A stretch of 64,000 nt of DNA from Sipunculus nudus (taxonomy: Eukaryota; Annelida; Sipuncula; Golfingiida; Sipunculidae), in the NCBI GenBank assembly GCA_026874595.1, contig CM049317.1, forward strand, positions 51,479,618-51,543,617, in the 5' to 3' direction. The notes beneath the pieces are model-generated. The model saw only the letters and a program-made list of their open reading frames with translations, was not told the DNA's origin and did no database searches. Made by a program: the position numbers and the translations under genes. Shown piece after piece: positions 1-64,000 of this stretch; the first letter of the stretch is position 1, and each line of letters starts with the position of its first letter.

Positions 1-905
1 TAGTAGGACTCGAAGTGTCAGGAAGGATGCAAAATATGTCCTGGGGGTCACAGTCCATCTAGCCGACCAACAGAAACTTCTTATACTAAAGCGGATGAGT
101 CGAACGCAAGAAACGGGTAATATGCTGGTCTATGAGATCTAGAGATCGCCGTATAACGGGAGAGAAACCTACCGACTAGGGGTGTCCACATAGACCTTTA
201 CTTTACAGGACGTCATAAGTGAACGTGGAACGGAAAAACATATTTAAAAAAATATATATACAGCTACTGACACATTTATTTCATCCAATTATCAGCATGT
301 CCCAGCAATCACGCGGGCATTTAAAGCTGAGACAGGCTGCATTCACTTCAACAGGAGCTCTCGGTACCACTGGAAACTGTCCCCGATCGTCCGTTTCTCC
401 CCTGAAATAACGAAATGCATGTAATGTTCAGATGTGAATATCAATGAATTTGACAGTTTCTCTTATAGGACAATATTTTGTCGGAAGATTATCGTAAGAA
501 AAGATCACAGAGTCATTCATGCGTGTCATATCGCGGGATTTTATAATGCAGATGGAGCAAAGGTTAATATTTTCACGAGTAGTCATCTAAGCACACACAC
601 ACACACACACACATATATTTATATATATATATATATATAAATGATCTGCGTGTCTTTCCTAAGCGGTCACACAGCGCTCTATATTAAGTAACATATATAT
701 TGATATTATAATATAAAATAAATTTAATTCTTATGTTATCTAAAATCTTTCATAATCTGTAAAGAAATCAGTATGTTCTTGTCGGAAAAACGAGCATGTA
801 CTGTATGGGTTTTATCTTGGATAAACGGATATGTACTGTATAAACTCTTCACTTTTCCGATAAACGAGGATTTAATGTACGAGGTTTTACCTTGTCCCTC
901 TCTGT
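1..905. other. 3' flank of gene A, no gene recognised
   Basis: I see no coding exon here. The stretch is AT-rich and holds one short CA/TA microsatellite near 590-640. Gene A ends on the minus strand at 906, so its 3' UTR and polyadenylation site should lie here. I could not place a poly(A) signal with confidence. Confidence 0.4.
590..640. repeat. (CA)n-(TA)n microsatellite
   Basis: A run of CA dinucleotides passes into a run of TA dinucleotides. The short frame through it reads only THTHTH/IYIYIY and is not a gene. Confidence 0.95.
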
Positions 906-1065
906 CTATAAACACGCCCGCTGTTGATCAAAGGTCATGAAAGTAGGAATCATCGACATGGCGTCCTGCAGATCAGGTTTCAGTGCCAGACAGTCAGCGT
1001 TGGTTTCAAACTTCTTCCACGCGCATGTCTGAAGCTCCACTATTGCCGTTTTTAAAGCAGTGGCA
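906..1065 (-). CDS. Gene A exon 5 (terminal)
   Basis: The acceptor is GCATATAACAG, phase 2. It encodes ATALKTAIVELQTC, then CLALKPDLQDAM, and ends QQRACL followed by TAG. It aligns with gene B exon 5 (ETAFYAMVAKVQNC...CLAVRP...RKQAC). Gene B continues past the last cysteine to another exon; gene A stops here. Confidence 0.8.
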
Positions 1066-4000
1066 CTGTTATATGCAATGATTAAAAACATATCTAAGAT
1101 GTAAACACTTGTCATATATTGTCACATTTTTGTAGCCTGTCTTTTGCGTGTTTCTTTTTTTACCTCGGGAAATGATTGAATTACCCAAGGTTCCACAATT
1201 TGCCTGTTAACAACTTTATGAAAAGGGTAAGAAAGGATATTGGTGACATTTTGTGGAGGTTATGTTGCAGCTTTTTCACAATGGGTATTCCCCCCCCCCC
1301 CCCCCCCCCAAAATATTGGTTAAAAGTCGAAGACGTCACTTGAAATTTATCATACAGCGTTCACCGTTATTCACAATCCAATTACGCTTTAAACTTTTAC
1401 ATTTACGTTGGGTAAATTCTCAAACATATGCCCAGCCTACATGTATGAAATTGGGAACAGTTTCTGATGTTATTATCCCATCCCATTTTGCACGAAATTT
1501 TTATGATGACCTGGAAAATACGAAACGAATCTTGAGTATTTAGAATGCGACGTTGTAATTGGAAATTATGAAAGCTCGTAATGTGTACGATCACAATAGA
1601 TAAATCGATCGTAAGGAGATATCTGATACACAAATGTATTGGTTTGGGCGTTGGTAATCGCAGCTGACCATTAGTTGCCAGACCATCACGTGACCGTCTA
1701 AAAAGTCGCAGCCAAAATATTCCCTCTTCGACCAGCGTTCGGTCATAGAAGTCATAGTTATATTGCCCTATCACATATGACAAGTCGCAAGATTTCATTG
1801 GTTTTCTACGTTGGCCTTCCGACGACAGAACAAGTCGAACGATAATGCGGACACTGGTGGCCTTGTGATGTTCGTTCGATAGTCCTATTTAAATGTGACC
1901 GCAACTGTTTTTATGGCAAATAATCACCTACGCGATCGGCCAGACATAAAGAATTACCTACGACGCTAAAAAAATGAACATGTTCAAAAATCTACGACAA
2001 GTGCTACGAGCACCTTAATTGTTCTGTCGTTCACATGTCGTTTACCTGTTGTGCGATGTTTGGGACTTTAGCTGGTTTTCAACAACAAATGTAACCTTTA
2101 AGCGTAATAAAAACTGTTAAATCATCTATATTTCTTATATACGTGGGTAAATAGGCGCATAAATATTTAGTTTTTGTTATTAGCATCGTCCAAAAAAGGA
2201 AGAAGGTATTGAAGTGCTAATGAATTACAATATTAAATAAAAAACTAGTTAATTGTAAAATAGTGTTCCCTTAAGCCGTGACTTGGCCGACCTACTTTTT
2301 TGTATATAAAATAAACAATTAACACAATTTAACATTCGCAGTAAAATGAATTTTTACTCACCTGCAAGGGTCTGTTTGGCGCATATTATGTATGACCTCG
2401 TCTAAACATTGCAAAATTGTTGGCACGACCGGGCAGCCTGTAGACATAATATGCACCTCATCGAAAAAAATATATTACGAAACCCGTTGCAATATTTCTT
2501 TAACATGAAAATGACAAACCTGTAACAAAAAATCTCTGGCTAGAAGTACTAGAACAATTTTTCCGAGGGTTACGTAATTATTTCCTGTTCTCTGTGCGTG
2601 TATACGGAATGGCTAGTTTTAATTGCCAAAGACAAGCGCCGGACGTGTGGTGGCATATGTATGAAAAAAAAATCCAATATGAATAAAAACATTCTTTTTA
2701 TTTAACTTCATGTCACTGGGTACTGTTTAAGATAAGGAATTGTACAAAAAAGTTATCGGTTTAAGCTCTTGCGCCATCATTCATATTTAGTTATATCCTC
2801 TTACTATAATTTTAAAGCCGGTAATGGTAATCATAGACCTTTCCAGCCTCGCTGGCGACACCTACCCGCGATGGATGACAGTGAGTGCTCCGAAAGTTAT
2901 ATTGTAAAAAAAATTATATTTGCATATATTTTAAATAATAAATGAAAATATTCTTACAAAATCTCAAAGAATGAGCCACCTGTCTGAACCTCTGGCGTAT
3001 ATTAAATTTTGACAAAACTTGCAATGCAGACGAAAGTTAAGCGCAATGGACATGCACGAAGAAAAGGTATATTAAAAGTATTTTAAAGATACATTCAAAA
3101 CATTTGATAATGCAACACGTGCCTTTGCACAGGGAGTTTGCCAGGCCAGTGAATCTCTTTTCATCACGGCCGATGGAGGAGGCAATTCCTCTCGGAGACA
3201 GTTCAGTTCACCGTCAGAAATGTCGTTTAGGCAATGCTTAACGTCCTGTAACGGTCCCTGTATCGATGAAAACATCTTTATTCAATCATATCACGGCCCA
3301 TTTTACTGTGAAAATGTGATATTGTGATACTGTTTATTGTCGAGGCAGTACCTGATTAGATCGAAATCATTCAACATAAAGATACTTTGCAATATCCTGT
3401 GTCTCGGGAACTTAAAAAAGAATTTAACGTGGTAGAACGCATGAATTCTCCATGGGGAGATAATTCAGCCGGATTCAACCCTCTGATTGAATCTGCATCA
3501 AAATGTAAGAGCCCGTGTCCCATTCATTCTCAAGATTGTTTGTTCTACTCCTGCTGACATTAAAACAAACCAACCAACAGACACACATTACCATACAAAA
3601 CGTGGAACAACACATCTTTGGTCATATTAATGCCCTGGACTTCTAAATATGTTTGTTATGAAAACCTTACTTGACGTTTTGTTTGCAGGTCGTCAGAGGT
3701 AAAAGATATAACAGAAACCTAATCCTTCTCTCGCAAAGCTTGCACTGATCATTCGCCTGGACTGTACAAAGAAAAAAATTGAACATTTTGTTTGATAATT
3801 GAGAAAATAATAATTAAAAAAGAGTATCCTTACGTCTGCGAGCGAGCGCCCCCCCCCCCCCCTTGATTTTTATGTGAAACTTAAAACAAAAAGCAAAATC
3901 CCCATTACCCCTTATATATAGTTTAATCCTTTTGCTTGAATTAAGCGATGTGAAAGCAGTGGTGCTCCCCATGCATATAAAACATTCACTAACAAGGGAT

Positions 4001-4408
4001 AGACGAAGAGCCCCTGCTGTCGTTCAAAATGAAATATTTAAAGAATAATGTCAAAATCTTTAAGGATAAAACTTGTAGCGGTATTATTCTCCGAATATAT
4101 CATAATTTATGCTTGGATTTAAAAATGACAGTATGACAATAATGCACAGTATACAGATCACAATTATAGTTAAAGCAAATGTGCGTAAGACACACTTCGT
4201 ACATTTTCAATAATGGTTTATGAATTATTTTAGACAAAGACAATATTTTATATCTAACCTTTACTTGTATAAACGATATGATATTTCATCCAAACTTCCA
4301 AATTAAATATACATATACGAAGGGATTTGGACTTTGAATTAATAAAAACAATGATGTAGTTCAGGTCAAGGTTTAAACCATCGTTCCTTACACAATAAAA
4401 TGTTATAA

Positions 4409-4502
<94 letters not shown>

Positions 4503-4621
4503 CTTGATATTTCTTTATACATGATATGTATCGTTGTATTATATATACGTCATAACGGTAATGAGAATAACTTACCGAAACAGGCTGCACAGACAAACAG
4601 TAGAATTAAGCGGGCCAGCAT
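906..4621 (-). CDS. Gene A: secreted 12-cysteine protein, five exons (paralogue of gene B)
   Basis: The model joins minus-strand exons 4576-4621, 3671-3761, 3123-3305, 2362-2437 and 906-1065. Exon 1 gives a signal peptide (MLARLILLFVCAACF). The mature part carries 12 cysteines in two matching halves, each with a C-x10-C-L pair: HCLNDISDGELNCL in exon 3 and TCAWKKFETNADCL in exon 5. Exon 1 and exon 4 have exactly the same lengths as in gene B (46 and 76 bases), and splice phases 1, 2, 1, 2 agree. It should be exported and disulfide-stabilised; no family or function is recognised. Exon 3 does not keep one open frame between its neighbours: about one base appears missing near each end compared with gene B. 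That means decay, sequencing error or a wrong boundary. The frame ends at TAG, five codons shorter in the tail than gene B and without its last exon. The gene structure is confident, its integrity is not. Confidence 0.65.
1290..1309. repeat. Poly(C) tract, C20, in gene A intron 4
   Basis: Twenty consecutive C (G on the coding strand of gene A). One of at least a dozen such runs in the window. Confidence 0.95.
2362..2437 (-). CDS. Gene A exon 4
   Basis: Seventy-six bases between acceptor GTCTACAG and donor GTGAGT, phase 1 in and phase 2 out. It encodes GCPVVPTILQCLDEVIHN then TDPC, aligning along its full length with gene B exon 4 (GCPIVSAIVECIKPV...NPC). Three cysteines are conserved. Confidence 0.85.
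3123..3305 (-). CDS. Gene A exon 3 (boundaries and frame uncertain)
   Basis: The coding core includes VKHCLNDISDGELNCL, aligning with AKTCLTDMMTGKLTCM of gene B. The 3' end, TGCAAAG|GCACGT, uses a GC donor as gene B does. The 5' boundary could be 3305 (after TTTTCACAG) or 3257 (after ATACAG). At 183 bases the exon cannot join phase 2 to phase 1 without a frame change. Near 3150 it is one base shorter than gene B: the homologous LANSLCK reading is in a different frame from the upstream part. Confidence 0.55.
3671..3761 (-). CDS. Gene A exon 2
   Basis: The acceptor is TTTGTACAG and the donor GTAAGG, giving phase 1 in and phase 2 out. It encodes VQANDQCKLCE, then PLTTCKQNVK near the end. This matches gene B exon 2 (AQANNDC...PLTTCSEDVK). 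Three cysteines. Confidence 0.8.
4409..4498. repeat. (AT)n microsatellite in gene A intron 1
   Basis: About 90 bases of nearly pure AT with one AAAT interruption. The frames through it are low complexity. Confidence 0.97.
4576..4621 (-). CDS. Gene A exon 1 (signal peptide)
   Basis: ATG at 4619-4621 follows CAACTGTCACC, the same leader found before gene B's ATG. Fifteen codons plus one base are followed by the donor GTAAGT. The peptide is hydrophobic after one Arg, as expected for a signal peptide. Confidence 0.8.
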
Positions 4622-4683
4622 GGTGACAGTTGAAAGTCAAACTGTTCTGGTCTGGTGTGAACCGCAAGTCGGGAGGCCAGTAT

Positions 4684-4692
4684 CTATATACT
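4684..4692 (-). promoter_or_regulatory. Possible TATA box of gene A
   Basis: On the minus strand the sequence AGTATATAGATAC lies about 65-70 bases upstream of the gene A ATG. That is suitable for a start site 30 bases downstream and a short 5' UTR. Motif and spacing only. Confidence 0.35.
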
Positions 4693-4699
4693 TTTGACA

Positions 4700-5767
4700 T
4701 AGTAACCGAGTCATACACATTATTTAATTTTCAAATCTTTATATATAATTATAGGAAAAAGTTATATACGAATTTTGAATATTATTTGCCTGTTAACAGG
4801 TTTGTCCAAACCATTTCTCACATTATCAGTGAGGCTACACAAAAAAATTGTTTCATGCCCTCACAGCTCTTTTTTACATGGTATTACATTTTTTGTGTAA
4901 TTTATAACTTCTTGTTGCTGCTAATTGCTATTCTTGCAACGATCAAAGAGTTTTAGAAAATTACAATACGTGTAAGAATAATGCAAATGTTTTCATGGAA
5001 AGAGATTACATTCGTTTAACATTTATAGGCATAATTTTACTCATTTCCGAACGTTTGTATCCTTCTGGAAGGCTTGAAATGTCAGCAACAATAGTTTTGA
5101 CATGCAGGCTAAAAATAAAAGAAAGAAAAAAATAAATGAATAAATAAATTCAAGTCGGCTACAAATTTTGTTCTTGAAAGTCCTTGAAAGCCATATTAAT
5201 TCTTTTGTTTGGCCTAAACTGCTCAATCAAGCGTCATGAGCCGTGATGCCGCATGGTGTCTCTGGAACTATAATCTGGATGTATTCAGGCGAACACCGGA
5301 ACCCTCCCCCTCCAAAGTCCTGAGCGATAATGGGGAATCTGTTATAAAGAATGCGACCTATGAAATAAGGCCAAGGTCAAAAAGTGACAAACCCTTGAGT
5401 GTACCTTGGTTCCAATAAACAATTCTAAAAGTTATTTTGGACCCACATGGGTTAATGAGTTTATTTCCATATTCATGTTGGGTAAAACAAAAATATAGTG
5501 GGTTCACCTACATAGGTCTGTCCGAGTATAAAACCAACGATATCATTTTTTCCGATTCACCATCGCTTAGCTATTGCATATATCTACATCTTAAATAGGC
5601 AAGTTCTTTACCGCAAGGGCATTAACAGTTGCGATAGAATTAAATAGCAGGGGCGTACCCGGGGGTGACCCCCCATCCCCCCATATTGATAAAAAAATTC
5701 CAGATATATATGTACACCTAAAAGCGCTATAAAACAGTACAAAAATTGACTGGATACAACATACATG
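4700..5767. other. Upstream region of gene A, no gene recognised
   Basis: I find no exon or element with recognisable ends. A C/G-rich patch at about 5650-5690 resembles fragments of small poly(C)-bearing elements elsewhere in the window but has no definable boundaries. Confidence 0.4.
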
Positions 5768-7060
5768 CATGTCCTTGGGCAATGACGCTCAGCCGACCTG
5801 CATTTTGACAACATGTCCTTGAATAGACAACTAATTAAGATAATGCAGGTGGCATTATAGTTCATGCATATTAGCCGAAGTTCATTAAGAACCATATGCA
5901 CACCAAATTTGATGACAATCCAAAACTCTATCCTTTTACCTTTACCTTTAAATCAGATAATATAGGTCACAGTGACCTAATTTCAGGTTTCCAAGGAGAA
6001 TTTTCATGGGCCTCTCTGCATATCAAGATACAAGATTCTAGGTTCAGTCATTACGATTTGTGCCCTATTAACAAAAGACCACATCTTTAAAAGTCTCAAA
6101 AACAGAGATAAAAATTCGAAAAAAAAAACAGTTGGCACCACCAGTCTGCAGAAACGGATGAATCATTCCATGACCAATATCCATGCCAGATATCATGGGG
6201 ATCAATGAATTAGTTGTTCAGATACTTGAGCTTTTGTATCAAATTGTTCATTATTCTCGGGGTACTACGAAGCCCCATAGCTCAGAGGTTATGGTTAACA
6301 GAGAATTAATTTCAGGTTTCCAAGGAGACTTTTCATGGGCCTCACTGCATATCGAGATACAAGATTCTAGGTCCAGTCATTTCGATTTGTGCCCTGTTAA
6401 CAGATGATCGCATCTTCAAAGGTCTCAAAAATAGAGAGAAAAAAAATTGAAAAAATACAGGTGGTGCAATAAGTCGCAGATATTGTTGAAACACTCCTTG
6501 ATCAATATCCATGCAAAGAATCGTGGGGATGAATGCATTAGTTGTTCAGATATTTGTGCTTTTGTATCAAATTTTCCCTTATTTTCCAAAAAGATCGAGG
6601 TCCATTTATTACGATTTGTGCCCATTACCAGATGAACGCATCTTTCTAGATTTAAAAAAAAATAAAGAAAAAAATCATTTAAAAAATAGAAAAAAAATAC
6701 AGGTCTGCAGAAAATGATGAAACAATCCTAGATCAATATCCATGCAAAGAATCATGGTGATTAATGCATTAGTTGTTCAGATACTTGAGCTTTTGTATCA
6801 AATTTTCTATTATTCTATTATTCTGATAGGTATTTCGGAGCCCTATATTTCAAAGAATATGGGAAACAGAGACATAATTCAAGGTTTCTTAGGAGATTTT
6901 AAATGGACGTCTCTAAATATTAAGTCATAAGATTCTAGGTCTAGCGGTTACGATTTTTACCCTGTTAACGGACAGACGGCCGAACGACCAGACGACCGGA
7001 CGGACGACGGACAAAGAATGATTACTAAAGCTCAGCTGACTTACAGTCAGCTGAGCTAAA
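5768..7060 (+). mobile_element. R1 element, near-complete copy 1
   Basis: The 5' end carries the family motif TGACGCTCAGC near 5783. About three diverged core monomers follow, each with versions of ATATGGGTAACAGAGACC, TTACGATTTGTGCC and ATCCATGCAAAGAATCATGG. The 3' end is a run of ACGGACGGACG-like repeats and a perfect 13-bp hairpin at 7029-7057 (AGCTCAGCTGACT, loop TTA/TAC, AGTCAGCTGAGCT) followed by AAAA. There is no coding capacity. The build, with unique ends, tandem core and 3' hairpin, resembles the non-autonomous Helitron-like 'pearl' repeats of bivalves (family-level inference). Confidence 0.7.
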
Positions 7061-7460
7061 AACATAAGGTCGGAGGTCACATTTGCCATGTAAAATCCGA
7101 AGCCAGCTGTATAAACCATAAGTAAACCACTGATAATAAAGGCATAATATATTTGACCCTATTAATCATCACAAAATGAAATCGTGTCCAATAGTTTCGC
7201 TAATGATACACCGCAGACGCCAAAATAACGTAAATTATGACATTAGAAAGTATTAAAGCCCAATCTGTCTACAGTATTAAGTGCATGACCATCCAGTATC
7301 AAATAATAGTAAGCATTTTGGAAAATGTAATAAGTATAATAAGTATAATAATAAATATATATCTCACATAATCACATTTTACTGTCTCGATCCATGTCTG
7401 ATAGCTCTCCGTACATTTAACTCTTGTAATTAACTGGCGCGTTTATGAATAATGTCAAGG
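7061..7460. other. Unassigned AT-rich spacer
   Basis: No exon, RNA gene or element end was recognised between the R1 hairpin and the reading frame at 7461-7805. Confidence 0.4.
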
Positions 7461-7805
7461 CTAAACATTAACACTAGATAATAAAGACACAGACATTCCC
7501 TTGTCACTAAACTCTTCCTCCGCAAATAGATTCTCGCCGTGTCGCATTCCCATCATATCGAACCCGTGATAGCTACGTATTCCTCCCAATAACTCGAACC
7601 GCTCGTTGGGGCTGCCATATTGCGTACACACTAAATCCAAGGAGTCACAGGTCACATGTCGTAATTTATAGTAGAAACCGCTAGTAGAACATACGGTGTT
7701 GCGCTGACTGATGCCTGTGTTTTCTTTTAAAACGGCATTTCCCGGTCTGTTGTTTTCACATTCTTCGTTATTTTGAATATTTTGGTTGGAGGTACCCGCC
7801 TCCAT
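7461..7805 (-). CDS. Hypothetical 114-residue reading frame
   Basis: This minus-strand frame starts MEAGTSNQNIQNNEEC. It is hydrophilic, without low complexity, and contains SGFYYKLRHVTCDSLDLVC and NERFELLGG. It is less AT-rich than its surroundings, which is why I keep it. No signal peptide, membrane segment or known motif is visible. It lies 3' of the relic signal exon at 8566-8609 on the same strand, but I see no cysteine pattern linking it to gene A or B. It could be a single exon or chance. Confidence 0.2.
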   Translation of the reverse strand: MEAGTSNQNIQNNEECENNRPGNAVLKENTGISQRNTVCSTSGFYYKLRHVTCDSLDLVCTQYGSPNERFELLGGIRSYHGFDMMGMRHGENLFAEEEFSDKGMSVSLLSSVNV

Positions 7806-8565
7806 TTATTTTAATGCTGGCTTAAAGTGACCTAATCACCTATAACACATGTTGAATTAACATGAAAATAGCTTCTTCCCTTTCAAATAAATCTGTACCT
7901 GCCAAAATATTACCTTGAAACCGTTTGCTTACTCATGTTAACGAGTGTTAAAAAAAGCAGTGGCCCGGGCGCGATCATCGGTGTCAATATAAACACTGCG
8001 CTCGGGGCCGTGGGCATTGTGTCAATCACGTGTCAATACACGTGTCAATCAGGCGATGCCTGACTGACTTTGCCCAAAAACACATGAAATACATGTAATA
8101 CATGTTCCGGCTGGCTAAAACCCCGTGTGTTGCGGCTCAGATTCGAACCTTCGGTCACGCGGTCATGTTATGGTAAACAGACACACGTGGTCTGTGTTTA
8201 CCAACAAGCAGAGCCATAACAAGGTGTTAAACAGCTGTATGCGAGGTACTGAGACTGTTTGCTGAGATGTTTTTGCTTGGAAACTTTGTATAAAGCAAAA
8301 CCTGAACTGATAGTGAGAAAGAACAGACATGATATTGCTCCTTGAAAAATTTAAATGTACATTTTAGAATTCCATTAAGGTTTCGTACGGAAACACATTA
8401 ATACCCTAGCTCATACTAACTGAAGTATTATCAAATGTCTATTGCTTGTAGTGATCATATATGTGTGTGTGTGTGTGCATGCGTGTGAGTCTAAATGTTG
8501 TTATGTTCTGGTCATATTATATGAAATGTATTACTATTATGTAATTGCTCCAATTACCAAACCGA

Positions 8566-8609
8566 GTGGAAAACAACAGCAAAAATGAAGTCGGCCACCA
8601 TGGAGACAG
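8566..8609 (-). pseudogene. Relic signal-peptide exon of the gene A/B family
   Basis: Minus-strand CCTTCAACTGTCTCC-ATG-GTGGCC closely matches the gene A leader and start (CTTTCAACTGTCACC-ATG-CTGGCC). The frame reads MVADFIFAVVFHSV, a plausible hydrophobic leader, followed by TG|GTAATT. The exon is 44 rather than 46 bases, so the phase no longer fits exon 2, and no downstream exons were found. I read it as a decayed third copy. Confidence 0.45.
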
Positions 8610-8910
8610 TTGAAGGCCACCCCTTTTGAAATAAGCTGTTACGTAATTCATAATGATGCTGCGAATACTGTTTAATGTAGTGGGTTGTCCCTTTCATCTA
8701 CACCATTCACATCATTTAATTCTTTTATCCTGACTTTAATGTAATAATAACGTTATGAAATACTTGATTCTTTTCAAAGATTTGGATGATTTCCGAGACG
8801 ATCCTGCAATCATCGAAATTTAAGCATATGAGGGATATAATTTGCAAAGTATATTTTTTATCTAATGAAACCATGGCTCATTCTTTTATGGTGCTACCGA
8901 CACAAGAGTA

Positions 8911-9235
8911 TATGGAGCGTGGTGGCGTAATGGTTAAGGCGCTTGACTTGAGACCCAAGGGTTGTTGGTTGTGTCCCGATCTGACCGCCGTCTGCGCTAA
9001 GGCAAAGTCTTTACCACAAAGGTTCGCCTTGTCGACCCAGGAGTGAATGGGTACAGGTCATGGGAGGAAGGCAAATGTAGAATGAAATAACAACCTAGCG
9101 CCTGATACTGCTGCTTGGGTTGTATGCTCCCCAAGGAGCCGAGAAAAGCTACAAGGATGAACAGGCCCGAAAGACCAGGAAGGCAAAGTGAAAAGTCGGA
9201 TGAGACTGACATCGTCAGTGACATCAGACTATAAA
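8911..9235 (+). mobile_element. tRNA-derived SINE
   Basis: A tRNA-like head starts GGTGGCGTAATGGTTAAGGC (box A-like) with a weak box B (GGTTGTGTCCCG). A body of about 250 bases follows, including GACCCAGGAGTGAATGGG and GTTGTATGCTCCCCAAGGAG. Gene-free, about 325 bases, as expected of a mollusc SINE. The degenerate box B suggests an old copy. Confidence 0.55.
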
Positions 9236-9254
9236 CCCCCACCTTTTTATTTAA

Positions 9255-9386
9255 TCATACAAGAATATATCAAACCATACAAGAATATATCAAACCATAC
9301 AAGAATATATCAAACCATACAAGAATATATCAAACCATACAAGCATATATCAAACCGTACAAGAATATATCAAACCATACAAAAAT
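9255..9386 (+). repeat. 20-bp minisatellite, about 6.5 units
   Basis: Head-to-tail units of AAGAATATATCAAACCATAC with single-base variants and no spacers. The frame through it is a repeat artefact (NHTRIYQTIQEYIKPYK-like). Confidence 0.95.
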
Positions 9387-9721
9387 AGCAGGAGTGTCTA
9401 TGGGTGCAGGATTCTGCGCCTCCTCTTTTTCGTCCTTGAAAATCTTAGAAATGGAAATATATGCGCCTTATAGCGAAATATAGCACCAAATTCGGTCTCC
9501 GCCTTTTATATCCCTATACTTAGCGCGCGAGATTAATGTATTAAGTCGACTATAGCACTCACCGCATCCTTGTTTACCTGTGCCTCGGTGCCGAGTTCAC
9601 CTTTTCTGTTCAAGATATAAGAGATTCAAGACAAACTGTAAAGGGATCAGACGCATCAGGCACAGAGGGGGATTTCTCTACAATTTAACATAAATTTAGT
9701 CAGAAATAATACAGTTACGAA

Positions 9722-9806
<85 letters not shown>

Positions 9807-10174
9807 CATGAGTACACAGAAAAGTCGACATAATGCCTATGAACCCATGACTTTCCGATTGCCGGCTACAGCAGATCCCTGATCTCTCTTGTATATTCAC
9901 ACTTTTATATGAACCAGCGATATTTATATGACGTCAGAGAAATACCTACTACATGTGTACAACAGCAACTTTACATGCAGCAGGGAGAACTGGTGGCCTG
10001 ATATCGTGTGCAGCATATATTATATAGGGGGAAGTATGAATAGTCATGCTGGTTCATTGTTTACATAAATGGAAGATGAATGCACAGAAAAGTCAGTTCA
10101 CAGCACAATTTTTCTGTGTATACATGTTCAATATCTAAATACGGTGAAACAGCATGTTTTTTCATCTCTCTCTC

Positions 10175-10180
<6 letters not shown>
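9387..10180. other. Spacer with (AT)n microsatellite at 9724-9806
   Basis: No gene recognised. The only clear structure is about 41 AT units at 9724-9806. Confidence 0.6.

Positions 10181-10222
<42 letters not shown>
10181..10222. repeat. (TC)n microsatellite at the end of the inverted repeat
   Basis: A TC run followed by (GT)n. The right arm of the inverted repeat has the complementary GA/CA run at about 37290-37330, so the microsatellite is part of the repeated unit. Confidence 0.9.
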
Positions 10223-10226
<4 letters not shown>

Positions 10227-10854
10227 AGTGTGTGTGTGTTTATGTGTTAATTGTATTTATTCTAATTCATTTATCCAAATTTGTTGCTTAACTGAATATT
10301 GGTGATGTTATATTTCGTTGTTGTTTTTTTTTATTACGAAAGTTGGCCGTTTTTAATATATCATTACATGAAGGCATTTACTAATAAACATTATAAAATG
10401 AAATATTTGATCATTTCAGATCCACTTTTGTGTAAAAAGACATGATTCATTATAGTAAGGAGAGACATATGTATGTAAACCCTCCAACATTGCCAAAGAT
10501 CTTGTGGAGGTTTTTGTTGGCCGATGTGTCTGCTAGGCAAATTCTATCTGTAAATTCTATAGATCTAGTCTATTTTTATGTCAGGTATTATTAAGTTCAA
10601 CTGAAATATTGTGAAAGATACTCCATCTACATTGCTGAATATCATTGACAAAATCCTCCACTAAGAAATCTAACATATATATGTTATATATTAACCAATT
10701 GACTTACTTTTTTTGGAAAATTCCAATCCTGTCCAATTCTGATTCGGCTTCCGTGACCTGAGCTACTCTGACAAAATAATTAAAAAGCAATAACTGTCTC
10801 AGATAATAGTTTAAGGTTTTTAAATTCCTGGATAACGATTTAAGGAGTGTGAAT

Positions 10855-11150
10855 AATTGCCTCCGCTAGGGGAGTATGCGTTCATTTCCGTTCGTGTGTT
10901 TGTTTACATTATAACCCAAGCAATCATGAACGTAATCTCATGAAAGTTTCAGGGCATTTCGAGAATAGACCAATGAAGAATCGATAAGATTTTAGTGTGG
11001 ATCTGGCACATGGTCCGGATCCAGGAGCGTCATCAAGGAATAGTCACAAATCTACGTTGACTTATACACGGATAAACCTGGGAATATGGCCCGAAAAAGT
11101 AAATGGCATAGGCTCGCTTCATTAGAATGCAGATTTCTATTTTGGGGGGG
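10855..11150 (+). repeat. Dispersed repeat R2, copy 1
   Basis: Recognised by GAGTATGCGTTCATTTCCG, TTTCAGGGCATTTCGAGAA and GGATAAACCTGGGAATATGG. Related copies lie near 36435-36700, 42835-43055, 44430-44670 and 51270-51620. No coding capacity. Confidence 0.75.
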
Positions 11151-11859
11151 GGGGGGGAATACAAGTTTTAGAAACAGCAGGAACACATAAGCAAATCCAT
11201 GAAAACATCGGATGAGTACATCAAATGAATGTTCTTTATGTATTTTGCTTATACTGTATGGTTTAATAAACTCTCTCGTTGTCTGCATGGGTTGGTAAAT
11301 AGAACTAAAAAGCGCCAATAATTTGAAACGAATAAACACAATTCAAAATTATAGTTGCATACCCAACGCTACTCTGGGATAATAGGCTTCAGAGCTATAG
11401 CCTACACCCATCACATGACGAAACATGCGAATGATGGCAGGCTTTACTCCTATGCAACTATCCACAGGAGCAAAGACCAAGGACAAAAGCCCGTCAGTCA
11501 AAACGACTACTGTATTGTATCTGATGTCGACTACTGGATGCTGATGTGACAACTAAATTACTGCATTTATGAATTAAAATACCATCAATCTTGTGTGTTA
11601 TTTAAACCGGTTTTGAAGCTCCTTTTTAGAAATAAATACTAACATAGTGTCTTACTGATAACTGCCACATAGGTTATGATAAGCATATAATTTCAAAATT
11701 ATTAGAAAATTACGCGTATAATATGACAATGAGAATAGATCTGAGGGAGGGTAGCAAACGTCCTACGATTCAGGGAACAGTAAATAAAAAGTTTAGTTCG
11801 AGTGATGTGGCTTACTCCATATCTCTGTGCCCGAAGAGTGGGAACAAAACCCCATTCTC

Positions 11860-11920
11860 ATGGCAACCTCCGGGGGTCGAACCATGGTCGCCCGCGAAGA
11901 ATTATCCAGTCCTGAACATA
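11860..11920 (-). mobile_element. tRNA-like SINE head with intact box B
   Basis: The minus strand reads GGACTGGATAATTCTTCGC then ATGGTTCGACCCCCGG, which fits a Pol III box B (GGTTCGANTCC). The inverted counterpart is at about 35585-35650. Confidence 0.5.
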
Positions 11921-12350
11921 TATATATATATAAATATATTGTTGTGAAACTGAAAATACAATTTCTTTTGTAGTCCAGCATACGTGGTGACATGTATAGC
12001 TTAAGTCTGTATACCATTATGGAAAATAATTGAATGACTTATTTGGCTCATATTAAATATGCCATTATAAGTGGCGCCAGCTGTACCTGTGCAACATATA
12101 TACTCGTCATATGACAGTGGATGCCTCAGGTGGCCAGCCCCCACCCCCATCTTACTTTGCATTTAATACTGACTTTTAACCAACCGGACTTTCCGAAAAT
12201 TAACGGATACATATAATTTTTCAAAACATATCAAGTTTCACTGGAGCCAACCTTGACTGCACCAATCTCATAGAGAACTATACTTCTGTTTATGTCATGA
12301 GATAACTAAGAAACTGGACTTCGAAAATCGTGCGTCCCAAACAAATGAGC

Positions 12351-12660
12351 GGGGGCCTGGATAGCCGAGCTGTAAAAACGTCCGGCCCTCTCCACTGGCG
12401 ACCCGGGTTCGATCCCAGGTGTTGCCATGAGAGTAAGTTTTAGTGGCCTGTCCAATGTTGGTAGTTCTCTCCGGGTTCTCCGGCTTCCTCCTCCTCTCTC
12501 ACTACCCTGGCGTACTTTATATCTACTGTCAATACGCCCTTAAGCCCGGACCTTCCTTTACAGACTCTTACTGTCAAACTTCTGGTCGAGGGAGCCGCCG
12601 CGGACATAGCTTCGGCTATGTGCTGTGACCGGCTCGAGCGTCAACTTCACTTCAATAATA
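12351..12660 (+). mobile_element. tRNA-derived SINE, near full length
   Basis: Box A-like TGGATAGCCGAGCTG and box B GGGTTCGATCCCAGG are spaced as in a tRNA. The body includes TTCTCCGGGTTCTCCGGC and GGAGCCGCCGCGGACATAGC, and it ends in TTCACTTCAATAATAATA. A truncated copy of the head is at 35221-35330 in the right arm of the inverted repeat. Confidence 0.65.
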
Positions 12661-12830
12661 ATATAAACAAAGCTTTATTGTAATAATGGACATGAAATTA
12701 TTTCATTTATTATTTAATTTTCATTTATGCTGTGACAACTGTTTCTCTTGTTTTGATAACTAAAATTTCACAAGAAAGCTGAAAAGGCTGATTCTTTGCA
12801 AAATCTAAAGTATACTTGGAGCGTAATGTC

Positions 12831-12831
12831 C

Positions 12832-12900
<69 letters not shown>
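12831..12900. repeat. (TC)n-(TA)n microsatellite
   Basis: About 10 TC units followed by about 25 TA units. Confidence 0.95.
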
Positions 12901-12903
<3 letters not shown>

Positions 12904-12929
12904 TTCCTGCAGATGATAACTTAGATTCC

Positions 12930-14880
12930 AAGTCCTCCTAAAAATCCATGGTCACTGGGTGAGATCATTTGGCACATAATTAAATGAAGGCTTCGTAAGT
13001 TTTTTTAAGATAACAGCCATTTAAGAGTCATGTTATTAACCTTGAGGCATAAGAAGGGTCGGAAAGGGGCTCAATATAAAAATATATTTGTTGCCTGCAA
13101 TAAACAACAGCATGCCGTCTAGACCAAAATCAAAAGTGCTAAAGGTCATAGCGACAGAAAATGTCAGTGATATCGAAATCCAATCGATTTTTTTTATATA
13201 AATGAAATAAGTAAATACATCTGTACTCTGGAAAAGGAGGCCTCGGAACCATAGATCCAACATAAATACATACATAATACATAATACATAGTCACATGAA
13301 AATTAATAATAAATATAAATAAATAATTACTTAATAATAAATAACAAGAATACAGTTTTCAAGAATACACAGTTGTTAATAACAAAATATTAATAGAAAT
13401 AATCTTCAATCAGGTGAATAAATATAAAATGTAAAAACATAACTAGCGATAAATTAATGTAATATACTAAGGTTTTGTATAAAGATGCAATGCAAAAAAT
13501 TACTGATTTCCCCGTCATTCTTGTTTAATATAATTAATACAAAATGTGTTAAAAAAAACAAATTGAAATAATAATCAGATATAATTCTATTTTACACATA
13601 ATAATTATAAAAAATAAGAATGATATATTTTTATATATAATAGTTTTCATATATTGATACTTTTGATAGCATTTAAGTTAGAATATCCATGTAACATACA
13701 TGGATAACAAATTGAACAAACATATATTTTTGTCATATTTTTTTCTAGAGAAGCCGAAAATATTAGTACATAACCAATTTAAATGATGTAGAAACTTTAA
13801 ACCGCAAACAAAAAAAATGAGAAACGGACTCACACACCACAACACGCACAAATAATAGCCTCTCAATGTCTAAAGAAATAAGAACGACCAAACAAATATT
13901 TCACCCCAGAAAGAACAACTACAATTAATATTAAATTTTATGAATTCAAATTTAACTTTCCGTTGTACATCATAAACATAATTTGTTTATTCATAATATT
14001 TTGATATATATATATAAATAGCAGATTTTAAAGTAAATAACCAATAAAAGAAGGATCACATTATCACATATGTGTTCATCTTATACTGGCTTCTGATCTC
14101 CGCCGCTAGTTACCGCTCCCTTCTTCCGTGGTGCGGGACCGATTCGGCACACAACCCCATGTAATGGCGCGGGACCGAAATTAAAACCACACAGGACCTG
14201 AAACGGTATTTTGCTTTACTGTCTCGGTCCCGTAATCGAAAGTGTATGGGACCGAAAGGACCTGTATTTAAACCAAGAACAGAGCCATCTGCAGAAAAAC
14301 GGATAACAAGCAGAAACCCTGTGACCAGGAAGCGCCATCTGACGGTTGGCAAATCTGTTGGTCTTTTATGAGAAATTTATTTTCTAGTTTAAATTGAAAC
14401 TTTGTTATGAAGTTTACACTTAAAAACTTAAATGAGTTTAGGTCTGGAGGGATTTTACTGGTGAGTTTTTCAACGGGAAGAAAATCAAATGCCAAAATAT
14501 AAATAAAGCTTACATTATAAGTTGATTCCATGCGTGTGGTCGTTATACAAGGTTAAACATGCGTTTTTTTCCATTATACAAGACTCAGAAACCTGTACAC
14601 AAGTCATTGGGGAACGCACTACAACGGCCATCAATCCTGTTGCCTCCTATTGACATTTCTACAGTCATTAATAGAGATAAATTTAAATGTCAAATATTTC
14701 ATGTTCGTAAATGCTTACATTGAACTTGGGCCACCCAAGCCATTCTTATTTTGTTTGTGCTCTCTGTTAGCTCAAACTTGTTAAAGAGCACTAATAAGGA
14801 AAGTAATCCTGTTGATTTTTTTAGAACTGTAGAACACCTTTGACCGGAAAGAAAAGATATCACGAATCATATTAATTTCA
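12930..14880. other. AT-rich spacer, no gene recognised
   Basis: Very AT-rich, especially 13260-14050. A GC-richer patch at 14100-14350 has several GGGACCGAAA-like repeats; the 80-residue frame across it has no recognisable motif. Confidence 0.5.
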
Positions 14881-14884
14881 CTTA

Positions 14885-15466
14885 CATAGCAACAATACAG
14901 TCAATACAATCACACAAAAATAATGTGCACAGTACTTGGATACCAACTCCGTCAAAACGATAAGTTCTTTAAATGTATACTCTCTGAGAATGACAGTCCA
15001 TTGTAAAGCTCTTGTAACAATCCAGAAAGTAAACTGAAATCCAAATGCATAAAATCCAGGAGAAAGTCTTAGAAAAGCTATAATTGCCGCATTCGTCGGA
15101 TAAGGTCCTAGAAACTGACAACGCTTCTGCGTCTGCTGGATTCTGCTCTGCTACTCTCTGCTTGGCTCAAAAACACAGCCCCTTTATATACCTTCACACC
15201 CCAAGACGAGAATTTTCCACTTCTCGAACAGTCTTTAGGATCCTACACAACACAGACGCATTTCAGGAATTATCGAGAAGAAGCCTTGTGTATCCCCGCA
15301 CACCAGGGTCATCACGTGACGCATGACCAGGCGTGAAAGCCCAAGGCTAACATGACAACGAGAGTTCAACAAGTACGGATTAAACAGAGAATGTAATACG
15401 CGGCCAGACACGAGTGCCACAACAGGAGTTACGCCCGTGTCACATAATAAAAAAAGATCTGTAACA
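14885..15466 (-). mobile_element. 3' LTR of the gypsy-type element
   Basis: The boundary TGTTACAG follows the polypurine tract directly. A TATA box (GGTATATAAAGGGG, minus) lies at 15180-15197. The LTR matches the solo LTR at 39026-40290 in the same orientation, without that copy's MITE. Its distal end is diverged or truncated near 14880. Confidence 0.8.
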
Positions 15467-15477
15467 CTCCCCCTCCT
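15467..15477 (-). other. Polypurine tract
   Basis: Minus-strand AGGAGGGGGAG abuts the LTR start and is the expected plus-strand DNA primer. Next to it is the inverted repeat AAAGTTTT/AAAACTTT at about 15490-15512. Confidence 0.75.
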
Positions 15478-15598
15478 GTAAGAAAAAAGAAAGTTTTCAC
15501 GGTAAAACTTTCTTTTTGCGATTACACTCACTAAATTTTTACAGCATCTCAAAATCATCTTATTTACAACATTACATAAACATCTTGTTTACAACATT

Positions 15599-16000
15599 TC
15601 ATAAACATCTCGATAAGCAATCAGCAAATATATTGTCTTTCCCTTTAATGTGTACGATATCATGATTGTAATCCTGTAAGAACAAACTCAATCTCAACAA
15701 TCTTTGGTTTTTACACTTCAACTTGTTCATGAACGTGAGGGGATTGTGATCACTGAAGACAATGATAGGCCTGACTGACGAAGTAACATAAACTTCAAAA
15801 TGTCGCAACGCCAAAATCAAAACCAAACATTATTTTTCAATAGTGGAGTAGTTTTTCTGGTTTGCATTAAACTTTCGTGAGAAATAACAAATTGGATGAT
15901 CTATGCCATCATTGCCTTCTTGTAACAACACAGCACCAGCAGCAGTATCACTAGCATCTACAGCTTACTTAAAAGGTACAGAAAAGTCTGGAGCTTCTTA
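15599..16000 (-). pseudogene. RNase H domain of the gypsy-type pol
   Basis: The C-terminal part is open from 15826 to 15599: IIVFSDHNPLTFMNKL, then LFLQDYNHDIVHIKGKDN and IFADCLSR, typical of gypsy RNase H and its end. Upstream to about 16000 it continues in other frames (frameshifts). No integrase follows it, unlike in standard gypsy elements. Confidence 0.8.
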
Positions 16001-17070
16001 AACTGGTGAACTTTGCAGAATTGCTTTCAAATTCTGAAATGCATTTTCACACTGAACATTCAATACAAACTTTTGTTTCTCCTTTAACAAATTAGTCAAA
16101 GGTTAAGCTACAGCAGCAAAATTTGGAAAAAACTTCCTGTAGTACCCAACCATACCAATAAAACGCATTATTTGCTTTTTGTTCTCTGTTCTAGGAAATG
16201 CAGAAATAGCACTTATCTTAGCATCAACAGGGTTTACCTGACCCTGCCCTACAATATGACCCAAAAATGTTACTTGTGCATGACAAAACTCAGATTTCAC
16301 TAAGTTGACGGTCAGACGTGCTTCAGTGAGTCTTTCGAAGAGGTCACGAAGAATTTGCAGATGTTTCTCCCAGGTGTCGCTGTACACGATGAGGTCATCA
16401 ATATATGCGTCGCAGCCCTGAATGTCCTTGACAACCACATGTATGAGGCGCTGGAATGTGGCTGGTGAGTTCTTCATGCCAAACGGCATAACTTTATACT
16501 GGTACAGTTCTTGCGACGTCACAAATGCGGACACTTCTTTCGCTCGATCTGTCAGCTAAACTTGCCAGAATCCTTTTGGCAAGTCAAACTTGTAGACATA
16601 TCTGGAGCTACCGACTCTATCAACACATTCATCGATCCTCGGAATCGGGAACGTGTCGGTCTTGGTGACAGAGTTCAGTTTTCGATAATCTGGGCACATA
16701 CGGTAACTTCCATCAGGTTTTGGCACAAGAATACATAATGAACTCCAGTTCCTGTTACTAGGTTCAATAAAATCATTGTCCAGCAAATATTGAATCTCAT
16801 CCTGTAGATACCTTTGCTTTTCTGGATTCAGTCTATAGGATGCTGCTTGACTGCGCTTGCCTCGCCAACATCGACGTCATGGCACAACATGTTAGTTCGC
16901 GTTGGAATGTCACTAAACAAATGTTCATAATTCAGCAGCAGGTTCTTGAGATCATGTTGTTGTTGTGCGGTTAGTTGTGACAGTTTGGGATCCAGGTTTT
17001 TAAGCACGTCTGAGTTTTTTAATGGTACTGTACCACACTGAATGTCTACATCACACTTACAATCAGTATC
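16000..17070 (-). pseudogene. Reverse transcriptase domain of the gypsy-type pol
   Basis: Successive frames carry NYEHLFSDIPTRTN, VPKPDGSYRMCPDYRKLNSV, YKFDLPKGFWQV, YKVMPFGMKNSPATFQRL, the catalytic YIDDLIVYS, and FLGHIVGQG with GYYRKFFPNF. The YIDD box is intact. At least one frameshift separates the fingers/palm part (16786-16556) from the YIDD part (16534-16103). Confidence 0.9.
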
Positions 17071-17079
17071 TACTTTAAC

Positions 17080-17640
17080 TGGGTCAGGGTCAGTTTTACA
17101 CAATTAACAGCAGACATAAAATTAGACCCTTGGCCAGACTGGACGGACTTTGGTAATCCAAAAGTTGTAAAAAACTTGGTCAGAGCTTTGACAACACTTT
17201 TGGCATTAATTATGCGCAATGGTATTGCCTCAGGGAACCTGGTTGATGCGCACATAATTGTCAGCAAGTATTCATGTCCAGATTTTGTTTTGGGCAGTGG
17301 TCCAACACAATAAACAAAAATCCTACTAAATGGTTTCTCGAAAGCAGGAATAGGCCTAATGGGGCCTTAGGAGGATTCTGATTGGGCTTGCCTACCATCT
17401 GGCACGTATGGCATGACCTACAATATTGTACAACATCTTGCCAATAGTAGGCCAATAGAAGTGTATACTAACTTTCTGATAAGTTTTATTTATACCTAAA
17501 TGGCCAGACAAAGGAGCCTCATGTGCCATGCTTAGAACTTCACTGATAAAGCTTTTGGGCATTACTATTTGTTTTTTGATGGCCCACTCATCATCAGCGG
17601 ATACATCAGGTGGTCGCCATTTACGCATAAGCACTCCATT
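17080..17640 (-). pseudogene. Integrase zinc finger and partial core, upstream of RT
   Basis: The H-H-C-C finger is visible in two frames: HEAPLSGHLGINKTYQKV, FYWPTIGKML, then YCRSCHTCQMVGKPNQNPPK. The core has STRFPEAIPL and FFTTFGLPKSVQSGQGSNFM, with Gly where the second catalytic Asp is expected. The sequence then runs straight into the RT leader, so the catalytic Glu region and C-terminus are missing. It is fused to the protease end with one frameshift, so the PR-INT order looks original. Confidence 0.85.
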
Positions 17641-18534
17641 TTGACATAGAAACCAACAGGGTTCTGTGACAGGTCATCTTTAAAAACTGCCCTGGGAAAC
17701 AAACATAAAATATCAGGGTCCTTATGCTGTTCCGCGATAAGTTCTGTCCTTGAGAATGCTGCATTCTGTACGGGCGAGTCGTTTGACGATTCACTAGTGA
17801 TTCCCAGAGTGTTATTATCTGGACCATTATCCTCATGTGTGTTTTTCTTGACCATAGATCTAGTTACAGCACATGAAGGATACAAACCCGGAATGTCCTG
17901 ACTTTCCAGATCAGTGTCCTGATCAAGTGCCGGCTTTTCTGTCACTATTGGTACAGGCTGCACTCTATCACCTGAAACATCATTGCCTAGTAGCAACTGA
18001 ATTCCCTTAAATGGTAAAGTAGTTTTTATGCCCACAGTATTATTCCCAGAAATCAAATCAGTCTTTAAAATGGATACTGTGAAGCGGAACTGAAGTGTGC
18101 CTGTCTGAAAACACAGCATTAACAAGTGCATGTGCACCAGTAAAGGACCTATTAGAAAATGGCAAAGTGTTTGCAAACATGAGAGTCTGGTCTGAACCAG
18201 TGTCCCTCAAAATTCTAATAGGGGTAGAATCTGAAAAATCAATTGAAAGTGATACAAAACCATTATGTATGAATGGCTCAGATAACTCCATTTCAGAGTC
18301 GAGTGAGGAATCTACAAGATCAACCTCATCAAACAAAGAACTGACATTGAAGGTGTCAGTCATAAACTCTGTTTCAGAGTCATCTAAGGAATGTACATCC
18401 TTTTTATCATCAAACTCCTCATTGGAGTCAACAGAGGAATTTTCCTCAGCAGAAACAAACTTTTGTTTGTCATAAGAGGACCTGTTCTCATTTGAAATAC
18501 TCTTACAAGAGTCATAAAAGGACTTATAGTACAT
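17640..18534 (-). pseudogene. Aspartic protease and linkers of the gypsy-type pol
   Basis: The active site is ILRDTGSDQTLMF, with the second-half motif IQLLLGNDVSG. Upstream is an acidic, serine-rich stretch with repeats of the type F-x-DSC-xxx-S-x-NE. The same repeats resume beyond the insertion at about 22400-22500, showing that the two parts were once continuous. Confidence 0.8.
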
Positions 18535-21500
18535 CAGCCAGAGGGTTCATCGGTACAAAAAAGGTGACAATTGCTATCAAAGATTTTTTGAAAGGTGTAT
18601 GTGTGTAGATAATAAAAATGCCTGATGGCAGTATGAAAGTGGTAGCTTTCTGTAAAATATCAGCCTGTTTTGAAATGTACTTGCACCGAAATCGCAATTC
18701 TGCAAGACACAGTTATATAAAAATATTATTAAGTTATAACATTTTAAAACAAGTTTGATGTCAGTTGATAGTAGACATTTATAGCTTTCATCTGGTGTGT
18801 CATTCATGTATATAGCTTTACATATTCTAAATATATGATTACTTTTCTTCACCCATCATAGCAATTTGTATAATTATAGCTAACTTATTAAAAAAAACAC
18901 AAGGTGTATTTCTGATAAGATCAACCGTGACCAGTTTGGTTTTATAAAGTCATTAATAAAGTCTGAAGTCTTTTAGCTGAAAAATAACATGTCTGGCACC
19001 CAAGTACAATTTGTAGATTTGGGCGTGGTCAGAGAAAGGTGTTATTCCGTTCTTCAGTTAGCCGGTATATGTCCCATTGCCACCAACTGTCTAGAGAGAA
19101 CATTAATGCCTGGTTGATGTTTTTGAGTCCTTTGTGTTGCATACCCACGCACTTTTTGAATTCTGATTGGTAAATCCTCCCAATTATTCGACGTGGCAGC
19201 TTTTGGGGGCCGATGTATAGACTAAAACTCGGATGTCGCAAGCCGAATGTCACACATGACATGTATGCAGGCACGGGTACTCGGCTAGTTGTTTTAATAT
19301 ATGTTTTTTGCATGTCTCCGGTTGAAAAAAAGGGCGTCAAGTCATTTTATGCAGTATATTTTTATTTGTATGTTTTTGTTATATTGGTGCCTAAGTCATT
19401 TGTGATATCATACAAACTAGGCCGCCGTATCAGCACTTCTTGTCAAATTCGCTTTCTTACACGAAATATATAAGAGCATTCGGCTGAGAGAGGGCTATGT
19501 TGTCTGCTGAAATATTGCCATGTAAATATTCTAACAAAATTAACATATAAAATGAAGGCAAGAGCAGTAAATGTACCTACAACATGTTGCTTGGGTGGCA
19601 CCATAAATAAATGATAGATATTGCAGTTTGCCTTTGTGTCAGGACTAATTGTGAGGCAGAGCTGTTTCTGAGTTGTCTATGTTTTATACTGTTAACATTT
19701 CTGACAGGAGAGAGATTTCTAAATAAATATTAATTTCTATAAGGGAAACCAGATGTTTATTTGAATCGTTCGGCAAACAGTGTATTAACAAGAATATAAA
19801 CCAGTTTGCTATAAAGCCAGTAAGTGCAATAACTCATCCTGTTCCGGTTTTATGTTTTACAAAAGTCCAGTAAATGCTAGTGATAAGCCCAAATAAATAA
19901 AATCAGTTGTTGAAATTGAACAAATCTAATTTAATTCTAACCTGCTTTGACTCAGGAGTTCAGGGATTATTTTTCAAACAAGACCCTAGCAGTCCAGTGT
20001 CAACCAACTTTATCGGATTGGAAGACATACATGGTTCGCCTTGGGCTATGTACTTGCACCAGAGAGTGCCATTAAGATCATTTTGTTTTTATCTTTAACA
20101 TGCAATTTTTCACTGAACTGTCAAAACACCATGTGTCCCTGTCATTCCCCAGGTTTGAGGGAGATCATGTTAATCACTGACTGTTCTACTGGCCGAACAA
20201 ATATAATATCAATGGGGTTTATGGTTTTGCCCTTAAGAGAATATCATCTCTCGCTCAGTAGGATATAATTGTAACTGTTAGATAAAAAAATGTAGATACA
20301 TATTCTAAAACAGTTTTGTTTTCATATTATTTTCTTTCATTTAAACATTTCAGTAGAAACACACATTATAATAAACATGAGAGTAACTGATTTCTCCTGG
20401 TGATTTCTATTTTAATTCCTTGCAAGTGCTAACTTTCTAATGACTTGATTTGGCAAGGTAGCCAGGCTTGAAATAACTATAAGATATAATAGACTTATAA
20501 AAGCCCCGGTGATAATCCAAAATAAAAATGACGAATTGATTTTCATATTCCACTTGGTGTTATCTTTCCAACCATGCAAAACAGAACTCATCAGATTTGA
20601 TGTTTTTCTGTCAGAAAGCGATTGCATATTTATATGATTATGATCTTATGAAATGATATTGCTTATTTTCCTTTAAACTAACATTGAACATTACTTAGTT
20701 TTATTTCAGAATATGGAAGTTTAAAATACACAACGGCCTTGTTGTGAAATAATGTAACAAACAATTCTTTAAAGAGTCTTTATCACACAGCGAACATTCA
20801 AGCTGAACATAAGTACATGTTCAAAGTACATTTTTACATAAGTAAACTTATTCTATATCTTAAATACATAATTACCTGTTACCTCTTCTGTTGTTTTAAA
20901 TGTTTAACTTAACTTAGTGCCCCGCTGGTCATAATGCTCAGCTGAAACTATATTGGTCAGTGATCTAATTCTTATCGACTAAGAGAGTTTAAGAGAACCT
21001 GTATACACAACGTCTGAACATCCCAGGACTAGCGATCACGAATTGTGCCTTGATATATATCACACTGATAACTGCAGTCTGTTATTCACAAAAAGAAAAA
21101 ATGTTTTACTTTTTTGCATTGTTCATGATCGAGAATAATGATGGAACAACAGAGAGTGAACTAAGAAATACCATTTCAGCTCTAGTCCATTATAATCGGT
21201 AAGCTACATATAGATTAAATTTTCTTTCCATTAAAAAAAAACTGTAAATGTACCGTTTTTGCTCGCACAAGACAGGTAAACATAAATGGTGCCATCTGTA
21301 GTTTATATACTTGTAAAAGTCACATGATCAATGTCTGGTAAAGCACATTACAAATCGTAGGTAAAATCAAAAATGAACTACAACAATAAGCGAATATAAG
21401 TTTATGCTTTCCCTCACATAAAAGCTATCTCTTTTTATTTCCTGACTTGCATAGGAAGAACTGGAAAAGATCATTTTGACTCAAGTCAACGTAAGTGGCG

Positions 21501-22388
21501 ATACTTACAACTAACACTGACATACCAGTCATGGGATCAATATGCTGGGTATTGGTCATAACACTATGAATACAAACACTTGTGATCAGCAAGGTTAAAA
21601 TAAAGTAGAGACAAATCTTATAATAATTCAGCACACCTCATACTTATCTATCATCTCCAATGAATAAGCCATGGAATAAAATAAGTTTTATTTTTTGGCC
21701 TGCACAAGTTAGGACAACCTATAGCCTACAAACAAAATACCAGTCCAGTGATCAATATTACTACATAACTTGGGGATTACAGTTGCGGCAGCTCCCGCTG
21801 TATTCGGTTACCGAAATAACTTATATCTGTTGATATATTCTATATATGGAGTATTTTTCTTAAGGGTGAGGCAGAAGCGGGGGGGGGGGGGATGCCCCTT
21901 TTTTATAGGTTTCTTTTAATAGGGACCTTTTTTACAGCTTTGCCATCAGTCCTGGCGTGGACCCCTCCATTTTAAATCCTGGATTAAATCCTGGAGTAAA
22001 TTTATATAACCAGTCCTTATGCGTTTTTCCTAGGGGTGAGTGCAACTATAAGAATGTATTACTTAAGCAGTATACCCCCAGTGGCCATAAATGGCATGTC
22101 ATACTAAAGCGTATGGTTAAAGCTATCATTTGAGACCAACTTTAACTGGATACGTTTTACATATTTAGTAGTATGGGGCTTATAACCACTCTGAAGTCGG
22201 TGTCCTTGAGATGGAAAAAAATTATACGTCATCCGACATAAAACATAAATTTATTCACTGAAAGCTACCACTTTCATACTGCTATCAGGCATTTTTATTA
22301 CCTACACATGTATACCTATATCAAGCACACATGGTGAAAATTTGTCACCAAAATGGTACCGATGACACAAATTTTGGGGTCTGGCTGA
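18533..22388. mobile_element. 3.86-kb long-TIR insertion splitting the gypsy-type element
   Basis: The ends are inverted copies over about 130 bases: TCAGCCAGA at 18534 against TCTGGCTGA at 22380-22388. Further in, both contain TCATCGGTAC, AGGTGACAA and ATAAAAATGCCTGAT plus AGTATGAAAGTGGTAGCTTT. AGTAC flanks both sides (18528-18532 and 22389-22393), a likely 5-bp target duplication. The interior has only short frames (for example minus 19029-19340, 103 residues) with no transposase motif I recognise, so it is non-autonomous, or its transposase has decayed. Confidence 0.65.
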
Positions 22389-22399
22389 AGTACTATTAG

Positions 22400-23770
22400 C
22401 CTCATTTAGAGAATACTTCTCGCAGGAGTCTTGAAAGAACCTAGCCTTATTTAATTCGTCGCAGGAATCAACTGAGGATTTTGCCCCGCAAGCTATTCAG
22501 ACGGCACTTGGGCCTTTGTAGCATCAAACTCTATATTTTAGTCAACAAGGGAGTTGTGCCCCTTATTTACATGAAAAGAGCCTGGCTCTTGTGCTATGCT
22601 ATGAATAGATTTTGAAACAAACCCAGAAGGTTTGCTTTTTGGTTTATTCGCAAGTTTCCAGCAGTCAGATATTAGATGACTTTCCTTCTTGCAGTAATTA
22701 CAGATTTTCTTTGAAAATGACTGGTCTTTGTTGGACTAAGACACAGTGGACGTGGACTGAGATGTAGCAATGGACTTTGCTGTACTATCAGGACTACTAG
22801 TACTGGGTGACTGCGCTTTAAACTTCTTTTGACCATACTGATTTACATTCTTGTTTGTGAATGACTGGTTTGATTTGTTAGTAACGGACATTTTGTGTGT
22901 TAATGAATATATAATCATCAGCCAATTGAGCAGCAATGTCAAGTGCCTAAGGACTTTTCTCATAAAAAAAACTTAACATCTGCGTTAATGCAGCGCTTAA
23001 ATTCCTCAAGCAAAATCAACTGGCGCAAATTGTCATAATCTTTCATTACATTTTTAGAGCTACACCAGCGATCAAACAACTGCTCTTTTGTCCTAGCAAA
23101 TTCGACGTAGGTCTTTTCTTTACGCTTTTCCCAATTTCTGAATTTCTGGCGGTAGGCCTCCGGAACTAACTCATAACCTTTTAGGATTAACCGTTTACCA
23201 GGACATAGTCAGCAGCAGCTTCTACTGAAAGCTCTGTATAAATTTCTCTGGCCTTGCCAGTCAATACACTTTGTAACAGCATAGTCCAATTATCCCTAGG
23301 CCATTTTAAATTTTCAGCTACCTTCTCAAAGTGTAAGAAATATTTATCAACCTCTTTTTCTTGAAAAGGTGGGACAAGTCTTATGTGTTTAGCAACATCA
23401 AACCTGTGAGTTGGGGCAGCACGTAGACTATGTTCTAGTTTTAAGTCTTTCTAACTCCAGTCGTTTTAACTCAATTTCTTTTTCTTTTTCTAGTTTTTCT
23501 CTTTCTAACCTTTCTCGCATTTCTAACTTCTTTAATTCCAATTGCATAGCAAGGCTATAATTTTTTTTATGTTTCAAATTCAATCTCTTCAATTAAACGT
23601 TTGCTAACTAGATCTTGCATAATTTTGGCAATGATATCAGGCTTTCACAAAGTTTTTTTCACACTTAGCCCTAAGTGTTGTCCCAAACGCAACAACTGTT
23701 CTTTTGACAACTGCTCAAGTTGATCAGGGTCGGGATCGTCAACAAATGTCTCAGGTTTGAAATCTGCCAT
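22400..23770 (-). pseudogene. Gag: SCAN-like capsid and CCHC zinc knuckle
   Basis: ATG at 23768-23770 begins MADFKPETFVDDPDPDQL. An in-frame TGA lies at 23645-23647. Next come a charged coiled stretch (RLEREKLEKEKEIELKRL), a capsid part (HIRLVPPF, FLHFEKVAENLKWPRDNW, LLQSVLTGKAREIY) and a SCAN-like helix set (PEAYRQKFRNWEK, YVEFARTKEQLFDRWC, LRQLILLEEFKRCI), with a frameshift near 23190. The zinc knuckle is CNYCKKESHLISDC (C-x2-C-x4-H-x4-C) near 22690. The vertebrate SCAN domain has been traced to capsids of this type, consistent with a Gmr1-like element. Confidence 0.8.
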
Positions 23771-23792
23771 GTTAAGATGTCAAAACAATAAC

Positions 23793-23850
23793 AAACAAGG
23801 GACCCATGGGTCACGGCGCTCAGCTGAACGTGATTGGACTAAAATTGTTT
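23793..23850 (+). mobile_element. R1-type 5' terminus without a core
   Basis: AACAAGGGACCCATGGGTC then GGCGCTCAGCTGA matches the R1 5' end at 24852 and those at 39029 and 61813 (minus). No R1 core follows. It adjoins the gypsy gag start, so it may mark where that element lost its 5' LTR. Confidence 0.5.
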
Positions 23851-24850
23851 CTTCACTGAGATACTATATCGAGTCAATAAAGCTTATGAATATCATGGAC
23901 ATGTTGGGCTATTATAAAGGAATGTAATGTAATATGTGAGTAAATGATAAATGAAATTACCTGACTGATGGATTAATAGAGTCAAATATAGTGGTTTATT
24001 TTTTATTTATTTAGGAGGGGTTGAAAATTTGAGCAAATATGAATGCAATGACAGCAGTAATAAGCAGTAGTAGAATGATGATAAGGCTATTTGTTGAAGG
24101 ATCTAAAGTGTATGGTAGTCTGCAAGCTTTCAATTTGACAGATATGATGTTATGATTAACTATGCTGATGAAGTGATTTATGAATTTGTGACTGTATGAC
24201 ACAATATCTCTTTAGTCTTGACAAGGTACATTATTGTGATGCCCACTATGTCTACATATTACACAATATTGACATTACTTCTGGCATGTACATAGGTACC
24301 TATGGACGAATAGTTATACAAAATATTAAAGTATGAATATATCTGATTCATCTTGTTCTTGCTTACTGAGGCTGACTTTGGGATAGGGTTCGGAGAAGGG
24401 AAAAGTAAGGGCAGCACGAAGGTGGATGTAGAAATATTCTATTGTAATGTTTTTCATTTATATAAGAATATGAAAAGCTAAGAGGAAAGGGGCCCTCCTA
24501 CTTGGTTATAGTAGAGTTCTAAATATATGATTGCAAACTAATACTCTGACAAGACTATCATGAAGAAAAACAGGAAAAGTTTTGAGATACTGTGATGCAT
24601 ATGAAAATTTACAGATGGACAGGCAAGTGGACAGAATGGACTAATACCTTTATTTCACTTTCAAGGGAATAATGCATTTAAGTTTATATATAATCCTATT
24701 TTTTTTAAGCATATCCACTTTTTTCATTAAGAAGTTTTTATCTGAATCATTTTTTTATTTACAGGTTTTATAAATGTTTAATAAAAAAACCTGAAAATAT
24801 ATGTTAAAATATTAGAATTGTTGCAAAAGTTGCAATCATTATATATACAG
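23850..24850. other. AT-rich spacer, no gene recognised
   Basis: No exon, core repeat or TIR is visible. It could be the unique interior of the element whose 5' end is at 23793. Confidence 0.4.
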
Positions 24851-27800
24851 AGTAAACAAGTGACCCAGGGGTCATGACGCTCAGCTGACCAGGAAGACAT
24901 TGACAAAAGTAATTTTATCATCTGAATGTCAAATTTGAATGAAATACTTTTTCCAAACTTGACCTTTGGTATAAAATCATCCAATTTTCATTGGGGTACT
25001 ATGGAGCTCTGTAGCATGAAGGAAATGGGTAACAGACACCTATTTTCAAGGTTTACAAGATGACTTTTCAGGGGTCTCCCAGCATGTCAAAAAATAAAAT
25101 TCTAGGTCCAGTTATTATGATTTGTGCCCTGTTAACAAATCCAAATGTTTATTCTGGGGGGTATTTCAAAGCCGCATAGGATGAAGGATATGGGTAACAG
25201 AGATGTAATTTCAGGTGCACAAGGAGACTGTTCAGGGGCCTCCCAGCATATCAAGAAAGGAGATTCTAGGTCAAGTCGTTATAATTTGTGCTCTGTTAAC
25301 AGATGACCAAATCTTTATTCTGGGGAGTACTTCGGAGCCCCAGAGAATGAAGGATATGGGTAACAGGGACCTAATTCCGGGTTTCCATGTAGACCTTTTA
25401 TGGGCTTCCCTGGAGGTGAGGACAGAAGATAATAGGTCCAGTCATTATGATTTGTGCCCTGTTAATATATGACCAAATCTTTATTCTGGGGGGTACTTCA
25501 GAGCCCCATAGCTCACAGAATATGGGTAACAGGGACCTTATTTCGGGTTTCCATGTAGACCTTTTATGGGCTTCCCTGGAGGTGAGGACAGAAGATTCTA
25601 GGTCCAGTCATTATGATTTGTGCCCTGTTTACAGATGACCAAATGTTTAAAGATCACAAAAGTAGAGAAAAAAAATCGAAAAAAAATTTTAAAAAATATA
25701 GGTGGCACCACCAATCTGCAGAAATTGATGAAACACTCCATGATCAATATCCATGCAAAGAATCATGGTGATTAATGCATTAGTTGTTCAGATACTGGAG
25801 CTTTTGTATTAAATTTTGCATTATTCTGGGGGGTACTTCAGAACCCCATAGCTCAAAGAATATAGGTCACAGTGACCTAATTTCAGGTTTACAAGGAGAA
25901 TTTCCATAGACCTCCCAGGATTTAAAGTAATAAGATTCCCGGTCTAGCGGTTACGATTTGTGCCCTGTTAACAGACAGACGCCTGGATGGCCGGACGGAC
26001 GACGGACAAAAGGTGATCACTAAAGCTCAGATGACTTTCAGTCAGCTGAGCTAAAAATTGAAAAAAATACAGGTGGCGCCACCAGAATGCAGAAACTGAT
26101 GAAACATTTCATGATCAATATCCATGCAAATAATCATGGTGATCAATATGATAATTGTCCAGATACTTGAGCTTTTGTATCAAATTTTCCTGGGGAATAC
26201 TTCGGAGCCCCATAGCTCAGAGGTTATGGGTAACAGAGACCTAATTTCAAGTTTTTAAGGAGACTTTTCATGGGCCTCTCAGCATGTCAAGAGAGAAGAT
26301 TGTAGGTCCAGTTGTTACGATTTGTGCCATGTTAACAGATGACCGCATCTTATGAGGTCTCAAAAAAAGAGAAAAAAATTCGTAAAAATAAAAAAAATAC
26401 AGGTGGCGCCACCGTACTGCAGAAACTGATGACACATTCCATGATCAATATCCATGCAAAGAATCATGGTGATCACTGCAATAGTTGTTTAGATACTTGA
26501 GCTTTTGTATCAAATTGTCCATTATTCTGAGGGATACTTCAGATGACTTACAGTCAGCTGAGCTAAAAACACTTAATGGTCAATATCCATGCAAAGAATC
26601 ATGATGATCTCCGTATTAGTTGTTCAGATACTTCAGCTTTTGTATCAAATTGTCCATTATTCTAAGGGATACTTCAGAGTCCTATAGCTTGAAGGATATG
26701 GGTAACAGAGAACTAATTTCAAGTTTCCACAGGCACTCTTCATGGGCCTCCTTGCATGACAAGAATGAAGTTTCTAGGTCCAGTTGTTGCAATTTGTACC
26801 CTCTTGATAGATAACCACATCTTCAAAGGTCTCGAAAAAAGAGAAAAAAAATTCGTAAAAATTTGAAAAAAATAGAGGTGGCGCACCCTCTCTGCAGAAA
26901 CTGATGGAACAGCTCATCATCAATATGTATGCCAAAAATCATGACCATCAGTGTTGTAGTTATTGAGATACTGCACTTTTTGTATCAAATTTTCCATTAT
27001 TCTGGGGGGTATTTTGGAGCCATACAGCCTAAAGAATATGGGTAACAGAGACCTAATTTCAGGTTTCCATGGAGAATTTTCATGGGTCTCCCTGTGTGTC
27101 AAGAATGAAGATTCTAGGTCCAGTCGTTACGATTTGTGCCATGCTAACAGATGTTCACATTTTTAAAGGTCTCAAAAAAAAGAGAAAACAATTCGTAAAA
27201 AATAATAAAAAAAAAAAAAAAGGGGTGGCGCACCCAGGCTGCAGAAACTGATGACACACTCCATGATCAAAATCCATGCAAACAATTATGGTGATCCCTG
27301 CATTCGTTGTTCAGATACTTCAGCTTTTATATCAAATTTTCCATTAATCTGAGCTGTACTTTGGAGTGCCACAGCTTAAAGGATATGGGTAACAGAGACC
27401 TAATTTCATATTTCCATGGAGACTTTTCATGGGTCTCCCTGTGTGTCAAGAATGAAGATTCTAGGTCCAGTTGTTACTATTTGTGCCATGCTAACAGATG
27501 ACAGCATCCTTAAAGGTCTCAAAAATAGAGGAAAAAATCGTAAAAAATTGAACGATACAGGTGGCGCCACCAGTCTGCAGGAACAGATGACACATCTCAT
27601 GATCAATAGTTATGCCACAAATCATGACCATCATTCAAGTAGTTAATGAGATACTGAAGTTTTTGTATGAAATTTTTTACTTTTCTTGGGGGTACTTTGG
27701 GGCTCCATAGCTCGAAGAATATGGGTAACAGAGACCTAATTTCTGATTTCCATAGAGACTTTTCATAGGTCTCTCAGTGTGTCAAGAATGAAGATTCTAG

Positions 27801-28385
27801 GTCCAGTCTTTACGATTTGTGCCTTGTTAACAGATGTTTACATTTTGAAAGGTCTCAAAAATAGAGAAAAAAATTCGTAAAAAATTGAACGATACAGGTG
27901 GCGCCACCAGTCTGCAGGAAGTGATGGAACATCTCATGATCAATATGTATGACAAAAATCATGACCATCAGTCAAGTATTTAATGAGATATTGAAGTTTT
28001 TGTATGAAATTTTGGACTTTTCTGGGGGGTACTTTGGGGCCCCATAGCTGGAAGGATATGGGTAACAGAGACCTAATTTCTGGTTTCCATGGACACTTTT
28101 CATAGGTCTCTCAGTGTGTCGAGAATGAAGATTCTAAGTCCAGTCATTACAATTTGTGCCTTGTTAACAGATGTTCACATTTTTAAAGGTCTCAAAAATA
28201 GAGAAAAAAATTCGTAAAAAATCGAAAATACAGGTGGCGCCACCAGTCTTCAGGAACTGATGGAACCTCTCATGATCAATATGTATGCAAAAAATCATGA
28301 CCATCAGTCAAGTAGTTAATGAGATATTGAAGTTTTTGTATGAAATTTTGGACTTTTCTGGGGGGTACTTTGGGGCCCCATAGCT
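24850..28385 (+). mobile_element. R1 element: large tandem-core array, left part
   Basis: The 5' end at 24852 reads AAACAAGTGACCCAGGGGTC then GACGCTCAGCTGA. There are about four units of roughly 165 bp (24985-25640), then composite units of about 335-345 bp to 28385. The marker ATCCATGCAAAGAATCATGG or a variant lies at about 26121, 26451, 26587, 26930, 27274, 27607, 27945 and 28279. Complete R1 3' ends with the hairpin sit inside at 26014-26053 and 26535-26562. The array breaks at CCCCATAGCT (28376-28385) and resumes at 34440. Confidence 0.75.
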
Positions 28386-29589
28386 AGTCTTTTACACAGA
28401 CACACGGTGGCGCTCCGCAACCCCCAGTGGGTCTGTAAACGGAGACCATTTTGGGCCTGGGATTCCGCCCGTATCTATTCAGATGAGTTCAAGCGGCGCA
28501 TGCGTGGTTCGCGATTCCGTTCAGGTACCGCTGCAAGCGAGTCACGCATTTTCTCTGTCAAAAGTCACTTACATTAGGAAAACTGACGCTGTGTCATTGA
28601 CCTACGGCATATACCCAGGTTATTGCAGCTTCTGATTATCAATCATAAGTGTACCACATGTGCATTCATAATTATATACTGTATTAAACGTTGCTCTTTC
28701 TGATATCGCTCAAGTCCATGTGACACATGATGTGTGTAAAGTTTTGCCTGTATGCTTCGTGTGCCAGACTGTTATCAATTAATAATTAAAATGTCGAAGT
28801 ACGACCAAGTTTTGATTTTTAACAATTAAACTATTTAAAAGGTACTATATGTTCAGAAGGGGCAGTATTATACCTGTACTGCCTAAGTTTTTCTTCCCAG
28901 AAAATTTTCTCAGTGCCACGCCCCCTTTTCTTTGGTTTGTGTGTGTGTGTGGGGGGGGGCAAATGTTTTTTTCACAATGTAGGCAATGTGATAAAAATGC
29001 CAAAATTTTGAGCCGAATGAACATCATTATGTGATAGTTTGATACAACAAAATATTTATAAATGATTGTCATTTTGTTTTATTTTTTTTATTGTTTTGCC
29101 CTGGATTAAATTTTTATGTTTTTAAACAACAAATTATTATTGTGACATGTGTAACTCCCTTATTACCTTAAATGTTTAAAGACTGCTGATTCATTAAAAC
29201 AACACATTAACCGAAAATATAAAAGATAATGCAGTTCAATCATTGGTAGTATATATTTCACCTTTTGATATAAAGATACATGCAATCAACAATAATTAGT
29301 ATGACCTAATATATGAAAAATTGTGTTCAACAAATATCATGCTTTTATTAAAAAAAGACATATTAAATCAGAGAAAACCCTGTCATGTTTAAGTCATGCT
29401 GGGTTCATAAATAAACTTTCCCAGATTTATTTCATTGTTTTATCATTTTTAGTATTTCATGAATACATTCTATTATTATCCCTATTTTTAACAATACATG
29501 ATAATCGTACAATATAACCATATCATATTTATTTTATGTAATGCACATGAACTTTAATATCATCTGACTGAGTTTTAATAAATTTACTG

Positions 29590-30408
29590 GCAGTGTTGTA
29601 CAATTTCAGTCTTGACTTGGACTCCAGTTCAGACTCGAGTTCACTTTTTTAGGACTCAAACTTGGACGCGAAGGTCCTGAACTTGGACTTGTACTTAGAC
29701 TCTCAGGTTTAATTATTTAAGAATTCAAGAAATCAGTCAGAGTCCATCACAAGCAGAAGCAGATTGAGGGGGTCCAGAGGTCAGGACCCCCCCCCCCCCC
29801 CCCTCCTTTTTTTCATACGCCGCAACCTTTTTTAAGGGTTTCAGACAACATTTGTGGCCTGGATCCCCTATTTTACCTGCCCTTGGGACCTTATTTTAAG
29901 GGTTTTCATTAGTCATCCTAGCTGGGTTGGACTCCCCTTTTCTAAATCCTGGGTCCACCCCTTTTGAGTCCAATAAAAAAGAAAACTCTGTCACATATTA
30001 TGTTAAGATTGTGCAATGGGTTATCTACTAATTGAATATTAAACAAAAATAAGACAAAACATATCAAGTTTTAGCTCTGTATCAGAAGTTAAATGTAATT
30101 AAAATTCAAATAAATCGCACTTGAAAATTAATAAAATTTGCATGATTATATCAAATATCCTTTTCAAAGATCTTTTAATAAGAAAATTTGTGTCAAATTT
30201 GGACTCATGTTCCAAATGACTCGGGCTCGAAGAAGTTGGACTTGGACTCGTGTTCCAAATGACTTGGACATGAAGAAGGTGTACTTGGACTTGAACCTGA
30301 AGGACTCAGATTAGACTTGAACCTTAAGGACTCAGATTTGGACTTGGACTTGAGTGACCTGGACTCTTGCACTTGGACTTGGATGGTGTGGACTTGACTA
30401 CATCACTG
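29590..30408. mobile_element. Putative TIR element with TTGGACTTGGACT subterminal repeats
   Basis: The left end CAGTGTTGTA and the right end (inverted) CAGTGATGTA are similar. Subterminal arrays of ACTTGGACTTGG-type sequence occur inside both ends. No clear target duplication. A second element is nested at 29748-29968. Confidence 0.4.
29748..29968. mobile_element. Small poly(C)-bearing MITE, nested copy
   Basis: It begins AGCAGAAGCAGATTG, contains C16 and ends AATCCTGGGTCCACCCCTTTT. The same layout recurs at 52082-52296 and in part at 21860-22000. Confidence 0.5.
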
Positions 30409-32772
30409 AACCATGAACCTTCATGGTAGGAAATGCAAATCATCTGCCTTTAGAGATCAACTTTTTATTATATATCAATAAATACAGAAATACACAAGAC
30501 TGAAGCACTCAGATAAAAGGCTACAGCCTGGCATGTGTCAGCTTATCTACTTATTACTTTTTATCAGGTGCCTGATTTGAAAAAAAAAACTGATGTTCTT
30601 ATGGTTAACCACAACAATGAGTGAAATATAGTGTAAAGTTAAATAGACCTGGTATGGACTCTTTGTTTTTAGGCAAATCTGGTCTTTATTATTGGTATCC
30701 CCCTTGTCTATTCCTATATTTAAATTAGTATTTTTGTTGGACCTTGTGGACTTGCATAAGTATATATTTTACCATAGAAGAAGATCTGTGCTTGTATCCA
30801 TGTTTTATTAAGGATTTGTTATATGTATTAACATTATTTAGATATCAAAATAGTTCTTCCCATGACATTGAATAGAATGATCATATGTCTATGTGTCTGC
30901 ATAGTATTTGACCACTGTCTTGTTCAAACTGTGCAATCATATACATGTAATTGGTACAATGTAAATGCTGTCCTTAAACAATTTTCTCCTTCATGTAACA
31001 GTGATCTTAATTTTTTTTACTGCAAAACTACAGGACTTTTCATTTCCACATGTTGCGGGTTAAGTTGCAATTGGATTTTTTTTCACATGAAATCCACATT
31101 GAAAATTTATTAGTGTGCAAATCAAGGTTTATAGGTTTGTGCTTTTAACTTTCACCTCCAAAAATGCAAGTAATTTATTAATGCAGCAGAGCTATACCTT
31201 AACATATGTATCACATAGACTAACACATAGCAAGTATTCACTTTTTTTTCATTACCGTGGGCTCTTTCACCGGGGTATACAATAAGGGAAAAGAACTGGG
31301 GGGGGGGGGGGGGGGGGGCTACAGTAACCGTCTCTTTTCTAAGAGGCTTCCCGAAGACTGGCAGTAGTATACTCAGCTGGGCACACTAAAATCATACATT
31401 TGAGACCTTTCTAACATTTTGTTGAATTAAAACTTTAAATACTTTGTTGTTGTATTTTTATTCTGGGTAAAATCCTACAATGTCACATTTGATTTCGATT
31501 AGAGATGGTCCAATAAAATTCCATTGATGTGTCTGATCATGAAGGCAAGGCTACAGATATGCCAACAATGCCATGTTACATACTCAGAGGAAACCATTTC
31601 AACAATTTTTTTCAAAAAAAAAAACAGGTTTTAAAAACTATGGTTCCTTAAGAACAGCTGTAAATTCTTCTCAGAGAAATTCTTGTAAGTTGTTTTAATG
31701 CTGACAGGGAATATGATACAGGTCAAGGTTGGAAAAAATAAAGTCTGTGCTGATATACAACTGATTTTGTATTATACTTGTATAGTGGTCATATCAATTT
31801 GATAAAATTAAAACTACAGATTATATGTCAGATTCAGACCAGCTCACTCAGTATGTGCTGTACAAATCATATAAGTATATAACATGTTTGCAAACTTATA
31901 CCAAAGCCAAAAATATAGTGACTGATGAAATGAATTTATTTTGTCATGGACATAAGGGTGCTTCTTCAGTATCTTTCTGGAACTAAAACTTTACATTTTA
32001 GAACAGCACCAGTCTCCAAAATTACTAGTAGTACAACAGCATGTTCTTTATTTACAGCTGAACATATAGTGATCAGCTATTGAGATGTACCCTGCTATAT
32101 ATAGGAGCATGTCAGTAGCAAAAAAAAATCCCAGTTTAGGTTAAATAGGTTTTACCAAGTTATTCTTCAGAATTGGTTTTACCACTAATTTCTGTTATTC
32201 AGAGTGATGTGCTTTGTACATGCAACCCAACATGAGTTACAGTGCAAGTAGCGAATGGGTGTAAATAGCTTCTTTTAGACAGGGATGATGTGGTCAGAGC
32301 CACTTGGCTTAGCTACCTATGTTCTCAAAATGTGTGCTTAACTTTTTTTGACCAATTCAAAAGAAGCTATTCTTTAAAAAATATATTCAAATATACTGGG
32401 CAAAAACCTGGGGTATATATTGGGTAAAACCTAGAAAAAATACTTTTAACCCAGGTTTTATCCACTGGATTGGGTAAATAGGTTTTACCTAGGTCAAATG
32501 GCAACCCTGAATATACTACTGTTTATTGCCCTCACATAAAATATGTGTCAGGTGACTTTCCTTTTCAAACAATAATCTCCACTACACCATTTATATGTAT
32601 ATTTTATGTCCTTAGGTATCACCTAGAGATCAAAACTATCAAAACGACATGGATATTACTGTAAATGCAATAAATTAAATTAAGTAAGCCCTTCAGTGCT
32701 GGTTGACTGGCTTTGATTCAGTAAATTATTTGATGCACTATTACATGCAGCCCAAAATACATACTGATAGTC

Positions 32773-32783
<11 letters not shown>

Positions 32784-32823
<40 letters not shown>
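32784..32823. repeat. (GT)n-(GA)n microsatellite
   Basis: About 11 GT units followed by about 9 GA units. Confidence 0.95.
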
Positions 32824-32824
<1 letters not shown>

Positions 32825-33787
32825 ACATGTGCACAAATGTTCAAGGAAGCAATGAAAGAAACTGACACTAGGTTGAACCTGATCTTTAATACTGAACATA
32901 TATCATAAACATTACCAGTATATTGCATTTTCTACCAAGAAACATATATGACCAAAAATAATAAACAGAAATGATGCAACAGTGAATGCAGTTTTATCAA
33001 GCACATGCTAATAAATCTTTAGCATTATAGCATTTAACCAATGACATTATTGCCTATAGAAGTTAAACTGCACTGCAACATTCTTTATCTGAGCACACCT
33101 CTATATCCAACTGGAGATGATCAAATACATGCACCCTAGTAATACACAGGGTAGCTGGTATTATTTTAAAAAGATGTAACTGAACTGCGAGCATTAATGC
33201 CATATCTTTTCACATTAAAATTTAAGACAGATGATCCTCTTAAGATATCTTTGACTCACACTTTGGGTCTTCAGACTTGTCCCCAAGTTAAAATGTTATT
33301 CATATTGGACCAGTTACATCTGTTTGACTTTTTAACCACTGAAAATCCAATTTAGCCTTGAACAAATGTCTCTCCTTCATAAAACACTGTTGGACAAAAC
33401 TCAAAATATTTTTATTTGCTGCAACAAAGTTGCATCATTTGTCTTCTAATCTAACATGTCTGTATTTTCTTTTCTAATGTTTTTGATTTTAGTACCTTAA
33501 TTTTATTCAAGTATATTTATTTATTAAACGCCTTTTTCCATTGATAAATCAGAAATACTGCACATATTTATATGACAAATATATTTTTAGTTTTTGAATT
33601 ATTTGTTATAAGGTTATGGCATGATACTTGGAATGTATATTACACAATGTATGAAATATGAGGTTAAAATATATGAATCTTTGTGCCAAGTGTCATTAAA
33701 CACCAGGTCATATAAAGAAATTATACATTCATCCTGTTACACGAGTGACAGAATATATACTAGTATACATACATACATACCTATTCT

Positions 33788-33823
<36 letters not shown>

Positions 33824-34329
33824 TGGATCTAAGGCCCAGTAAAGTAACACCCGGTGAATATATTTATAAAGAACTTGACACTATAAAATATATATACAGG
33901 CATTATAAAAAAGAATTATGATTGATATCTAAAATGATTTTTGAAAAAAATATGATAAATATTGTTCTTTCTAAGTGATTCGTTTTGTCTAGGGCTAATG
34001 TTGTCCCACACATTTTGACAAACCTCAGGCAATGGGTAGTTTGTCAGAAAAAAAACACTTCACGACTTACCCTGACGACAAGCCTATAGTTAAGGCTTTA
34101 GGAGCACACCGACATTCTGTTTAGCCTTAGGTTTGACATATATGCATATCCCACTTCGTGTCCTTTACCCATATAGATGACATTTTGCTTCCGTAATAAT
34201 TAGCAGTTGTCTTTACAATGTGTGTCTATTGTTCCTTCATCATGGACCCCGATGTTTAAAAAGATCCCTTTGAAGTACTCGTCAGCTGACAACCAGCACC
34301 ATGTGCGCGTGTTTATTGACAGAGCCACG

Positions 34330-34390
34330 CAGGGGCTTTCCCGGGATTGGCCAATGAGAAAATTCCGTAAACCTGGCCAATCAGCGAATG
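34330..34390. promoter_or_regulatory. Cluster of CCAAT boxes at the end of the 6-kb insert
   Basis: GGGATTGGCCAATGAG and GGCCAATCAGCG place three CCAAT motifs (both strands) within 45 bases of CG-rich sequence. The opposite end of the insert has an NRF1-like GCGCATGCG near 28497. These resemble vertebrate or invertebrate CpG-type promoters; no transcript is evident. Confidence 0.3.
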
Positions 34391-34439
34391 CCTTTCATTC
34401 CCTATCCACAGGCTCAATCGGAGCCTGTAGCAGAGGCTA

Positions 34440-34655
34440 CCCCATAGCTCGAAGGATATGGGTAACAGAGACCTAATTTCTGGTTTCCATGGAGATTTTT
34501 CATGGACCTCTCTGGATGTAAAGTAAGAAGATTCCAGTTCAAGCGGTTACGATTTGTGCCCTGTTAACGGACAGACGCCCGGACGGCCGGACGGACGACG
34601 GACAAAAGGTGATCCCTATAGCTCAGATGACTTTCAGTCAGCTAAGCTAAAAACC
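34440..34655 (+). mobile_element. R1 element: right part with 3' terminus
   Basis: It restarts at CCCCATAGCT, runs through the second half of a core unit, then GACGGCCGG/ACGGACGACGG-type repeats and the 3' hairpin (CTCAGATGACTTTCAGTCAG, slightly imperfect) ending in GCTAAAAA. It completes the array that stops at 28385. Confidence 0.75.
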
Positions 34656-34796
34656 ACTGAGATAAATCCTGTAAAAAATGAACTGTAAACAATATGTAAT
34701 CTTGTAAACAGTGTATGATAAAACAATGTGTCCAGGTCAAGGCCTAATAAATTTGAAAACTGTTAAGCATCCCGACGAGAGTCCGGAACTTTTTGT

Positions 34797-35030
34797 TACG
34801 GAACCTAATATAAACAGATCACGTATGCGTGAATATAACATCCCTAATATCAGATAAGCAACAAATTCGGATAAATTAATAAGTATAAATATAATTAACA
34901 CAAACACACACACACAGAGTGAGAGAGAGAGTGAGTGAGAGAGAGAGAGAGAGTGTGTGCGTTACGGAACCTAATATAAACAGATGACGTATGCGTGATG
35001 AACACAAATTCTGTAACGGAAATAAAAAAA
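34797..35030 (+). repeat. Direct repeat copy next to the right inverted-repeat arm
   Basis: CAGATAAGCAACAAATTCGG, the CA/GA run, GTTACGGAACCTAATATAAA and ACACAAATTCTGTAACGG recur in the same orientation at 37233-37400. The phrase GTTACGGAACCTAATATAAA also occurs just upstream at 34796. So the right arm (35.2-37.3 kb) is flanked by direct repeats. Confidence 0.7.
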
Positions 35031-35032
35031 AA

Positions 35033-35198
35033 CACGCATTTCATGAATTATCGAGAAGAACATAGCCGTGTGTATCCCCATACACCAGGGTCATCACGTG
35101 ACCCACGACCAGGCGTGAAAGCCTAAGGCTAAAGGTGCTTTTCCATAAGTGCGTAGTCCGTATCCGTAGTCCGTATGCGTAGTCCGCATGCGTAGTCA
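35033..35198 (-). mobile_element. Gypsy-type LTR fragment with the start of a MITE
   Basis: Bases 35033-35132 match the LTR middle (GAATTATCGAGAAGAACATA, CAGGGTCATCACGTGACCC). At the same TAA as in the solo LTR, the MITE end AGGTGCTTTTCCATAAG starts (35133) and breaks off near 35198. It derives from an LTR that already carried the MITE. Confidence 0.8.
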
Positions 35199-35220
35199 GC
35201 AAAAATCGCTTTGTAGACTT

Positions 35221-37335
35221 TTGGACGGGCCACTAAAACCCACTCTTATGGAAACACCTAGGATCGAACCCGGGTCGCTAGTAAAGAGGGCCGGACGTTT
35301 TACCGCTCTGGTGTCCAGGCCCCCGCTCATTTGTTTGGGGCGCACGATTTTTGAAGTCCAGTTTCTTAGTTATCTCATGACATAAACAGAAGTATAGTAC
35401 TCTATGTGATGGGTGCAGTCAAGATTGGCTGGCGCCACTTATAATGGCATATTTAATATGAGCCAAATAAGTCATTCAATTATTTTCCATAAAGTTATAC
35501 AGACTTAAGCTATACATGGCACCATGTATGCTGGACTACAAAAAAACTTTTATTTTCAGTTTCACGACAATATATATATATATGTTCGGGACTGGATAAA
35601 TCTTCGTTGGCGACCATGGTTCGACCCCCGGAGTTGCCATGAGAATGGGGTTTTGTTCCCACACTTCGGGCACAGAGATATGGAGTAAGCCACATCACTC
35701 GAACTAAACTTTTTGTTTACTGTTCCCTGAATCGTAGGACGTCTGGTACCCACGCTCAAATCTATTCCCATTGTCATATTATACGCGTAATTTTCTTATA
35801 ATTTTGAAATAATATGCTTTTCATAACCTGTGTGGCAGTTATCAGTAAGACACTATGTTAGTATTTATTTCTAAAAAGGAGCTTCAAAACCGGTTTAAAT
35901 AACACACAAGATTGATGGTATTTTAATTCATAAATGCAGTTATTTAGTTGGCACATCAGCTTCCAGTTGTCGACATCAGATACAATACAGTTGTCCTTAT
36001 GATTGACGGGTTTGGTCCTTGGTCTTTGCTTCTGTGGATAATTGCATTGGAATAAAGCCTGTCATTATTCGCATGTTTCGTCACGTGATGGGTGTAGGCT
36101 ATAGCTCTGAAGCGTATTATCCCAGAGTAGCGTTGGGTATGCGACTATAATTTTGAATTGTGTTTATTCGTTTCAAATTATTGGCGCTTTTTAGTTCTAT
36201 TTACCAACCCATGCAGACAACGAGAGAGTTTATTAAACCATACAGTATAAGCGAAATACATAAAGAAAATTCATTTGATGTACTCATCCGATGTTTTCAT
36301 GGATTTGCTTATGTGTTCCTGCTGTTTCTAAAACTTTTATTTACTGTGATTATTGTTGGTTGTTGCAGAATTTCCCCACGAAATAGAAATCTGCACTCTA
36401 ATGAATGCGAGCCTATGCCATTCACTTTTTTGGGCCATATTCCCAGGTTTATCCGTGTATAAGTCAACGCAGATTTGTGACTGTTCTTTTATGACGTTCC
36501 TGGATCCGGACCATGTGCAAGGTCCACACTAAAGTCTTTTCGATTCTTGATTGGTCTATCCTCGAAATGCCCTGAAACTTTCATGAGATTCCGTTCATGA
36601 TTGCTTGAGTTATAATGTAAACAAACACACAAACAGACACACAAACACACGAACGGGAATGAACGCATACTCCCCTAGCGGGGGCAATTATTCACAGTCC
36701 TTAAATCGTAATCCAGGAATTTAAAACCTTAAACTATTATCTGAGACAGTTATTGCTTTTTAATGGTTTTGTCAGAGGAGCTCAGGTCACGGAAGCCGAG
36801 GCAGAATTCAACAGGATGGGAATTTCCCAAAGAAGTAAGTCAATTGGTTAATATATAACATATATATGTTAGATTTCTTAGTGGAGGATTTTGTCAATGA
36901 TATTCAGCAATGTTGATAGAGTATCTTTCACAAAATTTCAGTTGGACTTAAAAATACCTGACATAAAAATAGACTAGGTCTATAGAATTTACAGATAGAA
37001 TTTGCCTAGCAGACACATCGGCCAACAAAACCTCCATAAGATCTTTGGCAATGTTGGAGAGTGTACATTCATATAAGTCTCTCCTTACTATTATGAATCA
37101 TGTCTTTTTATACATAACTGGATCTGAAATGATCAAATATTTCATTTTATAATGTTTATTAGTTAATGCCTTCATGTAACGATATATTAAAAAAAGCCAA
37201 TTTTCGTAATAAAAAACAACGAAATATAACATTATATCAGATAAGCAACAGATTCGGATAAATGAATAAGAATAAATATAATTAACACAAACACACACAC
37301 AGAGTGTGTGAGAGAGAGAGAGAGTGTGTGTGTTA
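35221..37335 (-). repeat. Right arm of the 2.2-kb inverted repeat
   Basis: Reverse complement of 10185-12455, including the SINE head (35221-35330, minus), a second SINE head (35585-35650, plus), R2 copy 2 (36435-36700, minus) and the CA/GA run (37290-37330). The SINE body beyond its head is absent here, so the arm is truncated relative to the left one. Confidence 0.85.
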
Positions 37336-37461
37336 CCGAACCTAATATAAACAGAGTACGTATGCGTGATGAACACAAATTCTGTAACGGAGATAAAAAA
37401 AAATCAGATTCTGTAACACTAGGCGGCGTGAAATGTCTAGGGGAATGAATAAAGAAGTCAG

Positions 37462-39029
37462 TGTTTTTTTTTAGCTCAGCTGACTGTAAGTCATCTGAGC
37501 TATAGCAATCACTCTTTGTCCGTCCGGCCATCCGGCCGTCCGGCCGTCTGTCCGTTAACAAGACACAAATCGTAACCACTGAATCTGGAATCTTCTTACT
37601 TTACATCCAGAGAGGTCCATGAATAATCTCCTTGGAAACCTGGAATTACGTCTCTGTTACCAATATTCTTCAAGCTATGGGGCTCCGAAGTACCCCCCAG
37701 AATAATGAAAAATTTGATACAAAAGCTCGAATATCTAAACAACTAATGCATTGATCACCATGATTCTTTGCATGGATATTGATCATGGGGTGTTACATCA
37801 GGTTATGCAGACTGGTGGCGCACCTGAATATTTTTTTAAAATTTTTTCTCTTTTCTTCAGACCTGCAATGAAACTGTCATCTGTTAACAGGGCACAAATC
37901 GTAACCACTGGACCTGGAATCTTCAAACTTAATATCTAGGGAGGTCCATGAAAAACCTCCTTGAAAACCTGAAATGAGGTCTCTGTTACCCACATCCTTC
38001 AAGCTATGGGGCTCCGAATTACCCCCGTGAATAATGCAAAATTTGATACAAAAGCTCAAGTATCTAAATTACTACTGCATTGATCACCATGATTCTTTGC
38101 ATGAATATTGATCATGGGATGTTCCATCAGTTCCTGCAAACTGGTGGCGCTACCTGTATTTTTTCCAATTTTTACGAATTTTTTCATTATTGTTGAGACC
38201 TTCAAAGAAGCTGTCATCTGTTAACAGGGCACAAATCGTAACCGCTGGACCTAGATTCTTCTTACTTGACATCGAGGGAAGTTCATGAAAAGTCTCTGTG
38301 AAAACATAAAATTAGGTCTCTGTTACCCATATCCTTCGTAGTAAGTACCCCTCAGAATAATTAAAAATTTGATACAAAAGCTTCAGTATCTGAATAACTA
38401 ATGCAGTGATCTCCATGATTCTTTGCAGGCATGTTGACCATGGAGTGTTCCATCAGTTCCTGCAAACTGGTGGTGCCACCTATATTTTTTCAATTTTTAG
38501 GCATTTTTTCTCTATTTATGAGACCTTCAAATGAAGTGGTCATCTGTTAACATGGCACAAACTGTAACTGCTGAACCTAGAATCTTCTTACTTGACATCC
38601 AGGGAGACTAATGAAAAATCTCCTTGGAAACCTGAAATTAGGTTTCTGTTACACATATTCTCTGAGCTATAGGGCTCATAAATACCCCCAAGAATAATTA
38701 AAAAATTGATACAAACAAAAGCTCCAGTATCTGAATAACTAATGCCTTGATAGCCATGATTCTTTGGATATATATTGATCATGGAGTGTTTTATCAGTTC
38801 CTGTAGACTGGTGGCACTAACTGTATTTTTTTTCAAATTTTTACGCATTTTTTTTCTATTTATGAGACCTTCAAATGAAGTTGTCATCTGTCCAAAAGCC
38901 CACTGAAACCCATTCCTAAGGACACTTCACAATATTCATGATTTGTTTGCACTCTGGCAGTCATTTTGCTCATTGTTCAACATTCCATGAATTTAGCAGA
39001 GCGTCATGGCTCATGGGCCACTTGTTGTT
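37462..39029 (-). mobile_element. R1 element, near-complete copy in minus orientation
   Basis: 3' hairpin at 37473-37501 (AGCTCAGCTGACT-GTA-AGTCATCTGAGCT, one mismatch), then GGACGGCCGG-type repeats, about four core monomers, and the 5' end at about 39000-39029 (AACAAGTGGCCCATGAGCC, ATGACGCTC on minus). Its 5' end directly adjoins the solo LTR. Confidence 0.75.
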
Positions 39030-40290
39030 AACAAATAAATATAATTTATTCTTAAAACAGCCCTAACAATACAATATACTAAATCAATACAATTTACAGT
39101 AAAACAGCGTTATAGCAACAAGTCAATACAACCACAGAGAAAATAATGTGCACAGTACCTGGGTACCAACACCGTCAAAACGATAAGTTCTTTGAATGTA
39201 TACTCTCGGAGAATGACAGTCCAGTGTAAAGCTCTTGTAACAATCCAGAAAGTAAACTGAAGTCCAAATGCATAAAATTCAGGAGAAAGTCTTAGAAAGG
39301 CTATAATTGCCGCATTCGTTGGATAAGGTCCTAGAAACTGACACACGCTTCTGCGTCCTCTGGATTCTGCTCTGCTACTCTCTGCTTGGCTCTGAAACAC
39401 AGCCCCTTTGTATACATTCACACTCTAAGCCGAGAATTTTCCACTTCTCGAACAGATTTAAGGACCCTACACAACACAGTTAACACGCATTTCATGAATT
39501 ATCGAGAAGAACATAGCCGTGTGTATCCCCACACACCAGGGTCATCAGGTGACCCACGACCAGGCGTGAAAGCCCAAGGCTAAAGGTGCTTTTCCATAAG
39601 TGCGTAGTCCGTATCCGTAGTCCGTATGCGTAAGTCCGCATGCGTAGTCCGTATGTGTAGTCTGTATCCGCCGGGAGCGATTTATACGCACTACGCATAC
39701 CAATCATCGTGTCGATTTCAGATTTAGCATTGATTTTTCCAATTCAGGCCGTGTTGTATGCAGTCTCCATGTCAAACTGGTAAGAATGTCATTTCTGGCA
39801 TCAGATCTCCGGAAACCAAACATATTGGCAATTGGCTGAATTTTGTTTTCCTTTCTTTATCACAGACAACATGATTTTTATATGATTGAATTGAAGCATA
39901 AACATCACTGTCGCGTATAAAATATTACTAATTATAATCTTTCAAAAATTTTATTATTTTAACTTTATTTTTTTTTTTTTTACTTTTGATGCTAATATAT
40001 ACAAATGTACAATACATATATGGTGAAATGGCTTGCAAAGGGGAAACTTTCATGCAGCTATCGAGCACCTATCATTACGGAGTATGGACTACGCATATAC
40101 GTACTTATGGAAAACGAACTTTGCGGATACGGACTACGCATACGGACTACGCACTTATGGAAAACCACCTTAACATGACAACGAGAGTTCAACCAGTACG
40201 GATTAAACAGAGACTGTAATACGCGGCCAGACACGAGTGCCACAACAGGAGTTACGCCCACGTCACATAATAAAAAGAGCACCTGTAACA
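39026..40290 (-). mobile_element. Solo LTR of the gypsy-type family with internal MITE
   Basis: TGTTAACA...TGTAACA termini surround sequence matching the 3' LTR at 14885-15466, including GTGCACAGTACCTGGGTACC, the TATA region and GAATTATCGAGAAG. Without the 590-base insert it would be about 675 bases. No internal element sequence flanks it, so it is a solo LTR from LTR-LTR recombination. No target duplication is evident. Confidence 0.8.
39584..40170. mobile_element. 587-bp PIF/Harbinger-type MITE (TAA target duplication)
   Basis: TIRs AGGTG[C/G]TTTTCCATAAG then TGCGTAGTCCGTAT lie at both ends, flanked by TAA (39581-39583 and 40171-40173). The empty site survives in the 3' LTR at 15348-15350, where CCAAGGC-TAA-CATGACAACG is uninterrupted. 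Subterminal CGTAGTCCGTA repeats are present and there is no coding frame. TAA/TTA duplications are characteristic of PIF/Harbinger. Confidence 0.85.
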
Positions 40291-40344
40291 ATATATATAT
40301 CCCGTGAAACAGTCTGTTGTGAATTAACAGTGTTGTTTTTCTTC

Positions 40345-40348
40345 AGAG

Positions 40349-40387
<39 letters not shown>

Positions 40388-40447
40388 TATAAATATATAT
40401 ATATATTATATATATATACACACACACATATATATATATATATATAC
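40345..40447. repeat. (AT)n/(AC)n compound microsatellite
   Basis: Alternating AT and AC blocks just beyond the solo LTR. The frames read VYIYIY-like low complexity. Confidence 0.95.
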
Positions 40448-42260
40448 ATGGCCGACACACACAAAAACCACAAATTACCATTGCTTATTGTCAGACAATT
40501 ATTGAAGCCATATTTTTTTTATATCTCATTTAATTAATCAGTAGTTACGTCATCAATGTTTAATCATCATCATCATCATTCTCTTTAAAATCATGGTATT
40601 ATCAATATAGTCACACAGTACGCATTAATATCAACCTCAAAAGAGTTGTACATCAACATAGGTCAACATTATCTTCATCATCATTATGGCTATATTATTA
40701 TAATCATTGCTGTGGTATTATTAACAACATCATCATAATGACACCATTACTAAAGTAGTCATGCCATCCTCCCTATAGTTGTATCATCATTAATGCATCA
40801 TTAATGAGTTTATATGCAATTGTACTAACATTTTTTATTGTACTAAACCTTAACATTCTGAGCTCATTCAAAATTAAATTTGCATATACGCATTGAATGT
40901 ATTTAACTACTATGTACTACTCCGCTCATATTGCAAATGCCAAAAACAGTTTTGAAGTTTATATGTGAAAGGGCATTGTTCATTGTGTGCATTTGGTCCA
41001 ATTAGAGTTAATAAAATCGTTGTGGTATAACACCGAGGCATACCTTCATTATGTGAACAGTAAGATAAGATGGTGTTCTCCGCCCCGGTGTTAGACCAAG
41101 TGATGAAATCGATGATGTAATTATGAAATGGGATATCAGAAAGGTACGTTCATACACGAACGCTGTTTTGGGACCACAGGAATACTTTACGGTCGTTCCG
41201 GAGTTCCTGTGGCCTTTGAAAAATGCACGGTTGCCGTACGTCAACCGCAGGTTATAGCCCAAAGTACCCACCGTACGGCGACCGTATCCCGGTTTTGACC
41301 GAGGCTTAAAAAACAGGTGCCCGTATCGCATCTAATTGTAACAGACAAACAGTTCCTAGTATGGAAATACCTTATTTATAAAGGTATATCTATATGCTTT
41401 ATACAATATTTAAAGAAATACCATATGCCCAATGATTTAATCCTTCGTGAAAGAAACCTATATAATACCCGAGATTTACGGGAAGATATAGAAAAAAGAA
41501 GACTCCCCGTAGGATACACTTGTCACCGTTCAGAGAGCCGTTAATTAGTTACATAATTTGTCGCCAGATGGCAGTGCCTGTTCTACCCGTTACGCCACAA
41601 CAAGAGCAAGTTTGATGGATCTGTTGGGCTTGAGTAATTATAAACCACGGCGTGGACAGGGTGGTCTATACACGAAATTTAATAGAGTTTTTGTCAAAGC
41701 TGCATCAAGAACGATCTGACGAGTGAATTGTTTAAAACATTACCAGCCCATATTTCAGTATATTGCTGCCAGAGAACACCTTTAAACAGGATGGATCGTA
41801 ATTTACTACATTTGTCAGACTTTGAGCTCTACCCTTAGATTTACGTTTCATTTTATATATCCATTGGGGTGTACTCTCGTACTCAGTTGATATTGACAGA
41901 TTTTAAGAGGGTCCAAATGTAAGATGTAGTGATTGTTTTAATCTTCAAACGTCTGTGTTAGGTCGAAATATGATCAATGATATATGTCTTTAGATTTTAA
42001 TATTATAGATATATTAGTTACAAATTTAATTCATTGAGTCTATATTTAGTTATTTATAATTTGCCAATTTCTGATTTTACAAACAGGAGGAGCGAAATCA
42101 TGTAAGATAGCAGCAGTTTTATATTTAGACCAATGTTTTTTTTTAACTTACCTTCAAAAGTCAATATGGCGACAGGCTCGCTTTAACATCGCATTGCTTC
42201 TAAACCGTACACCATTTGTTCTGTATCGATTGATAAAGCCTTCTATACCAGTATGTTGAA
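40448..42260. other. Spacer, no gene recognised
   Basis: A short ATC repeat lies at 40565-40580. A 107-residue minus frame at 41008-41331 has no recognisable motif. The part near 41150-41290 has small inverted repeats (CCACAGGAA/TTCCTGTGG). Confidence 0.5.
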
Positions 42261-42268
42261 TGAGTTTG

Positions 42269-43633
42269 AACGAAAGACAGCCAGCGAAGAAAGGACTCTA
42301 TCGGCTGACGATATATTTTACCATATTAATGGTATCAATTACTACCATCATCCAATCAACATCTGTCAACAAGTGTCCATTATCCTGACACTTCAGACAA
42401 TATGTCGTGCCAGGATTTTTTTCTCACATATTAAATAAATTATTTTACCGAAATTCTTTGCATGGTATGGTGGTGTTTTCCATGTAAATAAATACCGGGT
42501 TACCTGGTTAATTTATTTTAAGAATTTTTTAAAAAGAAACTAACTTTGATAAATAAATAAAAAACGCCAATGACCATGGGCGCCCCCTGGTCTAATGGAC
42601 TATTACTTTCCGTTAAATATTTGTTTTGAATATGACATAATACGTGGTGATTATTTAGTAATCTAAAATATCGATGTTCTGTTAATTTTTACCAAGGAAT
42701 TCGATTTTAATATCTTTTAAATTAGTCACAATATATGTCAAGTTAAGATAGTATGGCTTTACTACAGCGAAGAACCAGAAATCTGCATTTAAGAAAAGCA
42801 AGCTTCCACCATGTGTGTGCATCCGACCCATATTCCAAGGTTTATTCGTGTATGAGTGACTTTACATCCGTGGATATTCCTTGATGATGTTCCTAAACCC
42901 AGATCAGGTGCCTGATCCACACCGAAATCGATTTCTCATTTCCCTTTCCGTTAAAATTTCATGAGATTCCGTTTATGATTACGCGAGTGGTGATGTGAAG
43001 AAACAGACCAAAGCACACACGAACAGGGATGAACGCATACACTCCTGACAGAGGACAATAGTAAAAAGATCAAAACCTGTCTGTATTGTCTCACGAAATA
43101 ATTTCAGGGGTAATGCCGGAAAACACGGTGCTTGTGGAGGTATTCGCTCTAAATGGCCTATATTATGGATTTGGGGACTAAGGCATGTCTGGGAATAGGA
43201 TATAAATGCTTAAATTCAAAGAACTTACAAAAACCGTTCTAGCGGCATTTGCGTAGCATGTCATAAATTACATGATGTCTGAACTGCCCTAGAGATCATA
43301 TATAGGTCTTACAAAGCGAAATGATCGGAAGAGTGGCCGTGCTGCCATGAATTATTTATGATCCACAGTACCGTTTGGTTCATATGTCATAAATAATAAC
43401 CTATACTTGACACTAAATGGAGAGATCAAGAGTTATGTGGGATCACAGCCCCTATATCTGAAAAAAAAAGAATTCACACAATTGGACACAGTACAATTTT
43501 GGGCAAAGGCTCCGGTTGTGAATATTAATGATAATAATGTGGCATTTTTTTCTGTTTTAGACATTGGGCCTACGAATTTAGAAATTTGGTGTTTTTTATG
43601 TTCATAGCCATAGCTTCCATATAAGTTATATAA
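42269..43633 (+). repeat. 1.6-kb tandem duplication, unit 1
   Basis: Starts CAGCCAGCGAAGAAAGGACT and ends with a 66-residue frame (43407-43607, MTLNGEIKSYVGSQPLYLKK...) nearly repeated 1616 bases downstream. It lacks about 240 bases present in unit 2 (43664-43905). R2 copy 3 lies at 42835-43055, minus. The small frame shows no known domain. Confidence 0.85.
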
Positions 43634-43637
43634 AAAA

Positions 43638-45236
43638 ACAGCCAGCGAAGAAAGGACTCTGCCTTTAGAGTTCTTTTTTAAGAGTCAACTGACGGTTTCA
43701 TGTCCACTTCCAAGAAATTCTATGGTTTGAATTTTACCCTCTAAAGTCCGTCCCACAAAGGGACGCCCATCCTTATTTTGCAATAATTAGGACATGCTTA
43801 TATTTCTGTCTTTTATGTTACAATAACAAAATGGTGTGCTTTCCCGGCAATAGAGAATAAAATATTTTAGTCAAACTTTATAAATGTAACGTGCAGGATG
43901 GCGTCGTTTAGCGAACGATATATTTTACCATATTTATGGTACCAAGTGCTACCTCCATCCAATCAACACCTGTCAAAGAGTGTCCTTCACCCGGACAGCA
44001 GAAATATGTCGTGACGGGGATAGACTGTTTTCTCACATATTAAATGAAATGTTTTACTCAAATTCTTTGCACGGTATGGTGGTGTTTTCTATGTATATTA
44101 TAACCGGGCTACCCGGGTAATTCACTTAAGGTAAGTTTTAAAAGTAAACTGACTTTGTAAATATATAATGCCAATAATCATGGGCGGCTCTTGGTCTGAT
44201 GGATTATTACTTTCCATTAAATATTTGTGTCAATATGACATAATACGTGGTGAGGTGTCTACAAATCTAAAATATCGATGTTCTGTGGATTTTTACCATG
44301 GAATTTGGTTTATTTTCTTATAAATCAGTCACAACATATCAAGTCAAGATGGTATGGCTCTACTACAGCGAAGAACCAGAAACTTTATTTTAAATAATGC
44401 AAGCTTCCGCCATGTGGGTGCATCCACTTACTCGACCCATATTCTCAGGCTCATTCGTGTATGAGTGAATTTACATCTGTGAATATTTCTTGATGACGTT
44501 TTAAACCCGGATCATGTGCTTGATTCACATCGAAATCGATTCCTCATTTCCCATTCCCGAAATGCTTTGAAAATTTCATAAGATTCCGTTCTTGATTACG
44601 CGAGTGAAGTTGTGAACGAACAGACCAAAGCACACACGAACAGGGATGAACGCATACACTCCTGACAGAGGACAATAGTAAAGATCAAAACCTGTCTGTA
44701 TTGTCTCACGAAATAATTTAAGGGGAAATACCCGGATAACACGGTGCTTGTGGAGGTATTCGCTCTAAATGGCATATATTATGGATTTGGGGACTAAGGT
44801 ATGTCTGGGAATAGGATATAAATGCTTAAATTCAAAGAACTTACAAAAAACGTTCAAGCTGCATTTGCGTAGCATGTCATAAATTACATGTTGTCTGAAC
44901 TGCCCTAGAGATCATATATAGGTCTTACAAAGCGAATTGAGCGGAAGAGTGGATGTGCTACCATGACTTATTTATGATCCACAGTACCGTTTGGTTCATA
45001 TGTCATAAATAATAACTTATACTTGACACTAAATGGAGAGATCAAGAGTTATGTAGGATTACAGCCCCTATATCTGAAAAAAAAAGAATTCACACAATTG
45101 GACTCAGTGCAATTTTGGGCAAAGGCTCCGGTTGTGAATATTAATGATAATAATGTGGCATTTTTTTCTGTTTTAGACATTGGGCCTACGAATTTTGAAA
45201 TTTAGTGTTTTTTATGTTCATAGCTATAGCGTCCAT
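43638..45236 (+). repeat. 1.6-kb tandem duplication, unit 2
   Basis: Same order and orientation as unit 1, including R2 copy 4 (44430-44670) and the frame at 45023-45205. Roughly nine bases in ten match where aligned by eye, so the duplication is not very recent. Confidence 0.85.
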
Positions 45237-45329
45237 ATAAGTTGTATAACACTGATGATTATGCTAAATGAAACATATGACCCTGTTGATAACTGAACAT
45301 GTTATATCAGTTTCATATGCATGCAAGTT

Positions 45330-46182
45330 TTTAGCTCAGCTGATTGAAAGTCATCTGAGCTGTGGCGATCACTCTTTGTCTGCCTATCCGTGTGTCCGTT
45401 AACAAGACACAAATCGTTACCGCTCGACCTAGAAACTTCTAACTAAAAACCCATAGAGGTCCATAAAAAATCACCTTGGAATTCTGAAATTATCCTCCGA
45501 GCTATAGGGCTAGTAGGTAACCCCCCCCCCCCCCCCGAATAATTAATAATTTGAAACAAAAGCTCCAGTAATAACTTATGTATTGATTGCCATGATTCTT
45601 TCCATATATATATATATATTAATCAAATATTGTTTCATCATTTCCTGATGACTGGTCGCGCCACCTGTATTTTTTTTCAAATTTTTACGCTTTCTGTCCC
45701 AAATTTTGAGACCTTCAGATTAAGCAGTACGTCCACTAACAGGGCACAAATCGTAACTGTTAGACCAAAAATCTTAAAGACCTGAAATAATGTCATGGTG
45801 ATCTATATTTTGCGAACTACAGTCTGAAACATGTTGGTGACCTATGGTCAGATGAGCAAAAATTTAAACCCTAAAAGAAGATCAGCAGAAAGTTGACCTT
45901 TGACCTTAATTTGTTTACATGTTGATGGGTATATATGTGTAAATGATGCATGTTTACACAAAAAACACGTGTATCTCAGAGAATATAGGTCGGTGACCTC
46001 ATATTTTGTTTGTAAGGAGACTTTCCAAGGACCAATCTGGATATAAAGTTAGCATTTCTAATGAGAAAGGTTTTTATGCCCTGTTAACGGACGGACGGAC
46101 AGACGACCGGACGGAACAACATACGACGGACAAAGGATGGTCGTTATAGCTCAGATGACCTATGGCCAGGTGAGCTTAAAAA
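45330..46182. mobile_element. Two R1 ends facing outward
   Basis: A minus-strand R1 3' end (hairpin at about 45333-45361) with one core unit runs to about 45790. From there a plus-strand copy runs to its own 3' end at about 46182 (ACGGACGGACGGACAGACG, then CTCAGATGACCTATGGCCAG). Both outer ends are 3' termini. A C16 run lies at 45520-45536. Confidence 0.65.
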
Positions 46183-46189
46183 ATTAAAT

Positions 46190-46768
46190 TAAAATCCTAA
46201 AATAGGGTGGGCAGAAAATTCTACCTTTAGCTGTTGGACTTATAATTCAGCCCTTAAGCAATTCAGAAATATCGCATTCTCGAGCGGCAGACAGTAACTA
46301 AGCAGACAGACAAATTAGGCAGCGAAAACATTATATTCGCCTATTCAATGCCAAGTTAAAACCACCGACATTGTTCATCTTTCTCTTTTACGCAAAAGGT
46401 GGTAGCCCAAACATTTTACAATCATGCCAACATGCGCAGCGAAAAAGGACAAAGCGCTTAACTCATAAAAAAATAATACAATGTCAAGTACCAGCATGGC
46501 TTAATTTTGCATTTAGATGACTGTCGGGAAAGTGATCATAAAGAAAGGTCACATTCATTACAGAGCTGGAGAACTGTTAAGCTAAATGTCTATACCGGTC
46601 GACAGGCAAATATGGGTGAAACATGCACCCATTCTTCTGTAATTATATAGAAAAGAGGGTAATAAGATAATATAATAGAAATGAGGGAGGGTACCGGACG
46701 TCACATGATTCAGCATTGAAAAATTTAGTCCACGGCCTGCAGCTCATTCCGACGCACCAACTGTCACC
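46190..46768. other. Upstream region of gene B
   Basis: No other gene. A TATAATAGAAATG stretch at about 46671 lies about 100 bases before the ATG and could serve as a TATA box, but that is weak. Confidence 0.35.
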
Positions 46769-46814
46769 ATGCTGGCTGCCTTGGTTCTATTTGCTCTCTG
46801 TGCCTCTGGGTTTG
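46769..46814 (+). CDS. Gene B exon 1 (signal peptide)
   Basis: ATG preceded by CCAACTGTCACC; 46 coding bases, then donor GTAGGT. Length and leader are identical in layout to gene A exon 1. Confidence 0.85.
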
Positions 46815-49800
46815 GTAGGTATCTTGTTTACAGTATGACTGAACATTTACTGGAGTAGAATGTACCGTAATGAACATGTACCGCAAAATAAAGGAGTATT
46901 TCTGTAGAAAGGCTCCTCTCGCGTAAGATTTTCTTCGAAATAACTGCATTTCCTGAACACCTGAAATATTTCCAAAAGTTAAATAGTCAAATTTTATGAA
47001 TGAATGAATGTTTTATTTCAGACACATACATTGGTCTATATATAGATGATTATTATGACAATATTACAGGAAATATTATTATAATGTTTATAATACAAAT
47101 GACAATTCTCTTTACTTTTTACTCATTTTTCTTACTTTTTTTACAACTCATTTTGAACATTTTGAATTTGTTCGGAAAAAAAGTATTAACTCGATTACCG
47201 ATGATTACTTTATTAATAATGGAAGAATACGAAAAAGCATTTGTATTACAAACATAAATGTTCAAAATATGTTCACCAAAAATATTTTTAAAATAGATGG
47301 TTGGAATACATGAAAAGTTTAAGTGTTTCTGGTAAACTGCTTCTACCAGGAAATGTAACATTTAACATTAATATTCTTTCGTCTTCAAAAATTGCTAGAT
47401 AGTTTCTGTAGTACTGCCGAAAACGTACTATTAAAAGTTGGTCTTTGAAGTTTTCATTCATTTTATCCCAAACATTTAATGAAATTATTCAGTTCTACAT
47501 TGCAACCTTAAAATTGTCGAACTGGCTTTTAAGGTCCAAACTTTATTCTGTGGGATGTGATTTTCATTTTTGGATTGTTATTTGATAAAGCATGGCATTC
47601 GATCACATATATCATTTCCTGCGTGCCGCACCGCTATAATAAGATTGTATCACATCGCGATCCCTTTATACATGATTTTTGTGCATTCCACATTATGCAT
47701 TCCGTGCATATGGGATCATAGTTTTATTTTGCTGTATACATTGTGTCATCGACAGCCCAGGCTAACAATGACTGCGCGGCTCAAAGACAATGCGGACAGA
47801 AGCTGTCGTCCCTGCAGCCTGCATACCCTCTAACGACCTGCTCAGAGGACGTCAAGTAAGAACTTTGTGTACATTAAGTAGTATATATGAAGTTTACATA
47901 CATTTTGTCACAAATTTTTGATTAAATTATTTATTTCAATATTGCAACCTTTTAAAATGGTTGACCACGCTTTTTTGGTCGATCGTCACTCTGCAGCATG
48001 TGATTTTCATTGTTGGCGCCACCTGTGTTGACCTACTTTCTGCAAGCTGTAATGGTCTTGTTTGCCTTTTTTCAAAAGATGTCATAAAGTATTAATATTT
48101 TGGCTTTCATAGCAAAGTTAAAATTTGCTAAAAGGAAGAGAAATAACATGAGTATAAATTCAGGCAAATTATTTTCAATATGGCATCTCTACGGAACTTT
48201 AAATTGTGTCGATCACAAAATGTGACAACTTGATGTGTTTCTATACGTGATGTATTGTCTGTTACCAAATATCTTAGGAACTGCTGCAGCTTTCAGTATC
48301 AAATTTCACGGGAATATTGATCATCTGACTGCTTAATAATTTTGACCTACAGGTAGCTACTTTCTGCAGGCTGTTATGTTTTTTCTGCTTGTTATGTATT
48401 AATATTTGTTATAATCTTTCGGAGACCCGGCATAGTTGTTCCCTCGCCTATGCAGTTGTGCGTAACAATGACGGGTGGCGCCACCTATACTCCTTTCTGT
48501 GCAGTACGAATATGGGTGTCTTTTAGATAACAGCCCATATCTCAAGAGTGGTTAAATGTATTGAGCTGAAATTCTGCATGTCCATAGATCTTGGATCTCT
48601 CCTCCTGGTAATGGAGACTGGTGGCGCCAACTGTAATACTTTTTGCGAAGCGTCCATCTTTGCATTTGCCATCTATTCGTCTTAGTGGTTTATTAAGTGT
48701 ATTGGGTTGAAGTTGTGCATGTCCATAGATCCTCGACACCTCCATCTCGTTAACAAAACTGGTGGCGCCGTTTGCAATCATTTTTCCCTGGCGTCCATCC
48801 GTACATTTGCTTTGGATGAAAATTGCTCATTTCTCAGGAGTGGTTCAAGGTATTGAGCTAAAATTTGGCATGTCAATCCATCTTGGAAAGTTTTCTCGTA
48901 AACCAGACAGGTGGCGCAACCTAGCTTCCCGTTTTCGTAGAATAAATTAATGCCTTTTTCTAAGGAGTGGTTTGCCGTATTGGCCTGAAATTGTGCATGC
49001 TCATAGATCTTGGACTCCTCCATCTTGTACTCGAGACTGGTTGCGTCATCTTCAATCGTTTTCTCGTCGCGCCACCCGTACATTTGCTTTGGGTGAAAAT
49101 TGCTTATATCTCAGGAGTGGTTCAAGGTATTGTTCTGAGATTTGGCATGTCCATCCATCTTGGAAAGTATTTTGAAAATCAGACAGTTGGCGCCACCTAC
49201 CTTCCAGTTTTTGTAGAATAAATTAATGCCCTTTTCTGAGGAGTGATTTGGCGTATTGGCCTGAAATTGTGCATATCCATAGATCCATATCCTCCATCTT
49301 GTACTCAAGACTAGTAGCGCCATCTGCAATCGTTTTCCCATGGCGTTAATCCGTCAGGTGGTTTAGTGTATTGGTCTGAACTTGTATTGGTCTGACAGAT
49401 GGCAAAACCTACCTTCCTGTCTCCACTGAATAACTTAATGCTCTTTTCTCAGAGCTTAAGTGGACTTTATTGAGGAGTTGTGTGACATATGGGCCTGAAA
49501 TTGTACATGTCTGGGATTATTTATGTCATATTTAAAGAGTGATGATGCTATTCAGCTGTTTTCATGTGGCTAAAATCCTACTTAAACTGTTTTACTGAAA
49601 AGTTTTGCCTACCGATGATCATGGTTTTATAGTTTATGTTTAATCAAACTTCTGCTAATTTCCACCTACATTTTTTTGCAATTTCTTGGAGGTTATTAAT
49701 GTTTTGCCCTGTCTACTGTACACACTCTATTTCCCCTTATCTCACTTCACCCGTACCACTCTGATTTCACCAGATACACGTTGTCGCTTGTCGACAACCC

Positions 49801-52774
49801 GTATTCTAGTTTGGCTTCCATACAAAGTAAATAATTGCTTAAAGGAAGTGAATAAAATAAGTATAAATTCAGTCAAATTATTTTCAATATTGCGTCCTTA
49901 CGGAAGTTCAAATTTTGCCAAACACAAGATTTGACAATTTGTTGTGTTTGCAATCGTGATGCAATATCTGTTACCACATATGTTAGAAAATGCTGCAGCC
50001 TTCAGCACAAAATTTCACAGGAATATTGAGCATGTGACCGCCATTTGATTTTGACCTGCAGGTGGCGTAACCTGTGTTGACCTACTTTCGGCAGGCTGTT
50101 AAAGTCTTTTCTCCCCTTCAAATTAAGTATTACTATTTTGAGCTTCTTATCAAAGAAAACACTTCCTTGAAGGAAGGGAAATAAAATGAGTATAAATTCA
50201 GTCAAATTTGTTTCAAGATGGTGCCTTTACAGAACTTCAAATTTTATCTTCTGATTAATGTATTTCCTGTCCATCCTTTGCTCTTACATTTTTAGTTCGT
50301 TCACTCTCTAAACTTGTGCAACAGGACAGTGTCCACTTGGAAAGGAATGAATGGTATTTTCACATTCATTTTTTGCTTTCTTTATCATCCACCATCGTGC
50401 AAAGTAGTGAACATTAGACCCCTTGGTCTCTTGTTACTAAATATTACCTTGTGCACCTACAGCACTGTTTTTGCTTGGCTATTTTCACGTTCCTGTCACA
50501 GAACTTAAGCACTTCACTTCAATTTCTCAGGAAACTAAGCTGCCGGTGGCCTCAGGGTGACGTAACAGCTTAACAACTTGTTAATTTAATTAACAGTCAG
50601 TCAAAGCCTGTACAGAATAACAACCACTATACATCTTCTTAAATGTCTTCCGAATTTGCAAACTTATTTAATGATTTTCTTTTAGCTTTTTGCAAGATTG
50701 GCAACATGAATTCGTTTCATATTAAGTCAACACTCGATATCACCTAACATTTCAATGAAATTCATTAATTAATGTGGTGTGATACAATATCTGGATTAAA
50801 TTTTCAAGCGGGCCTAAATACGAGGTATGCGGTTTGTGGGTGCTTTCTAGTTTCTTATTTCCCGGGTCTATTTTCCTTTGGTAAAATTTGCGCTGTTCTG
50901 TAGAACCAATGCCGTTAATTAGTCTCAGCATCAAGTGGTTTGAAATTCAGTAAATATCTATATAAAGTAAAACCTCTACAATGTGGGTACCCTTGGGACT
51001 GGGCCAAACTGCCCACTCTACAGAGGTGCCCACTACATGGAGGCCATGATTGCAACCTATATAATATGGAGAAGAAATCACGGGACTGTCAAAAACTGCC
51101 CACTATACAGAGGTGTCCACTTAATGGAGGTGCCCACTAGAAGAGGTCCCACTGTATCTATATATATGCATACAGTAAAACCTCGCTTGTCAGTTGCAGA
51201 GCTCACTTAAATCGAAAAAACAGCTTTTGCCGAAGTTTCATATTCGGAGTTCGAAGTTTAGTTTTTGCCTTCGCCAGGAGGGTATGCGTTCATCCCCGTT
51301 CATGTGTGTTTTTGTGTGTGTTTGTGTTTGTGTGTTTACAACATGACTCACGCAAGCTTAAACAGATTCTCATGAAATTTTCAGGGCAATTCGGGAATTG
51401 ACCATTCAAGACTCTGTTAGATTTTGGTGTGGATTCTATACATGACCCGGATTCAGAAAAGCCATCACGGAATAATCACAAATGTACAGTCACTTATGTA
51501 TGAATGGACTTGGGAATATAGGCCGAATATGTGACTTTAAACCCGGTTTCGTGAGCATCCCTCAATAAAGAACCTCCACATGGCGTAGGCATGCATTCCG
51601 TAGAATGTAGATTTCTGGTTGGGGAAAAAGGCGTTTGTGTATTACAGATTAAATTTTCTATTGTATTTACATTTGAATCATGTTTTTCGGAACATACCTA
51701 TGATTTTGTAACCCATATCGAAGGCTAATTTGTTTCTTTGAAATATAAAAAATGAGATACTATACTTACACTATAATGATCTAATCTTTCGTGTCTTAGA
51801 CATCTGTCCAAAAACTGATAAAATGCCCGGCTTATCTCACCTGTACAGGAACAAAATACCAGAAGCGAAGACATGCCTGACCGACATGATGACCGGTAAA
51901 CTGACATGCATGCCAGCGGGTGCCCCTCCTATGCAAATCTTACCTGGCAAAGTCGGAGTGATCAGAAAAGGAATCGAAGGCTTGGCAAATTCAGTGTGTA
52001 AAGGCAAGTGTCTACACTTTCATTTCAGCTTTGCATATGCACTACGAGTAAGGTGTGCGTCTTGTTAGTCCTAATGAGTCTGCAGAAGCGGACCCAGAGG
52101 GCGGTCCAGGGGTTCTGAACTCCCCCCCCCCCCCCCCCCCCCCGCCGCCTCTTCAACCTTTTTGTAAGAGGTTCTGACCAGTTGCGGCATGGAACCCCCC
52201 TCCCCGATTTTTCGGACCCGGGTACTTTTTTAGGTTTTATCATTAGTCCTAACGGGCTGGATCCCTCCTTTTCCTAAATCCTGGATCCGCCCCTGGTCTG
52301 GCTAACCGCCCCGGTGTGGCTTAAAACATACCTGATCCGGCTTACCTCTTGTTAAAGCCAGCTATTCCCTACCTTTTTTCTATAGAATTTGTGTGACTTC
52401 CGACTGACTGTGCGTACCTATTAATTATAATGAACTCCATGTAATGCCTCATAAGAAATGTACTCATAACGTCCCTGTGATGCAGGGGCGTCAATATAGG
52501 GGGATGGGGGAGGGGGGGGGGGGCTATATATTCCCTCCACTCTTTGGCAAGGGGGGGGGGGGTTAATGTAATCATCCCCCCTCACTATTCAGAGAATAAC
52601 ATTTATATATTGCAGATGAAATGTATTCATGAATAGAATTATAGACTTTGGTTCCATATATGAGTTTATTATGAAATATCATATCTAAACATAGTTTAGA
52701 ACTTATACTGGATACATAATACGTTATTTCTAAAAATTTATAATAAACTGTAATATAACTGAAATGTCATTAGG

Positions 52775-52809
<35 letters not shown>

Positions 52810-55800
52810 TTGAAATGTGTCATACAGAGGATTAAAAAAGTTATTTTGTCCAAACAATCGCATTAAAGTGCTCAACATATATATATATATATCACTGCTG
52901 TGATGGATGCATGTGGTTGATTGCATTTGTTGGTTGCAAAAGGCCCTTTGATAAACCCTGGTGCGTTTGAATTGCATCATTATTTTTGCCGGCCACTTCC
53001 TTGTTATAAAACACGTAACATAAGGTGGTTTGTTACATGTAAGCTGAAGTTGAACGCTCACTAGCTGAACGATCACTAGTTGCAAAACGCCCTTCCCAAA
53101 ACTGATTCGTCTGGTTGTTTTGACGGGCCACCATTTGTTATAAACACGTGGATATAAACAAACTAACAGCCAGTGTGCCGTTGGGTCAGCCTTCCCTGGC
53201 CTTTTTCTATAAATGGGATTACCTTGAGTGAATACACGTTAGATATCGGAATTTTCCCCTGTGAAGTGAAAACAAAAATAAAAAAAACATTTCTGCATTA
53301 TGATTTGAATAGTTCTAGGAAAATTCAATGTTTCCTGGAAGTTTATTTTTCAGACCTTGGCCTTTTAACACATTTTTGCTGACATGCTGCATGTTTTCTA
53401 GGTTGCCCAATCGTATCAGCCATTGTGGAATGTATCAAACCAGTAGCATCTACAATAGATCGCGTCAATCCCTGCAAGTAAGTATGGACCTGCTTTTTAA
53501 TTGATTTTTTACCACATGTATGTTGAATTGTAAATCAAAATCCTCAATGACCCGGAGGGGGGGGGGGGTGGTTCTTTGATCATAAAACTAGTCGTGATCC
53601 TAATAAGACTTGGTTGGCTTTAGGAAATTTGAGGACAGATCCTGCCACCTAGAGATCAACTTATAGTTGCTTATTCAAAACAAAATCTCCGGGTATGGTC
53701 AATATTTGACTGTTAAGGTAAAAACGTTATATTCGTTGTCCTCGTATTTGAAATTTACATTTCTCTTTTTTCTATCTGAATATGCAGCTATCGTCACGAC
53801 ATGTAATTATGAAAGTTGAAAACTGAATTACTGACACATTTGAGTGAATTCGATCCCATGATCGCTTATTATTCGCTCAACAACGGCACCTCTAGTTACT
53901 GCTGGTTTATTAAGAATATGTGAGAGCCCCGAGGGGTAGATTTGAAGATTATTGAGGAAATATTAGGAAACTATAAATTATCTAGATGACAGAACTATCT
54001 CTAAATCGCTCTGTTAGAGGTCTGCGTTTTTCTCTCCCAGTAAAAGAGGTGTATGAGGTACCTTGGTTGGCCATTACACACACATACAGTGCCGTTTTCC
54101 ACATGACCGTCGTCACGACTCGGAGTAGGCCCTATACGTCCACAAATAGCCTACTGAATCTAAAGGCCTGCGATTGTCAATGCCTTTACACTACAAGGAT
54201 TACGTGTCTGTATCACACTTCTAGCCAAAATGTTAGTAAAAATAGAAAGATATTGCGGGAGGTAATCTTTCTGACATTGTCTTATTTGTTAGCCCATGTG
54301 ATAAATATACTCTAGACCACATGCTTGATAAACAATTGTATTCTGTGCAGGATTACCTGATTCAGTTTAAATAGAAAATGAAAATAGAATGTCTAAAAAT
54401 CAGTGAGCATTACAAGAACAATGCAGCCTTGGGTTCTAAATTGGCATAGGTAAAGGTTGTGGGGTTTATAGTCTGATATCAACGACGATGTCAGTCAAAT
54501 ACGACTTAATTTTACACTGGCAATCAATTTGGAAGATGGGATTGAGCATTAACATAGAAGAAAGACACTACTTTGAAACAGAAAGGAAACGGTTGATAAA
54601 TGTATCCACTGTGACAGTATTATAATTCATATATTTCCCTATATGTTTTTTTTTTTATAATTTATTTATATTCTGTATATCCTCAGATGTTTGAAATTCA
54701 TCTATATATAATATTTCAGCAAAATTGCTTTCTACACTGTTCTTAAAGAGGTTGTTTCGGAGTTTATATACTATATATTTTGTTATGTTTTACACTCTTC
54801 AATAATCATATTATTATTCATATTATTTTAGTGAAACTGCTTTCTACGCTATGGTCGCTAAGGTCCAGAACTGCATGGTAGGCAAGCTGGCGCCCAGCAT
54901 GGAAGCCTGCCTGGCAGTTCGACCCCATATAATCGACACCATGAAGGGGATAATTGAGTATGTGAATAACAGCAGGAAACAGGCATGTCAGAGGAGAGAA
55001 GGCTCGGGTCAGTCACCATATATATATAGTATACCCTTGATAATCCGTACAAAGCGTGGGGGCAACACAGGCTAGAGCACTAAAACATTTGGCTCAGCAA
55101 ACGGTCAGGCGGGTGAAGGTTTAGGATTGCATAAAATGCAAGACGCCCCTTGGATATGCGAACTTTATGATATATATGTGAAGTTCGACCCCCACAATAT
55201 AAACATAAAATGTTCTCATGCGCATAGCAAATCGTGACCACTTTCATATCTATGGAGCCAGTCCGTTGCCAAAATTCGTCATACAAATTGTGTGGTCATA
55301 CAGAAGGAACCACGTTCTGCCTTTTCATAGGTTCTCAGTGACTCAGCATGACCTTTTGGTCAACCAAAACAACGGCAAGAGTTTGTTGAAAGTTATTAAA
55401 TCACGAATATTGGAAAGCCAAAGTAATTTATCGAAATATTTTTGTTATCATACTGTTAAGTCAATCTACGTGGGCCAACAATATTAACAAGCAAATTCGT
55501 GGAATTTATGTCCTCCGCTTCCGCCTCTTTTTGTCCCCCTTTTACCTTCTCAATATGTTTTAATTTTTATTTTCCCCTGAAAATGTCTCCACATGTCATT
55601 GTGCCTGTGTTTTAGTTTTCATTGTCCTCTGAAGATGTCTCCACACATCATAATTAATTTTTGTGAATTCTGAACAAAAGGGAATTTTTGTTTGTTTGTT
55701 GTGGAGCTTGTGATAATAATTTTTCAGACAGACACTCCAAAACCATTCCAAACCAAAATATGCATGAGAGCAACCAAAATTTGAATGAAATCGGATAATA

Positions 55801-56288
55801 TTTAGGAAAGTTATTGCACGGAAACGAAAACCTGACGTACGGACAGACAGACAGACAGCTAGACTGACAGACAGACAAACCAAAATCAATGTCTAACATT
55901 TCGCGGAAGCGGGGGGGGGGGGATACTTAAATGTATCAATGCAGTATGTAGCACATTAATGGAATCAGTTTAATATCTAAGGGTTTTAGTTGTGCTTTTC
56001 ATGATGGCTCAGTAAGAAAGGAACAATCATTTAGCCAAAATTAAAATCTATTAATTTCATCATGATACTGATTAATTTAAACAACATCTTGTTAATATCA
56101 GTAGGCAGTTCCTTTCCGCTGGCTTCCTACAACTTGCCAATATCGCCGCATTTTTTGTTACTCATTTAGCCTGTCCAATAATTTTTTTTTATTTAGATAA
56201 CTTGGTAATGAACAGCATGAAACTAAATATATCTCTCGTTTCAGTTTTACATTGATGGAATTTGGGATAGGCAAAGTTTGGCCAGTTG

Positions 56289-56354
<66 letters not shown>

Positions 56355-56584
56355 CCATCTTAACACACAAGCAGGTGTAAAGAATGTTAATGTACTTTGT
56401 TTGTTAACTGGCCTCATCAGGTATTTCTTACGTATATCTAATTTGTAATTTACTGATAATCTTCCAAAGATCACTAACATTGATATAAACATTTGAACTG
56501 TTATTCTTCATTCTTTCAGCAAGAAAACGGTCGATCGTAGACAGCCTCAAGGAATACCAGGATTTCCTTTGGATGTTTAAGTGA
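46769..56584 (+). CDS. Gene B: secreted 12-cysteine protein, six exons
   Basis: Exons 46769-46814, 47756-47855, 51800-52003, 53402-53477, 54832-55007 and 56520-56584 give about 221 residues. The signal peptide is MLAALVLFALCASGFG, with mature sequence starting near AQANNDC. It has twelve cysteines: three in each of exons 2, 3, 4 and 5. The long exons carry TCLTDMMTGKLTC and NCMVGKLAPSMEAC. Splice phases are 1, 2, 1, 2, 1, implying two related halves (exons 2+3 and 4+5). All junctions are canonical except the exon 3 donor (GCAAGT) and one frame conflict at the exon 2/3 junction. The protein ends in a basic, helical tail (ARKRSIVDSLKEYQDFLW). It is probably an extracellular disulfide-rich helical protein. 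No family was recognised. A poly(A) signal follows at 56669. Confidence 0.75.
47756..47855 (+). CDS. Gene B exon 2
   Basis: Acceptor GTCATCGACAG, donor GTAAGA; 100 bases, phase 1 in and 2 out. Encodes QANNDCAAQRQCGQKL and PLTTCSEDVK. Confidence 0.85.
48000..49460 (+). repeat. Satellite-like array in gene B intron 2
   Basis: Six or seven units of about 140 bp, of two alternating types, giving a higher-order period of about 277 bp (CATGTCAATCCATCTTGGAA at about 48866 and its match at 49143). Shared phrases: TCTCAGGAGTGGTTCAAGG, GTCCATAGATCTTGGA, and GGTGGCGCCACC or variants at most unit ends. Several 60-100-residue frames cross it on both strands, but they are products of the repeat. Confidence 0.8.
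49460..50960. other. Remainder of gene B intron 2, partly repetitive
   Basis: Bases 49800-50220 repeat phrases found at 48000-48350 (GGAATATTGAGCATGTGACCG, AACCTGTGTTGACCTACTTT). No exon consistent with the family was recognised, although a small missing exon is possible. Confidence 0.45.
50966..51157. mobile_element. Possible pogo/mariner-type MITE
   Basis: The left end is AAGTAAAACCTCTACAATG. The right end (inverted) is TACAGTGGGACCTCT. Internal copies of CACTATACAGAGGTG are present. A third similar end, TACAGTAAAACCTCGC, is at 51173. TA flanks are plausible. Confidence 0.45.
51270..51620 (+). repeat. Dispersed repeat R2, copy 5
   Basis: Contains GGAGGGTATGCGTTCATCC, TTTCAGGGCAATTCGGGAA and GAATGGACTTGGGAATATAG, in gene B intron 2 just before exon 3. 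Confidence 0.75.
51800..52003 (+). CDS. Gene B exon 3 (GC donor, 5' frame conflict)
   Basis: The acceptor is CGTGTCTTAG. It encodes KTDKMPGLSHLYRNKIPEA, TCLTDMMTGKLTCMPAG and KGIEGLANSVCKG, and ends AAAG|GCAAGT. At 204 bases it opens in phase 1, but exon 2 ends in phase 2. A one-base length error in the A5 run at 51810-51814, or an unseen small exon in the 3.9-kb intron, would explain this. Confidence 0.75.
52082..52296. mobile_element. Small poly(C)-bearing MITE in gene B intron 3
   Basis: Imperfect TIRs GCAGAAGCGGACCCAG and CTGGATCCGCCCCTG are flanked by GTCTG on both sides. It includes C22 at 52122-52143. Same family as 29748-29968. Confidence 0.6.
52500..52562. repeat. Paired G-runs
   Basis: Two G12-G13 runs about 30 bases apart, preceded by GCAGGGGCGTCAATATAGG. 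Probably the remnant of another small poly(G) element. Confidence 0.7.
52900..53235. repeat. Dispersed repeat R3 in gene B intron 3
   Basis: TTGCAAAACGCCCTTCCC, TTATAAACACGTGGATATAA and CTATAAATGGGATTACCTT match the right part of the element at 58330-58798. A second, more diverged copy of the same phrases precedes it (52930-53030). Confidence 0.6.
53402..53477 (+). CDS. Gene B exon 4
   Basis: Acceptor TTTTCTAG, donor GTAAGT; 76 bases, phase 1 in and 2 out. Encodes GCPIVSAIVECIKPVASTI then NPC. Confidence 0.9.
53480..54830. other. Gene B intron 4, no other gene recognised
   Basis: A G10 run is at about 53558. The 109-residue plus frame at 53986-54315 has no recognisable motif and sits inside the intron. 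Confidence 0.5.
54832..55007 (+). CDS. Gene B exon 5
   Basis: Acceptor ATTATTTTAG, donor GTCAGT; 176 bases, phase 2 in and 1 out. Encodes ETAFYAMVAKVQNCMVGKLA, MEACLAVRPHIIDTM and RKQACQRREGS. Confidence 0.9.
55010..56518. other. Gene B intron 5 with repeats
   Basis: Bases 55600-55890 hold a repeat-like segment ending in ACGGACAGACAGACAGAC and GACAGACAGACAAACC. A G11 run is at 55911-55921 and a 64-base AT microsatellite at 56290-56353. No exon recognised. Confidence 0.6.
56290..56353. repeat. (AT)n microsatellite in gene B intron 5
   Basis: About 32 uninterrupted AT units. Confidence 0.97.
56520..56584 (+). CDS. Gene B exon 6 (terminal)
   Basis: Acceptor TTCTTTCAG; encodes RKRSIVDSLKEYQDFLWMFK followed by TGA at 56582-56584. 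No counterpart was found in gene A. Confidence 0.8.
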
Positions 56585-56668
56585 ATGGAAACTGTTCCAG
56601 CAGTCACACAGCAGTCTTATGCTGTCCGTGCCCACGTGATCCATGAGTTACGCGGATAAACGAAGGAA

Positions 56669-56674
56669 AATAAA
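56669..56674 (+). terminator. Gene B polyadenylation signal
   Basis: AATAAA 85 bases after the stop codon, a normal place for a cleavage signal. A second one near 56898 (CTAAATAAATG) is less likely. Confidence 0.6.
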
Positions 56675-56679
56675 ATAGA

Positions 56680-57395
56680 GTTAAAACGCATTGTTTTACA
56701 TATTGTCATTCTTCTATTATTAACACAAAAACATAAATGTAAATTCTAATGGGCCATGACACTCAACCTAGTTTTATACATTATTAAAGGCTATAGTTCA
56801 GAAATGCAATGTAAATATTTGCTTTGCTTCTTTTATTTTGTTATGTTCTGTTATTCTGCTCTTTTTTCTTTTCATTTCTGAATTAATACATTCATCCTAA
56901 ATAAATGTTTTGATTCATTTTTAATATATTATTTAACTTTCAAGCTGACGTAGTTTATTCCATGTTTTGTTTAAATGAGGCATATATGTGCATAGACAGC
57001 TTTATCATTCTTTGCGAGCGCGGCTAAAAAGCGCATTGAATATACATTTCACCCCATGGGGAGTATGTTCTTTGAACTATCCAAATGCTTCTCTCCAACC
57101 CAGGAGACGAGCCGACAGACACTATTTGGCACATTTTGGACGGGGAGACATGTCCAAAAGGCGCAAGAAAGCCCCAACTCCTCTCCAACGACGCCCTCTC
57201 TATCGTAAAATACTGCATACGCCACTGCACTAGTAGTTGTATTCTGTAATCTTAAACAAGAAACCCAGGGAATAACGCTTACTCTTTAGAGTGCTGTGTA
57301 TGAAAGGGAGTAAGATTGAAGTTAACTAGTGATACTGAAAATGCCTTTCAGTTCTACTCCTACATGAGTGGCACCAATATTTGCTCTATTAGTGG
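56680..57395. other. 3' flank of gene B, no gene recognised
   Basis: A 68-81-residue pair of frames at 56988-57233 overlap on opposite strands, in a GC-richer patch with no recognisable domain. Confidence 0.4.
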
Positions 57396-57398
57396 TTA

Positions 57399-57737
57399 GG
57401 CCAAAAAAATAAGGTTTGGTTCTCAGGCACTATTTTTTCAGAAATCAATGCGGGCGGGCGGGCGTTTTTTTTTTTTTTTTTTTGTATGATTCCATAAAAA
57501 TGTCAAATGATAATGAAGAGCATGATAATAACAGATTTATTTAGCTAAACAAGTAAAAACACTACATAACAAATGAAATTTTATCAAAATTGTGTGATTT
57601 TATCTACTTGAAAGAAATGTCCGAGCGGCTGGAGCTCAAAAGTGGCAAGTTTCTATTGAAAATAAAAAATTTTGATGCGGGAGTTTAAAATTGACGCGGA
57701 CGGTGCCTGAGAACCATACCTTTTATTTTATTTGGCC
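57399..57737. mobile_element. 339-bp PIF/Harbinger-type MITE (TTA target duplication)
   Basis: TIRs begin GGCCAAA[A/T]AAAATAA and both contain TGGTTCTCAGGCAC. TTA flanks both sides (57396-57398 and 57738-57740). The interior includes GCGGGCGGGCGGGCG followed by T20. No coding frame. Confidence 0.75.
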
Positions 57738-58329
57738 TTAGAGCAGATTCATGTCAAAGGTCTTACATTATACATGGCTACCTGCCTCATCCCATTCAAA
57801 ACGACCATCTATCAAATTCTGTAACTTCACTTTGCAAAATGGATCATATATATTGTATTACTTATAACTGAATTAGTGGACTTAAATTCCACATATTCCA
57901 AATCGAATTATGTTTCGTCATATTTTTTCGTCTGTTGACACAATGTTGCTTTTCAGTTCAACTTGCATATTATTTGAAATTATTTCTTGCTTCCATTTCT
58001 GCGGTCTCGCTTTCTGAACCAATAACCATGGCAAAACCAATGTGGTATACATGCCACAGTCTGTAGGCATTAAATATTTTAAATCTTTTATTCTGCCGTT
58101 TTTTGTTATACATCTGAAAACATACTTTATAACTACATTGGCTATACACGTATTCCAAATTGGGCTTCTGTCGACTATGATATACTTGTTATTCCATATT
58201 TGTTGTAAAAAATACCAACAACTGATTCAGGATTATACATTATATAATACGCCCAAGACTTCAAACTGTGAATATAAAAGGCACTTTTTTACCAAAACTA
58301 GATGGATCAAAATTTTTGTCAACATATCT

Positions 58330-58798
58330 TAAAGGTGCCCATTCACCTACCTTTTGAAAAAGAATTTATGTGATTTCTGGCTTCCTCTGTGTATATATTA
58401 ATGATCTAAGGGAAATTTTGGTTGCGAAAAGTTCTTGAGAGACCTTCTTGGAGGATGTAGGAACCTGTATATCAACAACATGTTTGTAAACACAGCAATG
58501 TTGACAAGCAGGAAAAATATGTAACCTTAGTGGGTAGGTTGCATATATGCGGAGGTAGAAGGGTCACTTGTTGCAAAACGTCATTTGCAAAGCTCTGGCT
58601 TATCTGACTGATGCCAGATGCCCTTGTTGAATTTGTTTTGATTATTTTGGTGGGTCTCCATATATTATAAACACGTTGATATAAACAAAACAAGCAGCCT
58701 CTGTGCGGTGATATCCACGTTTTCTGGCCCATTTTTATAAAAGCTTCAAGGGATTACCTTTAGTTTTTAAAGGTCAGATCGGTGATTGAGCCCCTTTA
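58330..58798. mobile_element. R3-type TIR element
   Basis: The left end AAAGGTGCCCATTCACC and the inverted right end AAAGGGGCTCAATCACC match over about 17 bases. The right half is the repeat also seen at 52900-53235. The flanks are TAA and TTA, so the duplication is imperfect. Confidence 0.5.
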
Positions 58799-58799
58799 A

Positions 58800-60600
58800 A
58801 CCACCAATACTTAAGAGATAGAAGTTTGGTATGACTGTATACTTTGTTACTTATTAATTACTTAATATTGATAGCCACATTACTCTCTGACTATCAATGA
58901 CAGAAGCTATATCCAACTATCCTATACCACCACTTTCTGTTCTACTAATAAATACCTCATACATGATTTAAGGCTTTTTTGCTTACCAAATAAATCAACA
59001 ATACAAATCTATTCGATTAACAAACTCTCTCGGTGGTTCAATAATATTTATGACATATAATAAGTTTGAAATACGCAAGGTTTTCAGGAAAACCTTTCAA
59101 ACAAAAATGTTTAAGATCTTATCTTGCACAAGTTGTGTCCTTTCCATTTTAATGTACAGACACTCAAAAATAAGTAATAGGATAACTTCAGGTCTTAAGT
59201 ATGTCATGTTTCTAATATTTTTATGCCATTTTTATATAAATTAATCCCTTTAATACCTTTGATGCAGAGTGTATGGTCTTCGTTTTTCCCATGTTGGCAG
59301 CTTCGTATTTGCAGACTTTTCAGATGAGTTCTTAAAGAAAATATGTTGTGTTGTCAGCAAATTAATATTGTTAAATCTCATAGCCGTTTATATTGATGCC
59401 TCTAATCGAACTGAAATGACCAACAATTATTTCCAAAATTTCAATGAAAAACATTAATAAACAAGGGGCAAATTGATCTTCCTGTCCTGTTCCCCGTTCT
59501 AATTGGAACTAGCCAGTAGTGTACCCATTGGTAAGCAGTACATAGGAAAGCAAATGAAAGCTTATAATCCATCGAGTCAAATGTTGCTGCAAAATTCATG
59601 GATACAAAATAATAGCTTTTGTTGTAAATGATCTAACCACCACAGCCCTTATGCAGCGTCCCTTTGACCAAATAATGCTAATGAGCCCCCAAATGGCTCT
59701 CACACAAAAACTTTCAATGCGTATGGTTGCGAGAGCTGTTGATAAGACAATTGTGACGTCACATTGACTGACGTCATCAGCTGAAATTGCTATATCTCTG
59801 TTCTCCAGTGATAAAGATATAACAGTCATTGTGAAGTGCTATGTTTTGGATTATTGGTTTCATACGAGTTACGTGCATGGTAAGACATTATTAATCACTC
59901 AGTTTGGCCTGGAGCAACGTTTGGCCGAGAACTTTTGATACTCTCTCTTTTGTAGAATAAATATTTCCCGTAAAATATGTTGACAAGGGTACTGATACAG
60001 ACTACAAGTGTACTGTTTGGGAGTGTCGCCCAAAATATGTACATTTTGCGGTTGTCGGCTGATTGACTGTTTACATAGCCAATGGTAACTTGATCGATTT
60101 CTTCCTACTTCTCTGCTTATGATTATTCATTGGATGAATATACGATTAAGGTCACATAGAGTTCATGGTTAGATCAATTACAGAACTCTAAAATACCAGA
60201 AATGAGACGATTAGTGTCAGACATTCTCCTGCCTCTTATATATGCGCTCTGATCTTCATAAATTAACTTTTCCATTGTCTGGATTAGATAAATTAATTCA
60301 TTGGTTAATGGCTTGACATCAACACTTAATAGAAATTTGATGACAAATGTCAGTTCCCGAAAACTGGTTGGGCCCCCAATTTATTTTCTAATTTTTACAA
60401 TTTTTTTTATTTTTAGACTATAAAATGACAGCAGTGTAAGTTTCTCAGTTGTGGTTTCATCTAGTGTCCGAAACCTGACATGTTTATTGATCATTAGTGG
60501 AAGCCCTATAGTAATCACCCTATCCATCCGTATGTCAATCCAAACTAGAGATATCATCTGGATTACAAACTTGACTTGTGTATGGCCAACCACTAAAGCA
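58800..60600. other. Spacer, no gene recognised
   Basis: AT-rich with several unremarkable short frames (60-77 residues) and no motif, TIR or tandem repeat that I can define. Confidence 0.45.
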
Positions 60601-61813
60601 AGAAATCTAATAATTTTTAGGTCATCAAGACAAAGGTCAAGGTCACAGGAAAAAACTTATTTATAAGGATTGTGGATGCATTTTAAGTTAAACATTTCAT
60701 CTCAAACCTTTCATCTTGCGCGTATAGCTGACCTTTCAGTGAGTCAATAACCAAATTGACTTTTGGATCACGAGGTCAAAGGTCACGGTTCAAAGAGGTT
60801 CAAAGAGAGATTAGTTTTCAGATAATAACTACCGTTTGGTAAGACATAGTGGTTTCAAACTTGACTTATATATGGCCCATCACTAGGGTAAGATTCTTTT
60901 TGATTTGGGGGTCATGAGTTCAAAGGTCAAGGTCGCAGAACCCATTTCTTGAAAAATAATGTGGATGCATTTTAAGCCAGATCCTTCTTCCAGATATTGC
61001 TCACATGCCAATTGGGGAAGATTCTTTTCGATTTTTGGGTCAAATGTCAAGGTCACAGAGCCAATCCATTCACAAATAAGTTTATGAAAAAAAATTCTTT
61101 TTTGGTTAGACAGATTGGCTTCGTGCTTGATTTTTTAATGACCCTCTACTAAAGTAAGAATCTTATTAATTTTTGGGTCATGAGGTCAACCCATTTCTTT
61201 GAAAAAAATGTGGATGCATTTTAAACCAAACTTTTCATCCCAAACCACCCTTCTCCAAGATATTGCTCGGATGCCAATAGGGGAAGATTCTTTTCGATTA
61301 TTGGGTCATAGGGTCAATAGTAAAGGTCACAAGGCCCATCCATTCACAAATTAGTTTATGGACCATAACTCTGGTTTGGAAAAACAGATCGGCTTCATAC
61401 CTGATTTATTAATGACCCATCAATAAAGTAAGAACCATTTTGATTTCGGGATGCTGAGGTCAAAGGTAAAGGTTACAGGACCCACATCTTTTGAAAGGTT
61501 CTGGATGCATTGTAAACCAAACTTTTTATCTCAAACTTTCCACCTATCACACCTTTTACCTGCCCAAACTGGAAGAAAATTTTTAGATTTTGAGGTTACC
61601 TGTTCAGAGGTCAAGGTTACTGAACCTACTTTTTTATAAGACTGGTATGATAATCTAAATGCTTTAAGTTCAAGGATGGTAATTTCTCAGATGTTTTTGG
61701 TCGCAAATTCAAGGGTTAAGGTCACAGTACCCACATTTTGAAAAAGCTCATAAATATATCCTTACAGACAAATTCAATTGAGCGTCGAGACCCATGGGTT
61801 CCTGTTTTTTTTT
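60600..61813 (-). mobile_element. 140-bp tandem-core element with R1-like 5' end
   Basis: About nine diverged units marked by GGTCAAAGGTCAAGGTCAC-like sequence at about 60616, 60765, 60910, 61035, 61177, 61300, 61450, 61590 and 61715. The minus-strand end at 61813 reads AGGAACCCATGGGTCTCG then ACGCTCAATTG, closely like the R1 5' terminus. The core is unrelated to the R1 core. The far end, near 60360-60600, is not definable. Confidence 0.65.
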
Positions 61814-62246
61814 TACAAAATGAAGTAAGCGGCTGGCAAAAGTTCAGTGAGAACTAAATAAAAACCGTATTCCTTTAGGATAGAAATACACTGATATTTT
61901 TACCGAAATATGTGGACACAATATGTTGAGACTCGTTACGTTTTTAAAGATTATTTTACTCAATCACGATATGGGATATTAAAAGGAGATAGAAAATACA
62001 ATATAATAAATTTCCTGCATGGTGTTGAAGATTATTTATTGATCTGATAATCACACAATGTCCAAAACAAAGGGCTAAACAATAAACTCTCTTGTAAAGC
62101 CTAAGTGTAAATAACAAGAACGGCAAACCGTCATCCCATTGCTTTCCTCTAACTCTTATCATACTCTTTAGGGTTTCATGAAATCGTTCTAGAGCCCCTT
62201 GACTTTTAGCAAGGTATGCACCGGACTTATAATTTGTGATGCCTAA

Positions 62247-62446
62247 GGCCCCTCTTCCATGATCGCGTTTCCGCGCGCGAAAAAAAAAAACCCGTGCGGG
62301 AAAATCGCGCATCGCGCAATTGATTTTCCGCGATGATATTACCCGAGCGCCGAAAGACGATCGTGGAAACGCCATGCATGGTTACCCTGAAGGAATTTTT
62401 CCGCGAGCTGAAACGCGCGCGGAAACGCGATCAGGGAAAACAGGCC
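62247..62446. mobile_element. 200-bp CG-rich PIF/Harbinger-type MITE
   Basis: TIRs GGCC then TTCC[A/C]TGATCGCG and TTTCCGCGCGCG, about 33 bases, are flanked by TAA at 62244-62246 and 62447-62449. It is strikingly rich in CGCG compared with its AT-rich host. It interrupts the integrase relic between EEL and GITNYK. Confidence 0.85.
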
Positions 62447-62660
62447 TAATTCTTCCTTAAACGTACCAAATATAATTGACATAAAATTTTAACCTGATCT
62501 GTTTGCATTTGAATGTTTTTAGGCTACCCGGGAAGAGTTTAACCAAAGCTTCTACATTATTCTTATCGAAATCGTTCTGAGGGGAATGGCTTCTCAAAAC
62601 CTATTGGCAGAATGCACACATTATATTTTAACTATACACATTTTCATGTTAAGTCTTCCT

Positions 62661-62687
62661 GGGGGGGGGGGGGGGGGGGGGGGGGGG
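62661..62687. repeat. Poly(G) tract, G27
   Basis: The longest of the G/C homopolymers in the window. Confidence 0.95.
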
Positions 62688-62899
62688 CTCGATGCAGTCA
62701 AGGATTATTCTCTCGAAGCCGCCATGTGTAGATAGAATGGGTAACATTGGAACAGGGTCAGCTCAGTAAGACAGTTTTGCAATCATATGGCATAGGTCAC
62801 AAGTTTTGCAAAATTTTGCCACATCGCGTTTCAGTTTAGGCCAAAAGGCGATTTTGAGTTTTGTTTTCCTGACGCCTACGTGTTCAGGTATGTGTAAGT

Positions 62900-63420
62900 T
62901 TTAATATTTTTGTTCTGTTTCCAGGTGGGACCACAATCTGGTTAATTATTTTCCAGGTTTCATTCGTCGAAAAAAAACTGTTCCTCCTATGTTTTTTTTT
63001 TACTATTACATTATTTTACATAGCAAAACATGTAGGTGCGTTTACAGCTTCATTTTTAGAGAGCAATACAGGGATACTTTTCTTGCGTTTCAGTTACTTC
63101 GTCTGTGTTCATGTTTGGTGCTGCATCTTTCTTTCTCTGTGTATGATCACTTACATCAGGCAGGTTCGCCATTGATAATCCTTTTTTCATCCAGGAGGTT
63201 ATTTGTACTTGTTGCCACTTTAGAATTGTCCTGCCAGTCACATCATGACTGGTTGTGTCCATTATTTTAGTCACTTTGCCACTGATGCCTACGCTTTAAG
63301 CCACTGATGCCATTATATGAATGGGTCATAAAAGTTGAACCTACCTAGATGTTGCGACAGAAGATTCAAGGCATGACGGATACAATTTGGGCCCTTCAAG
63401 GTGCGGAAATCATGTTTTTC
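62900..63420. other. Spacer, no gene recognised
   Basis: Plus and minus frames of 93 and 72 residues overlap at 62989-63274. Neither has a recognisable motif. It may hold further decayed pol sequence. Confidence 0.35.
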
Positions 63421-63748
63421 CCATAGCTCGCAGAATATAAGTCACCATGACCTAATATCAGTATTCAGATACTAGGGCTTTTGTATCAAATTTTTAATTA
63501 CTCTTTAGGGGGGGGGGGGGTTACCTCCGACCTCTATAGCTCGGAGGATATAGGTCACAGTGAAATAACTTCAGGTTTCCAAAGAGATTTTTATGGACCA
63601 CCATGGGTATTAAGTGAGAAGATTCCAGGTCCAGTTACCATGGTTTTTGCCCTATTAACGGACTGACAGACAGACGAACAGACAGATGAACGACGGACAA
63701 AGAGTGATCGCTACAGCTCAGATGACTCGGTCAGCTCAGCTAAAAATG
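63420..63748 (+). mobile_element. R1 element, 3' portion
   Basis: Contains CCCATAGCTCGCAGAATAT, G13 at 63509-63521, TAGCTCGGAGGATATAGGTC, CGACGGACAAAGAGTGATCG and the 3' end CTCAGATGACTCGGTCAGCTCAGCTAAAAA with a shortened stem (sequence given in parts: CTCAGATGACTC, GGTCAGCTCAGC). Confidence 0.65.
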
Positions 63749-64000
63749 AGAGGAAGCATGTGATACTACCCTGTCACGCAGTCCGAATGGAATTCTGCTG
63801 ATGTACATATATGTAGTTAAGATAGCATTGAAAATCGGCGGTTACCTTCACCGAAAACAAAATTGAAAAAAAAAATTGTAGTGCTCATAGACGCATCAGT
63901 TCCGAAGATATTCAGCTAATTACAATATTATTACGCAAGCTGGTCATATTTTGAAAATTCGTAATCAACAAACTTTAATGTTTTGTGACTATGCCTTTTT
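63749..64000. other. Window end, nothing recognised
   Basis: No feature supported. Confidence 0.4.

Follow-up and report, generated by a model that had tools for sequence, protein, structure and literature searches.

Small secreted cysteine-rich proteins of a helical type, among them those of the nematode DUF19 and CPG4 domain families, combine a leader with spaced cysteines in presumed helices, an arrangement also predicted for gene B, one of the two loci described here. Closer in cysteine number is the mollusc 12-cysteine protease inhibitor family (MEROPS I84), whose defining activity is the inhibition of serine proteases such as subtilisin. The mature I84 chain is described as having 12 cysteines in about 70 residues (razor clam, 69-89), a CTC motif in the middle and a CXC motif at the end of the array, and an acidic pI; the genes have three exons and two introns (PMC9198434). 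Like the predicted product of gene B, the I84 proteins cvSI and scSI are secreted and carry 12 cysteines, thought to form two sets of six; as in the pair analyzed in this work, their genes are locally duplicated, and one copy is reported to stop prematurely (PMC9198434). We analyzed a 64,000-nucleotide stretch of the Sipunculus nudus genome (the window) which contains gene B on the plus strand and a related copy, copy A, on the minus strand.

Gene B reads as six exons joined by five in-phase junctions (1, 2, 1, 2, 1), which keep a frame open for 205 codons up to a TGA stop. Based on the junctions and hydropathy, exon 1 (46769..46814; 46 nt, phase 1 exit) carries the ATG and a hydrophobic leader. 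Exon 2 (47756..47855; phase 2 exit) encodes mature cysteines 1-3, and exon 3 (51849..52003; phase 1 exit) encodes cysteines 4-6 and ends in a GC donor (AAAG/GCAAGT). A start of exon 3 at 51800 was rejected because it breaks the frame, and 51849 was kept. Exon 4 (53402..53477; 76 nt, phase 2 exit) encodes cysteines 7-9 in a strongly amphipathic stretch, exon 5 (54832..55007; phase 1 exit) encodes cysteines 10-12 and yields two helices when modelled alone, and exon 6 (56520..56584) holds a dibasic site (ARKR-S), the C-terminal tail and the TGA; the gene end at 56584 given in an earlier sequence-only reading of this DNA was thus retained. Of the 13 cysteines in the product, 12 follow the leader and one lies within it, and if the leader is assumed to be cleaved after residue 17, the mature part comprises 188 residues with a mass of about 20.5 kDa and a computed pI of 9.0. 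The most coherent reading is that B is a genuine gene of six exons, apparently intact, with a secreted, basic, disulfide-rich protein as its predicted product.

The window contains the leader CAACTGTCACC at two places only, 46758..46768 on the plus strand and 4622..4632 on the minus strand, in each case with the ATG of gene B or copy A directly after it; that the two genes share this leader had been noted on first inspection. To compare the two loci, copy A exon peptides were searched by tblastn against the window, using the frame-0 first half as the query for exon 3 and 40 Markov-1 random windows as the control. The top non-self match of each of copy A exons 1-5 was the corresponding gene B exon, collinear and on the opposite strand, with scores of 19.0, 24.1, 24.1, 28.9 and 28.9 bits that were matched by 0/40, 1/40, 0/40, 0/40 and 0/40 random windows, respectively. 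Five collinear top matches on the other strand make chance untenable, and by this comparison A and B are a real pair, collinear and inverted. The proposed pairing of exons 1-5 in order on opposite strands was therefore upheld, as were the equal lengths of exon 1 (46 nt) and exon 4 (76 nt) in both copies. In both loci, moreover, the donor sequence of intron 3 is GC (AAAG/GCACGT in copy A). The share of GC-AG introns in model organisms is reported to be less than 1% (PMC7072748), and a rare donor common to A and B at the same intron supports their common descent. When exon profiles of two rows each (A and B) were searched for further copies in the window, only A and B appeared below E 0.1 among the matches listed.

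The two copies point away from each other, and the 42 kb between them contains much repeated DNA, including a broken gypsy-type element, an inverted repeat pair and tandem arrays. The inverted pair (10208-12081 and 35428-37324) is 1.9 kb long with 90% identity, and the tandem arrays at 25012-28385 and 37554-38891 are related, with periods of 166, 336 and 326 and opposite orientations. Remains of a Ty3/gypsy-type retrotransposon lie at 16103-18546 on the minus strand and show, in order, a DTG motif, which we take to be protease-like and which has no Pfam match, an H2C2 integrase, rve (below the cut-off) and reverse transcriptase. An integrase ahead of the reverse transcriptase has been described for the Gmr1 clade (PMC8220671). 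At 61956-62381 on the minus strand, a stretch looks by eye like a retroelement integrase fragment and has no Pfam match at E 0.01. Rfam gave no match at the gathering score in the window.

Copy A departs from gene B at several points. Exon 1 (4576..4621, the hydrophobic leader), exon 2 (3671..3761), exon 4 (2362..2437) and exon 5 (906..1065), all on the minus strand, read as first proposed. Exon 3 had been placed at 3123-3305, an interval with an in-frame stop inside it; the part homologous to gene B is 3257-3123, which measures 135 nt versus 155 nt in B. Frame 0 gives the match to B over the first half of this stretch, and frame 2 gives it at the end, next to the GC donor, where copy A reads GLANSLCK and B reads GLANSVCK. 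The frame-0 cysteine (TPCAK) falls outside the frame matching B, so that a one-for-one correspondence in phase and cysteine positions, as the sequence-only reading had it, fails for exon 3. With splice sites homologous to those of B, exons 1-3 of copy A span 90 codons and are interrupted by a stop at codon 56. In exon 5, a TAG stands two codons past the cysteine corresponding to the twelfth of B. We also found a copy A exon 6 (343..401, minus strand), missed before, which lies in the expected place and in the frame of the last exon of B and ends in the same TGA. By tblastn this exon scored 17.1 bits, a tie with another site in the window and a score equalled in 16/40 random windows, so its similarity taken singly lacks significance. 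The 3' sequence after it is somewhat B-like, with an A versus B alignment score of 42.5 (300 shuffles: mean 22.5, sd 6.3, maximum 43.5).

The two frames within exon 3 and the stop in exon 5 ahead of a still recognizable exon 6 are signs of a pseudogene, and the idea that both copies are working genes was not supported, copy A being broken when read with splice sites homologous to those of B. In all, at least three separate departures distinguish A from B, and gene B nearby in the window shows none. Judged from sequence, copy A is most likely a pseudogene, a status we favor over that of a diverged working gene; assembly error is another competing explanation. The reading we consider probable for the locus as a whole is thus a genuine 12-cysteine gene, B, together with an old inverted paralogue, A, which is now most likely a pseudogene.

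It is possible, although unlikely, that copy A still works as a diverged gene with shifted splice sites (acceptor 3190, or donors near 3675 and 3118), which may end at the exon 5 TAG or reach exon 6 through an earlier donor. Of the splice readings enumerated, 1512 remained open until a stop in the region of exon 5. The top-scoring reading of these differs from the B-homologous sites only at acceptor 3190, with which the first half of exon 3 is lost along with two conserved cysteines. Another 108 open readings retain exons 4 and 5 as well as the first half of exon 3, and the best of them uses donors 3675 and 3118. Enumeration over six exons gave 10360 open readings through exon 6, the best-scoring of which alter the exon 3 acceptor (3190) alone or this acceptor and the last donor; 936 of the 10360 hold exons 4, 5 and 6 in B-matching frames. 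Each reading nevertheless requires weak or non-homologous sites, as judged by splice-site scores that are rough and built on general consensus frequencies. Acceptor 3190 scored -4.5 versus 4.7 for 3257, the top-scoring candidate for the exon 3 acceptor; donors 3675 and 3118 scored -4.9 and -3.1 versus 4.3 and -0.6 for the homologous donors, and donor 913 scored -7.6 versus 2.1 for 890. None of the 936 readings holds both halves of exon 3, and the best-scoring two contain 11 cysteines in all, leader included. Across the full set of 10360, no reading combined both exon 3 halves with exons 4-6 in B-matching frames.

Base errors in the assembly could also make a copy A that is intact in the animal look broken, and the exon 6 frame of A is still open and matches B. 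This would require the errors to fall at least three separate times in the short gene A and not once in neighboring gene B of the same window, and we regard it as quite unlikely.

The pair was also compared codon by codon over 173 aligned codons in seven hand-chosen blocks, which leave aside residues that could not be aligned, among them those in the middle of exon 3. The two copies share 65 identical residues over these codons and differ at 76, 61 and 87 first, second and third codon positions. With dS near saturation, the comparison gave a pS of 0.60, a pN of 0.38, a pN/pS of 0.64 (bootstrap 95% 0.51-0.79) and a dN/dS of 0.44. As a comparison of two sequences at near-saturated dS, whose constraint is not assignable to either branch, these values indicate that the joint history of A and B was at least partly protein-constrained.

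The 12 cysteines of gene B fall into two successive six-cysteine stretches, each spread across two exons, with spacings of 5-15-13-10-29 and 8-13-14-11-25. This likeness of spacing was equalled by 639 of 200000 random partitions and by 2 of 120 orderings. Likeness of sequence between the whole modules was equalled in 129 of 2000 shuffles, or 263 of 2000 with the cysteines held fixed. In pairwise tests for internal duplication, the one pairing to stand out was exon 3 versus exon 5 (9/1000 shuffles, and 26/1000 with fixed cysteines); the nine others, which included two controls, did not. The similar spacing, together with the 1-2-1 phases around each exon pair, points to a duplicated module, while the introns within the two pairs lie at unlike distances from the cysteines, which counts against it. 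The phases and spacing suggest that gene B may consist of two six-cysteine modules, for which sequence alone falls short of proof. The fuller proposal of an undescribed, lineage-restricted family, with a duplicated six-cysteine helical module on phase 1-2-1 exon pairs, a cleavable C-terminal peptide, and one live and one dying member at this locus, we hold to be rather doubtful.

The protein had been described as helical, and this was borne out in part. In a hydrophobic-moment test, few shuffles equalled the helical-period moment of exon 4 (B, 1/500; A, 3/500), and the whole protein was marginal (26/500). The moment of exon 5 was not significant (99/500 and 133/500 shuffles). An AlphaFold2 model of exon 5 alone (58 residues, two sequences) placed helices at residues 2-15 and 23-56 with middling confidence (mean pLDDT 70.4, pTM 0.37). 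The moment test and this model lend modest support to a helical protein. In a protein of this kind, the leader would route the gene B product through the secretory pathway, and the cysteines would pair within each six-cysteine stretch and lock short helices in place. The resulting stable protein would act extracellularly as a binding or structural protein, and its C-terminal tail may be cut at the KR site.

The KR is retained in the tails of both copies (2/2), and these tails are similarly short, each on its own exon. These features would fit a prohormone, in which the active part is the C-terminal peptide freed at the exon 6 KR and the cysteine-rich part is its carrier. The retention is, however, seen in only two sequences, the amphipathicity of the tails was not significant (51/500 and 122/500 shuffles), and no such precursor appears in the cysteine passages of a mollusc prohormone survey (PMC6425005). 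We therefore find a prohormone improbable and continue to favor an extracellular binding or structural role for the B protein.

Searches for named relatives are consistent with the earlier description of an unnamed small secreted cysteine-rich family as far as gene B is concerned, with its hydrophobic leader and 12 further cysteines. No Pfam-A family matched gene B up to E 10 in a search in which the HMMER filters discard most weak matches, and the DUF19 and CPG4 domain models were likewise not matched; NCBIfam and PDB sequence searches gave no credible relative. The family is thus unnamed in the sense of Pfam, NCBIfam and PDB only. Weak candidates that were rejected include HAMP_2 for a piece of copy A exon 3 (E 0.19), hemerythrin-like chains (E 0.86 to 1.8) and ribosomal protein L21 (E 0.05, 13.5 bits versus a cut-off of 281). 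Beyond these, a pattern search of viral contigs gave seven stretches, none related to gene B exon 5. In prokaryote contigs, three Clostridium/Clostridiaceae loci (L001-L003) showed a 33-residue match to part of this exon (54872-54970, plus strand) at 45% identity, with both cysteines aligned at least in L001. All three matches lie inside glyceraldehyde-3-phosphate dehydrogenase (PF02800, E 1e-28 to 3e-29); as this is a cytosolic enzyme, we took the likeness to be chance and rejected it as a relative. Membership of gene B in I84, suggested by secretion and 12 cysteines, is almost certainly wrong, as it is contradicted by the defining features tested, namely length (188 residues after the assumed leader versus about 70 in a mature I84 chain much denser in cysteines), motifs (no C-X-C in B versus CTC and CXC) and exon number (six versus three), and the pI of 9.0 likewise differs from the acidic values described for I84 (PMC9198434).

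The A/B pair alone resolves no standing question. If the family is truly unnamed, gene B would add one more fast-changing secreted cysteine-rich protein without a function, and the exon layout of gene B could show how a 12-cysteine protein originated from a six-cysteine one.
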